Assembly (NCBI GenBank): GCA_022821985.1 | Contig: JAJECP010000033.1 | Span: 1 to 64,000 of the forward strand | Source: Acidimicrobiia bacterium | Lineage (GTDB): Bacteria > Actinomycetota > Acidimicrobiia > Acidimicrobiales > Poriferisodalaceae | Direction of reading: 5' to 3' | Length of the DNA: 64,000 nt | Shown: piece after piece, positions 1 to 64,000 of the stretch | How positions within the stretch are numbered: position 1 is the stretch's first letter | Layout of the letters: every line of letters starts with the position of its first letter | Notes under the pieces: model-generated | Databases searched by the model: none | Seen by the model: the letters and a program-made list of their open reading frames with translations, nothing else | What the model was told of the DNA's origin: nothing | Made by a program: the position numbers and the translations under genes

Positions 1-37
1 ACATGACATCCACCACAGCCTTGGTCAGAGCACGCAT
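1..37 (-). other. possible start of an unidentified CDS running off the left edge
   Basis: On the minus strand an ATG at 37 opens a frame reading MRALTKAVVDVM before the window ends. A GGAGG lies about 9 bases upstream. The same frame is also open further upstream towards ftsQ, so the start is uncertain. In many dcw clusters ftsZ follows ftsQ, but these 12 residues do not resemble an FtsZ N-terminus. I cannot name the gene. Confidence 0.3.
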
Positions 38-135
38 GATGAAACCGGCCTCCACGGTCGTCAGGTCATCGACGACCCCACCAATACACCGGGGAACCAG
101 ACGACCCGTGGACGGCCACCTATCGGCGCGGCCTC

Positions 136-888
136 TTAGCCCGACGGGCGGAGCACCGGCAGGTGCGGAACCGACACATCCAAGATGGCATCGGAGGCCG
201 TCATCTCTCCGATGATCGCAGCAATCGCGGCCGTTTTGGCCCCGATTGCCGACTCGTCTCCCAGCGCGACCTCCAGCACGAGATCTCCTGGCTGTTGCCG
301 TACACGAGCGCGAATGTCCCCGCGCCTATCCCGCCACAGTGCGGCAATCTCGAACTCCGGCTGCCCGTGCGCTGCACCCAATGCGGCGAGCAGCGCATCC
401 GCATCGCTTGCGAGGAAGGCACCCGGTTCGGGCGCAGCAGCAATGCCTGACAAGCGCGGAAGTTCGGGCACCACGGCGAGCGGTGATGTGAGGACGCGAC
501 CTTCGATGTCGATGAGTACCCAACTGCCGGGAGCGGCGAGTGCAATCGCCGCCGGGGTGCGCTCGATGACATCGACATCCACCGTTGCAGGCCATCGCCT
601 TTGGACTCGGGCGTCGGCGACCCAGGGCAAGCTCGCAAGTGACCGTTCTGCTTCGCCGGCGTCGAGTGTTCCCATGAAATCTCCCGGACGGATATCGGCG
701 GCTTCGTATGCCTCGTCATAACTCACGCGATGCAAACCGCTGAAATGGATCCGATCGACTTGGAAGGTGCCGGCCGCGAGAAAGATCGTCGCGACTGCTG
801 CGGCAACCGCAGCAAGCGCCGCCACGATCAGCCACCGGCGCCGGCGCCGTCGTTGCTGCTCGGCAGGCTTCGTATCCTCCTCCGACAT
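136..888 (-). CDS. ftsQ: cell division protein FtsQ/DivIB
   Basis: This is a bitopic divisome protein of 250 residues that bridges early and late division proteins. An Arg-rich cytoplasmic tail (residues 13-18) precedes one membrane helix (about 19-42). A POTRA domain (about 44-112, starting FQVDRIHFSG) and the extracytoplasmic FtsQ domain (to about 240) follow. It is the last gene of the minus-strand dcw operon and starts 3 bases after the murB stop. Its stop codon lies in the 11-mer GGCTAAGAGGC, which also carries the stops of moxR and the DUF6457 gene. Size and layout are normal for actinobacterial FtsQ, so the identification is firm. Confidence 0.9.
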   Translation of the reverse strand: MSEEDTKPAEQQRRRRRRWLIVAALAAVAAAVATIFLAAGTFQVDRIHFSGLHRVSYDEAYEAADIRPGDFMGTLDAGEAERSLASLPWVADARVQRRWPATVDVDVIERTPAAIALAAPGSWVLIDIEGRVLTSPLAVVPELPRLSGIAAAPEPGAFLASDADALLAALGAAHGQPEFEIAALWRDRRGDIRARVRQQPGDLVLEVALGDESAIGAKTAAIAAIIGEMTASDAILDVSVPHLPVLRPSG

Positions 889-891
889 CGT

Positions 892-1839
892 TCAAGACGG
901 TGTCGGGGCCGTCTCGAAGCCGACCATGCGGACTTCGGGTTGCAGCACGATGCCGGTCGACTCGGCGACACGGCGCCGGATTTCGGCCATGAGTGCGACG
1001 ACATCTGCCGCCGTGCCGCCGGGATCCGACACAATGAAATTGGCGTGCAGGCGCGACACCTCGGCAGTGCCGATGCGCAGTCCCCGAAGACCCGTCTGGT
1101 CGATGTGAGCTCCTGCGGACTCGGCGGGCGGGTTCATGAAGACCGAACCGGAGTTCTGTCCGCCAGGCTGGTGCTCTCTGCGCCAGCGGACGATGTCCGC
1201 GATCTGATCGGTCACCTTCGACGAGGGAGCTCGCCGCCCACTCAGCCGCGCACGGACCACGACGTGACGGTTCTGGAGACCGCTGCTGCGGTAGTTCAGG
1301 TCGAGCGTGCTGACATCGCGGGTCGCTCCGGTCCCGGCTTCCAGATCGACGATGTCGGCGTCGATCAAGCATGACGCCATATCGCTGCCGTGCCCTCCCG
1401 CATTCATGCGCACGGCCCCGCCCACAGAACCCGGCACACCAACGGCCCATTCCAGCCCGCCGATGCCTGGCACAGCACACTGCCGCGCGAGCACCGGCAA
1501 TGCCACCGCTGCGCCAGCAGTGACCGTGGCGTTCGCACGATCGAATTCGATTTGGGCATAGGCATCGCCGAGAAAGAGTGCGATGCCCTCGAATCCCCGG
1601 TCTGCGACAAGCAGGTTCGATCCGCGTCCGACGATGAGTATCTCCAGCCCGGACGTTGCAGCGGCCTCTGCCGCGCGTTGCAGGTCGGACAGGCCATTTG
1701 CCACATAAGCCACCGCTGCCGGACCGCCGACTCTCGAAGTGGTCAATGCGCCCAGCGGGGCATTCACGCGAGCATCGTCGCCGAGCACGGTCGCAGCACG
1801 TCGAACTGCATCGGGATCTGACCACTGCTCAGGAAACAT
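892..1839 (-). CDS. murB: UDP-N-acetylenolpyruvoylglucosamine reductase MurB
   Basis: MurB is a cytoplasmic FAD enzyme that reduces UDP-GlcNAc-enolpyruvate to UDP-MurNAc with NADPH, the second committed peptidoglycan step. Visible motifs are the FAD loop GRGSNLLV, the segment VPGSVGGAVRMNAGG and NSGSVFMNP, whose second Ser is the catalytic proton donor. A C-terminal PEVR carries the conserved Glu. I chose the ATG at 1839, which overlaps the murC stop by 11 bases. A second in-frame ATG at 1851 would add four residues (MRCC), and neither has a clear Shine-Dalgarno. The product is about 315 residues. Its position between murC and ftsQ fits the actinobacterial dcw order. Confidence 0.93.
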   Translation of the reverse strand: MFPEQWSDPDAVRRAATVLGDDARVNAPLGALTTSRVGGPAAVAYVANGLSDLQRAAEAAATSGLEILIVGRGSNLLVADRGFEGIALFLGDAYAQIEFDRANATVTAGAAVALPVLARQCAVPGIGGLEWAVGVPGSVGGAVRMNAGGHGSDMASCLIDADIVDLEAGTGATRDVSTLDLNYRSSGLQNRHVVVRARLSGRRAPSSKVTDQIADIVRWRREHQPGGQNSGSVFMNPPAESAGAHIDQTGLRGLRIGTAEVSRLHANFIVSDPGGTAADVVALMAEIRRRVAESTGIVLQPEVRMVGFETAPTPS

Positions 1840-3253
1840 GCAGCATCTCATCTGCGAGCGTCGTCAGGTCGCCGGCGCCCAAGGTGAGGCACAGGTCGCC
1901 CGAACGCAGGCTGGTGCGCAGGTAGGAACGCAGTTCGGCCCGTCCCGGGAGGTAGGCCACCGACGCGTACGGATGGGAATCGAGCACGGCACCGAGCACC
2001 AGCTCGGTGGACACACCAGGCCGAGGCACCTCGCCGGCGGCGTAAATGTCGGTGAGGACCAGCTGGTCGGCATCAGCGAAGGAATCCGCAAAGTCCTGCC
2101 AGAGCGCTGCTGTCCGCGAGTAGCGATGCGGCTGGAACACGGCGACAATCCGCTTCCAGCCTCCGCTGCGGGCTGCGGCGATCGCAGCGGTTACCTCGGT
2201 AGGCAAGTGCGCATAGTCATCGATGAACGACACCCCATCACGCTCGCCGCGTCGCTCGAATCGTCTGGCCACGCCGGCAAATCGACCGAGGGCGTCGATC
2301 ATCGGTGACGCCGCGGCTCCAAGCTCAAGTGCCGCCGCCAGAGCGCCGGCCGCATTCGCCACGTTGTGCAGCCCAGGCAGCGGCAGCTCGCAACGGCCGA
2401 TCGACGTCGTGCCGCTGACCAATTCGAAGCCCGCACCGGTACGAGAGCTGTGCGCGCTGGTGATCCGGTAGTCGGCACCCGGAGCGCTTCCGTAGGTCAC
2501 ACAGCCGCCGACGCGCTCGGCCAGCGCGGCAGCCTGCTGGTCATCGGCACACACGATGCGTGGCCCTCCAGCACGGCTGACGAACTTCTCGAATGCAGCA
2601 GCGAGGTCGTCAAAACTGCCGTAATGGTCGAGGTGGTCAGGCTCAACGTTCGTCACGACCACCGCATCGGCACCCAGCTCCAGAAATGTCCCGTCAGACT
2701 CGTCTGCTTCGACAACGAACCACCCCCCCGCTGTGTCCCAGACGGCACCGGAGCCAATTTCGTTCACCTCGCCGCCCACGAGGAATGACGGGTGTTCACC
2801 GGCTGCGACCAGGCACAGTGCCAGCATTGACGAGGTGGTCGTCTTGCCATGAGTTCCGCCGACCGCCAGCGTCTGCTTGCGCCGGCAGATCCCTGAGAGC
2901 AGCTCAGCTCGGCTGAGCACCGGAATGCCCCGGCGGCGGGCCTCGACGAGCTCCACATTGCCTTGGGGCACCGCACTCGAATGGGCCACGATGTCCGCCG
3001 AGCCGATGTTGGCGGCATCATGACCGATCACGACCCGGGCACCGTGAGCTGCGAGCCGCGTCATGCCGGGGCCTGCTCTCAGGTCGCTGCCGCTGACGGC
3101 GTGGCCCATCTCGGCGAGGACCAACCCGATGGCGTTCATGCCGGCGCCGCCGGCTCCCACCAAATGGATGGTGCGAGGCTCCCCAAGGTCGGGAGACTGA
3201 CCCGACGGCTCCTGGGTCAGGGGCGCTGGTTCGACGGATGGCGACGTGGTCAC
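1829..3253 (-). CDS. murC: UDP-N-acetylmuramate--L-alanine ligase MurC
   Basis: This ATP-dependent ligase adds L-Ala to UDP-MurNAc in the cytoplasm. It shows the Rossmann-like N-terminal loop VGAGGAGMNAIG, the Mur-ligase P-loop GTHGKTTT (about residues 133-140 from this start), the central-domain segment EADESDGTF and a C-terminal ligase domain. The usual DDYAHHPTE motif reads DDYAHLPTE, one His replaced by Leu. I chose the GTG at 3253 because it forms a GTGA overlap with the murG stop, the coupling used throughout this operon. A TTG at 3274 would add seven residues. The product is about 474 residues. Confidence 0.94.
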   Translation of the reverse strand: MTTSPSVEPAPLTQEPSGQSPDLGEPRTIHLVGAGGAGMNAIGLVLAEMGHAVSGSDLRAGPGMTRLAAHGARVVIGHDAANIGSADIVAHSSAVPQGNVELVEARRRGIPVLSRAELLSGICRRKQTLAVGGTHGKTTTSSMLALCLVAAGEHPSFLVGGEVNEIGSGAVWDTAGGWFVVEADESDGTFLELGADAVVVTNVEPDHLDHYGSFDDLAAAFEKFVSRAGGPRIVCADDQQAAALAERVGGCVTYGSAPGADYRITSAHSSRTGAGFELVSGTTSIGRCELPLPGLHNVANAAGALAAALELGAAASPMIDALGRFAGVARRFERRGERDGVSFIDDYAHLPTEVTAAIAAARSGGWKRIVAVFQPHRYSRTAALWQDFADSFADADQLVLTDIYAAGEVPRPGVSTELVLGAVLDSHPYASVAYLPGRAELRSYLRTSLRSGDLCLTLGAGDLTTLADEMLHVS

Positions 3254-4440
3254 GTTGTGTGCTTTCTCGGCCAACGATCCTCGTGTGCCACTGAGCCAGG
3301 AACCGCTGAACTGTGCTGTATCACGAGCTGCGCGACCCGCTGTGCCGAGTCTCGACGACCGAAGGTCGCCTCGGGGGGACGCTCCGGTCTGAGGGGATGC
3401 TGCAATTCCAGCATCTGCTCGAGCTCTGCGAGCATTCGCTGCCCGTCGAACTCGGCGTCGGCAACGACGCGTGCCGCGCCCGTGGCGGCCAGTTCCTCGG
3501 CGTTGCGACGTTGGTGGTCGTTGGTCGCTATCGGCAAAGGAACGAGCACCGCCGGCGTGCCGATGACCGACAGCTCCGCCACCGTCGATGCCCCGGCTCG
3601 GCAGATCGCGACATCAGCCGCAGCCAGGGCGACAGGCAACTGTTCATCGAACGGCACGGCTCGGTACCAGTCCCGTACCCGCGAGCCATCGGGTCGCCGT
3701 GGCGGTGGCGGCGGACGCTCAGCCCAGTCGCGCTTGCCCACCACGTGATAGATGAACACGCCGTCGCGGTCCTGCAGTGACGCCAACGCTGTCCAGGTGG
3801 CCGTGTTGATCCGGAGCGAGCCCAGCGAACCGCCGAACACCACCACGGCGGTTGCATCTGCGGGCCAGCCGAGCTGGGCGCGGGCCTCACCCGCTCCAAG
3901 CGCGGCTTCGACGACAGCCGGGCGCACGGGATTGCCGGTCACGACTTCCCTGTGCAACCCCGTCCCGCGTACGGGTACCGCCGCGGCGCGTGCGAACCGG
4001 CCCAGCAGGCGATTCGTTGCCGATGCAACTGCATTCTGCTCGGCGATCACCAATGGCACGCGCCAGATCACCGCTCCCACCGTCGCGGGAAGCGCGGCGT
4101 ACCCGCCCAGCGACAGCACCGCGGCTGGACGCCGCCGCCTCACGAGAGCGATGCCGCGCACCGTGGCCCATGCCAAGCTCGCTGCAGCACGCGCGTTCGT
4201 CAGGTTCACCCGGCGTGCAGTAAGGCCCCGACCTCCGAGCAAGGTCACACCGAAGCCGGCATCCGGCACGATCTGTGCATCGATGCCCCGGGCGCTGCCG
4301 ACGAAATGGATTCCTTCCGCGGGCCAGCCGCGCTCGGTCAGCGCGGATGCCACCGCCAAGCCGGGCATCAGGTGCCCCGCGGTGCCGCCCCCTGCGATCA
4401 GGACGCTGGGGGCGTTCGGGGCGCTGCCGGGTGTGGCCAC
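3250..4440 (-). CDS. murG: undecaprenyl-PP-MurNAc-pentapeptide GlcNAc transferase MurG
   Basis: MurG is a membrane-associated GT28 glycosyltransferase that converts lipid I to lipid II with UDP-GlcNAc. The first G-loop GGGTAGH is at residues 17-23. The mid-protein GGSLGS and the UDP-GlcNAc-binding region RAGASTVAEL followed by NDHQRRNAEEL are all present. The start is a GTG three bases after the ftsW stop. It has 396 residues, slightly longer than usual because of a Pro-rich insert near residue 240 and a basic C-terminal tail. It lies between ftsW and murC, the canonical order. Confidence 0.94.
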   Translation of the reverse strand: MATPGSAPNAPSVLIAGGGTAGHLMPGLAVASALTERGWPAEGIHFVGSARGIDAQIVPDAGFGVTLLGGRGLTARRVNLTNARAAASLAWATVRGIALVRRRRPAAVLSLGGYAALPATVGAVIWRVPLVIAEQNAVASATNRLLGRFARAAAVPVRGTGLHREVVTGNPVRPAVVEAALGAGEARAQLGWPADATAVVVFGGSLGSLRINTATWTALASLQDRDGVFIYHVVGKRDWAERPPPPPRRPDGSRVRDWYRAVPFDEQLPVALAAADVAICRAGASTVAELSVIGTPAVLVPLPIATNDHQRRNAEELAATGAARVVADAEFDGQRMLAELEQMLELQHPLRPERPPEATFGRRDSAQRVAQLVIQHSSAVPGSVAHEDRWPRKHTT

Positions 4441-4443
4441 GGC

Positions 4444-5574
4444 TCAACCGGATCGCCGCGTCACATTCAGCAGCAGACCTGCGGCTGCTGCCGTCACCAC
4501 CAGTGACGACCCGCCGAAGGACAGGAATGGCAGCGTCACACCGGTCACCGGCAGCAATCCAACCACACCGCCGACGTTCACCAGCGTCTGGAGCACGAAC
4601 CAGATGGCAATGCCGGCTGCGAGCAGGGAACCGAACAGGTCGGGTGCCTTCTGGCTCGTCCGGAGCCCCCCGATGCCGACGACACCGAGCAGCGTCAGGA
4701 GCCCGAGGGCGCCCAGGAGGCCCATCTCCTCTCCGACGATGACAAATATGAAGTCTGTGGGGGCATTGGGCACCCAGCCCCATTTGGCCTGGCCTGCCCC
4801 CAGCCCGGTGCCGCGCAGCCCTCCCTGCGCCAGACCCACCAGGCTCTGGAATGTCTGGTAGCCGCTCTCGGACCGTTCTGCGATGGGGTCCAGGAAGCCC
4901 GCGAGCCGCGCACGGCGGTACGGCGCCGCATACGCCAGCAACGGCGCCGCCACAGCGACCATGGCCGCGATTTTCGCCAGATCGCGGCCTGGCAGGCCGG
5001 CGACGAAGAGCATGCCGACCCCGATGCCCGCCAGGATGAGAGTGGTTCCCAGGTCCGGCTGCAGCAGTACCAGCGAGCATCCGGCGGTGAGCAGGAGCAT
5101 TGCGGGCCGCAGGATCCGGTCGGGCCGCTCGATCTGGTCCTTGCGGGCGTCCAGAAAGGCGGCCAACGCCACGATGAGCGCCAGCTTCGCTATCTCCGAT
5201 GGCTGAACGCTGAACTGGCCGATTTCAATCCAGCGCCGGGCACCGCCGGTGCGTTGGCCCACCGCCAGCACGATGACCAACAGGCTCACGCTCGCAGCGA
5301 CGAGGGGCAGTGCCATGCGGCGCCAGCGCCGGTAATCGACGCCAAGTGTGACGAGCAGCACGGCAACAGCAATCCCGACCGACCACAGGTGCCGGGTGAA
5401 GTATTGCAATGGACGGTCGGACGAATCGATTCCGGTCGCCGACGTGGCCGACAGCACCAGCACGACACCGGTGAGCAGCAACAGGAACACCGCAGACAGG
5501 AGGGCGGCATAGCGCACCGACGGGCCTGAGTGGGCCCGTCCCGGTGAAGTGCGCGGAAGATCCAGCTTGCTCAT
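4444..5574 (-). CDS. ftsW: SEDS peptidoglycan polymerase FtsW
   Basis: FtsW is a septal peptidoglycan glycosyltransferase working with the class B PBP encoded upstream. It is a polytopic protein of about 376 residues with 9-10 hydrophobic segments. SEDS signatures include GGARRWIEIGQFSVQPSEIAK after the fourth helix, LQPDLGTT and NAPTDFIFVIVGEE. I chose the ATG at 5574 (MSKLDL) because ATGA overlaps the murD stop and GGAGAC lies just upstream. An ATG at 5598 would add eight residues inside murD. Its place in the dcw cluster favours FtsW over RodA. Confidence 0.92.
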   Translation of the reverse strand: MSKLDLPRTSPGRAHSGPSVRYAALLSAVFLLLLTGVVLVLSATSATGIDSSDRPLQYFTRHLWSVGIAVAVLLVTLGVDYRRWRRMALPLVAASVSLLVIVLAVGQRTGGARRWIEIGQFSVQPSEIAKLALIVALAAFLDARKDQIERPDRILRPAMLLLTAGCSLVLLQPDLGTTLILAGIGVGMLFVAGLPGRDLAKIAAMVAVAAPLLAYAAPYRRARLAGFLDPIAERSESGYQTFQSLVGLAQGGLRGTGLGAGQAKWGWVPNAPTDFIFVIVGEEMGLLGALGLLTLLGVVGIGGLRTSQKAPDLFGSLLAAGIAIWFVLQTLVNVGGVVGLLPVTGVTLPFLSFGGSSLVVTAAAAGLLLNVTRRSG

Positions 5575-6974
5575 TGCTTGTCTCCCGTCGGAGCGCATGA
5601 GTGCATGCGCTCGGCGAGGTCCGCCACGGCCGTGCTGAAGTGCTCACCTCGCTGGCCATAGCTCGAGTACCAGTCGAACGAAGCGCATCCGGGCGACAGC
5701 ACCACGTCGCGGTCGGGTTGCGCCATCCGGTAGGCAGCCTCCACAGCCTCGGGCATCGACTCGGCGCGGGCGAGTTCGATGTGGCCGCATGCAGGCTGGC
5801 TGAAGCAGTCGACAACCTCGCCAGCGGCCTCACCGATCGCCACCACGCCGCGAACGTGTGCGGCAACGGCGGCAAGCTCCCCGAGATCGAGGCCCTTGTT
5901 CCGGCCGCCCGCGATCAGCACCGCATCGGAGAAGCCGCGCAGCGCCGCCACCGTCGCGTGCGGTGCTGTGGCCTTGCTGTCATCGTAGAAGCTCACCTCT
6001 CCGATGCGCCCTGCGAATGCGAGCCGGTGAGGCAGGCCATCGAATGACCTCAACTCCGTCGCCACCGCCTCGGTGGAGGCACCCATCTCCAGCGCAACAG
6101 CCGTTGCTGCCGCGGCATTCGACAAGTCATGGGGACGCCGTCGGGGCAAGTCCGCCGCCGCCACGATGCTGTCGCCATGCGCGACCAAGACGCCGCGCTC
6201 GTAGTGCACATCGCACGGTGCCTCAAGTTGCTGGGGAGTCGCGAACGTCACACGCCGTGAACTGATCCCGGACGTCCACGGTTCAATATCGGCGTCGCCG
6301 AAGGGCACCACTGCGACGTCGTCGGGACCCTGCGCCGCCCAGATCCGGGCTTTGGAAGCGGCGTAATCGCGCACGTCAGGATGCCAGTCGAGATGATCGG
6401 GCGCCAGATTCAGCCATGCAGCGACAGCGGGAGCGAACCTGCGCGCCCGGTGCAGCCTGAATGACGATGCCTCCACCACAAACGTGGAGACCTCGCGCTC
6501 AATGGCGTCCACCAAGGCGATATCTGTATTGCCGGCGCCGACAGCGGAGACTCCACTCCGGTTCAGCATGCGTTCTGTGAGCACCGTGACCGTGGTCTTG
6601 CCATTGGTGCCTGTAATCGCTGCGAGGGGTCGACTGTCCCACTGCGCTGCCAGGTCCAGCTCGCTCAGCACCGGCACTCCGGCCGCATCCGCCAGCGTGT
6701 AGCTGAGGTGTCGCGGCGGCACCCCCGGAGCAGGCACTACGGCAGCGGCGCCCGAGACCAGGTTCTTGAGCAAGGTCGCATCGGTGGAGTCGTGGATCTC
6801 GCCGAATGCAGCATCTGCCTCGGTTCCCCGGGCCGCCGCCTCGCCTGGTCGGTCGTCCGCCGCGATCACCTCATGACCGCGCGCCGCGAGCGCGGAGACC
6901 ACCGCTCGTCCGGTCACTCCCATGCCCACCACGACGACCGGCCCGTCTGCGGGCGTCAAGTCGGAGGCGCTCAC
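5571..6974 (-). CDS. murD: UDP-N-acetylmuramoylalanine--D-glutamate ligase MurD
   Basis: MurD adds D-Glu to UDP-MurNAc-L-Ala in the cytoplasm using ATP. The N-terminal nucleotide-binding loop GMGVTGRA is at residues 18-24 and the P-loop TGTNGKTT at 121-128. The C-terminal domain carries YDDSKATAPHAT and AGGRNKG, both typical of MurD. The GTG at 6974 is chosen because it overlaps the mraY stop as GTGA, although the frame stays open far upstream through mraY. The length is 467 residues, normal for the family. Confidence 0.94.
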   Translation of the reverse strand: MSASDLTPADGPVVVVGMGVTGRAVVSALAARGHEVIAADDRPGEAAARGTEADAAFGEIHDSTDATLLKNLVSGAAAVVPAPGVPPRHLSYTLADAAGVPVLSELDLAAQWDSRPLAAITGTNGKTTVTVLTERMLNRSGVSAVGAGNTDIALVDAIEREVSTFVVEASSFRLHRARRFAPAVAAWLNLAPDHLDWHPDVRDYAASKARIWAAQGPDDVAVVPFGDADIEPWTSGISSRRVTFATPQQLEAPCDVHYERGVLVAHGDSIVAAADLPRRRPHDLSNAAAATAVALEMGASTEAVATELRSFDGLPHRLAFAGRIGEVSFYDDSKATAPHATVAALRGFSDAVLIAGGRNKGLDLGELAAVAAHVRGVVAIGEAAGEVVDCFSQPACGHIELARAESMPEAVEAAYRMAQPDRDVVLSPGCASFDWYSSYGQRGEHFSTAVADLAERMHSCAPTGDKQ

Positions 6975-8023
6975 AACGAACCTGCCGGGATTTCGACGAG
7001 GTCCAGGCTCAGAAAGTCTGCGTAGTACATGCCCAATGCCAGCGCGACGAGCAGGCTGTTCACCACCCAGAGACGGATGAGCACGGTGGTTTCCGGCCAA
7101 CCGCCCAGCTCGAGGTGGTGGTGCATCGGCGCCATCCGGAACAAGCGGCGGCCGAAGAGCCGGAATGAACCCACCTGGATGATCACCGATGCGGTCTCGA
7201 TGACGTAGAGGCCACCGATCACGGGGAGCAGGAGATCGACGTGCAACAGCATTGCGAGGCCCGCCATCGCAGTGCCGATGGCCAGCGAACCGGTATCGCC
7301 CATGAAGATCCGTGCCGGGGGCGCGTTCCACCACAGGAATCCTGCACAGGCACCGGCCATGGCGGCGGCGACAATGGCGAGGTCCAGCGGGTGCTTGACG
7401 TCGTAGGAGATGGGATGACGGAATGCCCAGTACCCGACAACCACGAATGCCGCGAACGCCACTGCGGCAGCTCCGGCGGCGAGGCCGTCCAGGCCGTCTG
7501 TCAAGTTCACCGCGTTTGACGTACCGAGGACGATGATGACCGCCCACAGAACCCACACTGCGGCGGGAACCCGCAGCGCGTTGCCGTCCAGCCGTGTGAA
7601 GGCCACAGCGGTATCGAGGTTCACCCACCACGCCGATGCGACGGCGAAGCCGATGCCTACCGCGATCAGCCCGATCAGCTTGGCCCGCTTGTTCAATCCC
7701 AGATTGCGCTCGCGGCTTACCTTGATCCAGTCGTCGGCCAAGCCCACGAGGCCTGCGGCGCAGACGGCTGCCAGCAGCACGATGCCCGACCGCGTGATCA
7801 CGGTCTCCGCCCGCAGATGGCTGACGACATACCCCACGACTGCCGCCACAACGACTGCGACACCACCCATCGTCGGCGTGCCCGCCTTGGTGATGTGGCC
7901 TCGGGGGCCATCGAGGCGGATGGGTTGGCCCACCCCGCGGGACTGCAGCCAGGGAATGAGGTAGCGAGTTCCTACGAGCGACACGAACATGGCAGAGCTG
8001 GCAGCGATCAGGAGCGCAATCAT
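6971..8023 (-). CDS. mraY: phospho-MurNAc-pentapeptide transferase MraY
   Basis: MraY is the integral membrane enzyme that makes lipid I from UDP-MurNAc-pentapeptide and undecaprenyl phosphate. It has 350 residues and about ten membrane segments. Catalytic motifs are intact: LADDW (Asp 97-98), NLTDGLDG (173-180), MGDTGS (Asp 243) and MHHHLE (His 301-303). Its ATG overlaps the murE stop as ATGA. In most dcw clusters murF sits between murE and mraY; here it is absent. Confidence 0.96.
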   Translation of the reverse strand: MIALLIAASSAMFVSLVGTRYLIPWLQSRGVGQPIRLDGPRGHITKAGTPTMGGVAVVVAAVVGYVVSHLRAETVITRSGIVLLAAVCAAGLVGLADDWIKVSRERNLGLNKRAKLIGLIAVGIGFAVASAWWVNLDTAVAFTRLDGNALRVPAAVWVLWAVIIVLGTSNAVNLTDGLDGLAAGAAAVAFAAFVVVGYWAFRHPISYDVKHPLDLAIVAAAMAGACAGFLWWNAPPARIFMGDTGSLAIGTAMAGLAMLLHVDLLLPVIGGLYVIETASVIIQVGSFRLFGRRLFRMAPMHHHLELGGWPETTVLIRLWVVNSLLVALALGMYYADFLSLDLVEIPAGSL

Positions 8024-9510
8024 CGCTGTGCGCTCCCGCGCCGCCTCAGGTGTTCGGCAGCGACATCTGCGTCATCGAACGGTACGGAATGCCCTGCGCT
8101 CACCTGCGCGGTCTCGTGGCCCTTTCCGGCGACCACGATGACATCGCCGGCCTGAGCCTTCCTGACGGCGTACGAGATGGCGCTCGACCTGTCCAATTCG
8201 ATGTGCAAGCCGTCCTTCGCATCATGCCGGCCGACCGCGCCTGCGGCGATGTCGGCTGCGATCCGAGCAGGATCCTCGCTGCGAGGGTTGTCGGACGTCA
8301 GGACGAGCACATCGGCGTGGCGGTCCGCGGCAGCGCCCATGAGCGCCCGCTTCGACTGGTCCCTGTCGCCGCCCGCTCCGAACACCGCCCACAGGCGGCC
8401 GCCAGCGGCACCCAGCTCACGCGCGCTGGTCAATGCGGCAGCAAGTGCGTCCGGCTTGTGGGCGTAGTCGACCAAGACCGTGATGTCATCATCCGCGCCA
8501 CTGACGGGCCACAGACGCCCCCGCACCGGGGGCACGGCAGCGATCGCTCCGGCAATCGCGTCATCATCGAAACCGAGGGCGCTGGCCGTTGCTGCTGCGG
8601 CCGCCACGTTCGCGACATTGAACCGGCCCAGCAGGCCGCAGTGCACGGATCGGCCGCGCCATCGGCCGCTGATTCCCGCTGTGTCCACCACGATTCGGTC
8701 GATATCGGAAGGCTGCCACTCGACGACTTCGGCGGTTGTGCCAGCGGCCATCGATGCCAGGCGGCGACCCCACGAATCGGCAACGTTCAGCACCGCTATC
8801 TCGCTGCGACCGTCGAAGAGGCGCGCCTTGGCGTCGAAGTAGTCCTCCATCGTCGCGTGGAAGTCGAGATGCTCGTGGCCGAGATTGGTGAACACACCAG
8901 CAGCGAAGCTGGCGCCATCGACCCTGCCCTGGGCGAGCGCATGAGATGACACCTCGAGCACGACCATCCCGGCTCCCGCATCAGCAGCCCGGCTGAGACG
9001 TCGGCACAGGTCCGGTGCCTCGGGCGTGGTGTGCGTTCCGTCCAGCGTGCCCATGACCTCACAAGTGGTACCGCATGCGCTCGCAATGGCGGCGATTGCG
9101 TGCGTGACCGTCGTCTTGCCCGCTGTCCCGGTGACGCCCACAACCGGGCAGCGGTGCCATGGCTGTCCCCACACCGCAGCTGACGCCAGCCCGAGTACCG
9201 CTCGCACGTCGGGCACGACGATCTGGGGCACGTCGACATCGAGGACCTGCGACACCAGCAACGCCACAGCACCTGCATCCAACGCCTCAGCGGCGAAGCG
9301 ATGACCGTCGTGGCGCTGCCCTACGACGCAGCCGAACAGCGCACCGGGCGTGACTGAGCGGCTGTCGTGTGTGATGCCGCGCACGAGTACCGCCAGTGCC
9401 GCCGCCTCGTCGCTGCGCTGGCGTGGAGGCAGCACACAGGTACCGCCGACCGCCGCAGCCAATTCCTCCAGCGGTATCGGCTCTGCCGGCGCGCTGCGCT
9501 GCTCAGGCAT
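8020..9510 (-). CDS. murE: UDP-MurNAc-tripeptide synthetase MurE (meso-DAP type)
   Basis: MurE adds the third amino acid of the stem peptide to UDP-MurNAc-L-Ala-D-Glu. It has THDSR at residues 47-51, a P-loop GTAGKTT (128-134, Ala where Asn is usual) and VDYAHKPDAL. DNPRSEDP at 407-414 marks enzymes that use meso-diaminopimelate rather than L-lysine, so DAP-type peptidoglycan is inferred. The ATG at 9510 overlaps the end of ftsI by eight bases. The length is 496 residues. Only one ligase fits between ftsI and mraY, and the DNPR motif makes it MurE, not MurF. Confidence 0.93.
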   Translation of the reverse strand: MPEQRSAPAEPIPLEELAAAVGGTCVLPPRQRSDEAAALAVLVRGITHDSRSVTPGALFGCVVGQRHDGHRFAAEALDAGAVALLVSQVLDVDVPQIVVPDVRAVLGLASAAVWGQPWHRCPVVGVTGTAGKTTVTHAIAAIASACGTTCEVMGTLDGTHTTPEAPDLCRRLSRAADAGAGMVVLEVSSHALAQGRVDGASFAAGVFTNLGHEHLDFHATMEDYFDAKARLFDGRSEIAVLNVADSWGRRLASMAAGTTAEVVEWQPSDIDRIVVDTAGISGRWRGRSVHCGLLGRFNVANVAAAAATASALGFDDDAIAGAIAAVPPVRGRLWPVSGADDDITVLVDYAHKPDALAAALTSARELGAAGGRLWAVFGAGGDRDQSKRALMGAAADRHADVLVLTSDNPRSEDPARIAADIAAGAVGRHDAKDGLHIELDRSSAISYAVRKAQAGDVIVVAGKGHETAQVSAGHSVPFDDADVAAEHLRRRGSAQR

Positions 9511-11419
9511 CGGGCGACACCTGAAGCATGCGCAAGGCATATTCGGCGACTTCCGCGAAGACTGGCGCGGCCACGATGGCGGCCCGGTATTCGTCCGGCT
9601 CGTCGAGTACGACGACGACGGTGAGCTCGGGACGATCAGCAGGGAGGAACCCTGCGAAGGAACTGGTGTACGCCTCGGCGGAGTAGCCGCCATCAGGGCT
9701 GGGCTTTTGCGCTGTGCCAGTCTTGCCGGCCACCTGGTAGCCGTCGATGGCGGCTCGCTTGCCGGTTCCCGAGCGGACGACTTCGGCCAGGATGGCCTGC
9801 ATCTGCTGCGCGGTCTGCTCGGACAGGACCCGGCGTGTCGGGACTCGATCAGCCGGTCGCAGTGCACCGTTGCTGCCCACGCTGCCCAGCACGAGGCGCG
9901 GCGTGACGTACACACCGTCGTTGGCGATGGCGTTGTACGCAGCGGCGAGCTGTATCGCAGTGATCGCGATGCCTTGGCCGAACGCGATCGTGGCAAGGTC
10001 GGTGCCGCGCCACTGGTTCGCTGCACGCAAGATGCCACGGCTCTCGCCGGGCAGCGCCGGAGCCTCGTCGGCACCAGTCAGACGGCCGAAGCCGAATGAT
10101 CGCAGCGAACGCTGCAGCTCGGAAGCGCCGATCCGCTCGGCAAGCCTGATCGTGCCGATGTTCGATGAATGAACGAGGATCTCCGAGGTCGTCATCTGGT
10201 CGCTGGGCTTGGAGTAGGGCTCAATGAACTCCTTGTCAGCGAACGTGTACCTCGCCGGTGTCGAGTGCAACTCGACCGGCGTGGTGAGCCCTGCTTCCAG
10301 CGCTGTGGCGATGGTGAAGCTCTTCGCGACCGATCCGGGTTCGAAGGCATCGGTGTACGCGGGGTTGTAGGCCACTGGCCTGACCTCGCCGGTCTCGGGG
10401 TCGCGGGCGACCGCCGCCAGCGCCAGCACGTCGCCGGTATCGGTCTGCATCACCACCACCATGCCGCCCTCGGCGCTGGTCGCACGGACCGCTTCGCTGA
10501 CGGACCGCTCTGCCACCCATTGCATCTGGGTATGCAGCGTGAGCACCACATCGTCGCCATGGCTGACGGGCTCGAACAGCTCGGTTCCTCTCGGCAGCGG
10601 CATGCCGCTCTGGGCGATCCGGGCGACCTCACGGCCGTCGGTGCCGTCGAGCACTTCGGTGAATTGCTTCTCGGCGCCCCCCAGCGGGTTCTGATCGATG
10701 TCGGTGGCGCCGAGCAACCCGCGGGCGAAATCCTCGCCGTTGGGCCGCAGCCTCGACGACTCCCCGCGTACGCCGACACCGGCAAGCTGCAGCTCCTGCA
10801 CCGCCAGCCCGTCTTCGGGGCTCACTTGGCGCGCCACGTACACGAAATGCCGGTCGCTCGCCAGCCGTTCCGCGATGACGTCGGCATCGACATCCAGCAC
10901 CGACGCCAATATGGCAGCCGTCTGGTACGGATCGGTCACCAGACGGGGGTCGGCCCAGATCGTGGGCAGGTTGTCCGACACCGCGAGCAGGTTCAGGTTC
11001 CGGTCGAGGATCGCCCCGCGCACCGATTCGAGCTCCCACTGTGCCGTGCCCTGACGTTCGCCCAAGGCGGCGTAGGTCTCGCGGTCGAGCACCTGCACTT
11101 GCACCAGGCGAGCACCCAGGACGGCCAGCGCCACCGTGCTCGCAATGATCAGCAGCAGCGCCCGCCGGCGCGGCGGCCCGGCGCGAGCCGTGCGCTGGCG
11201 CGGTCGTCGGTCGGACTGCGCTGCAGCAGGCTTCGACCTCGGTCCTTTAGGCGTTGTCTTCGGTCCTGACGAGGGGTGCCACCGGCGCGGGGTCGCCGCA
11301 TCAGAGCGTCGGGTTGCCGTTCGTGGCGTCGGCGATCGCAGCCCCGGCGGGGCACCCATCGACGGGTGCCATGGCGCCGGAGCTGTATGGCGCTCGGAGT
11401 GCTCAAGAACGTCGGTCAT
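9503..11419 (-). CDS. ftsI: class B penicillin-binding protein, septal transpeptidase FtsI/PbpB
   Basis: This transpeptidase cross-links septal peptidoglycan and partners with FtsW. A long basic, Pro-rich cytoplasmic tail (residues 1-86) precedes one membrane helix (about 87-108). The pedestal domain starts near RGAILDRN, and the transpeptidase domain carries SVAK (Ser 363, Lys 366), SSN (418-420) and KTGT (566-569). There is no PASTA domain; the protein ends soon after the catalytic core at 638 residues. The start ATG at 11419 overlaps the ftsL-like gene by 17 bases. The tail is longer than in many homologues. Confidence 0.93.
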   Translation of the reverse strand: MTDVLEHSERHTAPAPWHPSMGAPPGLRSPTPRTATRRSDAATPRRWHPSSGPKTTPKGPRSKPAAAQSDRRPRQRTARAGPPRRRALLLIIASTVALAVLGARLVQVQVLDRETYAALGERQGTAQWELESVRGAILDRNLNLLAVSDNLPTIWADPRLVTDPYQTAAILASVLDVDADVIAERLASDRHFVYVARQVSPEDGLAVQELQLAGVGVRGESSRLRPNGEDFARGLLGATDIDQNPLGGAEKQFTEVLDGTDGREVARIAQSGMPLPRGTELFEPVSHGDDVVLTLHTQMQWVAERSVSEAVRATSAEGGMVVVMQTDTGDVLALAAVARDPETGEVRPVAYNPAYTDAFEPGSVAKSFTIATALEAGLTTPVELHSTPARYTFADKEFIEPYSKPSDQMTTSEILVHSSNIGTIRLAERIGASELQRSLRSFGFGRLTGADEAPALPGESRGILRAANQWRGTDLATIAFGQGIAITAIQLAAAYNAIANDGVYVTPRLVLGSVGSNGALRPADRVPTRRVLSEQTAQQMQAILAEVVRSGTGKRAAIDGYQVAGKTGTAQKPSPDGGYSAEAYTSSFAGFLPADRPELTVVVVLDEPDEYRAAIVAAPVFAEVAEYALRMLQVSPDA

Positions 11420-11855
11420 GCGCTGTGGACGCGTCGGTCAGCAGCGTCTTGATCGAGAGCCAGTCTCCGCCTTCATGGATGCTTCGCTGCGGCGGGTCGA
11501 CGGCGGCAATATGCCGCGGCTCGATCCGCACATCGATCGGATCCGTCGCGCTTACCAGGCCGAGCGCCCCCACCCCCATCAGTTCGATCTCAGCAGGACC
11601 ATGGAGCGTCTGGAGTTCGTAGCGAAGGTCGATCAAGCGCTCCCGTTCCGCAGCAATCTCCGTTTCCAGCTCTGACAGCCGGTACTGGCCCGCAGCCAGC
11701 ATCGAATGGAACACCGCAAGCCCGGCGAGCACGGTGATCGCAGCAACCGCCAGCAGCGCTGTGACGCCGACGAGACGCAGCCCTACGGCGCGCCGCGCCG
11801 ATACCAATGCCGGCGGTGCATCCGCGACAGTGAAGTGGGCAGTGGCGAGGGCCAT
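11403..11855 (-). CDS. ftsL: FtsL-like septum protein (single membrane helix plus coiled coil)
   Basis: This is a small bitopic protein of 150 residues. A cytoplasmic tail is followed by one membrane helix (about residues 27-49) and a charged, heptad-like stretch (about 55-85) expected to form a coiled coil. A short C-terminal region follows. FtsL sequences diverge strongly, so the call rests on topology and on the position between rsmH and ftsI, where ftsL normally lies. It would form a complex with FtsQ and FtsB-like proteins at the septum. Confidence 0.75.
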   Translation of the reverse strand: MALATAHFTVADAPPALVSARRAVGLRLVGVTALLAVAAITVLAGLAVFHSMLAAGQYRLSELETEIAAERERLIDLRYELQTLHGPAEIELMGVGALGLVSATDPIDVRIEPRHIAAVDPPQRSIHEGGDWLSIKTLLTDASTAHDRRS

Positions 11856-11888
11856 CGGGCGATGTCTCGTTCTCTGGCGCCGCCGAGA

Positions 11889-12845
11889 TCAGCGACGCGC
11901 AGGCTCGAGGCGCTCCGCAGCGCGCATCACGGCACTGGCGGCGCGCGAGTTCCGCTCGATCTCAGCGGCGCTGGGCCGCGTGACCTTGCGACTTAGCAGG
12001 CGAACCGTGGGTGCCGCTCCGCAGATGCACGGCAATGTCGATGGGCATTCGCACACCCCGTCGGCTGCTTCTCGCAGAATGATCTTCACGATGCTGTCTT
12101 CTCCTGAGTGATAGGCGAGCGTTGCGAGGCGCCCACGTGGTTGCAGGCGCGCGAGCGCCGCTCGCATTGCGGGTTCGATGAGGTTCAGTTCGTCGTTCAC
12201 TTCGATGCGGATCGCCGCGAACGTGCGCATCGCCGGATGGCGACGGCCGCGCCGCGCTGCGGCCGGCACGGCAGCCTTGACGACGTCGGCCAGTTGGCCG
12301 GTGGTGTGCAGCGGTCTGGCGGCCACAATCGCTGCGGCGATGCGCTGGGCGTAACGCTCGTCTGCGTGGCGCCTCAACAGATCTCGCAGTTCAACGAGCT
12401 CATAGGTATTGACGACATATGCGGCATCGAGATCCGAGCGGGAGTCCATGCGCATGTCCAGCGGGGCGTCGTGGCGGTGGGAGAAACCGCGCTCACCCGA
12501 ATCCAGTTGATGGCTGCTGACGCCGAAGTCGAACAGAACACCGGTGAGCGGGACTCCAGCAGCCGCGTCGACCAGCTCGCCGAGGCGGTCAAACCGCTCG
12601 CAGCGCAGCGTGACTCGATCCCCGAAGTCCGCGAGCCGTTCCTGTGCTGCTGCGATTGCCTCGGGATCGCGATCGATGCCGAGCAGCTGCCGCTCCGGAT
12701 GCTGCCTCAGGAGCATCTCGGCGTGACCGCCTCCCCCCAAGGTCGCGTCGACGAACAATCCGCCGGCGACGGGTGCGAAGACTTCGGCGATCTCGTCAAC
12801 CATGACGGGTTCGTGGAAGTAGCGGGCAGCGGTGGACACGCTCAC
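11889..12845 (-). CDS. rsmH: 16S rRNA (cytosine-1402-N4) methyltransferase RsmH
   Basis: RsmH (formerly MraW) is a SAM-dependent methyltransferase acting on 16S rRNA C1402. The SAM-binding motif DATLGGGGHAEML is at residues 33-45, with FDFGVSSHQLD downstream and YHSGEDSIVK near the C-terminus. A Cys pair cluster (CECPSTLPCICG) follows. The GTG start forms a GTGA overlap with the mraZ stop. The length is 318 residues. It is the second gene of the dcw operon, as in most bacteria. Confidence 0.94.
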   Translation of the reverse strand: MSVSTAARYFHEPVMVDEIAEVFAPVAGGLFVDATLGGGGHAEMLLRQHPERQLLGIDRDPEAIAAAQERLADFGDRVTLRCERFDRLGELVDAAAGVPLTGVLFDFGVSSHQLDSGERGFSHRHDAPLDMRMDSRSDLDAAYVVNTYELVELRDLLRRHADERYAQRIAAAIVAARPLHTTGQLADVVKAAVPAAARRGRRHPAMRTFAAIRIEVNDELNLIEPAMRAALARLQPRGRLATLAYHSGEDSIVKIILREAADGVCECPSTLPCICGAAPTVRLLSRKVTRPSAAEIERNSRAASAVMRAAERLEPARR

Positions 12846-13288
12846 GCCTGCTCCGCAGCCTCGATGCCGCTCTCGGGTGCCGCCAGGAGCGATTCGCCCT
12901 GGGCGTTCATCTCGTGCCAGCGCCCCGCGTCCCAGATCTCGACTTCATCGATCGCGCCGATCACGATGCACTCGCGCTGCAGGCCGGCAAAGCGGCGCAG
13001 TTCCTCAGGAACCGCTATCCGGCCCTGCTTGTCCGGCAAGACTCGGGCGGCGCCCGCTCCGAATGAACGCTTGGCTGCGCGCCCGTGCGGACCGCCAGAT
13101 TGGGACCGTTCCGACATCTGGCCGGCGATCTCGCCGAATCGGTCTGGCGTCATCAGTGCGAGGCAGCCCTCGCTGTGCTTGATCAGGAAGCCGGACGGCT
13201 CAAATGCGCTGCGGAAGCTCGCCGGGAGCACGATGCGGCCCTTCGCATCGAGCGAGTGCTCGTGCTGACCGACGAACAGACTCTCCAC
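12842..13288 (-). CDS. mraZ: transcriptional regulator MraZ
   Basis: MraZ is a ring-forming AbrB-like DNA-binding protein that represses or activates its own dcw operon. Two SpoVT/AbrB-like repeats are seen: one starting VGQHEHSLDAKGRIVLPASF and one around LPDKQGRIAVPEELR. I chose the GTG at 13288 because GGAGG lies seven bases upstream and the protein then begins just before the family's conserved start. Earlier codons up to 13336 are possible but lack this support. The product is about 148 residues. It is first in the operon, next to a candidate operator. Confidence 0.92.
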   Translation of the reverse strand: MESLFVGQHEHSLDAKGRIVLPASFRSAFEPSGFLIKHSEGCLALMTPDRFGEIAGQMSERSQSGGPHGRAAKRSFGAGAARVLPDKQGRIAVPEELRRFAGLQRECIVIGAIDEVEIWDAGRWHEMNAQGESLLAAPESGIEAAEQA

Positions 13289-13350
13289 CGCAGGGCCTCC
13301 GCAGCTTCGGAATGGGTACCTGGCTTGCGTGGGCATCTCTGCCCCTGCAC

Positions 13351-13398
13351 ACCACTTTGCACCACTTTATGGGGAAAACACCCACCCTGTCCACCCCG
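13351..13398 (-). promoter_or_regulatory. candidate MraZ operator upstream of mraZ
   Basis: On the minus strand, 60-110 bases upstream of the mraZ GTG, two adjacent direct repeats AAGTGGTGCA / AAGTGGTGTG are spaced exactly ten bases apart. Two further GTGG cores (GGGGTGGACA, GGGTGGGTGT) lie upstream at nearly the same ten-base phase, separated by one decamer. Known MraZ boxes are short GTGG or TGGGN repeats at ten-base spacing ahead of mraZ. The match is by eye, and no core promoter was identified with confidence. Confidence 0.65.
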
Positions 13399-13446
13399 AT
13401 GTGTTGCGCGCACCCGCTGCGGAGGCGGCAGGAGGCTTGGCTGGCG

Positions 13447-14208
13447 CTAGTCAGCGTCGTGGGCGGCGATGAAACTCACCATTTGCTTGGCGATTTCGTC
13501 GGGTGAGGCCGTGATGCCGAGGTCGGCCCAGCCGACTGCTCGGCTGTGGACGCGGGTGGCGGTAGCGGAATCCAGGGCCGCTTCGAGGGGGCCGAGCTCG
13601 AAGCGGTTGTAGGCAATGCACTGGAAACGGCTGCCTTCACGGGTGCGGCGCTGGGAGATGCCGATGAGTTTCCGGCCGTTCACCATCACCTCGCCCGGGC
13701 CGAGCGATGCAAAACACACCAGACCATCGGAGGGCCCGGCTTCGTATGGGCCGGGATGCACGCTGGCTGGTATGCCGACATCGGCGAAAGCCGCGGCGAG
13801 TATGCGACCCAGCCAGTGAAAGGCCTTGCCGACATCTGCATGCCAGAGCGGATCACCAGCGGGCACGAACACATCCACCCACGCGCTTGTCTCAGGATCC
13901 AGCCACACCAGGCCCCCACCGCTGCGCCGCCGGACGAGATCAGTCCGTATGCCGCCGAAGGGGTCGGGACTTGCAGAACCCAGGATCAGTGCAGGTGCGA
14001 CCGGGCGCAACCACGAGATGCGGCGTCGGCCGTCGCGCGGCATCGGGCGTGCGTGCAGCAGTTCAGCGCTTGCGTGCCATTCGTCGCGTACCCACGCGGC
14101 CACAGGCACACGATGGCAGACAGCCGTCTGCTCCTTCGCACCGCGCGGTTCAGACGAGCTGAGGCCGTAGATCGCTGAGGTAGTCGGTCCACTCGGTGGG
14201 AGTATCAC
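13447..14208 (-). CDS. lipoate/biotin-protein ligase family protein (LplA-like)
   Basis: This is a BPL/LplA/LipB-fold protein. RRRSGGGLVW matches the RRxSGGG ligand-binding loop, and VNGRKLIGISQRR contains the catalytic-type Lys. This fits lipoyl- or octanoyl-protein transfer, with the substrate not resolvable by eye. The first ATG (14208) lies 59 bases inside the HNH gene. The recognisable fold only begins near residue 33, so a downstream GTG at about 14110 is quite possible. It lies downstream of the HNH gene on the same strand and is convergent to nothing; about 160 bases separate it from mraZ. Confidence 0.7.
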   Translation of the reverse strand: MILPPSGPTTSAIYGLSSSEPRGAKEQTAVCHRVPVAAWVRDEWHASAELLHARPMPRDGRRRISWLRPVAPALILGSASPDPFGGIRTDLVRRRSGGGLVWLDPETSAWVDVFVPAGDPLWHADVGKAFHWLGRILAAAFADVGIPASVHPGPYEAGPSDGLVCFASLGPGEVMVNGRKLIGISQRRTREGSRFQCIAYNRFELGPLEAALDSATATRVHSRAVGWADLGITASPDEIAKQMVSFIAAHDAD

Positions 14209-14785
14209 TGCGCATTGCCGCCACTACGGCCAGAGGCTCGGGGGCATAGGGAGTCTGGCGCAGCCTGTACCGGCCCTCTGACAGCAACGAGTCTCCCTTG
14301 CCCACGTTGCAAGCCCGGCAGCAGGCCACCACGTTCTCCCACGTGTGTTCCCCACCGCGGCTGCGCGGGTGGACATGGTCGATGCATTCGGCCCGGTTCC
14401 CGCAGTACTGGCAGCGGTAGGCATCGCGCGCGAATACGGCCCGCCGGTGGAGCGGGGCACGCCTCCGGTAGGGCGCCCGTGCGTGATACGTCAACCGCAC
14501 GACTGAGGGCACAGACATCGTCAAGCGAGGCGAGCGAATGCTGCCGGGCCTGGTGTGAACGACATCGGCCTTGCCCGCCAGCACCAGCAGCAGGGCGCGC
14601 CGCACGGTCGTGATCGACAAGGGCTGGTAGGTGACATTGAGCACCAGTGTCCGTTCCGACAGCACGCCGCGGGGCCGCGAGATCTTCCCATCACGAATGA
14701 CCGCATGGCCGTTGGTCGCACCATTCCCATTGACGGCATCGGCGACTGCATGGGGCGCGTACGCGACCGTTCGACCGGAAGTCAT
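14150..14785 (-). CDS. HNH endonuclease family protein
   Basis: This protein of 211 residues has a C-terminal HNH module. A CxxC pair (residues 125-128, CQYC), IDHVHPRSRGG with the metal-binding His residues, Asn 151 in TWEN, and a second CxxC (156-159) give a zinc-stabilised beta-beta-alpha-metal fold. The N-terminal half (LVLNVTYQPLSITTVRRAL) is typical of the short chromosomal HNH proteins common in actinobacteria, not of homing endonucleases. Its cellular role is unknown. It starts one base after the upstream gene's stop, so the two are probably co-transcribed. Confidence 0.85.
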   Translation of the reverse strand: MTSGRTVAYAPHAVADAVNGNGATNGHAVIRDGKISRPRGVLSERTLVLNVTYQPLSITTVRRALLLVLAGKADVVHTRPGSIRSPRLTMSVPSVVRLTYHARAPYRRRAPLHRRAVFARDAYRCQYCGNRAECIDHVHPRSRGGEHTWENVVACCRACNVGKGDSLLSEGRYRLRQTPYAPEPLAVVAAMRSDTPTEWTDYLSDLRPQLV

Positions 14786-14786
14786 G

Positions 14787-15116
14787 TCACGGCCTCAGAG
14801 GCGCCGGCTCAGGATCACGGGCTTCATGCGATGGGTGCACCGCAGTGACGGCAGGCCAGTGTCGGCACCATTCCAGCCATTGGATCAGATCAGCGGGTTC
14901 GGCGGCCGCACGGCTGTCAGAACCGACGGCGGTCAACAGCCGGAATCGCACATAGTCGCGGTGAGGCACTGGCAGGAACGGCGGGCGAATCCACCAGCGC
15001 GATGGGATCAGCCGCCGCATGGCTCGCCCAGCGGTGAGCCACAGCCGCGGGCGCATTGCCACGGCCGCGAGCGCTGCCCCGATGCGGGGGCCGCGTGGAG
15101 TCCGTGAACTGCGCAC
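14787..15116 (-). CDS. conserved small actinobacterial protein, unknown function
   Basis: This is a hypothetical protein of 109 residues from a GTG at 15116; an internal ATG at 15056 (MRPRLW) is an alternative. The centre (RLIPSRWWIRPPFLPVPHRDY) is rich in Arg, Trp and Pro and resembles small conserved proteins I recall from other actinobacteria with a WWRRPPFLPLPD-type core. There is no signal peptide or membrane helix. It is directly upstream of the HNH gene, and a copy of the dispersed repeat begins 11 bases upstream of its start. Confidence 0.6.
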   Translation of the reverse strand: MRSSRTPRGPRIGAALAAVAMRPRLWLTAGRAMRRLIPSRWWIRPPFLPVPHRDYVRFRLLTAVGSDSRAAAEPADLIQWLEWCRHWPAVTAVHPSHEARDPEPAPLRP

Positions 15117-15127
15117 CGGGCCACCCT

Positions 15128-15270
15128 AGAGGCTGAGCACCGGGCCTCAGCGGCCCGTGAGCCCAATCACATGAGCATGGGAACAAGAGCGGAAAGTGCA
15201 GTGCGAAGCCGTGGCCCGAGCGGCCCGTGAGCCCAATCGCATGAGTATGGGGAACAAGAGCGGGAAGCAA
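15128..15270 (+). repeat. dispersed intergenic repeat, tandem double copy (A1, A2)
   Basis: This holds two partial units of the repeat family head to tail. A1 (15128-15200) begins AGAGGCTGAGC and contains AGCGGCCCGTGAGCCCAATC and GGGAACAAGAGCGG. A2 (15203-15270) begins at GCGAAGCCGTGGCCCGAG and runs to GGGGAACAAGAGCGGGAAGC. It fills most of the 270-base gap between divergent genes at 15116 and 15387. The remaining bases (15271-15386) show no recognisable feature. Confidence 0.85.
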
Positions 15271-15386
15271 TCGGTGACGCAGCGGGAGGCGACGGTGAAG
15301 TGATGCTGAGTAGCCTCACAGCGTTCTCCGAGTCCCGGCCGAGATGCCAGCTACACGGAATCTTCTAGCCCCGAAAGCCAGACACC

Positions 15387-16367
15387 GTGCGCAATCACAC
15401 TCCCCCGCAAACGCACGTGGCCGATGCCGAGACATTCCGGCAGACGTTCGAGCGCATCACTGCGAACGTGGAGCGGGTCATTCGAGGCAAGCCCGACGCG
15501 GTTGGGCTCTCGCTGCTGTGCTTGCTGTGCGATGGACACCTGCTGATCGAAGACGTGCCGGGGGTCGGCAAGACCAGCCTCGCCAAATCGCTCGCAGCCT
15601 CGATTGACGCACCGTTCGGCCGTATCCAATTCACCCCGGACGTGCTGCCATCGGACGTCATCGGCGTCAATGTCTGGGATGAGCGCGAGCGCACATTCGA
15701 GTTCCGTCCCGGAGCGCTCTTCTCCAGCATCGTGCTGGTCGACGAGATCAACCGGGCGTCGCCAAAGACGCAGGCGGCACTGCTCGAAGCAATGCAGGAA
15801 CGCCAGGTCACGACCGACCGCACGACACGGCCGCTCGGTCAGCCGTTCATGGTGATCGCCACACAGAATCCGATCGAGCACGAGGGCACCTACCCGTTGC
15901 CCGAGTCTCAGCTCGACCGGTTCCTGATGCGCGTGAGCATCGGCTACCCGGATGCGGATTCTGCCGTCGAGGTGCTCGATCTCCACGACGGCACCACGGA
16001 GATCACGCTTGAGCCGGTCGCCACTGCCAGCGAGGTGTTGGCGATGACCCGTACCGTCACCGAAGTCCACGTTGCTCCGGTGCTGCGCCGCTACATCGTC
16101 GCCGTCGCCGATGCTTCTCGACAGCGCGGCACGATCACGCTGGGCATCAGCCCGCGAGCCACGCTCGACCTGCAGCGAGTGGCACAAGCGCGCGCACTCG
16201 CCGCCGGCCGCAACTACGTGGTGCCCGACGATGTGAAGGCCGTCGCTGAACCAGTGCTCGGTCACAGGATCCGCTTGAGCGCCGATGCGCAACTGCAGGG
16301 CTTGACCGCCCAGACAGCCCTGCGCGACGTCTTCGACGCTGTCGCTGTCCCCACCGCCGCCGGCTAA
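15387..16367 (+). CDS. MoxR-family AAA+ ATPase
   Basis: MoxR proteins are chaperone-like AAA+ ATPases thought to help assemble or activate partner protein complexes. The Walker A loop VPGVGKTS (residues 57-64), Walker B IVLVDEINRA (115-124), ATQNPIEHEGTYPLPESQLDRF sensor region (quoted in part) and a C-terminal lid are present. The length is 326 residues. The start is a GTG at 15387 without a strong Shine-Dalgarno. It is followed by DUF58 and transglutaminase genes, the classic MoxR/DUF58/TGase gene set. The stop TAA lies in a fragment of the dispersed repeat. Confidence 0.92.
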   Translation: MRNHTPPQTHVADAETFRQTFERITANVERVIRGKPDAVGLSLLCLLCDGHLLIEDVPGVGKTSLAKSLAASIDAPFGRIQFTPDVLPSDVIGVNVWDERERTFEFRPGALFSSIVLVDEINRASPKTQAALLEAMQERQVTTDRTTRPLGQPFMVIATQNPIEHEGTYPLPESQLDRFLMRVSIGYPDADSAVEVLDLHDGTTEITLEPVATASEVLAMTRTVTEVHVAPVLRRYIVAVADASRQRGTITLGISPRATLDLQRVAQARALAAGRNYVVPDDVKAVAEPVLGHRIRLSADAQLQGLTAQTALRDVFDAVAVPTAAG

Positions 16368-16383
16368 GAGGCTGAGCCGAATG
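16362..16383 (+). repeat. truncated repeat remnant carrying the moxR stop and DUF58 start
   Basis: GGCTAAGAGGCTGAGCCGAATG matches the 5' end of the dispersed repeat over about 18 bases. Its TAA is the moxR stop and its final ATG is the DUF58 start codon. Confidence 0.65.
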
Positions 16384-17574
16384 CTGACGCGGCGGGGCTG
16401 GTCCGTCGGGATCGGCGCAGCAGTCGCAGCCGGAGCCGGTCGGCTGTTCGGCATGGGCGAGCTCTTGGTGCTCGCATTGGCGGGGATCGCACTGATCTCG
16501 GGGTCGGTGGTGTGGACCCGGACGCGCCGGATCCGCCTCAGGATCCAGCGTTCGGTCCAGCCTGCGCGCGTCCATGCCGGTGGCAAGGCACGAGTGCAGC
16601 TCGTCCTCACCAACTTGGGCGGCCACGCCCCCGTGCTCCAGCTCACCGATCCGGTGACCGGCACGCTCGGCGCACGCTTGGGGGTCGGCCCGCTGCTCGC
16701 CGCCGAGCGTCTGAGCACGTCGTACCTGCTGCCGACTCAACGCCGGGGCCGTTTGGAAATCGGACCAGCGGAGGTCGATGTCGTCGATCCGCTCGGCTTG
16801 GCCCGCACCTCCATTGGCGAAGGCCCGCGGACGATGCTGGTCGTCTATCCGGCAACGCAGACGCTGGTGCCGCCTCGCCTGGCTCGCGGGCCTGAGCCGT
16901 TGGGCCTTGCTGCGGACGTTCACACCTTGCAGCGCATCGGCGAGGATTTCTACGCCCTGCGCGACTACACCGCCGGCGACGATGTCCGCCGCATCCATTG
17001 GCCCTCGACAGCGCGTCTCGGCCGTCCCATGGTGCGCGAAGACGAAGTGCCCCGTCGGAGCCGGGTCACGGTGGTGCTTGACACTCGCAGCACCGCTTTT
17101 GACGCTGATCCGCTCGCCGACGGGCACTTCGAGCTGGCTGTATCTGCTGCCGCGAGCGTCGTGCTCGCCAGCGCCACCCGGCATGACCCGCTGCGACTGA
17201 TGACGGTGGCGGGCGCAGACACCGGCTTCGTGACCTCGGGGGAAGGCTTGGCGCAGCTGTTCGATCATCTCGCCGACGTCTCCACATCGGCGCAGGGATC
17301 GCTGCGCAGCACGCTTGCGGCAGCCGCGGCGACGGCCGTCGGCGCAGTGGTCGTGGTGCTTGGGGGCACCGCATTCGATGCGGCGCGAGATGCAGAAGCA
17401 ATCTCGGCGGCGGGGTCGCGCACTTCGTCCATGACCGTCATCCGGGTGTGCAGACCCGGTGATCCCCTGCCGGCGGGCGGCCCGGGAGTTGTCGACATCA
17501 GCACGCTCGCCGAGCTGGGACCCAAGTGGGCCGCTGCGCAGACGTCGTCCCAGGCGAACGCGGTACGCACATGA
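16381..17574 (+). CDS. DUF58 domain protein
   Basis: This is a protein of 397 residues with two N-terminal hydrophobic segments (about 8-45), then a beta-rich region. The DUF58 signature YALRDYTAGDDVRRIHWPST is followed by a von Willebrand A-like fold. VVLDTRSTAFDADP partly matches the MIDAS-type metal site. DUF58 proteins are usual partners of MoxR ATPases. It overlaps the transglutaminase gene by ATGA. The biochemical role is not established; by context it is a membrane-anchored component of the MoxR/TGase system. Confidence 0.88.
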   Translation: MLTRRGWSVGIGAAVAAGAGRLFGMGELLVLALAGIALISGSVVWTRTRRIRLRIQRSVQPARVHAGGKARVQLVLTNLGGHAPVLQLTDPVTGTLGARLGVGPLLAAERLSTSYLLPTQRRGRLEIGPAEVDVVDPLGLARTSIGEGPRTMLVVYPATQTLVPPRLARGPEPLGLAADVHTLQRIGEDFYALRDYTAGDDVRRIHWPSTARLGRPMVREDEVPRRSRVTVVLDTRSTAFDADPLADGHFELAVSAAASVVLASATRHDPLRLMTVAGADTGFVTSGEGLAQLFDHLADVSTSAQGSLRSTLAAAAATAVGAVVVVLGGTAFDAARDAEAISAAGSRTSSMTVIRVCRPGDPLPAGGPGVVDISTLAELGPKWAAAQTSSQANAVRT

Positions 17575-19835
17575 GAGGGCGCAGCCTGTGGCAGGTGGAG
17601 GTCTCGCTCTGGTTGCTCACGCTGCTCTCGGTTCTCACCGCGCGCCGCCTGTTCGACGCTTGGGATTACGCGCCGCTGTGGCTCATCATGGCGTTGGGCG
17701 GCCACGCCTCGGCTGCGGTCACACGTCGGCAGCGCTGGCCCCTTGCGGCAGCTGCGACGGCATCAGCGGTGATGCTGATCATCGTCGAGGGACTGGCCCT
17801 GTACTCCGACACGCTCTGGCTGCGCTTGCTGCCCACCGCCGAGACGCTGCGGCAAGCGGCAGCCGACGTGGCCGCTGCCTGGGACGCCTTCGGCATCGTA
17901 GAAGCGCCGACGCCGGCCACCGCAGGCTTCCTGCTGGTCGGCGGTGCCGTCATCTGGCTCGCGGCCTTTGCCGCCGATGCACTGGCACTGCGTGCGCGCT
18001 CGGTAGGCCAAGGGTTGCTTCCCGCCTTCTGCGTGCTCGCCTTCGTGGGGGCATTGGGCACCGATGCATGGCGAGTCCGCAGTGCCGCCGCGATGGTCGT
18101 CGGTGCGGCAGCGTTCGTGGCCGCACACGGCATCCAGCACACCGGGGACCGGACATCGGTGGGCGCGTCCGAACGGCGGCGTGCAACCGTGCCCATGCGC
18201 ACGGCACTGCGCTTGGGCATCCCCGCCGCGCTCGTTGCTGCGCTGCTGGTGCCCTTGCTGCCAGGCAGCGACGCTCCGGCGATCGTCTCCTGGAAGGACC
18301 TCGATGGCAGCGCCCCTGCGTCGAGGGTGACGATCAGCCCTCTGGTCAATGCCCAAGGCCGCCTGGTGGGCACCTCGGGTGCCGAGTTGTTCCGGGTTGA
18401 GGCAGATGCGCCTGCGTACTGGCGGGTTTCGGGCCTCAGCCGTTTCGACGGGACCTTCTGGGGATCCGAGCAGCTCTACGGGGATGCGTCCCGGCACTTG
18501 GACGGGCGAACCAGCGACGAGTTGCTCACTCAGCAGTTCACGATTGGGGCGCTCGACAGCATCTGGCTGCCGGCCGCATACGAACCGGTCGCCTACGACG
18601 GCCCCGAGGCACTGTACGACCCGGAGACGGGCACCCTGGTCACCGAGCACAGCAGCGAGTTGGAATCGGGCATGACCTACACGGTCAGCTCGAGCGTCGA
18701 CGTTCCCTCGATCGCAGGGCTCGTGGCCGCCAGCGGAGACGTGCCCGCGGACATCGCCGAGAAGTACTTGGCCTTGCCAGACGGCTTCAACCGGCGCGTG
18801 AGTGGCCTCGCTGCAGACATCACAGCCGACGCTTCCGGCCCGTACGCGAAGGCCCTGGCGCTGCAGAACTTCTTTCTCGAGAACTTCGTCTACGCCTTGA
18901 GAGTGCCCAGCGGGCACGACACCGAACGCATGGAACAGTTCCTGTTCGAAGAACGGCGCGGCTATTGCGAGCAATTCGCTGGTACCTATGCCGCGATGGC
19001 CCGGGCCATCGGCTTGCCGTCGCGCGTCGCGGTCGGTTTCACGCCCGGCGAACTGATCGACGGCGTCTACGTGGTCAGGGGCGAGCACTATCACGCGTGG
19101 CCCGAGGTCTGGATTGCAGGACGCTGGGTGTACTTCGAGCCAACCCCGGGGCGGGGTGCCCCCGGAGCTGTCGTCTATACCGGTGTGGCGCCCCAGCAAG
19201 TGGTGCCAGGCGATCCTGAGGCGGCCGGCGAAGCGGGCTCAGGGTTCATCGGCGAAGTGGGCCTCGAAGATCTGGAAGGCCTGTCAGGCGATCTCGAAGG
19301 CTTCGTTGACGTCCTCGACTTCGAGGGCTCCCAGGCGCCGACAGGAAGCTGGTCGGAGTGGCTCGTCGTTCCGTTCTATGCGGTGCTGGCAGTCGGAATC
19401 GGCTGGCTCATCATCGTGCCGTCGGCCGTGCGAGTTCGCCGGGCGCTGCACCATCGCCGCTCCCGTCACGATGCACGCGCCGCAATCGGTGCCGCATGGG
19501 ATGACGTTGCTGAGACGCTCTTCAACCTCGGCATCGACCGGCGTGCGGTCGAGACGCACGCCGAATTCGCCGATCGCGTCGATCGCCGGCTGCGCATCGA
19601 TTCGGGCGAGCTGAGCTCGTTGGCGACTGCCGCTCAGGAGGCGGCGTACGCAGCTGAGCCCCCGCCTCCGCAGACGGTTGCCGAGGCCAGGCTGGACGCA
19701 CAGCATCTCGAAGCGCGCATCCGATCTGCACGCAGCCGCTGGGATCGCATCGGGACTGCATGCCGACCTTCCGCGCTGACAGCAGGGCCCCGTTCGCGCC
19801 GCCGGCACCGAGCAGCCGTCAACGGCAGGGTTTAG
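17571..19835 (+). CDS. membrane transglutaminase-like protein (DUF3488 + transglutaminase + DUF4129)
   Basis: This is a large membrane protein of 754 residues. The N-terminal region has about seven hydrophobic segments, the DUF3488-type part. An extracytoplasmic transglutaminase-like core carries Cys 466 (RRGYCEQFAG), His 508 (HYHAWPEVW) and an acidic third position Glu 523 in YFEPTPG. One further membrane helix near residues 600-625 precedes a DUF4129-like C-terminal tail. I chose the ATG at 17571, which overlaps the DUF58 stop. The stop TAG overlaps the convergent DUF3040 stop. It probably acts on cell-surface proteins with the MoxR/DUF58 pair. Confidence 0.88.
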   Translation: MRGRSLWQVEVSLWLLTLLSVLTARRLFDAWDYAPLWLIMALGGHASAAVTRRQRWPLAAAATASAVMLIIVEGLALYSDTLWLRLLPTAETLRQAAADVAAAWDAFGIVEAPTPATAGFLLVGGAVIWLAAFAADALALRARSVGQGLLPAFCVLAFVGALGTDAWRVRSAAAMVVGAAAFVAAHGIQHTGDRTSVGASERRRATVPMRTALRLGIPAALVAALLVPLLPGSDAPAIVSWKDLDGSAPASRVTISPLVNAQGRLVGTSGAELFRVEADAPAYWRVSGLSRFDGTFWGSEQLYGDASRHLDGRTSDELLTQQFTIGALDSIWLPAAYEPVAYDGPEALYDPETGTLVTEHSSELESGMTYTVSSSVDVPSIAGLVAASGDVPADIAEKYLALPDGFNRRVSGLAADITADASGPYAKALALQNFFLENFVYALRVPSGHDTERMEQFLFEERRGYCEQFAGTYAAMARAIGLPSRVAVGFTPGELIDGVYVVRGEHYHAWPEVWIAGRWVYFEPTPGRGAPGAVVYTGVAPQQVVPGDPEAAGEAGSGFIGEVGLEDLEGLSGDLEGFVDVLDFEGSQAPTGSWSEWLVVPFYAVLAVGIGWLIIVPSAVRVRRALHHRRSRHDARAAIGAAWDDVAETLFNLGIDRRAVETHAEFADRVDRRLRIDSGELSSLATAAQEAAYAAEPPPPQTVAEARLDAQHLEARIRSARSRWDRIGTACRPSALTAGPRSRRRHRAAVNGRV

Positions 19836-20209
19836 CTGGGGTCGTTGCGGAAGCGGCGCCGCATGCGGTCGCCGAAAGAATCCGGACTGCTCGGTCGCGA
19901 TCGCTTGGCGATCGAATCCGAGACTTTCTCGAGCCCCAGCCTGCCCATCTTGCGCACGTTGCGCTCGATCACCACTGCGCTGGCAAACACCACCAGGAAG
20001 GCGACGAACGACAGCGCGAAGTGCACCTGCAGACCCAAGCCGATGCCGACCAGCCCCAAGATGCCTCCGAGCACTGCCCAGCGGATGTTGCGCAGCGCGT
20101 GGCGAGTCAGCGTGGTTTCCGACACCTCCCGCGCGAACTCGGGATCGGTGTCGTAGAAGTCCTTCTCGATCTCGAGCAGGATGCGTTGTTCGTCTTCCGA
20201 AAGCGGCAC
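19832..20209 (-). CDS. DUF3040 domain membrane protein
   Basis: This is a small actinobacterial membrane protein of 125 residues. The N-terminal PLSEDEQRILLEIEKDFYDTDP is the DUF3040 hallmark. Two adjacent membrane helices (about residues 45-85) and a basic C-terminal tail follow. I chose the GTG at 20209 because GGAG lies seven bases upstream and the protein then starts at the family's usual position. The function is unknown; in other actinobacteria such genes often lie near dinB or the mraZ cluster. Its stop codon overlaps the transglutaminase stop. Confidence 0.85.
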   Translation of the reverse strand: MPLSEDEQRILLEIEKDFYDTDPEFAREVSETTLTRHALRNIRWAVLGGILGLVGIGLGLQVHFALSFVAFLVVFASAVVIERNVRKMGRLGLEKVSDSIAKRSRPSSPDSFGDRMRRRFRNDPS

Positions 20210-20297
20210 GCACAGGCTCCAAATGCTGTATTGCCGATGTTGCTGCCAGTGTAGGACCGCGCTTGGCCCTACTTCCACGCACCCCCAGGGAAGGTGT

Positions 20298-21662
20298 TCA
20301 GCGGCCCCAGCGACGCTCGCCTGGCGTGCCGTCACGCAGAGCTGCTGAGCCATGGGCGATCACAGTGCGGCCGAAACGGTTTCGGATGGCATCAAGGGCA
20401 ACTGCCAGCCGGAGATCGAGCTCGGTGTCGCCCGTCGGTCCCCGAATTGTCTCGTCACCGCACTCAGTCTGGGCATCGGGCGGAAGGTTCAAGTCGAGTG
20501 CCATCTGATGAGGCTGCGCCGGGGCCGCCTCGCGCTCGTCGGCTGACCTTGTCGCAGACTCCGTTTCTGCAGACGCCGTTTCTTCCAGGTTCGATACGGC
20601 AACTCCCAGCAAGCGGATTCCGCCGTGAAGATCCAGCGAGCCAATCAGCTCCTGCGCAACGTGGGCAAGCGCATGTCCGGTCTGGATCGGCTCGGGGATC
20701 GTGTGTGCTCGCGTCCGCAACGAGAAGTCGGGATGCTTGACCTTTACGGTCACGGTCCGCCCCGACAGCCCGTTGGCGCGCAGGCGTGATGCGACGGCGT
20801 CCGCGAGGCGCACCGCTTCGCTGCGGACGCGATCGGCACCGGTCAGATCGGTCTCGAACGTCTGCTCGTGGCTCACCGAACGCGGGAGTCCGCCCCGATG
20901 GACCGGCCGGTCGTCGATTCCCCGCGCCAGCGCTGCGAGATGCGCTCCGTGCGCGGCACCGACAGTCGAAACCAGCCGCTCCAGCGGCACAGCCGCCAGG
21001 TCGCCCACGGTAGAGACGTTGATCTCATTCAGCCGGCGGAGCGTCATGGGGCCGACCCCCCACAGCGCCTCCACACGATGAGCCTGAAGGAAATCCAATT
21101 CATCCGCGACACTGACCACACAGACGCCGAGCCCCGGCCGAGGTCCATCAGGGTGCACGGCCGGCTTGGCCGCGACCGAAGCGAGCTTTGCCAGCGTCTT
21201 GTTCGACGCAACGCCGACAGAACATTCCAGGGCCACCGCTTCCCGTACGGCGTTGCGCAAGTGCCAGGCGATCTCCGACGATGAATCAAACAACCGGTGG
21301 GCACCGGAGACATCCAGGAAGGCCTCATCCAGCGCAATGGGCTCCACGTGGGGGGTGACCGACTCGAAGACCTCCGCGATCGCCGATGAGGCTTCGATGT
21401 AGCCGGAGAAGTCGGAGGTGACGACGACTGCGGACGGGCAGAGGCGGCGTGCCTGCGCGGTCGGCATGGCTGCGTGCACGCCTGCTGCCCGCGCTTCGTA
21501 GCTGGCGGATGCAACAACACCTCTCCTGCCGGATCCCCCGACAATCACGGGACGCCCGATCAGCGATGGATCGCGCATGCGTTCGACTTCCACGTAGAAC
21601 GCGTCCATGTCGACATGAAGGATCGGCAGCTCGCCGGGCGGTCGACGCTGTGGCTGGCTCAT
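20298..21662 (-). CDS. dinB: DNA polymerase IV (Y-family, DinB)
   Basis: This is an error-prone translesion polymerase of 454 residues. HVDMDAFYVEVE (Asp 18) and ALDEAFLD (Asp 112, Glu 113) supply the catalytic metal ligands, and SYEARAAGVHAAMP and GVASNKTLAKLAS are typical finger and palm motifs. A beta-clamp-type hexamer QMALDL is at 386-391. A tail of about 60 residues beyond it is seen in some actinobacterial DinB proteins. The ATG overlaps the Nudix gene stop (ATGA), so the two are co-transcribed, which suggests linked nucleotide-pool and lesion tolerance functions. I saw no SOS box upstream. Confidence 0.93.
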   Translation of the reverse strand: MSQPQRRPPGELPILHVDMDAFYVEVERMRDPSLIGRPVIVGGSGRRGVVASASYEARAAGVHAAMPTAQARRLCPSAVVVTSDFSGYIEASSAIAEVFESVTPHVEPIALDEAFLDVSGAHRLFDSSSEIAWHLRNAVREAVALECSVGVASNKTLAKLASVAAKPAVHPDGPRPGLGVCVVSVADELDFLQAHRVEALWGVGPMTLRRLNEINVSTVGDLAAVPLERLVSTVGAAHGAHLAALARGIDDRPVHRGGLPRSVSHEQTFETDLTGADRVRSEAVRLADAVASRLRANGLSGRTVTVKVKHPDFSLRTRAHTIPEPIQTGHALAHVAQELIGSLDLHGGIRLLGVAVSNLEETASAETESATRSADEREAAPAQPHQMALDLNLPPDAQTECGDETIRGPTGDTELDLRLAVALDAIRNRFGRTVIAHGSAALRDGTPGERRWGR

Positions 21663-22165
21663 GAGGTGGCCGGCGTCACCACCAATCCGTCGCGATGGTC
21701 CCCGGTCACCGTGTACCGGAACACATGGCCTCGCGGAGCACTGCCTGCGAGGTACATCAGCAATGGCTCAGCCATCCATGCGTACTGGCCGGTGAGCAGA
21801 TCTTCGAGTTCGCCGACGCGTACCCACTGGGCATCGAAGACGATGCCGTCGGGATCGGCGACATCCAGATCGCCGCTCCAGTGCTGGGCTTCGTGAACCT
21901 CCACCGTCAGGAACCAGCCGGGTCCGTCGCTGCCATCTGCCTCAACGATGTACAGCGGGCCGTCCCAGGCCGATACCTGCAGGCCAGTTTCTTCGGCTAC
22001 CTCACGCGTCAATGCTCCGAGCACCGTCTCGCCCGGATCGACCACACCGCCCGGCGTGCTCCAGTCGGTGCTGCCGTTGCGCCGCCGGTTGTTGACCATG
22101 AGCACGGCATCACCATGCGCGAGGATGCCGCCGGCGACAGCCCATCGATGCACGTCAGGCGGCAT
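21659..22165 (-). CDS. Nudix hydrolase
   Basis: This protein of 168 residues has a complete Nudix box, GGVVDPGETVLGALTREVAEE plus TGL, which binds the metal-diphosphate of a nucleotide-type substrate. The rest of the protein (HRWAVAGGILAHGDAVLMV at the start) is a single Nudix fold. I chose the ATG at 22165; the frame stays open upstream but runs through the dispersed repeat, which is not credible coding sequence. The substrate cannot be predicted. It forms an operon with dinB. Confidence 0.87.
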   Translation of the reverse strand: MPPDVHRWAVAGGILAHGDAVLMVNNRRRNGSTDWSTPGGVVDPGETVLGALTREVAEETGLQVSAWDGPLYIVEADGSDGPGWFLTVEVHEAQHWSGDLDVADPDGIVFDAQWVRVGELEDLLTGQYAWMAEPLLMYLAGSAPRGHVFRYTVTGDHRDGLVVTPATS

Positions 22166-22184
22166 TGGCGCAGTCTGCCACGCA

Positions 22185-22269
22185 GGAGGCTGAGCCCAAT
22201 GGCGAAGCCGTGGCCCGAGCGGCCCGTGAGCCCGTATCGAATGGAGACAGGGAACATGAGCGGGAAGGA
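22185..22269 (+). repeat. dispersed intergenic repeat, full copy (B)
   Basis: This is a full copy, from GGAGGCTGAGCCCAATGGCG through GCCGTGGCCCGAGCGGCCC and GTGAGCCCGTATCGAATGG to GGGAACATGAGCGGGAAG. It begins 20 bases upstream of the Nudix start on the other strand and ends 38 bases before the next plus-strand gene. It differs from copy C at only a few positions. Confidence 0.9.
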
Positions 22270-22306
22270 CAGGCGATTGACGACGCACCCGACGCCTGGC
22301 CGTACC

Positions 22307-22627
22307 ATGGCGCAGGTGAGCATGCACGACGACGGCGACGGCATTGGGCTCACTGCGGCGCCTACCGCGCTGCCGTCGGTGCTGGCCAGGGCCTTGGCCT
22401 TCGGTGCGATTGTCGTTGCGGCTGTCTGCGGCGGCCTCGCGGGCTATGCGACGAGTGCTCTGCAGTGCAGCGGGGGATGCGTCGGCCCGGCGCTGGGCGG
22501 AACGGCGATCGGCGCCCTCGCCGCCGCTGCTGGGGTGGCTGCGCTCGCGGCCCTCGTGCTGCGCTCCATGAGCGAGTGGGCCGACCAAGCCTCGGTACAG
22601 CTCCGCAAGAAAGGAGCACGGCGTTGA
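22307..22627 (+). CDS. small membrane protein preceding a response regulator
   Basis: This protein of 106 residues has two predicted membrane helices (about 27-50 and 60-85), separated by a short loop containing a Cys pair (LQCSGGCVGP), and a charged C-terminus. I recognise no family. The ATG at 22307 is chosen; a second ATG at 22322 is an alternative. Its stop overlaps the response regulator start as TTGA, so the two are translationally coupled. That coupling is the best evidence that it is a real gene and hints at a role in the same signalling unit. Confidence 0.6.
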   Translation: MAQVSMHDDGDGIGLTAAPTALPSVLARALAFGAIVVAAVCGGLAGYATSALQCSGGCVGPALGGTAIGALAAAAGVAALAALVLRSMSEWADQASVQLRKKGARR

Positions 22628-23304
22628 CCACCAACGTCCTCGCAGTCGAAGACGACGAACGGATCCGCACAGCGCTGCGCCTCGCACTGGAGGACGAAGG
22701 CTGGCAGGTCAGCGAGGCCGAGTCGTGCGAGGAGGCCCTCGAGCGATTCACACCCGAGAGCACCGATGTCGTGCTCGTCGACATCATGCTGCCCGGTCTC
22801 GACGGGTTCGAGCTGTGCCGCTCCATCAGGCGGATCAGCCATGTGCCGATCATCATGGTGACCGCTCGCGACGACACCCACGATGTCGTTGCAGGACTCG
22901 AGGCCGGAGCCGACGACTACCTCACCAAGCCCTTCGCCCCGAAGGAGTTGTCGGCGCGCATCAGGGCCCTGCTGCGGCGCAGCCGGACCGTGGACGGCAG
23001 TGGTCTGCCACGAACCGTCGGCGACCTCGATATCTACCCCGACGAGGGCGTCGTGACGAAGAGCGGCGACGAGTTGCACCTGACCAAGACGGAGTTCCGG
23101 CTGCTCTGCGAACTGTCCGACAATCCCGGCAAGGTGATGAGTCGCGAGCAGCTGCTCGAACGAGTCTGGGGCTACGACTACTTCGGCGACGGTCGGCTGG
23201 TGGATGTGCATGTCCGCCGGCTGCGCCTCAAGATCGAGGACGATCCAGCCAGCCCGCGCTACGTCGCAACAGCTCGCGGCCTGGGTTACAAGCTCAGAGG
23301 CTGA
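22624..23304 (+). CDS. OmpR/PhoB-family response regulator (MtrA-like)
   Basis: This DNA-binding response regulator of 226 residues has a receiver domain with the acidic pocket (Asp 10/11), phosphoacceptor Asp 53 (LVDIMLPGLDGFE), Thr 80 and Lys 102 (TKPF). A winged-helix domain (about 130-224) contains LLERVWGYDYFGDGRLVDVH and VRRLRLKIE. The start is a TTG at 22624 with AAAGGAG seven bases upstream, overlapping the previous stop. The TGA stop lies inside repeat copy C. With the downstream kinase and lipoprotein it matches the MtrA-MtrB-LpqB arrangement; the orthology is inferred. Confidence 0.9.
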   Translation: MTTNVLAVEDDERIRTALRLALEDEGWQVSEAESCEEALERFTPESTDVVLVDIMLPGLDGFELCRSIRRISHVPIIMVTARDDTHDVVAGLEAGADDYLTKPFAPKELSARIRALLRRSRTVDGSGLPRTVGDLDIYPDEGVVTKSGDELHLTKTEFRLLCELSDNPGKVMSREQLLERVWGYDYFGDGRLVDVHVRRLRLKIEDDPASPRYVATARGLGYKLRG

Positions 23305-23382
23305 GCCGAATGGCGAAGCCGTGGCCCGAGCGGCCCGTGAGCCCGTATCGAATGAAGACGGGGAACAAGAGCGGGAAGCAAT
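23295..23382 (+). repeat. dispersed intergenic repeat, full copy (C)
   Basis: This full copy starts CAGAGGCTGAGCCGAATGGC and ends GGGGAACAAGAGCGGGAAGC. Its first TGA is the stop codon of the response regulator gene. It fills most of the 129-base gap to the histidine kinase, and its 3' end abuts a mini-ORF start. Confidence 0.9.
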
Positions 23383-23437
23383 GGCCGCCACGACGGAAGA
23401 CCTGCCAATCCGCGTGCCCCGTGAGGACGTGACATGA
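23381..23437 (+). CDS. possible 18-codon leader ORF ahead of the histidine kinase
   Basis: An ATG directly after repeat copy C opens MAATTEDLPIRVPREDVT, whose stop overlaps the kinase start as ATGA. GCGGGAAG from the end of the repeat could act as a weak ribosome site. It may serve translational coupling only. The frame is short and could be chance. Confidence 0.35.
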   Translation: MAATTEDLPIRVPREDVT

Positions 23438-24849
23438 GGCTGCGCTGGCCGCGGCCCCTGCGCCGGTTGCCGCTTCGCGCTCGCGTCGTCGGTGCGTTCA
23501 CTCTGGGAGCGTTGCTGGCGGCGTTCCTGCTCGTGGTGATGACCTACAGCCTCTCCCGAGGCTCAATGCTGGGTCTGCGCCAAGACTCCTCTGAGGCTCA
23601 GTTCTTCGCAAACGCCACCCAGGTGCAGGGCTCGCTGCGCGCAGAGAGTCCTGACTTCGCGGTGCTGCTCGAATCGCTCCCGAGCCTCAGCGGCAGCCGT
23701 TCCATTGTCCGAACCGGGCCCGACATCTGGCGGTCGCCGTCCCTCGTGCCCAGCGACCTTCCTGATGAGCTCGTGGAGGCAGTCGAGCGATCCGATCAGG
23801 CCCACGCGATGCGGTACCGGCTCGACGGTGTCCCCCAGCTCGCGTTGGGTTTGCGGCTGCGCCCGGCTGCGGTATCGCAGCTCAGCGAGACGCTCTACTT
23901 CGAGGTCGTCCCCCTCTCCGAGATCGAGGCCACGCTTGCCAGCTTGCGCCTGATTCTGGGTGTCGGAGCGGCCCTGACGGTGCTGATCGGTGTTGCCGTC
24001 GGGGCCTGGGCCGGCGGGCGACTGCTGCGGCCGCTCGCAACCGTGTCCGACGCTGCGAACTCGATCGCGCACGGTCGATTCGACACGCGAGTTGAACGCA
24101 GCGACGATCCTGACCTCGCCGTGATCGTCGAGTCGTTCAACGACATGGCCGACGCCATGGAGCGCCGCATTGCACGCGACGCGAGATTCGCGTCCGATGT
24201 GAGCCATGAGCTGCGATCGCCGCTGCAGACCCTGCGAAGTTCGATCGACTATCTGAACGGCCACCGCGATGAGCTGTCCGCTCAAGGAGCAACGGCACTG
24301 GACCTGCTCGCAGCCGAAGTCGACAGATTCCAGCAGCTCGTGCAGGACCTCTTGGAGATCTCCCGACCCGACGCCGACGGATCGGTCTTCGAGCGCGGTC
24401 TCGTCAACATCACAGAGCTGGTCCAGCATCGCGTCGGCACACTCGGGCCCGATGTAGAGATGAACATCAGCGCTGCTGCCACGGATGCTGTGGTGATCGG
24501 CGACAAGCGAGGGCTCGCACAGGTCTTTGACAACCTGCTCCGCAATGCCGAAAAGCACGGAGGCGGTGTCACCCGGGTGGGGATTTCACGGCCCGGCAAC
24601 CTGGTGCGTGTCGCCGTCGAGGACGACGGGCCGGGCGTCACGCCCTCCGAGCGTGATCTGGTTTTTGAGCGCTTTACACGCGGCACCGCGGCGCGCAAGC
24701 GAGGCGCGGGCACTGGTGCCGGTCTCGGTCTGGCCCTGGTGTACGAGCACACCCGGCGTCACGGCGGCTCAGTGCGTGTCGAGTCACGACCTGACGGCGA
24801 GCGCGGCGCCCGCTTCGTGGTCGAGCTTCCCATTGCGGGGCACCGGTGA
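23434..24849 (+). CDS. sensor histidine kinase (MtrB-like)
   Basis: This membrane sensor kinase of 471 residues has TM1 at about 19-39, an extracytoplasmic sensing region (40-170), TM2 at about 171-194 and a HAMP linker (195-245). The HisKA H-box DVSHELRSPLQTL contains the phospho-accepting His 258. An N-box with Asn 371, DDGPGV (397-402) and GTGAGLGLAL form the ATP-binding domain. It follows its response regulator and precedes a GerMN lipoprotein with a GTGA overlap, as in mtrAB-lpqB. The partner and the cell-wall or division role are inferred from that order. Confidence 0.9.
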   Translation: MRLRWPRPLRRLPLRARVVGAFTLGALLAAFLLVVMTYSLSRGSMLGLRQDSSEAQFFANATQVQGSLRAESPDFAVLLESLPSLSGSRSIVRTGPDIWRSPSLVPSDLPDELVEAVERSDQAHAMRYRLDGVPQLALGLRLRPAAVSQLSETLYFEVVPLSEIEATLASLRLILGVGAALTVLIGVAVGAWAGGRLLRPLATVSDAANSIAHGRFDTRVERSDDPDLAVIVESFNDMADAMERRIARDARFASDVSHELRSPLQTLRSSIDYLNGHRDELSAQGATALDLLAAEVDRFQQLVQDLLEISRPDADGSVFERGLVNITELVQHRVGTLGPDVEMNISAAATDAVVIGDKRGLAQVFDNLLRNAEKHGGGVTRVGISRPGNLVRVAVEDDGPGVTPSERDLVFERFTRGTAARKRGAGTGAGLGLALVYEHTRRHGGSVRVESRPDGERGARFVVELPIAGHR

Positions 24850-25511
24850 GACGGCCCCGTTGCAAGCGGAGCAGGCGCATGCCTAGGAGGCCCGTGCTGA
24901 GGCGCGTCTGCGCGCCGATGATGTGCGCGCTCGCGGCCGCTGCGTGCGGTCTGCCCACCGATGAAGCTCCCACTCACATCGAAGTGCCGGCAGGCGTGTT
25001 TCCCGACCGGAACGAACCGGTGGTCGGTGCGGAACCCGACACGCCCACGACGTCCTTGCACGCTGTCTATTTCCTGCGTGACGGATTGCTCGTGGAGCTA
25101 CAGCGGCCCCTCGCTGCGCCTGTCTTCCTCGATGCTCCGCTCAACAACCTGTTGGCTGGTCCGACACCGACCGAAGCCGAGAACGGCCTGGAATCAGCGA
25201 TCCCGGCTGGCACCGAAGTCGTGGACGTGCAACTCCTGCGCAACAACGTCGTGTCGATCCACCTCAACGAGGTCTTCTTCGAAGTAGAGGGAGCGCAGCG
25301 AGTACGCGCAGTGGCGCAGCTCGTGCTCACCGCCTCGGCGCTCGCACGTGACAGCCAGGGCGTGTTGTTCTTTCTCGACGGGGTGGCACAATCGCTTCCC
25401 GACGGCGCCGGCACGATTGCGCAAGTGCGGCCAGGTGAACTGCCCCGCGTGCTGCGGGTTGACGACTTCAGCGAGCTGATGCCGCTGACCCCGCTGCGCT
25501 CAGTTTCCTAA
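24846..25511 (+). CDS. GerMN-domain lipoprotein (short LpqB-like)
   Basis: This is an exported lipoprotein of 221 residues. A basic N-region and hydrophobic stretch end in a lipobox-like LAAAAC with acylation at Cys 34. A GerMN domain follows (about 66-200), with PLNNLLAGPTPTE and SIHLNEVFFEVEGAQ. The GTG start overlaps the kinase stop. LpqB proteins of mycobacteria also carry a large C-terminal beta-propeller, which is absent here; only the GerMN part is present. By context it modulates the upstream two-component system. Confidence 0.8.
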   Translation: MRRPRCKRSRRMPRRPVLRRVCAPMMCALAAAACGLPTDEAPTHIEVPAGVFPDRNEPVVGAEPDTPTTSLHAVYFLRDGLLVELQRPLAAPVFLDAPLNNLLAGPTPTEAENGLESAIPAGTEVVDVQLLRNNVVSIHLNEVFFEVEGAQRVRAVAQLVLTASALARDSQGVLFFLDGVAQSLPDGAGTIAQVRPGELPRVLRVDDFSELMPLTPLRSVS

Positions 25512-27049
25512 CGAACCGGTCGGCGTGTGAGCCGGCGGGGTCCGCGTGTGGCCGTCGGTCGCTGGTAGCGCGAGCGGGTGCCGACACGCACCGCTGCCAC
25601 GAACATCAGCATCGTGGGGAACACCTCGAGCCGGCCGAACAGCATGAGCACCATCATCACCGGCCGCGATGCACGTTCGAACGCAAGCGCTGAACTGGTC
25701 GGCCCGGCCTCGCCCAGCGCCGGGCCCACCGTGCCGATGGCGGAAACGGCACCGGAGAATCCCGTCTCGAGATCGTTGCCCAGGGCAGTCATCAGTACGC
25801 CGCCCGCCAGAGCAAGGCCCAGATACAGCAGCACAAAGCCCAGAGCCCGGGCCGCGACGTCCTCGGCCACGGTGGTGTCGCCAAGGCGCATCGGCAGCAC
25901 AGCCCTGCGGTGGCGAGCGCGGATGACCTCCCGGATCGCGTAGCGGGCCACGATTTGCAGCCGCAGCACTTTGATGCCGCCCGCGGTCGAGCCTGTCATG
26001 CCGCCGATCACGAACAGGGCCAGCAGCACCAGTTGCGCCGAGGGTGTCCAGAATTGCTCGTGCGCATAATCAGTGAGGCCGTAGCCAGTATTCGACCCCA
26101 GCGAGGCTGCGTAGAACGCCGCCTCCCGGAGGTTGTCGCCGAGACTGAGCTTGCCTGAATTCAGCACCAGCAGGGCAATGGCGGCACCGCCGATGAGCGC
26201 TAGATACCAGCGCAACTCCGAATAGCTCCGGCGCTGTGACTTGGTGCGCGTGATCACGTGCCAATGGATCGAGAAGCTCGCGCCGCAGGTGATCATGCCG
26301 ACGATGAGCACCAACTCGACAGCCACCGAGTCGAAGAAGGCAATCGATGCCGAGTGCGTCGAGAAGCCTCCGGTTGCCACGGTGGTGAATGCATGCGTTA
26401 CCGCGTCGAACAGGCTGGTTCCCGCTGCCAGCAGGGCGAGCGCCACCGCCAGCGTGAACGCCCCGTACAGCATCCACAGCCGGCGGGCCGTGGCGGCGAT
26501 CCGCGGCGTGAAGCGATCAGCTGTCGGGCCGGGTGCCTCGTTGGCGATCAGTTCCAAGCCGCCCACCTTCAGTGCGGGCAGCACGCTCACTGCAAGCACG
26601 ATCAAGCCCATGCCGCCGAACCATTGAGTCAGGCTGCGGAAGAAGAGGACGCCGTGGGGAACCCCGTCGATGTCAGCCAGGATCGTGGCGCCGGTGCAGG
26701 TGAATCCGGAAATGGATTCGAACAGCGCGTTGTCGGCCTCGCCCCATCCGATCACGCCGCTGAACAGGTACGGCATCGTGCCGGCTATCGAGACTGCCAG
26801 CCATGCCCATGCCACCGAGGCAAACGCCAGCGGGGAATCTGCCCGATCCGACGCCGTAGTGCTGCGGTTCATGGCGCTGCCCACGCCTGCGGTGATTGCT
26901 GCCGAAGTTCCCAGCGCGAGCGCACCTCCGCCGCCGTCGATGAGCGCGACCACGGCGGAGAGCGCCATACCGATCCCCACGAACATCAGTGCCACCCCAC
27001 TGATGTGCACGGGGGTGGATTCGAAGCGTCGTTGCCCCAGCCCGCTCAT
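25508..27049 (-). CDS. trkH: TrkH-family potassium uptake protein (canonical filter)
   Basis: This membrane pore subunit of a Trk/Ktr potassium system has 513 residues. All four filter loops look canonical: SGFTCTGAT (Gly 120), VATGGFSTHS, SNTGYGLT and GTVGPALG. The ATG at 27049 forms ATGA with the stop of the upstream TrkH paralogue. An upstream extension to 27169 lies inside that paralogue and is rejected. It is the third gene of trkA-trkH-trkH. Its stop overlaps the convergent lipoprotein stop (CTAA). Confidence 0.88.
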   Translation of the reverse strand: MSGLGQRRFESTPVHISGVALMFVGIGMALSAVVALIDGGGGALALGTSAAITAGVGSAMNRSTTASDRADSPLAFASVAWAWLAVSIAGTMPYLFSGVIGWGEADNALFESISGFTCTGATILADIDGVPHGVLFFRSLTQWFGGMGLIVLAVSVLPALKVGGLELIANEAPGPTADRFTPRIAATARRLWMLYGAFTLAVALALLAAGTSLFDAVTHAFTTVATGGFSTHSASIAFFDSVAVELVLIVGMITCGASFSIHWHVITRTKSQRRSYSELRWYLALIGGAAIALLVLNSGKLSLGDNLREAAFYAASLGSNTGYGLTDYAHEQFWTPSAQLVLLALFVIGGMTGSTAGGIKVLRLQIVARYAIREVIRARHRRAVLPMRLGDTTVAEDVAARALGFVLLYLGLALAGGVLMTALGNDLETGFSGAVSAIGTVGPALGEAGPTSSALAFERASRPVMMVLMLFGRLEVFPTMLMFVAAVRVGTRSRYQRPTATRGPRRLTRRPVR

Positions 27050-28722
27050 CGCACTCTCACTCCGTGAGGCCTGCGCCGACGCCACTGCCCATGTCGAACT
27101 GCAGCCACCGCCGGATAGGCAGCGACGCTCAGCGCCACAGCCGCAGCGGTCACCGACATGCGCCCGCACATCATGAGCAGCCCGGCCGTGATGCGACCCA
27201 GCCAGTTGACCGCGTCGAGGTGGCCGGTCGATCCCTCGACGGCCAGGTGCCCGGTCGAGTCCGCGGCGGCCATCGCAGGCCCGACGTTCGACAGCGTGGA
27301 CACGGCGTAGGTCAGCGCATCGACGATGTTCAGCCCGCTGGCGCCCAGAACGATGGAGGCAGGGATGATCAGCAGCGCTGCCAGCAGCAGCTCGCCGCTG
27401 ATGCGGCCGATCGTCGTTTCGGAGATGGTCGAACGGCCCAGGCGCAGCCGTTCGGTGAGCGACGGGTAGATGGCTCGACGCAGTTCCCGTCCGATGAAAG
27501 ACGCCAGTGTCAGCAGTCGCACGACCTTGAATCCGCCGGCCATCGACGCGCTCATGCCGCCGATCAGCATGAGGACCATCAGGACCGCCTGGCTGCCGAT
27601 CGACAGCTCAACGAGCGATGTGGTCTGGAAGCCGGTGGTCGAGATCACCGACACCACCGCAAACAACGACTCACGGATGTGTTCGCCGCCGAAGATGTGC
27701 GTCCAGCCGACGCCGTCGCGTGGCAACAGCGCCACCGCCACCGTGGCGAAGGTGATCAGGGTGATGTACAGCCGGAATTCGTAGCTGCGAATGAACCGGG
27801 CCGGGTCACGGCGCCGGATCGCCAGGAACATGAGCGGCAGGCTCACACCTCCAGCCGCCATGCCGAAGATCGCCACCCATTCGATGGCTGCCGAGTCGAA
27901 TGCGCCTAGGGAGGCCGCCTGCGTGGAGAAGCCGCCGGTCGAGGCCGTGGTCAGTGCGTGCAGCCCGCTCTGCAGCAGTGGCATGCCGGCGAGTGCGAAA
28001 CCGACCGCGACCAGCACCGTGAGCACGCCGTACAGCAGCAGGAGGCGACCCATCGTGCCGGCGCTGCGGGGAGCCAGCCTGCGAGCCGAGCGGGTCGCCA
28101 CTCCCCCGTCGGTGTCCAAGCCGCCGACGCCGAGATGGGGCAGCACGCGGACGAGCACCACGATGAATGCTGCCCCGCCCAGCCACTGCCCCACTGCTCG
28201 CAGTGCCAGCATCCCGCCGCCGAGGTCGGATCCTGCAATGGTGGTGCTGTTGGTGCCGGTGACCGTCGCCGCTGCTTCGGCAAATGCGGTTGCCAACGCA
28301 CCGGGCTCCACTGCGCCGGTCGCGAGATGCGCAACGGCGACGGCGGCGACCGCTGCAGATGATCCGAGCACCAGTGCCGTCAAGGTCTGGCGCTCGGTGA
28401 TGCGCCGCTCGAACCGGCACAGGCGCAACAGTCCCAGGGCGAACACCGCGACGGCAGCGCCGGCAAGCAGCAGCGGGACGGCATCTGTGCCGGACTCGCC
28501 GCTCGCAGCAACCCGTCCCCCGAACAGCCAGTCGAATACCGCGCACATCGCAAACACCGGCGAGGCTGCGGCCAGCACTACCAAAGCCGTGATGGCAAGT
28601 GTCGACTCGTACGGTCCGCGTGCCCACCTGTGCAGCAGGCCGTCGGCGCCTCGCACCGCTCGCACCACCAAACGGCGAAGCCTCTCGCGCTCCCGAGCCC
28701 GGCGTGCCGGACGGGGTGTCAC
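27046..28722 (-). CDS. TrkH-like cation transporter paralogue with atypical first filter loop
   Basis: This is a second, longer TrkH-type protein (558 residues) with a basic N-terminal tail and multiple membrane segments. Loops two to four keep Gly (STGGFST, STTGFQT, SNVGPAM). The first loop reads VTGTNSTTI where its neighbour has FTCTGATI, so the filter Gly appears to be Ser 159 if the alignment holds. In plant HKT transporters a Ser at that site goes with sodium selectivity. The GTG start overlaps the trkA stop (GTGA). It may pair with the other TrkH in a heterodimer. Confidence 0.83.
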   Translation of the reverse strand: MTPRPARRARERERLRRLVVRAVRGADGLLHRWARGPYESTLAITALVVLAAASPVFAMCAVFDWLFGGRVAASGESGTDAVPLLLAGAAVAVFALGLLRLCRFERRITERQTLTALVLGSSAAVAAVAVAHLATGAVEPGALATAFAEAAATVTGTNSTTIAGSDLGGGMLALRAVGQWLGGAAFIVVLVRVLPHLGVGGLDTDGGVATRSARRLAPRSAGTMGRLLLLYGVLTVLVAVGFALAGMPLLQSGLHALTTASTGGFSTQAASLGAFDSAAIEWVAIFGMAAGGVSLPLMFLAIRRRDPARFIRSYEFRLYITLITFATVAVALLPRDGVGWTHIFGGEHIRESLFAVVSVISTTGFQTTSLVELSIGSQAVLMVLMLIGGMSASMAGGFKVVRLLTLASFIGRELRRAIYPSLTERLRLGRSTISETTIGRISGELLLAALLIIPASIVLGASGLNIVDALTYAVSTLSNVGPAMAAADSTGHLAVEGSTGHLDAVNWLGRITAGLLMMCGRMSVTAAAVALSVAAYPAVAAVRHGQWRRRRPHGVRVR

Positions 28723-30062
28723 CGAAAGGCCTGCTTGACCTCGTCCACGCAGTCAGGCGTCACAAAGGCGACCACGTGGTCCCGCGCCCTCAGCTCGCTC
28801 CGGCCCCGGGCAATGCGGGCCTTGCCGTCCCGCACGATCGCTGCGAGCAGCATCTGGCCAGGAAGGTGAAGTTCGCGCACGAACGAGCCGTCGGCGCTTG
28901 AACCCGCACCCACTTCGAATTCGAGTACTTCGACATCGCCTTCGAGGAAGGTCGCCACGGCAGTGACGTCTCCCCGCACCATCCGCAGGACCATGTTGGC
29001 GCTGGCCGTGCGGGGTGACAGCGCCGCGTCGATGCCCACTTGCTCCAGCAACGGCAGCAATGACAGGCGATGCACGACGGCGATGGTCTCGGTAGCTCCT
29101 TCAGACTTGGCATACAGGCAGGCCAGGACGTTGGCATCGTCTTCTCCGGTCACGGCCACCACAGCGTCGAAGGTGCCGACGCCCTCGCGCGCGAGCACGT
29201 CGATGTCGGTGATGTCGCCATGCAGCACGAGTGCGCCGGCGTGGCGCTCGCTCAGCTCGAGACAGCGTTCGTGGTGCTGCTCGATGATGACGACTTCAAT
29301 GTGACGCTCGAGCAGCCGACCGGCCAGCACGCCGGCCGTGCGCCCCCCGCCCAGGATCATGACGCGGCGCACGTCTGAGCGGCTCAGCCCCATGATCTCC
29401 ATGAGCTCACGTCGCCCCTGGCGCCGGCACACCACTCTGAGCAAGTCGTGCGGCTGCAGCGTGGTCTCGCGGCGCATGACGGTGACCTCGCCATCGCGCG
29501 ACAGTGCGCCGAAGATGAAGTCCCATTCCGGCTCGTAGTACGCGCCGATCTCGGCCATGGTCTTGCCGACCAGCGGGGCATCTTCCGCCAGGCGTGCGCC
29601 CACCACCAGCACTTCGCCGTTCGCGAGCTCGTTGATGTCGGACACGCCGTGGTACACGAGCAAGTCCATGATGGCGTCGGCGGTCTGCTCATCGGGGTCG
29701 AGCACCAGGTCGACGCCGATTGCGTTTCGCAGGCTGCGACCCGGCGCGCCGCGCAAGTCGCCGTCCTGCAGCCGTGCGACGGTCGCTGGCACGCCTGCCT
29801 GCTTCGCCTGCATGCACACGAGCAGGTTGACCTCGTCGGAATCGGTGACGGCCACTACGACCTCAGCGCGTTCGAGGCCGGCTTCTGCCAGCACGCTGGG
29901 GTTGGTGCCGCTCCCGTTCACGGTGAGCAGGTCGACCTCGGAGGCCAGCGCGTCGAGACGCCGCGAGTGCTGGTCGATGACGATGACGTCGTTGCCCTCA
30001 CGGCTGAGGCGTCCGGCGATGTAGCTTCCGACCTCGCCGGCCCCCACCACGAGAATCCTCAC
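28719..30062 (-). CDS. trkA: Trk system regulatory subunit TrkA (two RCK modules)
   Basis: This cytoplasmic gating subunit binds NAD(H)/ATP and controls the TrkH pores. Two RCK_N/RCK_C modules lie in tandem. The first has RILVVGAGEVGSYIAGRL, with IDQHSRRLDAL at the end of the second strand. The second starts at MILGGGRTAGVLAGRLLER near residue 230. The GTG at 30062 is chosen because it puts the Rossmann strand at the N-terminus, although the frame is open further upstream. The length is 447 residues. It is the first gene of an operon with two trkH genes and is divergent from glpK. Confidence 0.88.
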   Translation of the reverse strand: MRILVVGAGEVGSYIAGRLSREGNDVIVIDQHSRRLDALASEVDLLTVNGSGTNPSVLAEAGLERAEVVVAVTDSDEVNLLVCMQAKQAGVPATVARLQDGDLRGAPGRSLRNAIGVDLVLDPDEQTADAIMDLLVYHGVSDINELANGEVLVVGARLAEDAPLVGKTMAEIGAYYEPEWDFIFGALSRDGEVTVMRRETTLQPHDLLRVVCRRQGRRELMEIMGLSRSDVRRVMILGGGRTAGVLAGRLLERHIEVVIIEQHHERCLELSERHAGALVLHGDITDIDVLAREGVGTFDAVVAVTGEDDANVLACLYAKSEGATETIAVVHRLSLLPLLEQVGIDAALSPRTASANMVLRMVRGDVTAVATFLEGDVEVLEFEVGAGSSADGSFVRELHLPGQMLLAAIVRDGKARIARGRSELRARDHVVAFVTPDCVDEVKQAFR

Positions 30063-30121
30063 AATGGGCGACCCTACTTCGGGCCACTGGAAAGCGAAGT
30101 CATCATGACGCGGGAGGCGCC

Positions 30122-31627
30122 ATGGCGCTGGTGATTGCAATCGATGCCGGTACCACCGGTGTGCGCTCGATGGCGGTGGACGAGACCGGCGGCGAGGTGG
30201 CGTACGCCTACCGGCCGTTCCCCCAGCACTATCCGAGCCCCGGCCTGGTGGAGCACGACCCGAACGAGATCTGGGATGCCACGGTCGCCACCCTCGACGA
30301 ACTCTGCTCCAGCCTCCGTGCGCTCGAAGACGGGCAGATGCCCACAGTGGCAGCGATCGGCATCACCAACCAGCGCGAGACCGTCGTGGCGTGGGATCGT
30401 CGCTCATCGCAGCCGCTTGCACGGGCTCTCGTCTGGCAGGACGTACGCACAGCGTCGCGCTGCGAGGAGCTGCAGGCCGCCGGTCACCTGCCAGAAGTGC
30501 GGCAACGGACCGGCCTCGTGCTCAGCCCCTATTTCAGCGGCACCAAGGCTGAGTGGCTCTTGCGTGATGGCGGTGTTTCGGCAAGTGCAGCTCTGGCTCT
30601 GGGGACCGTCGACAGCTGGCTGATGTGGAAGCTCAGCGGCGGCACCGAGTTCGTCACCGACCCGACGAATGCCTCGCGCACGTTGCTCTATGACATCAAC
30701 GAGGGCGATTGGTCGGAGCCGATGTGCGAGCTGCTCTCTGTGCCGATGCAGGCGCTAGCGGAGATACGCCCGTCAGCCGGGCAGTTCTGCCTCACTGCGG
30801 ACACCACGGCGTTGGGACCGGGCATCGCCGTCAGCGGTGTCGCAGGAGACCAACAGGCTGCGCTGTTCGGACAGGGCTGTCACGACGTCGGGATGGCCAA
30901 GAACACCTACGGAACAGGTTCGTTCGTCTTGATGAACGTCGGAGGCGAGTGTCCCGAACCGGTCGACGGGCTGCTCACAACCGTGGCCTGGGATCTGGGG
31001 TCCGGACCGACGTTCGCGCTCGAAGGGTCGATCTTCGCAACGGGCTCCGCCGTGAGTTGGCTCACCGACATCCTGCACGGTGCCACCGACGCCGCAGCGA
31101 TCGAGGAGCTGGCGAGAAGCGTGCCCGACAGCGCTGGTGTGGTCGTAGTACCGGCATTCGCCGGCCTCGGCAGCCCGTGGTGGGATCCATCAGCCCGCGG
31201 GGCGATCATGGGTCTGACATTCGCGTCCACGCCGGCACACATCGCTCGAGCCACGATCGAGTCCATGGCACTGCAGACCCGCGACGTCGTCCAGACGATG
31301 AGTGCCGCCGCCGGGCGCGAGGTCGCCGAGCTCAGGATCGACGGCGGAGCTGCGGTGAACAACCTGCTGTGCAGCATCCAGGCCGACCAGCTGGGCGCGC
31401 CGGTGAGCCGGCCGATCGTGACCGAGACCACCGCCCTGGGTGCGGCGATGTTGGCCGGGCTAGCGGGAGGCGTGTGGACCTCGCCGGTCGAGGCAGCGTC
31501 GGTGTGGCGGCTGGACCGGCGTTTCGAGCCCTCAGGCGATCAGGCCGACTCCGATCGGCTTCATGGGCTCTGGCGACGAGCACTCGAACGGACGCTGCGC
31601 TGGTCGCCGGACGAAGGCAGCGAGTAG
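30122..31627 (+). CDS. glpK: glycerol kinase
   Basis: This FGGY-family kinase phosphorylates glycerol to glycerol 3-phosphate with ATP. The phosphate-binding loop DAGTTGVRS is at the N-terminus. VEHDPNEIW, QRETVVAWDR, LVWQDVRT, the glycerol-kinase-typical SPYFSGTKAEWLL and the C-terminal DGGAAVNNLL nucleotide site are present. The ATG at 30122 is preceded by GGGAGG. The length is 501 residues. No glpF or glpD is nearby; it is a single gene between divergent trkA and a convergent aminotransferase whose stop is only a few bases away. Confidence 0.92.
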   Translation: MALVIAIDAGTTGVRSMAVDETGGEVAYAYRPFPQHYPSPGLVEHDPNEIWDATVATLDELCSSLRALEDGQMPTVAAIGITNQRETVVAWDRRSSQPLARALVWQDVRTASRCEELQAAGHLPEVRQRTGLVLSPYFSGTKAEWLLRDGGVSASAALALGTVDSWLMWKLSGGTEFVTDPTNASRTLLYDINEGDWSEPMCELLSVPMQALAEIRPSAGQFCLTADTTALGPGIAVSGVAGDQQAALFGQGCHDVGMAKNTYGTGSFVLMNVGGECPEPVDGLLTTVAWDLGSGPTFALEGSIFATGSAVSWLTDILHGATDAAAIEELARSVPDSAGVVVVPAFAGLGSPWWDPSARGAIMGLTFASTPAHIARATIESMALQTRDVVQTMSAAAGREVAELRIDGGAAVNNLLCSIQADQLGAPVSRPIVTETTALGAAMLAGLAGGVWTSPVEAASVWRLDRRFEPSGDQADSDRLHGLWRRALERTLRWSPDEGSE

Positions 31628-31630
31628 CCC

Positions 31631-32815
31631 TCAGTCGAGTTGTGTCAGTTGGTCGAGAGCACCGCGGAGCTGGCTGATGGCCTGACGGATCCGATGCTCG
31701 TTCTCGACCAGCGCGAAGCGCACGTGGCCTTCGCCGCCCGGGCCGAACCCGACCCCCGGCGACAGCGCCACGTTCGCTTCGTTCACGAGCAGCTTGCAGA
31801 AGTCGACCGATCCCATATGCCGGTAAGGCTCGGGGATCTCGGCCCAGGCGAACATGGTGCCCTTCGGCGGCGCGAGGTCCCAGCCGATGCGGCTCAGCCC
31901 GCGCACCAGAACATCGCGCCGGTTGCGGTAGGTGTCGCGTATCTCGTTGGGATAGTCCTGATCCTCGTTCATGACCACCGTCGCCGCGATCTGAATCGGC
32001 TGGAACGTGCCGTAGTCGAGATAGCTCTTGAGCTTGGCGAGTGCCGCTATCACCTGGGCGTTGCCCAGGCAGAACGCAACCCGCCAGCCCGCCATCGAGA
32101 ACGATTTCGTGAGGCTGTAGAACTCGACGGCTACGTCCTTCGCACCCTCGGCCTGCAGGATCGACGGCGGTTCGTAGCCGTCAAAACCCAGATCCGCGTA
32201 GGCAAAATCGTGAACGAGCAGCACCTCGCGTTCGCGCGCGAAATCCACGATGCGCTGCATGAACTCCAGATCCACGCAGGCAGTCGTGGGGTTGTGCGGG
32301 AATGACAGCACGATCACTCGCGGCCGCGGCCAGGAGTACTCGAAACGCTCCACCAAGCGCTCGAAGAAGGTGTCGCCGGTGTCGAGCGGCACCTCTCGCA
32401 CGCTGGCGCCCGTGAAGAGCGGGCCGAAGATATGGATCGGATACGACGGCGCCGGCACCAAGCAGGCGTCGCCGGGCGCCAGCAAGGTCCACATCAAGTG
32501 CGAGAAGCCCTCCTTCGCGCCGATCGTGTTGATGATCTCGGTATCGGGATCGAGCTCGACGTTCCATTTGCGCCGGTACAGGTCTCCGACCGCCGCACGC
32601 AGCTTCGGAATGCCCCGGCTGGCCGAATACCGGTGGTTGCGGGCGTTGAGAGCAGCCTCCGCCAGCTTCTTCACAGCACGCTCGGGCGACGGCAGGTCAG
32701 GATTGCCGAAGCCCAGGTCGATGACGTCCGCACCAGCGCGGCGACGCTCGATCTTCAGCGCGTCGATGATGGTGAATACATACGGCGGCAGGCCACCGAT
32801 CCGGCGGAATTCCAT
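31631..32815 (-). CDS. class I/II PLP-dependent aminotransferase (alanine-aminotransferase-like)
   Basis: This fold-type I aminotransferase has 394 residues. It shows GFGNPDLPSPERAVKKLAE, YSASRGIPKLR, the HNPTTACVD segment with the cofactor-binding Asn, Tyr 207 in DFAYADLGF and the Schiff-base Lys 237 in SLTKSFSMAGWR. The pattern resembles AlaC-type alanine/2-oxoglutarate transaminases, but the substrate is not provable from sequence. I chose the ATG at 32815. It follows the SRPBCC gene by 25 bases on the same strand. Confidence 0.85.
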   Translation of the reverse strand: MEFRRIGGLPPYVFTIIDALKIERRRAGADVIDLGFGNPDLPSPERAVKKLAEAALNARNHRYSASRGIPKLRAAVGDLYRRKWNVELDPDTEIINTIGAKEGFSHLMWTLLAPGDACLVPAPSYPIHIFGPLFTGASVREVPLDTGDTFFERLVERFEYSWPRPRVIVLSFPHNPTTACVDLEFMQRIVDFAREREVLLVHDFAYADLGFDGYEPPSILQAEGAKDVAVEFYSLTKSFSMAGWRVAFCLGNAQVIAALAKLKSYLDYGTFQPIQIAATVVMNEDQDYPNEIRDTYRNRRDVLVRGLSRIGWDLAPPKGTMFAWAEIPEPYRHMGSVDFCKLLVNEANVALSPGVGFGPGGEGHVRFALVENEHRIRQAISQLRGALDQLTQLD

Positions 32816-32840
32816 GGCGCTGGCAGCGACCCTCGGGGCC

Positions 32841-33293
32841 CTAGCTCGCGGGACCCGACTCGAGACGCGCCGCGAAGTCGGCCAGGGCGGTGTGAGCGAT
32901 GCGTCGTTCCGCGCGGCGCTTGACGAAACCGGGAAGCGGCACTGCCAGTTCCAAGGCGAGCTGGTAGAGCACCTCGGTGCGGCCAGGCTCTGTCGCCGGG
33001 TTGAACTCGTACCTGCCGTCGAGCTGCTTGACGACATCACCGTCGACGAGCTTCCACGAGAGGCGGTGGGGTGCCCCGCCATGGTCGTAGGCGAGGGTGT
33101 ACCTCGCAGACCTTCCGAGTGCCTCCACGCGGAACGATGCCTGCGCCGTTCGCCCGTCCGGATCGCTCTCGATCACCGTCGCCGAAGAGACGTCGGTTGC
33201 CCATTCGGGATACCGCTCGATATCGGAGATGAGCGCGTAGCAGTCCTCAGGCGACGCGGTCACGACCGTGGTCATCGTCATCTCGTCGATCAT
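32841..33293 (-). CDS. SRPBCC (polyketide cyclase/START-like) family protein
   Basis: This is a small helix-grip protein of about 150 residues with the opening pattern VTASPEDCYALISDIERYPEWATDV, seen in polyketide cyclase/coenzyme Q-binding proteins. I chose the ATG at 33293 (MIDEMTM); an ATG at 33344 would add 17 residues. The ligand is unknown. Its position downstream of a PimB'-like gene matches mycobacteria, where the SRPBCC protein Rv2185c lies near pimB' (Rv2188c). The 139-base gap to pimB' (33294-33432) holds no gene and no clear signal. Confidence 0.8.
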   Translation of the reverse strand: MIDEMTMTTVVTASPEDCYALISDIERYPEWATDVSSATVIESDPDGRTAQASFRVEALGRSARYTLAYDHGGAPHRLSWKLVDGDVVKQLDGRYEFNPATEPGRTEVLYQLALELAVPLPGFVKRRAERRIAHTALADFAARLESGPAS

Positions 33294-33432
33294 CGTTGCG
33301 TTCTGTGTCCTGTGTGCTGGGTCCGGTGTCCTGATTGTTTCCATTGTCTCAGGATCACAGCCGGCAGTGGCTCATATTCGCAGCATCTTCACGGTTCTGA
33401 CATCCGCAGTTCGCGCTGCCGGGATGTGCCAC

Positions 33433-34545
33433 TCAGGACAGGGCGGCCTCGAGCCTGGTTGCCAGCCCGTCGTAGGAGAACCGCAGTTCCGACTCTCGGC
33501 GCGCCGCAGCTCCCATAGCTGCCCGTCCGCGCTCTGAGTACAACAGGTCATCGATGGCGGTCGCGACTTCGCCTGGGTCCGCGGGCCGTTCCACCACCAG
33601 CCCGGTCCGGCCGTGGGCTACCGCTTCATGGCTGCCGCCTGATCGGCCGGCGACCGCAGGAACGCCGCATGCGGCGGCCTCGACGAACACGATGCCGAAG
33701 CCCTCCTGCTCAAGTCCCGCCCACCTGCTGCGGCACGGCGCTGCGAAGACGTCGCCCATGGCAATGAACAGGGGCACGTCGCCATCGCTGATGCGGCCCG
33801 AAAAGACGACCGGGACGCCGAGGCGCCCCGCAACCCGCTCCAGCCGCCGCCGGTCGCGCCCGGCACCTGCAATCGCCAACTGCAATCCGGGATGTTTCGA
33901 CCTCAGACGCGATACGGCCTCGATGACAGCATCGAAACCCTTACGCGGGACCAACCTGCTCAGACAGACAACCAGCGGTCCGGGATCCAGGCCGAACTTT
34001 CGGCGGGCACGCAGCCGGGCCTCGGTTTCGAGAGGCACAAACCGGTCGGTATCAACCCCGGGCGGCACCTCGGTGACGGGCAACTCACGAGATGCGCATC
34101 GTTCCGCCTCCCCAGCCGCGTACCCGCCGGCTGAGATCACCAGCGACGCATCTCGAAGCACCCGTGACAGCACAGCAGACAGCCCGGGCAATCGTGCCGG
34201 CACCGTCACCTCCGCGCCATGGAGCACCACGCCGTAGGGAACGCCAAGCCATGGGCCCAGCGCCCCGAGTGGCAAGGCCGGATCGAGCAGCACGATCTCG
34301 GCGCCGACCTCGTTGGCCAGGCCTCGGATCCGTTTGGCCAAGCCCGGATGCGGCAGCAGCACACGATCCCGGGTTCTCACAATCCGCATGGGTTGAGCGG
34401 CATCAAACGCGGCGGCGCCGCGGTGCGGCGTAGTGAGCACCGTGGTGGCCTCAGGCGGCAGGCGGCGCCATAGCTCCCAGAGGTAGCTCTGGATGCCGCC
34501 GACCTTCGGCGGGAAATCGTTGGTGACCAAGAGGTGACGGCGCAT
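33433..34545 (-). CDS. pimB: GT4 glycosyltransferase, PimB'-like mannosyltransferase
   Basis: This GT-B glycosyltransferase has 370 residues. It starts TNDFPPKVGGIQSYLWEL, with LSRLVPRKGFD as the donor-side hinge and EGFGIVFVEAAACGVPAVAG containing the EX7E motif. CRSRWAGLEQEGFGI matches the PimB' subgroup, which adds the second mannose to phosphatidylinositol monomannoside at the inner membrane. The ATG at 34545 shares one base with the queG stop (TGATG). A role in PIM synthesis is inferred from sequence and from the SRPBCC/trpD synteny. Confidence 0.82.
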   Translation of the reverse strand: MRRHLLVTNDFPPKVGGIQSYLWELWRRLPPEATTVLTTPHRGAAAFDAAQPMRIVRTRDRVLLPHPGLAKRIRGLANEVGAEIVLLDPALPLGALGPWLGVPYGVVLHGAEVTVPARLPGLSAVLSRVLRDASLVISAGGYAAGEAERCASRELPVTEVPPGVDTDRFVPLETEARLRARRKFGLDPGPLVVCLSRLVPRKGFDAVIEAVSRLRSKHPGLQLAIAGAGRDRRRLERVAGRLGVPVVFSGRISDGDVPLFIAMGDVFAAPCRSRWAGLEQEGFGIVFVEAAACGVPAVAGRSGGSHEAVAHGRTGLVVERPADPGEVATAIDDLLYSERGRAAMGAAARRESELRFSYDGLATRLEAALS

Positions 34546-35732
34546 CAGCCCGCTATCTGTCTCCGAGGCACCGGTCTGGCAAGTTCGGCCGCCACCAGAC
34601 CGTCCGGGTCGTGATTTCCGAGCCCAGCGGATCGCGCCTCGGCGACCAGCTCGTCCCGCCCCAGCCGGCGCGCCGCCCACACCGCATGCGCTGCGACCAC
34701 GTCCGACGCTGACGAGAGCGACTTGCGCAGTATCTCCTCGACAGCGGGCGAACCAGGATCGCCCACGTTGCCGAGCACAACGAGGGCATTGCGTCGGAGG
34801 TACTCGGAACGCCGCCTGGGGATGTACCAGTGCCCGAATGCGGCCATAAGGTCGTCGTCGGTCATCCTGAGCAATTCGGCGACATCAACAGAACCACCAC
34901 GGGCAGCACCGTCGCTGCGCAGGCTGAGTTCGACGCGCTGACCGCGCGCCGGAGGAACTGCGGTGTCGTTGAAGGGGCACACGTTCTGGCAGTCGTCGCA
35001 GCCGTAGAGACGATCGCCAAGGGCGATGCGGTATTCAGGCGGGAAGATGCCAGGCGCCTGGACCAGCCACGCCAAGCATCGGTTTGCGTCGAGCACACCC
35101 GCTGTGTCCAGCGCGCCCGTCGGGCAGGCCGTCTGGCAGTGACGGCAGGTGCCACAGCCATCCGACAGGTCCTCGTCTGAGGGCGGCAGCTCGGCAGTGG
35201 TGACCACCGAACCCAGCACTGTCCACGAGCCAAGCTCTCGCGACAGCAGCATGGTGTTGTGACCCAGCCATCCCAGTCCGGCGCGGGCTGCAGCGGCTCG
35301 ATCGACCAAGCGGTTGTCATCACAGACGGCAACGGCCTCGAAGCCGTTGCGTTGCAGGACCTCGCAGATTTGCTCGAGGCCTGACCGCAACGCCCCGTAG
35401 GCATCGCTCGCCACATATGCCGCCACGGTCCCGCTGCCGCCAGCGGCGGTCGCTGGCCCCTCAGGCGTGTGGGGATTCGGCGGTTCGTAGTTGCGGGCGC
35501 ACACCACGATGCTGCGAGCGCCGGTCAGGATGTTCGCGGGAGTCGTCGAGCGCTCGGGCCGCCCGTAGGTGAACCACATGCCGGCGTGCAGGCCAGCGGC
35601 CTTTCGCTCTTCGATCGCTTGCCGCGCCTGTGTGAACGGCGCTGTGTTCGTCACGCCGACCGCATCGAGGCCTGCGCTCGTGGCAGCGCGCTGGATCTGC
35701 TCGAGCAGCAACCGGTTCGCGCCCGTAGTCAT
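34545..35732 (-). CDS. queG: epoxyqueuosine reductase QueG
   Basis: QueG catalyses the last step of tRNA queuosine synthesis, reducing epoxyqueuosine with a cobalamin cofactor and two 4Fe-4S clusters. Cluster ligands appear in CGTCRHCQTACPTGAL and GCDDCQNVCPFND. The N-terminal DUF1730-type region has NEPPNPHTP-like and WLGHNTML motifs. C-terminal HEAT-like repeats follow (RRNALVVLGNVGDPGSPAVEE). I chose the ATG at 35732 (MTTGANR), giving 395 residues; an ATG at 35771 is less likely. No other queuosine genes are in the window. Confidence 0.9.
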   Translation of the reverse strand: MTTGANRLLLEQIQRAATSAGLDAVGVTNTAPFTQARQAIEERKAAGLHAGMWFTYGRPERSTTPANILTGARSIVVCARNYEPPNPHTPEGPATAAGGSGTVAAYVASDAYGALRSGLEQICEVLQRNGFEAVAVCDDNRLVDRAAAARAGLGWLGHNTMLLSRELGSWTVLGSVVTTAELPPSDEDLSDGCGTCRHCQTACPTGALDTAGVLDANRCLAWLVQAPGIFPPEYRIALGDRLYGCDDCQNVCPFNDTAVPPARGQRVELSLRSDGAARGGSVDVAELLRMTDDDLMAAFGHWYIPRRRSEYLRRNALVVLGNVGDPGSPAVEEILRKSLSSASDVVAAHAVWAARRLGRDELVAEARSAGLGNHDPDGLVAAELARPVPRRQIAG

Positions 35733-35784
35733 TGTCCAAGTGTGCCGTCGCCGATTGGCGCGACGTTCCATTGCGTCACGTCTT

Positions 35785-35868
35785 GCTTCCAGCTCTTGTT
35801 CTCCATGCTCATGCCATTGGGCTCACGGGCCGCTCGGGCCCCGGCTTCGCCATTCGGCTCAGCCTCTG
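35785..35868 (-). repeat. dispersed intergenic repeat, full inverted copy (D)
   Basis: Read on the minus strand this copy starts CAGAGGCTGAGCCGAATGGC, continues GAAGCCGGGGCCCGAGCGGC and ends GAGAACAAGAGCTGGAAGC. It sits between divergent queG and the kinase gene. A TATGCT hexamer lies about ten bases beyond its end on the kinase side and could be a -10 element. Otherwise 35733-35912 shows nothing recognisable. Confidence 0.88.
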
Positions 35869-35912
35869 CGTCGTTTTATGCTGGAAGCGGCGCTCGAGCC
35901 GCGGCCGGTGCA

Positions 35913-36803
35913 ATGTACGAAGACCAAATTGACGTCTGGGTTGGCCGCCAATACGGCCCGTACAAGATCACCGGGGTGTTAGGCCGCGGCACTGTGGCGC
36001 ACTGCTACCGGGCAACGACGCTGAGGGGCGACGAAGTCGGGCTCAAGGTGCTGACACCGTTCGCCGAGGCACGGGCGGAGATCCGCTCGCTCTTCGAGCA
36101 GGAATACGAGCTCATGGCGCGGCTGGGCCATCCGAACGTCCTCGCCGTCCACGGGGCCGGCGTCATCGGCGGCGCCCACTTCATGGAGATGGAGATCGTG
36201 GAGGGCGAGACCTTGGCCGACCGGTGCGGCAGCCGCCACCCGCCGAGCCTTGCCGAGAGCATCGCCATTGTCCAGCAGATCTGCGCAGCGCTCGACCACG
36301 TCCACGAGCACCGGATCGTTCATCGCGACGTCAAGCCGTCGAACATCATGCTCGATGCTCAACCCGACGGCGGCGATCGGGCGGTGCTCTTCGACTTCGG
36401 CTTGGCGCACGACCTCGATGGGCCCCCGTCTCCGCCGGGTCGCGTCTACGGGTCACCCATGTACCTGTCGCCCGAGCAGGCACTGGCGCAGCCGGTGGAC
36501 GCTCGCACCGACATCTACGGATTGGGGTCGACGCTGTACGTGCTCGCCGTGGGCGCAGCGCCGTTCTACGGCGAACGAAACGACCTGCTGCACGCACATG
36601 TCCGCACGCCGCCGCCAGACCCCGCCGAGCGAGGCGTGTCCACCGAGCTTTCCGAGATCATCCTGACAGCTATGGCCAAGGCCCCCGAAGAACGCTTCGC
36701 AAGCGGAGCCGACCTAGCTGCCGCCCTGGCAACGGTCGAGATCCCAGCGCACGAGAACGAACGCCGCAAAGGCCTCCTACGCCGACTCACCAGCCGAACC
36801 TGA
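35913..36803 (+). CDS. small soluble Ser/Thr protein kinase (Hanks type)
   Basis: This is a eukaryotic-like Ser/Thr kinase of 296 residues. The Gly loop GRGTVAHCY, the ATP-anchoring Lys 45 (EVGLKVL), the catalytic loop HRDVKPSN (137-144), DFG (161-163) and GSPMYLSPEQ are all present, so it should be active. It lacks the membrane helix and PASTA or sensor domains of PknB-type kinases and ends just after the kinase domain, so it is probably cytosolic. I chose the ATG at 35913; the ribosome site is weak. Substrates are unknown. Confidence 0.87.
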   Translation: MYEDQIDVWVGRQYGPYKITGVLGRGTVAHCYRATTLRGDEVGLKVLTPFAEARAEIRSLFEQEYELMARLGHPNVLAVHGAGVIGGAHFMEMEIVEGETLADRCGSRHPPSLAESIAIVQQICAALDHVHEHRIVHRDVKPSNIMLDAQPDGGDRAVLFDFGLAHDLDGPPSPPGRVYGSPMYLSPEQALAQPVDARTDIYGLGSTLYVLAVGAAPFYGERNDLLHAHVRTPPPDPAERGVSTELSEIILTAMAKAPEERFASGADLAAALATVEIPAHENERRKGLLRRLTSRT

Positions 36804-36806
36804 GGC

Positions 36807-37040
36807 TCAAACACCGTGCCGATAACGCTCGACAACCTCAGCTTCGTCGATTCCGTACACCAGGACCGTCTCGGCCGGTCCCTCATCGAAGGCCACGATC
36901 GCCATCACTCGCCGATCCCCCGGGCGAACCCCAACAACCGTGCCGGTCGTGCCGACCAGTGAGGCACGGCGGTCATCGGAGGTGCTTGCCAAGCGGATGA
37001 TGTCACCGACGCCGAATGGCAAGGAGAGTCCGACAACCAC
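36807..37040 (-). CDS. small hypothetical protein, SH3/KOW-like
   Basis: This protein of about 77 residues starts at a GTG at 37040, two bases after the trpD stop. Alternating hydrophobic strands (VGDIIRLAST, GTTGTVVGVRPGDRR, MAIVAFDEG) suggest a small beta barrel. I recognise no family. The start is inferred from spacing to trpD only. It is convergent with the kinase gene. Confidence 0.5.
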   Translation of the reverse strand: MVVGLSLPFGVGDIIRLASTSDDRRASLVGTTGTVVGVRPGDRRVMAIVAFDEGPAETVLVYGIDEAEVVERYRHGV

Positions 37041-37041
37041 G

Positions 37042-38133
37042 TCAAGAGGCTGAGCTGGCGGCCAGCTCATTCGTGAGCCTGACGGCCGCCTCGAGCTTTG
37101 CCGCAGCACGTCCGTCGGCCACGGCGTCACGTGCCATCTCGAAGCCTTCGGCAAAGTTCTCTGCCAGCCCGGCGACGACCAAGCCGGCACCGGCGTTCAG
37201 CTCCACGATCTGAGCTCGGGGCCCGGTCTCGTCCCCCGAGACGATCGCTTGCAGGATTTCGGCATTTTGCTGCGGGCCTCCGCCCCACAGCTCCGCTCGA
37301 TTGACGCGCTCCAGCCCGATTGATGTCGGATCGAACTGGTACTCGTTCACGATCTCGCCATCGCGCACTTCGTAGATGCGCGTGAGATCAGTCAAAGTGA
37401 TCTCGTCCAGCCGGTCGGCGCCGTGCACGACCAGTGATCGCTCCGAGCCCCGGGCTGCGAGCACGCCGGCGACCCGTGGTGCCATGACCGGATCGCTCAC
37501 GCCCAGCACCTGCCGTTTCACGCGCGCCGGGTTGGACAGCGGCCCGAGAAAGTTGAACGTCGTGGGCACGCCGAGCTCACTGCGCACGGGTCCTGCAAAG
37601 CGCATTGCCGGATGGAACTTCTTGGCGAAAGCAAATCCCAAACCGATGTCCGAAATGCACCGTTCTACGTCTGGTCCATCGAGGTCGATCACCAGGCCGA
37701 GCGCCCCGAGAGTGTCGAACGAACCTGACGATGATGTGGCTGCCACGGATCCGTGCTTGCAGATCACGGCCCCGGCTGCAGCGGCCACGAAAGTCGCCAT
37801 GGTGGACACGCTGAGCGCGTGCCGCTGCCGGACCGGCGCCCCGCCGCTGCCCACGATGTCGATGGCGCCATCGGGAGCCTTCAGCGGAACAGCCGCATCG
37901 TGCATGGCATCCACGAGGCCCGTGAGCTCGGGGACCGAACCGCCCTTCATGCCCAGGGCAATGATGAAACCCGCCAGCTGGGCGTCAGTAGCGCGCTCGC
38001 TGAGAATGCTGCCCAGCGCCGCCCGGGCTACCTCGGGGCTCAAGTCGATGCCCGCGACCAGATCCGTGAGGACTGCCTTCCAACCGCCGTAGTGCTCGAG
38101 GGGGTGAGCCTCGTCAGGGTCAGCCTGTCCCAT
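37042..38133 (-). CDS. trpD: anthranilate phosphoribosyltransferase TrpD
   Basis: TrpD transfers phosphoribose from PRPP to anthranilate in tryptophan synthesis. The 363-residue protein matches actinobacterial TrpD over its length: FAFAKKFHPAMR, GVPTTFNFLGPLSNPAR, VVHGADRLDEIT with the Mg-binding Asp/Glu, and QNAEILQAIV. The PRPP loop usually reading GTGGDG is GSGGAP (about 95-100). The usual KHGNRAxSS is KHGSVAATSS. I chose the ATG at 38133, 16 bases after the whiB stop. No other trp genes are nearby. The last codons overlap a 12-base piece of the dispersed repeat. Confidence 0.83.
   Translation of the reverse strand: MGQADPDEAHPLEHYGGWKAVLTDLVAGIDLSPEVARAALGSILSERATDAQLAGFIIALGMKGGSVPELTGLVDAMHDAAVPLKAPDGAIDIVGSGGAPVRQRHALSVSTMATFVAAAAGAVICKHGSVAATSSSGSFDTLGALGLVIDLDGPDVERCISDIGLGFAFAKKFHPAMRFAGPVRSELGVPTTFNFLGPLSNPARVKRQVLGVSDPVMAPRVAGVLAARGSERSLVVHGADRLDEITLTDLTRIYEVRDGEIVNEYQFDPTSIGLERVNRAELWGGGPQQNAEILQAIVSGDETGPRAQIVELNAGAGLVVAGLAENFAEGFEMARDAVADGRAAAKLEAAVRLTNELAASSAS
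37043..37055 (+). repeat. repeat remnant at the trpD 3' end
   Basis: CAAGAGGCTGAGC matches the first 12-13 bases of the dispersed repeat. On the minus strand it encodes the last trpD codons, and its outer edge abuts the TGA. Confidence 0.45.
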
Positions 38134-38149
38134 TAGTTCGAGCAGGCCA

Positions 38150-38542
38150 TCAGTTCGATGCTGCAGCCGCCTGCGCGTTGCGGGCGCGTGCAGCTGCGCG
38201 GCGGCGGCGCCGGATGATGCGCACACGCTCAGCCGCGGTCTGCCCACCCCAGACGCCTTCCTTCTCCCGCACTGCGATGGCGTATTCCAGGCACTCGCCA
38301 GACACGGCACACGCTGCACACACCGCTTTCGCCTCGAAAGCGGCCTCGTCATCGCCGTCGCTGTCGGGCGGGTAGAAGATTTCAGCTTCGAGACCCCGGC
38401 ACGCAGCATGACGCTGCCAGGCGAGCAGATCCGTGGAGAGCCCACCGTGCTGGTCCATGACAACTCGGATGGGGTCAGAAGCGGTTGAACGTGGGCTCGC
38501 GGTCCGCGTAGCGGAGGGGGCCGGTGCTGTGACAGGAGGCAT
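38150..38542 (-). CDS. whiB: WhiB-family iron-sulfur transcription regulator
   Basis: This is an actinobacteria-specific Fe-S regulator that binds the principal sigma factor. Four Cys ligands lie in the pattern AACRGLE then AVCAACAVSGECLEY (C-x2-C-x5-C spacing after the first). The G[V/I]WGG turn reads GVWGG, and a basic tail (RVRIIRRRRRAAAR) binds DNA. From 38542 the product is 130 residues; the ATG at 38458 (MDQHGGLS) would give 102 residues, nearer the family norm. It is divergent from a membrane-protein gene. The gap 38543-38610 contains TTGTCA at 38574 as a possible -35. Confidence 0.9.
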   Translation of the reverse strand: MPPVTAPAPSATRTASPRSTASDPIRVVMDQHGGLSTDLLAWQRHAACRGLEAEIFYPPDSDGDDEAAFEAKAVCAACAVSGECLEYAIAVREKEGVWGGQTAAERVRIIRRRRRAAARARNAQAAAASN

Positions 38543-38610
38543 CTGACGCGCAATCTTGCCGATGCGCTGCTGTTTGTCAAGACCTTATTGAGCGTTCAGT
38601 ATGGAGCGTC

Positions 38611-39051
38611 ATGCGCAGTCTGTTGCAAGTGTTCGGTCGAACTGTCGAGCGACGGGCGGTCATCGGCGGCGCGCTGGTGTCCACCGGAACAGCGCTGGTG
38701 GTGGGTGTCGTGGCCGGGACCTGGGTGGCGGAACGAACTGCAGCGGCGTACGCCGTCAACGGATTGCTGTTCGCGGGCATGATCGCCGGAGGCGCGGTAG
38801 CTGCGGCCAGGGCAACGGAACACCAACTGCTGTCTGCCGTCCTCAGTTCGGGCCCGGTGATGGTCCTCGCCGTGGTGGTGCAGTTGATCCGCAGGTTCGG
38901 CTCCGGCGACGCGGTGGCACCGCTCGGCCTCCCGCTCGTCATGCTGCTGGCAGCGTCGCTGGCCACGCTGGGCGGCATCTTGGCCGGTATCGCCCAGCGG
39001 CGACGGCGGTCGCTGCTGGATGTCGACAAGCCGCGTCGCCGCCGGCCCTGA
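38611..39051 (+). CDS. hypothetical membrane protein, about four helices
   Basis: This protein of 146 residues has four hydrophobic stretches (about 20-42, 50-66, 76-92 and 103-125) and a strongly basic C-terminus (RRRRSLLDVDKPRRRRP). The pattern resembles small ATP synthase I-like or phage-holin-like proteins, but I recognise no specific family. It starts at an ATG at 38611 and is followed after 27 bases by repeat copy E and then rnpB. Confidence 0.65.
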   Translation: MRSLLQVFGRTVERRAVIGGALVSTGTALVVGVVAGTWVAERTAAAYAVNGLLFAGMIAGGAVAAARATEHQLLSAVLSSGPVMVLAVVVQLIRRFGSGDAVAPLGLPLVMLLAASLATLGGILAGIAQRRRRSLLDVDKPRRRRP

Positions 39052-39078
39052 CCGGGCAATCCGCCAATTCGCCTGTTG

Positions 39079-39149
39079 CCTCCCGCTCTTGTTCCCCATT
39101 CTGATGCGATTGGGCTCACGGGCCGCTCGGGCCACGGCTTCGCCTCTGA
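39079..39149 (-). repeat. dispersed intergenic repeat, inverted copy (E) with 12-base deletion
   Basis: Read on the minus strand it runs CAGAGGCGAAGCCGTGGCCC, GAGCGGCCCGTGAGCCCAAT, then GGGGAACAAGAGCGGGAGG. A segment of about 12 bases (TGAGCCGAATGG in other copies) is missing near its start. It ends 17 bases before rnpB, covering where the rnpB -35 region would lie. Confidence 0.85.
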
Positions 39150-39166
39150 GTAGCATTCGAGCCTGC

Positions 39167-39554
<388 letters not shown>

Positions 39555-39567
39555 GCCCCTGCCCAGC

Positions 39568-40164
39568 TCAGGTGCTGAGGTGGGATGTGTCGTTGAAGGT
39601 ACTCAGCCTCGGCACCGGTCCCCGGAAACCGATGCTGGTGATCTGTGCCTGTGACACATGCAGTTGCCAGGAGATCTCGTCGGCGGTCCCCAGCGCCCAT
39701 CGCACTGCCGATTTGATCGGCGAGACATGGGTGAAGACGGCAACGTTCCGGTCTGCGGCCACAGCGGTCAGCTCATCGCAGGCCGCGTTGACGCGGCTGT
39801 TGAGCTGCGCCAGCGATTCGCCTCCAGGCGGTGCGAACCCGGTGTCGGCCCGCCAGCGCTGCCAGTCGGAGGCTCGTATCTCGGCGATGGGCAGTTCGTC
39901 CCACTCGCCGTAGTCGAGCTCGGCCCAGCGCTCGTCGACGGAGATGTCCAGGCCCGTGAGTTCTGCGGTGGCTTGGGCAGTCTGATGTGCCCGCAGCAGC
40001 GGTGAGGAGATGATCCGGTCGGGTCGCCGGTCGGGTCGGGAGAGTGCTGCGGCGATCTGGTTCGCCTGCAGCACACCAACTTCGTCGAGTTCGTTGTCGA
40101 CGCGTCCCTGCAGCAGGCCCGCCGCGTTGGCCCCCGTGCGCCCGTGGCGCACGATGATCAGCAC
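39568..40164 (-). CDS. histidine phosphatase superfamily protein
   Basis: This phosphoglycerate-mutase-like phosphatase has 198 residues. The RHG signature LIIVRHGRTGANA contains the phospho-accepting His. ELDYGEWDELPI and FTHVSPIKSAVRWAL hold the other catalytic-pocket residues. It starts at a GTG at 40164. In other actinobacteria a CobC-like phosphatase (often fused to RNase H) lies beside a zf-RING_7 zinc-ribbon gene. Here both are present, separated by a membrane-protein gene, and no RNase H domain is fused. It is convergent with rnpB. Confidence 0.85.
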   Translation of the reverse strand: MLIIVRHGRTGANAAGLLQGRVDNELDEVGVLQANQIAAALSRPDRRPDRIISSPLLRAHQTAQATAELTGLDISVDERWAELDYGEWDELPIAEIRASDWQRWRADTGFAPPGGESLAQLNSRVNAACDELTAVAADRNVAVFTHVSPIKSAVRWALGTADEISWQLHVSQAQITSIGFRGPVPRLSTFNDTSHLST

Positions 40165-40215
40165 GGCCGCCCGTGCCGCACGACGATCAGCATCGGCGTC
40201 CGTGGCTCATGTGGG

Positions 40216-40740
40216 TCATGAAGAACCGTCTCCGCCTGCTTTGCCTCGGTATTGCGGCCCTGCACGGTAGGCCAAGTGGCCGGTGCGTACGAAGTCAGCC
40301 CGTGCCGTCGAGTCGTGTGCCATGCCGGAGGAACGCCAGACCCACCAGCAGCCCACTAGGCCTGCGAACTCCATCACGCAGATCAACCAGATACCCCGCG
40401 TGGCCAGCGGCAGCGTTGCATCGGCGGCATCGCCACCGAAGGGCCACCAGAACAGTGCAGGCTGCGTCCACGCACCGTCGAACACCTGATGCCAGAAAAC
40501 ACCGATCGGCAACGCCAGCCACCTGCGCCGCGCGCGTCGGCGTCCGACGGTCAGCAGCATCACCGCAACAAGGCCGCACACCGGCAACGCCAGCGAGTGA
40601 GCCAGCGGTGTGCCGCCGGTTGCGGCGTGCAGCACATCGGGCAGGAGCGCTCCCGCCACGATGAGCCGATGATCGATCGCAGGATCCCCGAAGCACCAGC
40701 GCATCGCCACGAGCGATGTCGCCACGAACCACAGCAGCAT
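40216..40740 (-). CDS. membrane protein, possible metal-dependent hydrolase-like
   Basis: This protein of 174 residues has about four membrane segments. DHRLIVAGALLPDVLHAATG and PLAHSLALPV resemble the GxxxPDxxH and HS motifs of YdjM-type membrane metal-dependent hydrolases. VFWHQVFDGAWTQPALFWWP is a further His/Asp-bearing segment. Assignment beyond that is uncertain. It lies between the zinc-ribbon and phosphatase genes on the same strand. Confidence 0.6.
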   Translation of the reverse strand: MLLWFVATSLVAMRWCFGDPAIDHRLIVAGALLPDVLHAATGGTPLAHSLALPVCGLVAVMLLTVGRRRARRRWLALPIGVFWHQVFDGAWTQPALFWWPFGGDAADATLPLATRGIWLICVMEFAGLVGCWWVWRSSGMAHDSTARADFVRTGHLAYRAGPQYRGKAGGDGSS

Positions 40741-40782
40741 CAGCCCGGCCCCCTGCGCCAGTGCACCGGCGGATCCAAGAGT

Positions 40783-41643
40783 TCAGCGGACGAGCAGCGC
40801 CCCGCAATGGGGGCACTCGGCGAGTTCGTTGGGATCGAGGTTGGTGATGCGTTCGTATTCGACCGAAGGAATTTCGAGATGGCACGCACTGCAGGTGAGG
40901 CCGATGAGTCGGCCGAGCACGGGTGTGCCGCGAGCGGCAGCCCGGCGGCCTTCGTAGATCGACACCAGCGCAGGATCGGCTGAGGCCACGAGCGCCGCCC
41001 GCTCATCAAGCACCTCGTCGCGTTCGCTGCCCGCCGCGCTCTCCGCGGCCTCGATTGCAGCGTCGACGGTGGCCATCCGCTCACTGGCCTCAGACTGGTG
41101 TCGTCCAAGGTCGGCGCGGGCTGCGCTGAGCGGCTCCAGCTCCTCCATCAGCTCCAAGATCTGATCCTCGATCTCGATTTGGTGCCGCCCGAGGGCGTCT
41201 GCCTCGGCCGTGAGCGCTTCGGCTTCCTTGGGCGAGGTGAGGTGGCTGTCGTAGAGCCGCTCGGAGTTGTGAGCGCGCTTGGCCTCGATGCGCGCAACCT
41301 CGTCCTCATCCCTGCGTTGCCGGCGCTCCAGATCTGCGATCTGGGTGTCGAGCACCTTCGCCTCCGATGCCAGCATGCCGAGTTCGGCTTCGATGCCGGC
41401 CCGAGTCTCGCGCTCGGGCAGGTTCCGGACGTGATGGGTGATCTGGTCGAGACGCACGTCGAGGTCGCTGATCTGGGCAAGAAGTTCGAGCGGGCTCGCC
41501 GCGGGCTCGCCATCGCTCGGCGCGACGTCCGACCCAGCGGCGCCGCTCCCTACAGTGTCTGGTGGCATTGCTGGCGGTCCGTCGAGTGAACGTGCATCGG
41601 GCTCAGGTTTGGTCCTCTTCAGTGCTGTCCACGCCGCTGTCAT
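40783..41643 (-). CDS. coiled-coil protein with C-terminal C4 zinc ribbon (zf-RING_7/CT398 type)
   Basis: The protein has up to 286 residues. A low-complexity N-terminus is followed by a long antiparallel coiled coil (about residues 50-225, rich in Glu, Arg and Ala). A C-terminal zinc ribbon has CSACHLEIP and CPHCGALL. This matches the CT398-like/DUF164 family. The start is unsure: 41643 overlaps the PBP gene by 41 bases, while an ATG at 41568 (MPPDTVG) lies clear of it. The molecular role is unknown; a scaffold or nucleic-acid role is suspected in the family. Confidence 0.82.
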   Translation of the reverse strand: MTAAWTALKRTKPEPDARSLDGPPAMPPDTVGSGAAGSDVAPSDGEPAASPLELLAQISDLDVRLDQITHHVRNLPERETRAGIEAELGMLASEAKVLDTQIADLERRQRRDEDEVARIEAKRAHNSERLYDSHLTSPKEAEALTAEADALGRHQIEIEDQILELMEELEPLSAARADLGRHQSEASERMATVDAAIEAAESAAGSERDEVLDERAALVASADPALVSIYEGRRAAARGTPVLGRLIGLTCSACHLEIPSVEYERITNLDPNELAECPHCGALLVR

Positions 41644-43870
41644 CTGATCCGTCGGGCGGCAGCGACTCGTCAGTATCGCCCACCGGTTCGGTCGCCCGCG
41701 CCTTGAGCTCGGTGGCGATCTGGGTACAGCGGAGCCATTCGAACCTCGAGCCGCCGTCGGCCTCGGGCACGGCGACCTTGCACAGCGCGTCCGGCAAGGG
41801 CTCGAACTCGTTGTCGTCGGTCGGGCGGACCATGCTGCATGGCAGATCGAACTCCAACGGGGGTTCCGTCGGCGACACCGCTACGGCGACCGAGCAGGTA
41901 TCCCCCGACAGGAAGAGGTACTGGCTGGCCCGTGGCGGCGGCGGCGCGGGCGCAAACACTCGCAATGGCTCGTCCTCCAGCGCCCGCCCCATGTAGGCCG
42001 ACCAAATGCGCGCCGGGATCCAACCGCCGGTTGCGCGCCGTTCCTGAATCTCGCCCATCGGCACTTGCTCGTCGGGGTGGCCCATCCACACGGCGGTCGA
42101 CATGTGCGGCGTGAAGCCCACGAACCAGGCATCGTGGAATTGCTGGGTGGTCCCCGTTTTGCCCGCCGAGACCTGGCCGCTCTCAAGCATTGATCTCGTG
42201 CCGGTGCCGGTTCGCACGTTCTCCTCCAGCACCGACGTCACCCAGTCGGCCGTGGTTTGCGACACCACCCGCCTGCCGTGCGGCACATGCTCGTAGAGCA
42301 CCTCCCCGAAATTGTTCTCGATGCGAGTGACATAGAACGGCTCCATCCGCACGCCGCCATTGGCGAACGTGCCGTACGCCACAGCCTGCTCAAGCGGGGT
42401 GATCTCCTGCGCGCCCAGCGAGATGGAGGGGTACGGCAGGTAGCTGTCCGCGTCTGATCGGCCAATCAGCCGGTTCGCCATCCCGACCACCTCGTCCAGA
42501 CCGGTGACCAGACCCAGCCGGACGAAGGCACAGTTCGAGCTGGCCGTTGCCTGTTCCTCCAGCGTGGCCACGCGACCGGGACTGTTGGCAAAGTTGCTCA
42601 CCTCGTAGTCGTCGAGGGGCGGATTGGGGAACACGCACGGACCCTGACCGCTGATGGTGTCGAATGGGTACAGACCGGCCCGTTCAATCGCCGCAGCGAG
42701 CACATACGTCTTGAACGACGATCCTGGCTGGCGCCGCCCTTGGGTGGCGAGGTTGAACTCCGAGTCGCTGAAGGCCGGGCCGCCGATGAACGCATGCACT
42801 GCCCCGGTCGTCGGATCCACGCTGACGATCGACACCTCGAATTCGCCCGTGCCTTCCGGCAGGATTTGTGCCACCGATGTGCGCATGGCCCGCTGCAGCT
42901 CGGGACGCAGCGTTGTCCATACCCGCAAACCCCCGCCGAACACCTGGCTGAAACGAGCTTGGTAGGTATCCCCGAGGGCCGGGTTTGCCAGCAGCGACCG
43001 TCGCACTTCCACCAGGAAGTAATCACGCCGGAGCGCAACGTCGGTACGGCGCGGTGACAGGTTGCGGCTCGGCAGCGGTCTCCGCTCGAAGGCATCTCGC
43101 TGGGCCTCGGTGATGATCTCCGCGTCAACGGCCTGCTGCAGCGATCTGCTGCGGCGCCGCGTCATCGTGTCGATGTTCTGGTCGAACCCGTCAAACAAGC
43201 CGGGACTGCGAATCAGGCTCGCGAGGAAAGCTGCATCGCCGACGTCGAGCGCCGAGACGTCCTTGCCGAAGTAGGTCTCGGCCCCGGCCTGCAGGCCGTA
43301 CGCCCCGTTCCCGAGATACACCTCGTTGACGTAGAACTCGAGGATCTCCTCCTTGGTGAAGTCCTCCTCGAGTCGGGCGGCGATGACCGCCTCGCGGATC
43401 TTGCGGTTGAAGCTGCGCTCGCTGCCCACCACACGCAGCTTCACGATCTGCTGGGTGATCGTGGAGCCGCCCGATGCAATGCCGCCAGCGGACACGTTCG
43501 AGACCAGGGCGCGTGCCGTCGCCCGCAGGTCCACGCCGTTGTGAAGCCAGAACTTGCTGTCCTCCACCGCCACGATCGTGGCAATCACGTCATCGGGCAC
43601 CTGGTCCAGCGTGATGATCTCGCGGTCGACGTCGTTCACCAGGATGCCGATCGGATTGCCGTCGGAGTCGAAGACCTGGGTTCGCTGGGCACCGGGACGC
43701 AGATCGATGGTGATGTGATCTCGGTCTCGCTCGACCGCATCGAGTGTGCGCGCTGCGTGCGGTGCCGAGGCGCGGGCACCGATTGTCACGACGGCTGCGC
43801 AGACCGCGATCATCACGGCCAGCAGGGGCAGCCGGGCGAGCCGGCGGGCGAGATCCACGTTGAACTGCAA
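41603..43870 (-). CDS. class A penicillin-binding protein (bifunctional)
   Basis: This protein polymerises and cross-links peptidoglycan. It has 755 residues: one N-terminal membrane helix (about 12-33) and a GT51 domain with catalytic Glu 103 (VAVEDSKFW) and GGSTITQQ (134-141). The transpeptidase domain has SSFK (384-387), SSN (444-446) and KTGT (571-574). The C-terminal tail after about 680 is acidic and Pro-rich with a Cys pair. The start appears to be a TTG at 43870; a GTG four codons on is equally possible. It is divergent from thiN. Confidence 0.93.
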   Translation of the reverse strand: MQFNVDLARRLARLPLLAVMIAVCAAVVTIGARASAPHAARTLDAVERDRDHITIDLRPGAQRTQVFDSDGNPIGILVNDVDREIITLDQVPDDVIATIVAVEDSKFWLHNGVDLRATARALVSNVSAGGIASGGSTITQQIVKLRVVGSERSFNRKIREAVIAARLEEDFTKEEILEFYVNEVYLGNGAYGLQAGAETYFGKDVSALDVGDAAFLASLIRSPGLFDGFDQNIDTMTRRRSRSLQQAVDAEIITEAQRDAFERRPLPSRNLSPRRTDVALRRDYFLVEVRRSLLANPALGDTYQARFSQVFGGGLRVWTTLRPELQRAMRTSVAQILPEGTGEFEVSIVSVDPTTGAVHAFIGGPAFSDSEFNLATQGRRQPGSSFKTYVLAAAIERAGLYPFDTISGQGPCVFPNPPLDDYEVSNFANSPGRVATLEEQATASSNCAFVRLGLVTGLDEVVGMANRLIGRSDADSYLPYPSISLGAQEITPLEQAVAYGTFANGGVRMEPFYVTRIENNFGEVLYEHVPHGRRVVSQTTADWVTSVLEENVRTGTGTRSMLESGQVSAGKTGTTQQFHDAWFVGFTPHMSTAVWMGHPDEQVPMGEIQERRATGGWIPARIWSAYMGRALEDEPLRVFAPAPPPPRASQYLFLSGDTCSVAVAVSPTEPPLEFDLPCSMVRPTDDNEFEPLPDALCKVAVPEADGGSRFEWLRCTQIATELKARATEPVGDTDESLPPDGSDDSGVDSTEEDQT

Positions 43871-43948
43871 GGTACCGGGCAGAGCCGTGTGCCTATGTGC
43901 GCCCCGCTATGACATCTGCGCCTTGCAGCTTGGGGTCACACTGGTGTT

Positions 43949-44629
43949 GTGACCGATGATGGGAGGGATCTGGATGCCGGTTGCGTTTGGATCATTGACG
44001 GGGGGCCTGTGGCGCCTCGACGGCTCCCGCCGGGCGAGCCGTCTTGCGTCATCGCGGTCGACCGTGGCTTGGCGCACACGCTGCGGCTGGGACTGCGGCC
44101 TCACGTAGTGGTCGGCGACTTCGACTCCGTTGACGCCACGATGCTCCAGAGAACTCGCGAGCAGTGGCCTGACCTGGTGGTCCAGCGACACGACCGCCAC
44201 AAGGCGCACAGCGACCTGGACTTGGCGCTGAGCTTTGTCTGGGGGCTGGACCCCACCGAGATCGCGCTAGCCGGCGGCGGCGGCGGCAGGCTCGACCACC
44301 TCATGGTCTCGGCAACGATGCTGGCCAGACCCCGGTATGCCGCTCTCCCGCTGACTGCCTACATCGGTGCGAGCATCGTGCGGGCGGCAACCGCAGGCAT
44401 GGACATGAAACTGCCCGCCGACGACGGGAACTTGCTGACGCTGCTGGCAGTGGGCGGCACCGCCAATCTGGACACAAGCGGGCTGCGGTGGAACCTGACC
44501 GGGGCGACGCCGCTGGCGAGCGCGGCAACGCTCGGCCTGAGCAACGAACTCACTGAACCTGAGGCCCACGTCAAGGTCCAAGCCGGCACTGTGCTGGCGA
44601 TACAGACACATGGCAAGTCGCTTCCCTGA
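43949..44629 (+). CDS. thiN: thiamine pyrophosphokinase
   Basis: ThiN makes thiamine pyrophosphate from thiamine and ATP. The 226-residue protein has AVDRGLAHTLRLGLRPHVVV followed by GDFDSVD, the family's nucleotide-site motif, then KAHSDLDLAL and GGGGGRLDHLM, matching the TPK catalytic domain. A beta-rich C-terminal thiamine-binding part follows. It starts at a GTG at 43949. It overlaps a thiamine-binding lipoprotein gene by 20 bases, pointing to thiamine salvage. I looked for a TPP riboswitch in 43871-43948 and saw none. Confidence 0.85.
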   Translation: MTDDGRDLDAGCVWIIDGGPVAPRRLPPGEPSCVIAVDRGLAHTLRLGLRPHVVVGDFDSVDATMLQRTREQWPDLVVQRHDRHKAHSDLDLALSFVWGLDPTEIALAGGGGGRLDHLMVSATMLARPRYAALPLTAYIGASIVRAATAGMDMKLPADDGNLLTLLAVGGTANLDTSGLRWNLTGATPLASAATLGLSNELTEPEAHVKVQAGTVLAIQTHGKSLP

Positions 44630-45851
44630 GCGGGCGCGCCGACGTGCTCGGCATGCCCGGGCTCTTGCCGCTGCCGTGTGTGCGGTCGCCGTCGTGGCCG
44701 CCGGGTGTGCAGAGACGGGGCAGGGATCCGCAGCGGTACGCATCCTGACTCATCGTGACTTTCACCTGCCTGCCGACGCGCTGGAAGCCTTCACCGAGGA
44801 GACGGGCATCGAGATTGTGGTGTTCCGGGAGGACACACCCGACGACGTAGTCGATCTGCTCGAACGCAGCCGAGCGCACCCGGTCGCAGACGTGGTTGTC
44901 GGCGTCGACACGTTGGACCTTCAACACGTCATCGACAGCGGGCTCACTGAACCGTACGTGCCGCTTGCGCCCGGCCCGCTGGTTGAGGATCTGGCGGTGG
45001 GCGATCATGCGATGACGCCCATCAGCTACATCGACGCCTGTCTCAACTACCTGCCGTCGTTCTACGTGGTGCCCGAACGGCGCATCGATGAGCTGCCTGA
45101 CGCCGAGCTCTTGCCGCCTCCGGTGCCCAGCGGCCTGGCGGCGCTCTGGGATCCGGCTCATGGAGGCACCGCAGTGATCCCGGATGCGGCAACGAGCAGG
45201 ATGGGCGTGTACCTGTTGGTAGCGCTCGAGCGACTGCATCCCGAGCGCGATGACGACGAAGCGACGCCGTGGCCCCAAGTGCTCGACCAGATGCTGAGGT
45301 GGAACGTCGAACTGGCCCCCAGCTGGGAGATTGCGACGTTCGAGCGTTTCGCCGGCGGGGAACCGCCCCCAGAACGACCGATCAGCCAGGACGAGCCGGA
45401 TCCAGTGACGTTGCGGTCGCTGCGCGGACGCCTGCCGATGACCTGGGGTACGACCGGTCTGCCGTCGGTGTACGCCGAGTATCAACCCGGCCTGCCTCCG
45501 TCACTGGACATAGCAGTGGTAACCGATGACTGCGTACGGATCGGGTTCTACGCGGGTGTGGTAGCGGGAGCGCAGAACGCTTCGCTCGGAGGTCGGCTCA
45601 TCGACGCCATGGGTGAGCCCCTGTTCCAGTTCGGCGTCAGCGATCGCTTCGGTTCGAGACCGGCCCGCAGCGACATTGTCAGCACGCCCGAATGGAACGA
45701 GTTCGGGGTGACGGTGCACCCGTACCGGCCCGATCCTGCCTATGTCGGTGCCCACTGGAAGGAGTGGCAGCTCACCTGGAGCCAGGTGGTCCGCAACTTC
45801 GAAACCGGCCCCCCGCCTCCTGAGCCCGAAGTAACCGTCACTCTCCCCTAA
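44610..45851 (+). CDS. thiamine-type ABC transporter substrate-binding lipoprotein
   Basis: This lipoprotein of 413 residues has a basic N-region, a hydrophobic stretch and the lipobox VVAAGC (acylated Cys near residue 33). RILTHRDFHLP at the mature start and the repeated two-lobe pattern (DVVVGVDTLDL, MTPISYIDACLNY, TWGTTGLPS) resemble periplasmic thiamine-binding TbpA-like proteins. The overlap with thiN supports thiamine as ligand. No permease or ATPase gene follows; a converging terminator-like hairpin comes next, so the rest of the importer must be encoded elsewhere. Confidence 0.78.
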   Translation: MASRFPERARRRARHARALAAAVCAVAVVAAGCAETGQGSAAVRILTHRDFHLPADALEAFTEETGIEIVVFREDTPDDVVDLLERSRAHPVADVVVGVDTLDLQHVIDSGLTEPYVPLAPGPLVEDLAVGDHAMTPISYIDACLNYLPSFYVVPERRIDELPDAELLPPPVPSGLAALWDPAHGGTAVIPDAATSRMGVYLLVALERLHPERDDDEATPWPQVLDQMLRWNVELAPSWEIATFERFAGGEPPPERPISQDEPDPVTLRSLRGRLPMTWGTTGLPSVYAEYQPGLPPSLDIAVVTDDCVRIGFYAGVVAGAQNASLGGRLIDAMGEPLFQFGVSDRFGSRPARSDIVSTPEWNEFGVTVHPYRPDPAYVGAHWKEWQLTWSQVVRNFETGPPPPEPEVTVTLP

Positions 45852-45869
45852 CGCCCACCGTCACACTGC

Positions 45870-45913
45870 TCGGCCTAGCGGCCACTCTTTCATTTGTCGG
45901 CCTAGCGGCCGAC
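45870..45913 (+). terminator. paired hairpins between convergent genes
   Basis: A 14-mer TCGGCCTAGCGGCC occurs twice, at 45870-45883 and 45897-45910. The second lies in a perfect 7-bp hairpin GTCGGCC-TAGC-GGCCGAC (45896-45913), and the first is followed by ACTCTTTCATTT, moderately T-rich. This fits a terminator for the plus-strand thiamine operon. The second hairpin includes the NagZ stop codon. Confidence 0.5.
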
Positions 45914-47488
45914 CAGCGTCGGGTCGTACAGCACCTGGCGGCCGAGGCCGTCACGGCCGACGAGTGTGCATGCGTAGACGCCCTTGGCTCGGAACACGTT
46001 GGTTGCCGCGGCGTCGATGCGATCCAGGCTCAATCGCCCCTGCGCGACTGCTGTGGTGATCTCTGCAAAGGCTGCATCGGCATCCTCCAGGCCGCCGACG
46101 AGCGCAAGATCCGCGCCTGCACTCACCGCCAGCAGCGCCGCTTCGCTCACCGACCACTGGCTGCGGATCGCGCCCATGACCAGCGAGTCGGTCACGATCA
46201 GCCCCGAGTGGCCGAGTTCATTCCGCAGCACCCCGTCGATCGCTGCAGACGACAGCGAGGCAGGCATCCCCCCGGTCAAGCCGGGGACGCTCAGATGCCC
46301 CACCATCACCGCCGCGTCGGTGGCTCCGACGACAGCTGCAAAGGGGATCAGGTCGCGCTGGCGCAGCTCGTCGAGGGGGGCCGTGGATGCCAATTGGTCG
46401 TGGGTGTCCGCAGTGGCCGCGCCGTGGCCCGGAAAGTGCTTCACCACCGGCACCACTCCTCCGGCGCTGAGACCCTCCACGGTCGCCATGCCGTACTCGG
46501 TGACGGTGGCCGGGTCGTTGCCGAATGAGCGATCCCCGATGCCTTCCCCTGCGCCGACATCGATGACCGGCGCGAAATTCATGGTGAAGCCGAGTTGGTA
46601 CATCTTGCGAGCGTGATCCGCGGCCACCTCAGCTACCTCGGCGGGCGACCTGGCGGTCTGGGCCGCTGCCGAGGGCAAGCGCCCCACCACCGCGGCGAGA
46701 CGCTGCACCCGACCGCCTTCCTCGTCAACGGCAAAAATCAACGGGATACGACCCGCAAAATCCTGCAGCTCGGCGATGCGGCGCCAGACATGCTCGGTCA
46801 CCGGCCCTTGCACCAAGATGCCGGCGATCCGACGGTCACGTGCTTCCTCGACAGCGAATCCGAGCGAGCGCTCGCCGAGGGCCGTCATGATCGTCTGCCC
46901 GATCCGCACCGGCAGCGGCAACTCGCTGGTGCACCACCGATCAACATCGGTCCACCACGCACCTGAGAGCAGCTGACGGACCGCCACTCCTGAGAGCCAA
47001 CCCAAGGGCCGCTCCTCTCCCGTCAAGACCGTCGGTCCCGGATCGCCGATGGCCACTTCCGAGTCGTCCGCGAGCTGCAGCCAGACGCCGAGTGCCCCGG
47101 GCGCCCCGAGACGCGCGCCGACGACTTGGGTGTGCAATTGGGGTGGGTCGCTCACGATCGGCAGGATCGATGTGCCGGCCGGTTCGATCGTGCCGTCGAC
47201 ACCGATCACCCAATAACCGATCCCACCTGGGCCGCGCAGCACAGCCACGACCCGGGGCGGGGACGGCTCGCCCTCAGAATCCCCCGACTCGGCGTCGGGC
47301 GCAACGGTGACGAGGGGCGGGGTTTCCGACTCGCTCGACGACTGGGCTGCGGCATCAGGCAGTACTGCAAACCAGCCAGCAGCAACCAGCAGCGTCATCG
47401 TCGCTGAGACAATCCATCCGATTCGTGATGGCCCATACCGGCGCGATGCGCGCGGCGGCTCAGACGAGTTGCCGCCGTTGGTCGTCAA
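45902..47488 (-). CDS. nagZ: GH3 beta-N-acetylhexosaminidase (NagZ-like), exported
   Basis: This family 3 glycoside hydrolase releases N-acetylhexosamines from peptidoglycan fragments. It has an N-terminal hydrophobic segment (about 23-48), a Ser/Glu/Pro-rich stretch, then about 100 residues including GIGYWVIGVDGTIEPAG, which resembles one unit of the GYW-DG-FG repeats found on actinobacterial surface proteins. The catalytic (beta/alpha)8 domain has VDEEGGRVQRL, the NagZ loop KHFPGHG (acid/base His) and IVTDSLVMGAI with the nucleophile Asp. It has 528 residues from a TTG at 47488 that overlaps the upstream stop (TTGA). Confidence 0.88.
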   Translation of the reverse strand: MTTNGGNSSEPPRASRRYGPSRIGWIVSATMTLLVAAGWFAVLPDAAAQSSSESETPPLVTVAPDAESGDSEGEPSPPRVVAVLRGPGGIGYWVIGVDGTIEPAGTSILPIVSDPPQLHTQVVGARLGAPGALGVWLQLADDSEVAIGDPGPTVLTGEERPLGWLSGVAVRQLLSGAWWTDVDRWCTSELPLPVRIGQTIMTALGERSLGFAVEEARDRRIAGILVQGPVTEHVWRRIAELQDFAGRIPLIFAVDEEGGRVQRLAAVVGRLPSAAAQTARSPAEVAEVAADHARKMYQLGFTMNFAPVIDVGAGEGIGDRSFGNDPATVTEYGMATVEGLSAGGVVPVVKHFPGHGAATADTHDQLASTAPLDELRQRDLIPFAAVVGATDAAVMVGHLSVPGLTGGMPASLSSAAIDGVLRNELGHSGLIVTDSLVMGAIRSQWSVSEAALLAVSAGADLALVGGLEDADAAFAEITTAVAQGRLSLDRIDAAATNVFRAKGVYACTLVGRDGLGRQVLYDPTLVGR

Positions 47489-49671
47489 CCGGTTCCCAGG
47501 CGTTGTTCCAGCTCCTCAGCAGACAGCAATTGGTGCGGGAGCTGGATGCTGTTCGTACCGCCGGGGTCGACCTCGATCGGCGCGGTGAAGTTCACGTCCC
47601 TGATGAGACAGAAGGTTTCATCGACCGCTGGGCAGTAGAACACCACCGCAGTAGCAGTCAGAACCACCGTGCCGCTGTCTGCGCCGACCGTGCCGCTCAG
47701 CCGGACCGGCATTTCGGGGCCCCGTGCCTCGTAGCGTGCCGTGTCTCGAGGACTCAGCAGATCGCCGTCGGCAGACCATTCGAACTCGAACAGCCCGTCG
47801 GTGTTGAACTTGTATCCCTCTGGCACCTTGAGATCCAGGACGATCTCGACAGTGCCGGGGGCGACTTGCTGGGGCAGCAGCACGACACTGTCGTCGATCA
47901 CGCCGGCCATCGTCACGGTGGCGATCTCCAGATTCGACAGCGCCAGCGTGGTCAGCTCGCCGGTGGCGAGATCCAGCGTGCGGATGCGGTGATTGTTCGT
48001 ATCGGCGACGTAGAGCGTGTCGCTCGTGGCACTGAGCCCGCTCGGCTCGGCCAGCAGCGCGTCGGTGCCCAAGCCGTCCTGCAGTCCCGGCGTGCCGCCG
48101 CCCACCAGCACCGACGACGTCCGAGTGTCGAGGTCGAGCACCTTGATCCGGTGGTTGTAGGTGTCTGCGACGTACAGCAGCCCGGCGCCCTGCGCACCCG
48201 GCACGAACTCGATACCCACGGCGTGCTGCAGCAGCGTGTCGTCGAAGCTGCCCACTTCATCGCCCCACACGAATAGGTGCTTGCCGACCAGCGTGTCGAG
48301 CTGCCCGTCGAGGCCGAGCGATACCTGCCGTACCGCGCTGGCCTCCGGATCGGTGAAGTAGAGCACGCCGTACCCAGCCGCAAGCCCGGAGGGCTGCGAG
48401 AGCGTGGCGGCGAGGCGGTGGCCGTCATCGAGGCCCTCGGCGCCCGTTCCGGCGAAGATGTCGAGCACCCCGCTGGCAGTGTTCATGAGCCAGAGTTGAT
48501 GACGACCGGCCCCCGCGATGTACAGCACTTCGCCTTCGAGGTGCAGGTCCCACGGCGAGGCGATGGCGGTCTGTGCCGCCGGTCCAGCCTGGAACACAGT
48601 GACCGGTTCGCCGGTCCCGGCAACGGTGGTCACCTCGCGGGCGCGCAGATCAGCAGCCCGGATCAGATGGTTCTCACGGTCGGCGATGTACAGGGTGTTG
48701 CCGTCACCCGCCAGGGCCATGCCCTGCGGGCGCCGGAACGACGCTTCGGCAAAACCGCCGTCGGTCCGGCCTTCGGCACCCGTGCCGATCACGTCGACCA
48801 GCTCGCCGTCGAGGGTGGCCACGAGCACCCGATGACGGCCCGTGTCGGCGATGAAGAGCCGGTCGCCGGCCTCGTCGGCCAGCACCTTGCCAGGGAAGCT
48901 CAGCACGGTCGGCAGCGCAGGCTCGATCTCGAGGAGCTCACCGAGCGGCGTCGGATCGATGAGGCCGTTGTGGCCGTACTCATCGGCCATGACGCCGATC
49001 GCGGGTGCCAGCCGTTCGTATACGCCCTCGCCGGCGATGGGACCCAGCACCCGGCCCAATGGGTCGATGGCGACAACGGTCGGCCAGGCGTTGATGCCGT
49101 ACGCCCGGCGCAGCAGTTCTTGATCGTCGTTCACGATCGGGTGTTGGCGGCCGTACCGGATCGATGCCTCCCGCACCGCTTCGGACTCGCGCTCACTGGG
49201 GAACTTGGCCCAGTGCACCGCGATCACCACCACCTCGTCGGGATACTCCTGCTCCAGCCGGTGAAGATCCGGGATGATGTGGATGCAGTTGATGCAGCCT
49301 TGGGTCCAGAAGTCGAGCAGCACGATCTTGCCGCGCAGGTCGCCGCTCATCGACAGCGGCCGGCTGACGTTGAACCAGTCGTAGCCCGCCGGGAACTCAG
49401 GGGCCGCCGGGCCGCCCTCGAATGTCAGCTCGACCGGCTCGGCGGCAGTGTCCGCGCTGTCTGCAGCGCCATCTGTTGTCGCTGCCTGGTCATCGTCGGC
49501 CGTGTCGGCGGCCGCCTGTGCGGAATCAGCGTCAGCCACAGCCGCCTCACTCGACGCAGTCGCCGGCTCGCTTACCTCAGGGCTAGAGCAGGCGGCCGCG
49601 AGCAGGAGTGCCGCGAGCAGGCCGAGGCCGCGCCTCCGTCGCCGGCCGTTCCCCCGCTCGAACGCTTGCAT
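47485..49671 (-). CDS. thioredoxin-fold plus NHL-repeat lipoprotein (NHLRC2-like)
   Basis: This exported lipoprotein has 728 residues. Lipobox AAAC gives acylation at Cys 28. A linker of Ala/Asp/Thr follows (about 30-80), then a thioredoxin-like domain with CINC (Cys 126, Cys 129) in FWTQGCINCIH. At least five NHL beta-propeller blades follow (for example ADTGRHRVLVATLDG, ADRENHLIRAADL, ADTYNHRIKVLDL, ADTNNHRIRTLDL). A C-terminal beta domain is similar to that of DsbD-like proteins. The architecture matches NHLRC2 proteins. It probably acts in envelope redox chemistry. The ATG at 49671 is chosen because it makes the lipobox N-terminal. Confidence 0.85.
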   Translation of the reverse strand: MQAFERGNGRRRRRGLGLLAALLLAAACSSPEVSEPATASSEAAVADADSAQAAADTADDDQAATTDGAADSADTAAEPVELTFEGGPAAPEFPAGYDWFNVSRPLSMSGDLRGKIVLLDFWTQGCINCIHIIPDLHRLEQEYPDEVVVIAVHWAKFPSERESEAVREASIRYGRQHPIVNDDQELLRRAYGINAWPTVVAIDPLGRVLGPIAGEGVYERLAPAIGVMADEYGHNGLIDPTPLGELLEIEPALPTVLSFPGKVLADEAGDRLFIADTGRHRVLVATLDGELVDVIGTGAEGRTDGGFAEASFRRPQGMALAGDGNTLYIADRENHLIRAADLRAREVTTVAGTGEPVTVFQAGPAAQTAIASPWDLHLEGEVLYIAGAGRHQLWLMNTASGVLDIFAGTGAEGLDDGHRLAATLSQPSGLAAGYGVLYFTDPEASAVRQVSLGLDGQLDTLVGKHLFVWGDEVGSFDDTLLQHAVGIEFVPGAQGAGLLYVADTYNHRIKVLDLDTRTSSVLVGGGTPGLQDGLGTDALLAEPSGLSATSDTLYVADTNNHRIRTLDLATGELTTLALSNLEIATVTMAGVIDDSVVLLPQQVAPGTVEIVLDLKVPEGYKFNTDGLFEFEWSADGDLLSPRDTARYEARGPEMPVRLSGTVGADSGTVVLTATAVVFYCPAVDETFCLIRDVNFTAPIEVDPGGTNSIQLPHQLLSAEELEQRLGTG

Positions 49672-49691
49672 CGGTACCGGCCGGTCGCCGG

Positions 49692-50201
49692 CTAGCGGCT
49701 GCCTACGGTGCGGCGCGAGTCCACGACGCCTGTGTCGAACCCGGCAAGGTGCAGGCCGCCGTGGAATCGGGCGTGCTCGATCTTGAGGCAGCGGTCCATC
49801 ACCACGTCGAGGCCTGCGTCGTTGGCCAGCTTGGCGGCTTCGGGGCTCCACAGTCCGAGCTGCACCCAGAATGCCTGCGTCCCGATGTCGATGGCCTCGG
49901 CTGCCACACCGGGCAGGTCGGCCGGTCGCCGGAACACATCCACGAGATCGGGCACCACCGGCAGATCGGCGAGGCTCGGATAGCACGGCTGGCCGAGGAT
50001 CTCGTCGACCACAGGGTTCACGAAGTACACATCGAAGTCGGTGCTCGAGCTGAGCAGGTACGTCGCTACGAAGTTCGACGGCCGCGCCGGATTGGCCGAG
50101 ACACCTACCATCGCCACTGTCTCGGTTCGCCTGATGAGGTCCAAGCGCTCGGCGGCACTGGGTTCCGTCCAGCCGTCGACCGGTTCATGGGTGATGGTCA
50201 T
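49692..50201 (-). CDS. CoA-binding domain protein (YccU type)
   Basis: This protein of 169 residues has a Rossmann-like CoA-binding domain: VAMVGVSANPARPSNFVATY near the N-terminus, VYFVNPVVDEILGQPCYPSL in the middle, and VMDRCLKIEHAR near the C-terminus, the typical end of the YccU/CoA_binding_2 family. The cellular role is unknown. Its start overlaps the metY stop (ATGA), so it is translated after metY; a link to sulfur amino-acid metabolism is only suggested by that coupling. Confidence 0.85.
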   Translation of the reverse strand: MTITHEPVDGWTEPSAAERLDLIRRTETVAMVGVSANPARPSNFVATYLLSSSTDFDVYFVNPVVDEILGQPCYPSLADLPVVPDLVDVFRRPADLPGVAAEAIDIGTQAFWVQLGLWSPEAAKLANDAGLDVVMDRCLKIEHARFHGGLHLAGFDTGVVDSRRTVGSR

Positions 50202-51487
50202 GCGGGCACCGCCTTCGCGAGGGCTTGGTCGAGGTCCCAGAGAATGTCGTCGAGGTCTTCAAGGCCGACCGACAGCCGGATCATGTCGGCACCCACGCCG
50301 CCGGCTGCAAGCGCTTCGTCCGACAGCTGCTGGTGGGTGGTCGACGCTGGGTGGATGACCAGCGTGCGTGCATCGCCGACGTTCGCCAGGTGGCTGATCA
50401 TCTGCAGTGCCTCGATGAAATCCGAACCTGCCTGACGGCCGCCCTTCACGCCGAAGGTGAAGATGGCACCAGGCCCTTGAGGCATGTACCGGCGGGCAAG
50501 ATCCCGGTAAGGCGAAGATTCGAGACCGGCGTAGCTGATCCAGCTCACCCCGCGATGGGCCTCGAGGTGCTCCGCGACCGCCTGCGCATTCGCCACATGC
50601 TCATCCATGCGCTGGGGCAGCGTCTCGAGCCCCTGCAGCAGCAGGAACGCGTTCATCGGCGACATGGCGGCACCAATGTCACGCAGCTGCTCCACCCGAA
50701 GCTTGGTGCAAAAGGCGTACTCGCCGAAGTTCTCCCAGAATCGGAGGTCGTTGTAGCTGGCCACGGGTTCGGTCATGTTCGGAAAGCGCCCGCTGCCCCA
50801 GTCGAAGCGGCCCGACTCGCTCACCACGCCGCCAATGGAGTTGCCGTGCCCGCCGATGAACTTGGTGGCCGAGTGGATCACGATGTCGGCCCCGTGCTCC
50901 ATCGGTCGGCACAGGTACGGCGACGCGAAGGTGGCGTCGACCACCAACGGCAGCCCGTGCGCGTGCGCCACCTCGGCAATGCCGGCCAGGTCGGGAATGG
51001 AGCCCGAGGGGTTGCCGACGATTTCGGTGTAACAGAACTTCGTGCGCTCGTCGATGGCGGCCGCGTATGCGTCCACGCTGTCGCCGTCGACGAATCGGGC
51101 CTCGACGCCGAAGCGGCCCAAGGTCACGTCGAACATGGTGTGGGTGCCGCCGTACAGCGCAGTCGAGGTAACCAGGTTGTCGCCAGCGCTGCAGAGCGCG
51201 GCTGCAGTGAGGAATTCCGCTGCCATGCCCGAAGCTGCCGCGACGGCGCCGATGGCCCCTTCGAGGCTTGCCATCCGCTCCTCGAAGGCGTTGACGGTGG
51301 GGTTCGAGATGCGGGTGTAGATGGTGCCGTACTTCTGCAATGCGAACAGGTCGGCCGCATCTGCTGTGTCCTCGAACACGAAGCTCGTGGATTGATAGAC
51401 CGGGACTGCGCGGGCCCCGGTTGTCGGGTCGGGCCGACCGCCTGCGTGCAGCGCGCGAGTGCGGAACCCGAACTGGTGATCGCTCAT
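50198..51487 (-). CDS. metY: O-acetylhomoserine sulfhydrylase (Cys/Met metabolism PLP enzyme)
   Basis: MetY makes homocysteine from O-acetylhomoserine and sulfide. This gamma-family PLP enzyme of 429 residues starts TRALHAGGRPDPTTGARAVP, with YTRISNPT, SGMAAEFLTAAALCSAGDN and the Schiff-base Lys 209 in HSATKFIGGHG. The length and the GNSIGG context fit OAH/OAS sulfhydrylases rather than the shorter cystathionine enzymes. It starts at an ATG at 51487. It forms an operon with the CoA-binding gene downstream. No SAM riboswitch was seen in the 67 bases upstream. Confidence 0.9.
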   Translation of the reverse strand: MSDHQFGFRTRALHAGGRPDPTTGARAVPVYQSTSFVFEDTADAADLFALQKYGTIYTRISNPTVNAFEERMASLEGAIGAVAAASGMAAEFLTAAALCSAGDNLVTSTALYGGTHTMFDVTLGRFGVEARFVDGDSVDAYAAAIDERTKFCYTEIVGNPSGSIPDLAGIAEVAHAHGLPLVVDATFASPYLCRPMEHGADIVIHSATKFIGGHGNSIGGVVSESGRFDWGSGRFPNMTEPVASYNDLRFWENFGEYAFCTKLRVEQLRDIGAAMSPMNAFLLLQGLETLPQRMDEHVANAQAVAEHLEAHRGVSWISYAGLESSPYRDLARRYMPQGPGAIFTFGVKGGRQAGSDFIEALQMISHLANVGDARTLVIHPASTTHQQLSDEALAAGGVGADMIRLSVGLEDLDDILWDLDQALAKAVPA

Positions 51488-51554
51488 CTACTGCAGCCTA
51501 CGACGGGCGCCCTGCGGGCCAAGGTCGGCCGCTGCAGAAACTGCGGGATGCCTC

Positions 51555-51809
51555 TTAGCCAGCCCGGCTCTCGACGTACCGCCGAGCACGTTCGAGGGCC
51601 TCCGCCGGGTCCACACCGGCGACTCCGGCCATCCAGCAGGCGATGGGGGCTGCGATCCGCTCGGAGTCGTGTGCAGCGGCGCCGGCCAGGTTCAGCAGCG
51701 CGTCGGTGACAACCGCATCAGGCGCAGGTGCGCCGATCACTGCGGCAAAGCCCGCCAGCCACTCCTGCGCCGTCGTGCCCGGCGGTCCGGAACCCGTCTC
51801 GTCGCTCAT
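51555..51809 (-). CDS. DUF6457 family small protein
   Basis: This small helical protein of about 84 residues matches by eye the DUF6457 pattern: WLAGFAAVIGAPAPD, LLNLAGAAAHDSERIAAPIACW and a C-terminal AEALERARRYVE. Such proteins are often encoded near molybdopterin-cofactor genes; a molybdoenzyme gene is 1 kb away but not in the same operon. I chose the ATG at 51809; a GTG two codons earlier is possible. Its stop lies in GGCTAAGAGGC, shared with moxR and ftsQ. Confidence 0.7.
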   Translation of the reverse strand: MSDETGSGPPGTTAQEWLAGFAAVIGAPAPDAVVTDALLNLAGAAAHDSERIAAPIACWMAGVAGVDPAEALERARRYVESRAG

Positions 51810-51925
51810 CGCCACAGCGTACGTTTGGCCGGTCGCGTTAGTGCGGGCAATGCATACTCGTCCACCTCCAGCGGATCGCTACGGTGCGGACCCGGCAGGT
51901 GGCACCCGCAGCCGAAAGGACACCG

Positions 51926-52615
51926 ATGAGCGACGACGAAGGCATTTTCGGACCTGAGCTGTTCGAGTTTCTCGAAGAACTCGAAGCGAACAACGACCGG
52001 GAGTGGTTCAACGAGAACCGTGAGCGCTACGAGGAGGAAGTGCGCGAGCCTGCGTTCGACTTCATCCGTGCCATGGGCGCATTGCTGGGCGAGATTTCGC
52101 CGCACATGACCGCACGGGACACGAAGGTCGGGGGCTCGCTGATGCGCGTCTTCCGCGACACGCGCTTCTCCGCCGACAAGACGCCATACAAGACCAACGT
52201 GGGCATCCAGTTTCGCCATGTGCGAGGCGGCGATGTGCATGCGCCCGGCTACTACGTGCATCTGGACACCGAGAACTGCTTCTTTGGGGCCGGCAGCTGG
52301 ATGCCGGATCGGGACGCGCTGGCGGCCTACCGGATCGCCATCGACGAGCGAACTGATGCGTGGATCGCGGCCCGCGACACCTGCCAGTCCGACGGCTGGC
52401 GCATGGAAGGCGAACGGCTCAAGCGCTCACCCCGAGATTGGTCCGCCGATCACCCGATGATCGAGGATCTCAAGCGCAAGAGCTTCATCGCCGTGCGCGA
52501 CTTCGACCACGACGTGGCCCTCAAGCCGGAGTTCCCGTCAGTGATCACAGCATGGTGCAACGAGAGTCGACCGCTGATGGCATTTCTCTGCGGGGCCGTG
52601 GGGCTGGATTTCTGA
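51926..52615 (+). CDS. DUF2461 (TIGR02453) family protein
   Basis: This protein of 229 residues matches the DUF2461 family: LEELEANNDREWFNENRERY, TKVGGSLMRVFRDTRFSADK plus TPYKTN, and GYYVHLDTENCFFGAGSW. The function of the family is not known. The ATG at 51926 follows GAAAGGA with good spacing. It is divergent from the DUF6457 gene and convergent with the molybdoenzyme gene; a repeat remnant lies between it and that gene's stop. Confidence 0.88.
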   Translation: MSDDEGIFGPELFEFLEELEANNDREWFNENRERYEEEVREPAFDFIRAMGALLGEISPHMTARDTKVGGSLMRVFRDTRFSADKTPYKTNVGIQFRHVRGGDVHAPGYYVHLDTENCFFGAGSWMPDRDALAAYRIAIDERTDAWIAARDTCQSDGWRMEGERLKRSPRDWSADHPMIEDLKRKSFIAVRDFDHDVALKPEFPSVITAWCNESRPLMAFLCGAVGLDF

Positions 52616-52618
52616 GCC

Positions 52619-52652
52619 GGCCTCGGCGTCGCCATTCCGCTCAGTCTCTGAG
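52619..52652 (-). repeat. repeat remnant (G) at the molybdoenzyme stop codon
   Basis: On the minus strand CTCAGAGACTGAGCGGAATG followed by GCGACGCCGAGGCC matches the first 34 bases of copy C with about four differences. Its TGA is the stop of the BisC-like gene, just as copy C ends the response regulator gene. Confidence 0.7.
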
Positions 52653-55025
52653 CGGGACGATTTCCGGCGGCAGATACGACTCCACCGAGGGCGGTTCGCC
52701 GTCGTACCGTTCAACCTCGACGAGACACGTGTGTGCCGACGGTCCTTGCGCCAGTCGGCTGGTCCCGACGTCGGCGGTCAGCGTGTTGGGGTTGCCGGCA
52801 CGGCAGGTGCCGTCAGGTGCAGGGTCGTACCAGGCCCCGGTTGACAGCTGAATTGCTTCGGGCATAATGGCATCGTCGACAACAGCGCCTGCCAGGCATG
52901 CGCCACGATCGTTGTAGAGCCGTACGACGTCACCGTCAGCGATGCCGCGGGCCGTGGCAGTGACCGGGTGCATGCGCGCCGGCTCGCGGCCCGCCACCTT
53001 CGTCGCCTGGCTGGGAGCGGCATGGTCGTACTGGCTGTGCAGTCGCGACCGAGGCTGGTTCGACACCAAGTGCAATGGCCAACGATCGCTTCGCGCGCCG
53101 CCCAGCCGTTCGAACGGCTCCATCCAGGCCGGGTGCGGCGGGCAGTCGTCGTAGCCGTAGCCGGCGATCGCCTCGCTCCACAGCTCGATCCGCCCGCTCG
53201 GTGTGCGCAGCGGCTTGGTGGCCGGGTCGGCGCGGAACGCCTCGAGATAGACCTGCGTGGGTTCCCCCATCAGCGCCTTGCCAGGGGCCATCGCGTAGCC
53301 CTCGGCACGAAACTCCTCATAGGTCGGGGCCTGCGGATCGGCGGCACGGTGAATCTCGTAGATGACCTCGATCCACTCGTCGGCCGTACGTCCCTCGGTG
53401 TACTGTTCCCCGAACCCCAGGCGCTCGGCCAAGCGAGCGAAGATCCAGTAGTCGTCGCGGGAGTCCCCCACCGGTTCGGCCACCGCGGCCATGGCGATCA
53501 GCATCGTCTCGGCGCCGCCGATGTCGTTGCGTTCGAGCGGCGTCGTGGCCGGCAGCACGATGTCGGCCCGCCGGGCGACCGGTGACCAGAACGGCTCTTG
53601 CACCACGATCGTCTCGGGTCGCTGCCACGCCCGCATCATTCGGTTCAGGTCCTGGTGGTGATGGAAGGGGTTGCCGCCCGACCAGTACACGAGCCGGATA
53701 TCGGGAAAGCGGCCCCTGCGGCCGTCGAAGTCGTAGGGCTCAAGTGGCCGTTCCAGCATCTCGGTGATACGCGAGACGGCAATGGTGGGAGGGCCTGGCT
53801 GGCGCATCGGCACCGGCAGGCCCGGAATGCGCGCCCGCGTCTGCCCCGCACCGGTGTTGCCCTGGGTGCCGAAACTGAAGGCGTATCCCCCGCCGGGCAG
53901 GCCGACCTGGCCGAGCACGCACGCCAGGGCCAGCGCCATCCAGTACGGCTGCTCGCCGTGGTGGGCCCGCTGGGTGGACAGGGAGAGGTTGACGAGCGTG
54001 CGCTTGGCGGCCATCTCGTGCGCCAGTGAGACGATGTCATCGGCGTCGATGCCGGTCACCTCCGCCGCCCACGGTGCCGACTTGGGGGTGTCGTAGTCGA
54101 CAGCGCTGGCCCACGGCGCGGGACCGCGCCAGTCGCCACAGGCCGCGGCGAGACCCTCGCCCAATATGTGAGCGCGCAGCCGGTCCCAGCCGTGACAGTG
54201 GCTTGCCAGGAAATCCTCATCGGCGAGTCCGTCAGTGATGAGCGTGTGGATAATCCCCGCCATCAGCGCGACGTCGGTGCCAGGTCGTGTCGGGAGCCAG
54301 CGTGCATCGGCCGATTTGTCGAAGTCGTCACGCAGCGGTCCGACGTTGACGAACTGCACCCCTGCCCTGCTTGCACGGGCCACCCAGTCGTTGTGATGGT
54401 GCGGACCCTGACCGCCGTAGGTCACGTGGCTGTTGCTGGCACGCATGCCGCCGAAGCAGACGAACAGCTCGGTGTGCTCACAGATCACCGACCACGAGGT
54501 CTGCCGTGCCAGACCGGCGTGATAGCCCGTACCGACCATGTAGGGGAAGATCGCCTCGGCAGCGGCCGATGAGTACGTGCCCTTCTGGTCGGTACAGCCG
54601 CCGAAGAAGCGCATGAAGCGGTGCTGCTGGCTCGACGCCAGACCGAATCGCCCTGCCGAACCCCACCCGTAGGAACCGCCGAAGATCGATGCATTGCCGT
54701 GGTCGTCGCGCACCCGCGTCAACTCGGCGGCCACCAGGTCGAGTGCTGTGTCCCAATCGACCTCGACGAACGGATCCTCGCCGCGCAGGTGAGTGGCCGC
54801 ACCGGGCCCGCCTGCCAGCCACGACTGCCGCACGGCAGGCCGCATCACCCGGTTCTCCGCGAAGTGGCGCAGCGACTCCCCCAAGTGGGAGGGCTCGGGG
54901 TCAGTGGGATGGCCGCGCACCGCCACCACTTCGCCGTCGCGCGAGTCGACCAGGAACGACCCGAAGTGTGTGCCCATGGCCGTCGTGCGCACGTCGGGCG
55001 CCGTTGCGCCGCCCTGCCTGCTCAT
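52641..55025 (-). CDS. BisC/TorA-type molybdopterin oxidoreductase, cytoplasmic
   Basis: This DMSO-reductase-family enzyme with a bis-MGD cofactor has 794 residues. GSYGWGSAGRF, FFGGCTDQKGTYSSAAAEAI (Ser 152/153 as likely Mo ligand), SLSTQRAHHGEQPYWM, YWSGGNPFHHHQDLN and the C-terminal dinucleotide-binding part (HPVTATARGIADGDVVRLYN) are visible. There is no N-terminal Fe-S Cys motif and no twin-Arg signal, so it resembles cytosolic biotin or methionine sulfoxide reductases. The ATG at 55025 overlaps the LLM gene stop (ATGA). The substrate is not determinable. Confidence 0.88.
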   Translation of the reverse strand: MSRQGGATAPDVRTTAMGTHFGSFLVDSRDGEVVAVRGHPTDPEPSHLGESLRHFAENRVMRPAVRQSWLAGGPGAATHLRGEDPFVEVDWDTALDLVAAELTRVRDDHGNASIFGGSYGWGSAGRFGLASSQQHRFMRFFGGCTDQKGTYSSAAAEAIFPYMVGTGYHAGLARQTSWSVICEHTELFVCFGGMRASNSHVTYGGQGPHHHNDWVARASRAGVQFVNVGPLRDDFDKSADARWLPTRPGTDVALMAGIIHTLITDGLADEDFLASHCHGWDRLRAHILGEGLAAACGDWRGPAPWASAVDYDTPKSAPWAAEVTGIDADDIVSLAHEMAAKRTLVNLSLSTQRAHHGEQPYWMALALACVLGQVGLPGGGYAFSFGTQGNTGAGQTRARIPGLPVPMRQPGPPTIAVSRITEMLERPLEPYDFDGRRGRFPDIRLVYWSGGNPFHHHQDLNRMMRAWQRPETIVVQEPFWSPVARRADIVLPATTPLERNDIGGAETMLIAMAAVAEPVGDSRDDYWIFARLAERLGFGEQYTEGRTADEWIEVIYEIHRAADPQAPTYEEFRAEGYAMAPGKALMGEPTQVYLEAFRADPATKPLRTPSGRIELWSEAIAGYGYDDCPPHPAWMEPFERLGGARSDRWPLHLVSNQPRSRLHSQYDHAAPSQATKVAGREPARMHPVTATARGIADGDVVRLYNDRGACLAGAVVDDAIMPEAIQLSTGAWYDPAPDGTCRAGNPNTLTADVGTSRLAQGPSAHTCLVEVERYDGEPPSVESYLPPEIVPLRD

Positions 55026-56122
55026 GGGACGGAGACCGAGACGTCCGAGATGGCGGGCTCTGCCATTTCGTCCCGCACCGCTGCGTCGACTGCCCGCCGC
55101 TGCCATGCCTGCATCGTCAGTTCGAGGCTCTCGATGCGCTCGGGCAGACCGAAGGTGGTGGTGTGCACCATCAGCTCGGCTGCACCGGTCTCGGCAGCGA
55201 GTTGCTCCAACCCGGCAACCGCCTCGTCGGGATCGCCGACCACGGAGTTGCCGGGCATGGCGGCTGCGCGCTCCCATTCGGGATGAGCCTGAGCCTCCTC
55301 GGGCGAGTACAGCGGCCAGAAGCGGCCGGTGCGGATGCCCCAGCGTCGCAGCCGTCCCGGTGCCGACAGATAGCGGGCACGCTCCGCGTCTTCAGCCACC
55401 ACCGTCGCCACGCTCACGATGACGTACGGCTCATCGAGCACGGCCGACGGTTCGAACCGCTGCCGGTACAGCTCGACGGCTTGGGCCGTTCCGCCGCCGC
55501 CGAAGTGGTTCGCAAAGGCGAACGGCAGCCCGAGATACCCAGCGAGCTGCGCCGAGTAGCCGCTCGAACCCAGCAACACCACCTGTGGCATGGTCTCAGC
55601 GGCCGGCGTGGCGGCGAAGTCGGACCACGGGCCGTCAGTAGTACGCGCATCGCCCAGATAGCCCATCAGGTCGATGAGATTGGACGGGAAGTCATCAACC
55701 TGCCACGGGTCAGCCACGGCCCCGTCCGCGGGCGAGCCGCCCGAGCGCACGGCGGCCGCGCTGAGCCTGTCACTGCCGGGCGCCCGGCCGATTCCGAGGT
55801 CGATGCGGCCCGGATGCAGTGCCTCGAGCATGGCGAACTGCTCAGCGATGACTGCTGGGCTGTGATTGGGCAGCATCACCCCGCCCGAACCGAGCTTGAT
55901 CTGGGCGGTCTGCGCGGCCAGGTGCGCAATCAGCACGGCCGGAGACGTGCTCGCCACCGTGTCCATGTTGTGATGCTCAGCGACCCAGAACCGCCGGTAC
56001 CCCAGCCGGTCTGCAGCCCGAGCCAGTTCAGCGGTCTCTGCCAGCGCCTGCGCACTGGTCGCCCCGTGCGACACCGTCGCCAGATCCAGCACACCCAACG
56101 GCAGGGGTTCCGCAGCACTCAC
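55022..56122 (-). CDS. LLM-class flavin-dependent oxidoreductase
   Basis: This luciferase-like monooxygenase-fold protein has 366 residues. VAEHHNMDTVASTSPAVLIA and RIDLGIGRAPGSD are typical of the YhbW-like group, which uses reduced FMN. It starts at a GTG at 56122, directly after repeat copy F on the opposite reading direction. It is translationally coupled to the molybdoenzyme gene (ATGA). Together with metY nearby, this hints at sulfoxide or organosulfur metabolism, which is only inference. Confidence 0.86.
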   Translation of the reverse strand: MSAAEPLPLGVLDLATVSHGATSAQALAETAELARAADRLGYRRFWVAEHHNMDTVASTSPAVLIAHLAAQTAQIKLGSGGVMLPNHSPAVIAEQFAMLEALHPGRIDLGIGRAPGSDRLSAAAVRSGGSPADGAVADPWQVDDFPSNLIDLMGYLGDARTTDGPWSDFAATPAAETMPQVVLLGSSGYSAQLAGYLGLPFAFANHFGGGGTAQAVELYRQRFEPSAVLDEPYVIVSVATVVAEDAERARYLSAPGRLRRWGIRTGRFWPLYSPEEAQAHPEWERAAAMPGNSVVGDPDEAVAGLEQLAAETGAAELMVHTTTFGLPERIESLELTMQAWQRRAVDAAVRDEMAEPAISDVSVSVP

Positions 56123-56130
56123 GGCGTCAG

Positions 56131-56214
56131 GCTAAGAGGCTGAGCCCCGGGCCCGAGCGGCCCGTGAGCGAAGCGAACAAGAGCGGGAAGCACAGGGCGA
56201 AGCCGTGGCCCGAG
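56131..56214 (+). repeat. dispersed intergenic repeat, rearranged copy (F)
   Basis: F1 (56131-56190) starts GCTAAGAGGCTGAGCCCCGG, carries GCCCGAGCGGCCCGTGAGC, lacks the middle segment, and ends GAACAAGAGCGGGAAG. F2 (56197-56214) is a second start, GGCGAAGCCGTGGCCCGAG, cut off just before the CoA-transferase stop. It fills the 95-base gap between two minus-strand genes. Confidence 0.85.
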
Positions 56215-56217
56215 GTG

Positions 56218-58713
56218 TCAGCCCAGCGCGCCGGCTGCCGCGGCTTCTGCGATCTCGTCATCGCTGAGGCCCAGTTCGCCGCTGAGCACGTCGTAGGTGT
56301 GCTGCCCGATCATGGGCGCCGCAAACCTCGGTCCATGGTCGTACCCGGCGATCTTGTACTGGTGGCCCGAATAGGGCACTTTCCCCATCCGGGGATGCTC
56401 CAGCCACCGATGGAAGCCGCGGTGCGCATACTGCGGGTCGGCCAGCAGGTCGCTGCTGCGCTGCACCATGCCTGCTGCGATCCCGGCGTCGAGCAGTTGC
56501 CGTTCCAGCGTGGCTGCATCCTGATCGGCGGTCCATTGGGCGATCTCGTCGTCGATCGCATCGTGGGCCGCGAGGCGCCCTGCCACCGTGGACAGCTCAT
56601 GTGCGAGGGCCCACTGCGGAGCATCCATGAGCTTCACCAGTGCTGTCCATTGCTCATCGTCGGCGATGGTGATCGCGCACCACCGGTCCTCCCCCGCACA
56701 CCGGTACACCCCCTGCGGGGCCATGTCGGGGTCGCGATTGCCCATGCGGGTGGCCACGGTGCCGCTTTCCCCGTAGTCCGCCAGCTCGGGAGCTAGGAAC
56801 TGCAATCCGCACTCGAGCTGCGCTGCTTCGATGACGCAGCCCTCGCCGGTTCGGCGACGGCGATCCAGCGCCGCCAGCAGTGTGGTGGTGATGATCCGCG
56901 GGGAGATGGTGTCGGTGTAGGCGAGGTAGGGGCCGTCGGGCGGCAGATCGGGCCAACCCACGACCGGGTAGAAGCCCGCGATGGCGGCCGCGTGATAGCC
57001 GAATCCGCCGAGCGCCGACATCGGCCCGCCGCTGGCCAGCAGTGATGTGTGCACCACGATTGCCTTCGGGTTCAGCTCGGCGATCAGTTCGTCGCTGGCG
57101 ATGGTGCGCGCAAAGGTGCCCGGTGTCCATGCTTCCACCACCACATCTGCCCACGCGATCATCCGGCGGGCGATGTCGACGCCAGCAGCCGTCTTGAGAT
57201 CGATGTCGATGCTCAGCTTCGACGTGTTGAACGTGCCGAAGAAGTGGGCCATGTCGATATCGATGACGTCGTCTTTGAACGGCGGGTTCGCTCGCAGGCC
57301 GTCGAGCCGCGAGCTGGATTCGATCCGCACCACGGTCGCGCCGTGATCGGCGAGCGCCTTCGCCGTGATGGGCCCCACGCCGATCCAGCTGAAGTCCGCG
57401 ACGCGCAGGCCAGCGAAAGGCAGATCGGCATCACCCACGCTCCACGCTGTCGGTTGAGCGGGCGCCGCGGCCGGCGGCACGGGATCGGCGCTGACCTCAG
57501 CGAGTTGCTCCCTGATCTCGGCGCCGTGCTCGTCGAGGCGTGGTGGCTGCCGCTTCGTGCCGACGCGGACACCGTCGATGGTCGCAGGACCGCCGGGAAG
57601 CTCGACTCCCGCCGCGTCGCCCTCTTGGATTGACCGCCAGAAGTCGCGCACGCGCAGATGCTCGAACTCGACAAGGTCGGCCACGGTGTGGACTGGCGCA
57701 ATCGTCTCCTTCAACACCATCGAACGCTGCAGGAGGACGCCGTTCGTGTGCCGCTCGCACAGCCCCACCATCGCCTGGTAGAGCTCGTCGAACGTCCGGC
57801 TGATCGGTTCGCCGGCCGCGGCACGCAGGTCGTAGGTGTCCCACTCCTCGGCTCGCCAGCTCTCGTCTGCGAGGCCTTCTTCGATGTACCAGTCGAGCAG
57901 CCGACCCGTCGCCACGCCCCGGGCGACACCGATCGCCCAGCCGTCCTGGGTGCGGTAGCGCATCTCGAGCGGCACAGCCAGCTGCGCGACCGTGCCCGAG
58001 CGCTTGAAGTCGCGCCCGCAGATCGCGTGGGTCTCCATGGCATTGAGCAGCGTCCAGGTCATCGCCGCCTGGGCCGACACGCCGACGTGCTGTGCCGAAC
58101 CGGTGACGCGCATGCGGGCTTGGGCCATGAGCGCCGCCGCGGCGGATTCTGCACCCGCATGACGCCACGCCTGTGCGATCGAGGCCTTCACGGGCGCCCG
58201 TTCGAAGATCCCCTGCATGTTCGCCGGTCCGCCGAGGGCCGCCAGCGACAGCTCCGAGGCCGGGTCGCCGCTGCGAGGTCCGTCGAGTCCGAACGGAGTG
58301 ACCTGAACGTGAACGATCCGCTCGTTCAGCGTTGCGAGGTCGCCGTGGCCGTACCCGGCTTCAGCCAGCGCCCCCGGCACACCCGACTCGTAGATGAAGT
58401 CGCTGTGGGTGACCAAGCCCTCGAACACTTGCCGGTCGTCGGGGTCGTCCAAGTCCAGCACGATGGAGCGCTTGTTGGAGTTGTACGCGCAGAATTGCCA
58501 ACTGCGCAGGTCACCAGTAGATCCTTGCTCCGACCTCAGCGGCAGCGCCGTCCGGCCCGCAGTGCCGCCGGGCGGTTCGACCTTGATCACATCGGCGCCG
58601 AGCTCGCCCAGCAACCACGGCCCGAATTCGCCGCGGTGATCGGTGAGATCCAGAACGGTCATGCCCGCAAGCGGCGTGGATGCCGTGTGCTGGGAGGCTT
58701 CGAGTGCCGTCAT
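56218..58713 (-). CDS. tandem CaiB/BaiF (family III) CoA-transferase fusion
   Basis: This protein of about 831 residues contains two CaiB/BaiF-type domains in one chain: domain 1 from MTVLDLTDHRGEFGPWLL (about 18-400) and domain 2 from LRVADFSWIGVGPITAKAL (about 435-831). Family III enzymes transfer CoA through an Asp-bound thioester. Domain 2 keeps an Asp at the expected place (Asp 601 in AYTDTISPR), but domain 1 has KASIAQAW there, so it may be a structural pseudo-domain. I chose the ATG at 58713, with AGGGA five bases upstream; a GTG at 58731 is possible. Confidence 0.87.
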   Translation of the reverse strand: MTALEASQHTASTPLAGMTVLDLTDHRGEFGPWLLGELGADVIKVEPPGGTAGRTALPLRSEQGSTGDLRSWQFCAYNSNKRSIVLDLDDPDDRQVFEGLVTHSDFIYESGVPGALAEAGYGHGDLATLNERIVHVQVTPFGLDGPRSGDPASELSLAALGGPANMQGIFERAPVKASIAQAWRHAGAESAAAALMAQARMRVTGSAQHVGVSAQAAMTWTLLNAMETHAICGRDFKRSGTVAQLAVPLEMRYRTQDGWAIGVARGVATGRLLDWYIEEGLADESWRAEEWDTYDLRAAAGEPISRTFDELYQAMVGLCERHTNGVLLQRSMVLKETIAPVHTVADLVEFEHLRVRDFWRSIQEGDAAGVELPGGPATIDGVRVGTKRQPPRLDEHGAEIREQLAEVSADPVPPAAAPAQPTAWSVGDADLPFAGLRVADFSWIGVGPITAKALADHGATVVRIESSSRLDGLRANPPFKDDVIDIDMAHFFGTFNTSKLSIDIDLKTAAGVDIARRMIAWADVVVEAWTPGTFARTIASDELIAELNPKAIVVHTSLLASGGPMSALGGFGYHAAAIAGFYPVVGWPDLPPDGPYLAYTDTISPRIITTTLLAALDRRRRTGEGCVIEAAQLECGLQFLAPELADYGESGTVATRMGNRDPDMAPQGVYRCAGEDRWCAITIADDEQWTALVKLMDAPQWALAHELSTVAGRLAAHDAIDDEIAQWTADQDAATLERQLLDAGIAAGMVQRSSDLLADPQYAHRGFHRWLEHPRMGKVPYSGHQYKIAGYDHGPRFAAPMIGQHTYDVLSGELGLSDDEIAEAAAAGALG

Positions 58714-58834
58714 GTGGGTCCCTGAACTCACGCTCGTGATGTGTCTGGCGCTGCGCCGGAGAGAGTCCCGCGCAGTGCGGGCCGGTACGACGATACGCAG
58801 GCGCTCGCTGTTGCGCGGCGGTTAGCTTGCCCAG

Positions 58835-60001
58835 ATGGCCGACAGCCCGTCGCCGTGGCGGCACCCGCCTCCGTCCGAACTCACCGACGAGTTGCTGGCG
58901 CGGGTTCGTGCCAGCGGCCAGCAGAGCGACGCCGAGCGCAACCCCGACGCCGAGATCATCGCCGAGTTGGGGCAGCTCGGCCTCATGCGATTGCTGGTGC
59001 CCTCCGAGCTCGGAGGCGGTGGGCGCCATCCCGCCGAGTTCATCGAGTTCAGCCGTCGAGTTGCCTACGAGCACCCGTCAACGGGCTGGGTGGCCATGAC
59101 CTGCAATGAGGAAGCCGAGATCTTTGCCGCCTACCTCGAGCCCGACACGGTGACTGGGTTCTACGCGACCAACCCAGGCGCAGTCATCGCCGGTTCCGGG
59201 GTGCCCAAGGGAGTGGCACGGCCTGCAGACGGCGGCTGGGTCGTGGACGGCCGGTGGCCATTCGTCAGCGGATGCACCGCCGCCGACTGGTGGATCCTGG
59301 CCAACATCGTCGACGGCACCCGGCCGAGGAACTTGTGCTTCGTGCTCATTCCGGCCGATGCAGCCTTGATCGACGACACCTGGCACACGGTGGGCCTGCG
59401 GGGCACCGGCAGCCACGACGTCGTGCTGAATGAGCACTTCGTGCCCGATGAGCGGGCCTCGGTCGTCGAGAATTACTCGCTGCCCAAGCCCAACGAGCAC
59501 CCCTACTACCGCCTGCCGTCGGGATTGCGATTCCCGTTCCCCAAGACCGGTGTGGCATCGGGCATCGCGGATCGGGCGATCGACGAGTTCGCAGCCCTGG
59601 CCACGGCCAAGACCCCGCTGTACAACCGCTCGGCGCTGGCCAATCGGCCCGACGCCCAGACGGCCATGGCCCGCGCCGCCGCACTCGCCGGTGCCGGCCG
59701 GGCATTCGTTGCCGAGGTGCTGTCGGAGATCTGGGAGACCGCTTCTGCCTGCGGCAACGTGACGCCGGCGCAGCATGCCCGTGCGCGCCTCGCGTGCTCA
59801 TGGAGCGTGCAGAACTGCATCGCTGCAGTGGAGACGCTGGTGACGGCCACTGGCAGCACCGCCAATTACACCTCGTCGCCGCTCGGCGGCTTGCTGAACG
59901 ACGTGAGGGCCGTCGCCGGCCACTTCATGGTCGGCAGCTACCAGATGGACACCGCCGGCCGCGTACTCCTCGGCCTCGACTCAAACGATCCCAACTTCTA
60001 A
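58835..60001 (+). CDS. acyl-CoA dehydrogenase-fold flavoprotein (HsaA/hydroxylase-like)
   Basis: This protein of 388 residues has the acyl-CoA dehydrogenase fold: helical N-domain (ELGQLGLMRLLVPSELGGGG), middle beta-domain (GGWVVDGRWPFVSGCTAAD, LRGTGSHDVVLNEHFVP) and a helical C-domain ending FMVGSYQMDTAGRVLLGLDS. The C-domain looks like the type-2 domain of flavin-dependent hydroxylases such as HsaA rather than a classical dehydrogenase with catalytic Glu. It starts at an ATG at 58835, divergent from the CoA-transferase. The substrate is unknown. Confidence 0.85.
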   Translation: MADSPSPWRHPPPSELTDELLARVRASGQQSDAERNPDAEIIAELGQLGLMRLLVPSELGGGGRHPAEFIEFSRRVAYEHPSTGWVAMTCNEEAEIFAAYLEPDTVTGFYATNPGAVIAGSGVPKGVARPADGGWVVDGRWPFVSGCTAADWWILANIVDGTRPRNLCFVLIPADAALIDDTWHTVGLRGTGSHDVVLNEHFVPDERASVVENYSLPKPNEHPYYRLPSGLRFPFPKTGVASGIADRAIDEFAALATAKTPLYNRSALANRPDAQTAMARAAALAGAGRAFVAEVLSEIWETASACGNVTPAQHARARLACSWSVQNCIAAVETLVTATGSTANYTSSPLGGLLNDVRAVAGHFMVGSYQMDTAGRVLLGLDSNDPNF

Positions 60002-60079
60002 GAGAAGGGGACGCGCACCGGCGCGCCCCGTACGATCTTCGGCGACGGAAACGCCCCGGCTGAGGGACACCGCCCGCAG

Positions 60080-61702
60080 ATGAGACAGTTCGAGAGCCGT
60101 ATCGATACTGGCAGCAGCGAGTTCGAGAAGAACGCGGCTGCCTATGCCGACTTGCTCGCGACGCTGCGGGATCGCCAGCAGTTCGCAATCTCGGGCGGTG
60201 CGGGCCGCGAGCGCTCCATCGAGCGCCATCACAGCCGCGGCAAGATCCTGCCGCGCGACCGCATCGATCTGGTGTGCGACGCCGACACGCCGTTCTTGGA
60301 GCTCTCCACGCTCGCGGGATGGGACATGTACGACAACAGCGCCCCCGGCGCCGGCATCGTCACCGGTATCGGCGTGGTCCATGGCGTGCCGTGGATGTTC
60401 ATCGCCAACGACGCCACGGTGAAGGGCGGCTCGCTGCTGCCGATCAGCATCAAGAAGCACGTGCGAGCCCAGGACATCGCCGCCGAGAACGGCCTCGGCG
60501 TCATCTACCTGGTGGACTCGGGCGGGGCGTTCCTGCCGTTGCAGGACGACATCTTCCCCGACAAGGACCATTTCGGCGGGAGCTTCTACCGCCAGGCTCG
60601 CCTGTCCGCCCAGGGTTTGCCGCAGATCTCGGTGGTCCTCGGCGGCTGCACTGCCGGCGGGGCGTATGTGCCGGCGCTGAGCGACGAAGTCATCATGGTG
60701 TCGGGCATCGGGCGCATCTACCTCGGCGGCCCGCCGATCGTGAAGGCTGCCCTCGGCGAGATCATCGAGCCCGACGAACTGGGCGGGGCAGCGCTGCACA
60801 CGCGCATCTCGGGTGTGTCCGACTACATGGCGCCCGATGAGCGGTCTGCCTACGGCAAGCTCCGGGAGCTGTGCGCAGCCGCCAACCAGCGAGCTGTCGA
60901 TCATCGTGAGAACTGGCTGTCGTGGACCGAGCCGGGATCGCCGCATTTCGATCCGGACGAGATCTACGGCGTGATATCCGCCGACGACCGCATCGGCTTC
61001 GACGCCCGCGAGATCGTCGCCCGGCTCGTCGACGGCTCCCGCTACGGCGAGTTCAAGCCCGAATGGGGCGAACACATCAGCTGCGGCTTCGCCCGTATCT
61101 GGGGCTTCCAAGTCGGCATCATCGCCAACAACGGGATCATCTTCTCCTCCGACGCATTGAAGGCCACGCACTTCATCGAGCTCTGCGAGCAGCGCCGGGT
61201 GCCGCTGCTGTTCCTGCAGAACACGACGGGCTACATGGTGGGCAGCGACTCTGAAGCGGCGGGCATCGCCAAGCACGGAGCGAAGATGGTCTCCGCAGTC
61301 GCCAACGCCACTGTGCCCCGCTACACGGTGCTCATCGGAGGCTCCTACGGCGCCGGCAACTACGGCATGTGCGGGCGGGGCTTCAACCCCCGATTCCTGT
61401 TCGCCTGGCCGAACAGCCGCATCGCCACGATGTCGGCCGAGACTGCCCAGACCGTGCTGGTGGACATCCGGCTGGCCGGTATGCGCGGCACCGAGACCAC
61501 CGAGGAGGAGATCGCCGCCATGCGAGCCGAGGTGGCCGACCAGTACGAGCGTCAGAGCGACCCGTACTACGCCACTGCCCGCCTGTGGGACGACGGGCTC
61601 ATCGACCCCGCCGATACCCGCGACACGCTCGGTCTGTGCCTCGCGCTGGCGGCACGCCAGGATGCCCCGGCTCCCGGCAGCGGCATCGTCTACCGGATGT
61701 AG
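60080..61702 (+). CDS. acyl-CoA carboxylase carboxyltransferase (beta) subunit
   Basis: This is the carboxyltransferase subunit of a biotin-dependent acyl-CoA carboxylase, with 540 residues. N- and C-terminal crotonase-like halves are seen: KGGSLLPISIKKH and CTAGGAYVPALSDE in the first, NNGIIFSSDALKATHFIELC, NTTGYMVG and GGSYGAGNYGMCGRGFNPRF in the second, giving two oxyanion-hole regions. The AGNYGMCGRGFNPRF form resembles methylcrotonyl-CoA or geranyl-CoA carboxylases; the substrate is not certain. The biotin carboxylase gene follows after 32 bases. Confidence 0.9.
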   Translation: MRQFESRIDTGSSEFEKNAAAYADLLATLRDRQQFAISGGAGRERSIERHHSRGKILPRDRIDLVCDADTPFLELSTLAGWDMYDNSAPGAGIVTGIGVVHGVPWMFIANDATVKGGSLLPISIKKHVRAQDIAAENGLGVIYLVDSGGAFLPLQDDIFPDKDHFGGSFYRQARLSAQGLPQISVVLGGCTAGGAYVPALSDEVIMVSGIGRIYLGGPPIVKAALGEIIEPDELGGAALHTRISGVSDYMAPDERSAYGKLRELCAAANQRAVDHRENWLSWTEPGSPHFDPDEIYGVISADDRIGFDAREIVARLVDGSRYGEFKPEWGEHISCGFARIWGFQVGIIANNGIIFSSDALKATHFIELCEQRRVPLLFLQNTTGYMVGSDSEAAGIAKHGAKMVSAVANATVPRYTVLIGGSYGAGNYGMCGRGFNPRFLFAWPNSRIATMSAETAQTVLVDIRLAGMRGTETTEEEIAAMRAEVADQYERQSDPYYATARLWDDGLIDPADTRDTLGLCLALAARQDAPAPGSGIVYRM

Positions 61703-61734
61703 CCGGCGACCGTCCGTGCCATGAGCCTGACGTC

Positions 61735-63651
61735 ATGAAGCTGCTCGTCGCGAACCGGGGAGAGATCGCCAGCCGGGTATTCGCCACGGCACGAAGGCTG
61801 GGCTGGCGCACGGTGGCCGTATGGGCCGAGCCGGACCGGGAGGCTCCGTTCGTCGCAGAGGCAGATGAGAGCTGTTGCATCGGCCCCGCTGCACTGGACC
61901 GCTCGTACCTCAATGCCGATGCGATCTTGGCGGCCGCGCACGAGACCGGCGCAGATGCCGTGCATCCCGGCTATGGCTTTCTCTCCGAGAACGCAGCCTT
62001 CGCCCATGCGGTGACCGAGGCGGGCCTGGTCTGGATCGGGCCGCATCCGGAGGCCATCGCTCAGATGGGAGCCAAGATCGAAGCACGTGCCCTGGCCGAA
62101 GCAGCCGGAGTGCCGACGATTCCGGGCGCGAGCGGTGGCGACCTGGCTGCTGCTGCGGATCAGATCGGGTTCCCGGTGCTGGTCAAGGCTTCGGCCGGCG
62201 GCGGCGGCAAGGGCATCCGGATCGTGCATTGGGCTGGCGACTTCGACACTGCGCTGGGTGAGGCACGCACCGAGGCGCTGCGCTCCTTCGGCGACGATCG
62301 CATCATCGTCGAGCGCTACATCTCCCGGCCCCGGCACGTCGAGGTGCAGGTGGTCGGCGACCGGCACGGCAGCGTCATCCATCTCGGCACTCGCGACTGC
62401 TCGTCGCAGCGCCGCTACCAGAAGCTGATCGAGGAAGCCCCGGCGCCGAACCTGCCTGCCGCCACTCGCGACGGCCTGCACGAGGCCGCTGTGGCCCTCG
62501 CCCACCACATCGGCTACGACAATGCAGGCACGGTGGAGTTCATCGTGGATGCCGCCTCCGGCGAGTTCTTCTTCTTGGAGATGAACACCCGCCTGCAGGT
62601 GGAGCATCCCGTCACCGAGGCGATCACGGGGCTCGATCTCGTGGAACTGCAACTGCGGGCGGCGACCGGCGAGCCGTTGGGCCTGGGCCAGTCTGATGTG
62701 ACGTTCACCGGCCACAGCATCGAGGCCCGCATCAACGCCGAGGATCCGTACGACGGCTTCAGCCCGCGGGCAGGCCAAGTGCGCCATCTGTCGGTGCCTG
62801 ACGGCGTGCGCTGGGATGCCTCAGTCTCAGCGGGATCCGAGGTCACTCCCTACTACGACCCGCTCATCGCCAAGCTGATCGTCACGCGCCCCGACCGGGC
62901 ATCGGCGCTGGATGCCCTGCGCGATGCGCTCGATGAGCTCGTCGTGGGGCCGGTTCCTGCCAATGCCGGTTTCCTGCGATGGCTGACCGACATGCCCGCG
63001 CTGCGAAGCGGTGAGATGACCACCAACGTCATCGACGCACTCGGGCCCGCAGAGATGGGCGAGCCTCCGTCGAGCGACGACGCTGCACCGGCAGCAGCGG
63101 CGGCATGGATGGCACGGCTGAGGAGCCGGCGGGCTGCGCAGACTGCCAGCCCGTGGTCGGCGCTGGGATCCTTCCGCCTCACCGAGCACCGTGCCGAGGC
63201 AGCAGTGCTGCTGCGTGACAGCGCAGGCGAGCTGCGCGAAGTGGCCGCTGGGGCGCTGAACGGCGCCGGCACCGGGGCTCTCGCCACGGCCAGCAGCGCC
63301 GACGCCAGTTCGGTGGCGATCAACATCGCCGGGCACACCGTCACCTTCGAAGTGCCCGACCGGGCCGACGCGTGGGCACCCACCGCGACCGACGACACGG
63401 GCTCCGTCGACGCAGTCGCGGCACCGTTCCCCGCCGTGGTCGTCGAGGTGCCCGTCGTCATCGGCGATGTGGTGGCCGCCGGCGACGTGGTCGTGGTGGT
63501 GGAGGCTATGAAGATGCTCCACTCGCTGGCGGCGCACGGGGCCGGCACAGTCGCAGAGGTCCGCTGCAGCACCGGCGATGCCGTCGAAGCCAACCAACTC
63601 CTCGTCACCTTCGAGCAGCACGAGCGCGAGCTGCCAGCGGATCCGAGCTGA
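61735..63651 (+). CDS. acyl-CoA carboxylase biotin carboxylase/BCCP (alpha) subunit
   Basis: This alpha subunit of 638 residues carries biotin carboxylase and carrier domains. KLLVANRGEIASRVF, HPGYGFLSENAAFA, the ATP-grasp Gly loop KASAGGGGKGIR, EMNTRLQVEHPVTE and a C-terminal biotinyl domain with Lys 593 in EAMKM are all present. I chose the ATG at 61735 because the family begins at this MKLLVANRGE. The frame is open far upstream, but that part lies inside the carboxyltransferase gene. With its partner it forms a complete carboxylase, possibly for leucine-derived acyl-CoA. Confidence 0.93.
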   Translation: MKLLVANRGEIASRVFATARRLGWRTVAVWAEPDREAPFVAEADESCCIGPAALDRSYLNADAILAAAHETGADAVHPGYGFLSENAAFAHAVTEAGLVWIGPHPEAIAQMGAKIEARALAEAAGVPTIPGASGGDLAAAADQIGFPVLVKASAGGGGKGIRIVHWAGDFDTALGEARTEALRSFGDDRIIVERYISRPRHVEVQVVGDRHGSVIHLGTRDCSSQRRYQKLIEEAPAPNLPAATRDGLHEAAVALAHHIGYDNAGTVEFIVDAASGEFFFLEMNTRLQVEHPVTEAITGLDLVELQLRAATGEPLGLGQSDVTFTGHSIEARINAEDPYDGFSPRAGQVRHLSVPDGVRWDASVSAGSEVTPYYDPLIAKLIVTRPDRASALDALRDALDELVVGPVPANAGFLRWLTDMPALRSGEMTTNVIDALGPAEMGEPPSSDDAAPAAAAAWMARLRSRRAAQTASPWSALGSFRLTEHRAEAAVLLRDSAGELREVAAGALNGAGTGALATASSADASSVAINIAGHTVTFEVPDRADAWAPTATDDTGSVDAVAAPFPAVVVEVPVVIGDVVAAGDVVVVVEAMKMLHSLAAHGAGTVAEVRCSTGDAVEANQLLVTFEQHERELPADPS

Positions 63652-63691
63652 CAGCCCGCCACAGAGAACGTGACTCGACAGGTCCAACCAG

Positions 63692-64000
63692 CTAGACGAG
63701 CCCGAGCGGGAGGGTCGTCAACACCTCATTGCCGGTTTCGGTGATCAGCACCTGTTCTTCCAGCTTCACGCCCTCGCCGCCGGACCGAGCGCCGATGAAG
63801 GCCTCTACGCACATCACCATGCCGGGTTCGAGCACGCCGTCGTAGCCGACGGCATCCCACTTGTGACGGTGGTAAATGGCCGGATACTCGTCGCACAGCC
63901 CGACCCCGTGGGAGATGACCGTGTAGCCGCGGTAGCTGTCCGGGTCGGGATACCACGCCTTCTCGGTGATCTCGCGCAGGGTCGCCCCGGGCTGATGCAG
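63692..64000 (-). CDS. M24 family metallopeptidase, C-terminal part (5' end outside window)
   Basis: The last 102 residues of an M24 (creatinase/Xaa-Pro peptidase) family protein run off the right edge. VISHGVGLCDEYP supplies a metal-ligand His, VMCVEAFIGARSG a Glu, and GVKLEEQVLITETG a second Glu, so three of the five pita-bread-fold ligands are visible. The stop is a TAG at 63692. It is convergent with the biotin carboxylase gene. The start and the N-terminal domain cannot be seen, so the substrate class is open. Confidence 0.85.
   Translation of the reverse strand: MHQPGATLREITEKAWYPDPDSYRGYTVISHGVGLCDEYPAIYHRHKWDAVGYDGVLEPGMVMCVEAFIGARSGGEGVKLEEQVLITETGNEVLTTLPLGLV

Follow-up and report, generated by a model that had tools for sequence, protein, structure and literature searches.

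A dispersed MITE-like repeat of Acidimicrobiia with IS5-type ends, a preference for stop codons and a class-wide, probably folded core

Bacterial MITEs, as PMC10969869 describes them, are 50-500 bp long, have terminal inverted repeats (TIRs) and target duplications, lack a transposase of their own and have autonomous insertion sequences (IS) with similar ends; in type II MITEs, the similarity to the IS is confined to the terminal repeats. The repeat family analysed here is like these type II MITEs in its size, TIRs, target duplication, an IS with similar ends and the lack of its own transposase. Unlike the type II MITEs described there, it has an inner core that is conserved better than its other parts and found across a bacterial class, and it strongly prefers stop codons. 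Its ends and target preference are similar to those of an IS5-family element (NF033580; domains DUF4096 and DDE_Tnp_1), but no gene is present in the repeat, and the 17-nt core sequence GTGGCCCGAGCGGCCCG is missing from the IS. Comparing sequences, we conclude with a probability of about 0.8 that the repeats are a type II MITE of about 105-125 bp, which would be moved in trans by an IS5-family transposase of the same bacteria, and that the core is folded. What is new here is that the element targets stop codons and, more importantly, that it has a folded core, spread through the class, for which the searches of Rfam 15 gave no covering family.

Like REP/RAYT elements, the repeat is intergenic, hairpin-bearing and dispersed, but it shows no association with a Y1 transposase, has a target duplication and has different ends. 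In Mycobacterium tuberculosis, the MIRUs are short repeated sequences where genes meet, among them the genes of a two-component operon. The present repeat is likewise short and found at gene junctions, including a putative two-component operon, but it has no conserved frame and carries IS-type ends and a target duplication. As for hairpin loops, d(cGNNAg) and d(cGNABg) are exceptionally stable DNA classes. Triloops of the d(GNA) type are also stable with a C-G closing pair, as stated in PMC5815330. Most loops of the two hairpins of the repeat (H1 and H2, below) are C-G closed and like the stable d(cGNAg), d(cGNNAg) and d(cGNABg) loops, which are known from model oligonucleotides, the likeness being in loop sequence alone.

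The window, the whole stretch of 64,000 nucleotides that was analysed, is bases 1-64000 of contig C35 in an assembly of 3.31 Mb that is 89.9% complete. Profile R1, made from alignment A1 of 19 copies, has 103 matches at E<=1 genome-wide (150 candidates scored), which makes this a real, dispersed family. The listed window copies have E values between 4e-10 and 5e-27, far above chance. Chance similarity or uniqueness of the copies, against which an earlier note made from the window alone had set such a profile search, is rejected on these numbers. The family is present in all 11 genus genomes searched, with 47-61 matches each listed (56 candidates scored per genome). For counts, the best 96 matches were kept and merged into 92 sites.

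The copies lie where the earlier note had placed them, at 15128-15290 (two units), 22185-22278, 23296-23416, 35746-35867 (minus strand), 39052-39151 (minus strand) and 56135-56214, with a left-end remnant at 16368. The unit length of about 85 bases that it gave is too short, the element running 30-40 nt past the 3' end proposed there. Its description as intergenic stands for 73 of the 92 sites and fails for the remaining 19, which overlap a gene as called by a simple codon-usage gene caller.

A full copy is composed of CYNAG, AGGCTGAGCC, nnnn, GGCGAAGCC, GTGGCCCGAGCGGCCCG, H2, AAGAGCGGG and about 40 variable bases, ending in CCTATCCGCGCGGCCT and again CYNAG. Full-length copies, at about 105-125 bp, are within the MITE size bounds (50-500 bp). 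This order can be followed in the type I copy at 23293..23420 (+): the left target 5-mer CTCAG (23293..23297, +), the left terminal repeat, at the same time hairpin H1, GGCT-GA-GCC-GAAT-GGC-GA-AGCC (23298..23320, +), the invariant 17-nt core (23321..23337, +), the inner hairpin H2, in this copy in its long type I form (23337..23366, +), and the conserved tail (23367..23375, +). Subtypes are defined by H2, with GTGAGC-GNA-GCGAAC in type II, a form with GTGAGC-GNNA-GCGAAC, and a longer hairpin in type I. Some copies have two or three tandem core units. No common reading frame exists among copies, and subtypes are separated by one-base indels, so the expectation that the copies do not lie in conserved coding frames is borne out. 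A coding repeat was considered and rejected: two tempting open frames in single copies are both broken by the one-base indels between subtypes.

The evidence for mobility comes from the ends, the target and the empty sites. The terminal inverted repeats are about 22 bp and imperfect (AGGCYGMGCSGATAGGYGAASC, consensus of 53 copies, whose right ends were chosen because 3 or more of the 5 target-duplication positions agree). The target duplication is of 5 bp, with consensus CYNAG, and was detected statistically across 69 full-length copies, contrary to the initial impression that no flanking duplication is evident. At an offset picked after a looser test, the 5-mers on the two sides of each copy have 210 matches vs 186.6 for shuffled pairs, with 0 of 20,000 shuffles as high (n=69), and with the right end anchored their agreement peaks sharply at this one offset. 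The looser test, which accepted a shared flank match at any place on the right, was less supportive (P 0.013; P 0.049 for matches of at least 4 nt). Most individual copies have an imperfect or eroded duplication, and an exact 4-mer is shared in 8 of 69 vs 2.9 by chance. Among 104 copies with distinct left flanks, the flank information is found mainly at positions -5 to -1 (C 0.71, C/T 0.85, N, A 0.67, G 0.98).

Syntenic stretches reveal an insertion polymorphism, with the same sites filled or empty among sister species (ten genomes compared in one set, nine plus G000 in another). The site at C35:65091 is empty in G004, G009 and G010, and some sites are filled in G007 only. At one stop codon, G007 and G008 have oppositely oriented insertions of different subtype, which we read as independent events. 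Some of the “empty” sites retain a few bases, possibly deletion remnants.

The window copies follow the same picture. The composite copy at 15125..15290 (+), with CCTAG at its left edge, has two core units, the first without the right arm of H1; at the orthologous site, G008 has one type II copy, whereas G004, G009 and G010 have a short AGAAGC... sequence. The left-end remnant at 16365..16384 (+) lies on the TAA stop codon of the gene at 15417-16367, and its ortholog in G008 is a full copy. For the type I copy at 22182..22278 (+), different or eroded element versions are present in G004 and G007-G010, with none in five other sister species. The copy at 23293..23420 is carried by G000 and G008 and is absent from 9 other species compared. 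At the site of the type I copy at 35746..35869 (-), a short sequence is found instead in G004 and G010, other element forms in G008 and G009, and a short sequence with a separate copy nearby in G007. A type I copy lacking part of H1 is at 39052..39155 (-), 14-18 nt from the RNase P RNA gene (39169-39556); this site is short or a remnant in G004, G007 and G008, and G010 has no element there. Finally, the short copy with a truncated second unit at 56132..56214 (+), with CTAAG at its left edge, is the same in G009, with no full element in G003, G004 and G010. The inverted ends of about 22 bp, the 5-bp CYNAG duplication, the empty sites and an autonomous IS with similar ends together argue for a non-autonomous MITE, the kind of element that the earlier note had thought of.

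Positions at gene ends are favoured. The 5-mer CTNAG includes TAA, TAG or TGA on one strand, and several copies provide a gene with its final codons or its stop, for example the one at 23296. Among gene-free sites, 39 of 73 are at most 10 nt from a stop codon, vs 13.5% of the intergenic points of the window (P 7e-16), a count that leaves out the 19 of 92 sites overlapping a called gene and depends on the simple codon-usage gene caller. The site contexts are co-directional in 32 cases with the element in sense and 17 in antisense, convergent in 10 and divergent in 14. Since the target is nearly palindromic and has a stop codon on one of its strands, an insertion at CYNAG at the end of a gene could restore the stop, and would then be silent and tolerated. 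Such restoration would explain the sites at gene ends and between convergent genes. It would also be a simple route for transposon life in a compact genome, a stop-codon-bearing target making a gene-end insertion potentially silent.

No transposase had been seen in the earlier reading; the IS5-family transposase of an element with similar ends was found outside the window. We searched the fetched loci for such ends 600-5000 bp apart and obtained 15 pairs, two of them in loci fetched for a PF01609 transposase, L279 (in G002) and L277 (in G038), both of which are IS elements. The L279 element, which comes from the same genus as the window, is of about 962 bp and has an open transposase of 278 residues (L279/L310, G002), assigned to the IS5 family NF033580 (137.5 and 130.4 bits vs a cut-off of 110), with DUF4096 and DDE_Tnp_1 domains. 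It is flanked by GTAAG and CTAAG, the same at 4 of 5 positions. Further IS copies were seen as ends only, such as L314 and L321. All 21 IS ends detected by motif (30 loci) are at NTWAG. The order-level relative G038 has 8 IS copies, and the one that was read is flanked by CCTGG on either side.

MITE right ends match the IS right end AGGCCGCGCGGATAGGCGACCA at a median of 13 of 22 positions, with a maximum of 19, vs a mean of 6.6 for shuffled letters (n=76, anchored and unselected), and five hand-picked good right ends reach 17-19 of 22. For left ends against the same IS end the median is 14 of 22 (n=104). The interiors of three MITE copies have a longest match to the IS of at most 9 nt. The MITE is very probably mobilised by an L279/L310-type transposase, which would recognise its similar ends and move it in trans. 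Relatives of this transposase are present in 10 of the 14 genomes examined. G000 has eight matches, of which seven could be placed, six at contig ends and one internal; matches at contig ends also occur in G001, G003, G008 and G009, with many IS ends exactly there, as expected when a multicopy IS breaks an assembly. There is no transposase match at E<=0.001 in G006, G007 and G010, despite their 61, 60 and 47 MITE matches. In 118 genomes of the order, the IS was found in 15, the repeat in 10 and both in 3, a co-occurrence that is not significant (Fisher P 0.12).

Other parents were tried. In the paired-end scan of loci for IS256-type (PF00872) or other PF01609 elements, only the L279 and L277 type fitted. 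An IS of G000 with ends ATGATTGG... has CTAG/CTGAG duplications, but its ends are unrelated and it was rejected as partner.

As for the core region, its covarying stems indicate that it works as a folded strand. In H2, 91.1% of the cells are paired vs 66.5% when shuffled, with a covariation score of 0.457 vs 0.104 (0 of 500 shuffles, n=15) and at most 0.106 in slid controls. In H1, 85.4% are paired vs 76.4%, with 0.262 vs 0.090 (0 of 500 shuffles, n=10); for both hairpins the sequences were hand-chosen for equal arm length and include related copies. Where stem cells fail to pair, it is mostly at tandem G-A oppositions. Of five measures of covariation, two have no clear excess over shuffles. 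One is the number of pairs changed on both sides, 3 vs 2.5 in H2 (293 of 500 shuffles) and 3 vs 1.9 in H1 (58 of 500); the other is further pair types (H2, 102 of 500; H1, 14 of 500). Neither clearly exceeds shuffles for H2, and for H1 the excess is only partial.

The loops fall into few types, counted over copies of one family, related ones included, that are thus not independent. Among 147 H2 loops, 116 are GNA and 27 GNNA (143 of 147 together), and each of the four bases occurs at N. Of 124 H1 tetraloops, 108 are GNNA or GNAB, where about 10% is expected for random letters; there are 16 others, and 15 further copies have H1 loops of other lengths. As the folding energy of the core has no excess over shuffles (mean z -0.23 as RNA and +0.06 as DNA), the structure rests on covariation and loop class.

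The window searched against Rfam 15 at gathering threshold gives RNase P only, leaving the core uncovered. Eleven loci searched against Rfam 15 at E<=1 give two tRNAs, one tmRNA over a tRNA and one AsrC, none of them over the core; the AsrC match is sub-threshold (27.2 bits, gathering 111) and starts at the 3' edge of the L030 copy. This class-wide structured sequence is one that Rfam 15 did not cover in either search, and its compensatory changes make the fold directly testable.

The invariant core between H1 and H2, together with the tail, would act as a folded strand, either as DNA or as RNA. H1 loops of the GNYA type outnumber GNRA by 49 to 6, hence a lean to DNA, and the GA/GA oppositions favour the top strand. 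At a little under even odds, we suggest that the folded core is single-stranded DNA, serving the element in cis as a signal for its mobility or replication. If the core were needed for mobility in this form, that would be surprising in elements that a DDE transposase moves. It is a more tentative thought, and on balance a doubtful one, that we have here a new class of folded single-strand element in Acidimicrobiia, with a 17-nt core, two covarying hairpins with GNA/GNNA loops and a GAGCGG tail. This element would ride on transposases encoded elsewhere by carrying their terminal repeats at its ends, the left of which is also H1, and the core may be the selected replicating unit.

That the folded core acts as RNA is also somewhat doubtful. 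In its fuller form, which we consider unlikely, copies at gene ends would be cotranscribed with the upstream gene and take part in 3' processing, stability or attenuation, the mobile packaging being secondary. Covarying hairpins around an invariant sequence are in keeping with RNA, as is the sense bias with co-directional flanking genes (32 vs 17, P 0.044), but numerous copies lie antisense or have divergent neighbours. Among 40 distant loci, several from one genome, sense prevails by 13 to 1, and the copies of L383, L390 and L394 by eye fill tight stop/start spacers, although the gene caller draws a gene over all three. Presence, however, differs among sister species and genera (27 of 184), GNYA loops outnumber those of the RNA type, GNRA, and none of the Rfam matches covers the core.

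The exact 17-mer is present in 40 of 395 Acidimicrobiia genomes and in 27 of 184 genera. It occurs two or more times in 25 genomes, one of them with 81 copies, and once in 15 genomes, where some are chance; the reversed 17-mer, used as control, has at most one match in any of the 395 class genomes. Of the 11 other genomes whose profile matches were read, 9 keep it exactly, the exceptions being G012 and G025. H1 and H2 stems differ in G143, G043, G102 and G020; in G070, G060 and G041, H2 is unchanged or almost unchanged. Among 27 inspected loci, one per genome and with G000 and G070 included, the GAGCGG tail is found in 21 and missing in 6. Outside the class, the pattern of core, H2 and tail is found in none of 358 phylum-sample genomes (396 less 38 class genomes). 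Viral contigs have 14 stretches with the 17-mer, taken as chance since by eye none of the 14 has H2 and tail, and plasmids and phages have no match to one repeat copy. The core sequence was found in no text of the literature searched, and papers beyond that collection may differ.

Of 76 ortholog pairs, 36 passed the filters, 19 with the same architecture and 17 with a different one; 11 of the 19 were dropped for doubles, misalignments, independent insertions, inner-module differences or truncation, leaving 8 clean pairs. In these, substitutions are 2/365 in the core, 3/176 in the left 22 bases and 30/360 in the right third, with 27/355 in the left flank and 46/502 in the right. Divergence over all 19 same-architecture pairs is 7.4% in the core, 10.9% on the left, 22.1% on the right and about 20% in the flanks. 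The core is older than the genus. The family had been called recent or maintained, and both words apply: species differ in their sites, and conservation of the core reaches well outside the genus.

The core could be functionless, its apparent conservation coming from copy-to-copy conversion within a genome. Exchange between copies is indeed frequent: 17 of 36 ortholog pairs (not de-duplicated) differ by a swap of the inner module or in core number, from which it follows that copies exchange parts, and L247 and L263 have the same flanks with a different inner module or core number. But the exact 17-mer recurs across many families with completely different hairpin stems, and conversion within one genome cannot account for a constancy between lineages, which makes this explanation improbable.

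A REP-like element with a RAYT parent, suggested in the earlier note, would be a hairpin repeat moved by a Y1 (HUH) transposase. The short intergenic repeat with hairpins and a strand-specific fold is of this kind, but Y1_Tnp (PF01797) was detected in 1 of 22 carriers and in 0 of 14 genomes without the 17-mer (most assemblies being incomplete), and the 5-bp target duplication and IS5-like ends differ, so that we regard it as very improbable. Equally improbable is a MIRU-like coding spacer coupling translation of neighbour genes, as one-base indels between subtypes break a common frame, one frame of the left end is interrupted by a stop codon and many copies are between convergent or divergent genes, even if the copy at 23296 lies between putative response regulator and kinase genes, the same two-component setting that MIRUs reportedly have in senX3-regX3. 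This copy covers the stop codon of the response-regulator gene (22624-23304) and precedes the putative cognate histidine kinase gene (23467-24849), both names being given from reading the sequence.

The same stop codon carries independent-looking insertions of the repeat in two genomes of the genus set, at contig-local positions 25258 (G007) and 41053 (G008). These two insertions have opposite orientations and are of different subtypes. Loci L247 and L263, from two species, share their flanks and 3' part, but one has an inner hairpin of type II and the other has one of type I. As read from the sequences, this difference is a swap of the inner module at a single insertion. In the distant genomes G262 and G331, core units are found in tandem (loci L392 and L393, respectively), with a unit length of 88 nt in L392, and the arrangement is minisatellite-like.

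Stop-codon-like sites are also insertion targets for another DDE_Tnp_1 insertion sequence, found at L271 (G000:C1:149910) and L280 (G000:C31:365692) and flanked by duplications CTAG or CTGAG. Its ends (ATGATTGGTTCCAAGG and ATGGTTAGTTCCAAGG) are unrelated to those of the repeat.

Among the copies outside the genus, L362 (G143:C82) has a 3' part composed of a long hairpin followed by TTTTTT, a terminator-like arrangement. Judged by eye, TGATG or ATGAGC flanks the distant copies L383, L390 and L394 on both sides, as if they filled operon spacers. Within the genus, the copy at L030 (G000:C5) runs up to or into the beginning of a putative lepA gene, named from reading, and a weak, sub-threshold AsrC match starts at the copy's 3' edge.

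A block of approximately 73-74 nt across the kinase start, between the putative response-regulator and kinase genes (22624-23304 and 23467-24849 in the window, named from reading), is duplicated in several sister species, with up to 3 copies (L136, L137, L139-L144).

Lastly, a minus-strand repeat copy immediately precedes the gene for bacterial class A RNase P RNA (RF00010, 210 bits), located at 39169-39556 of the window on the plus strand.
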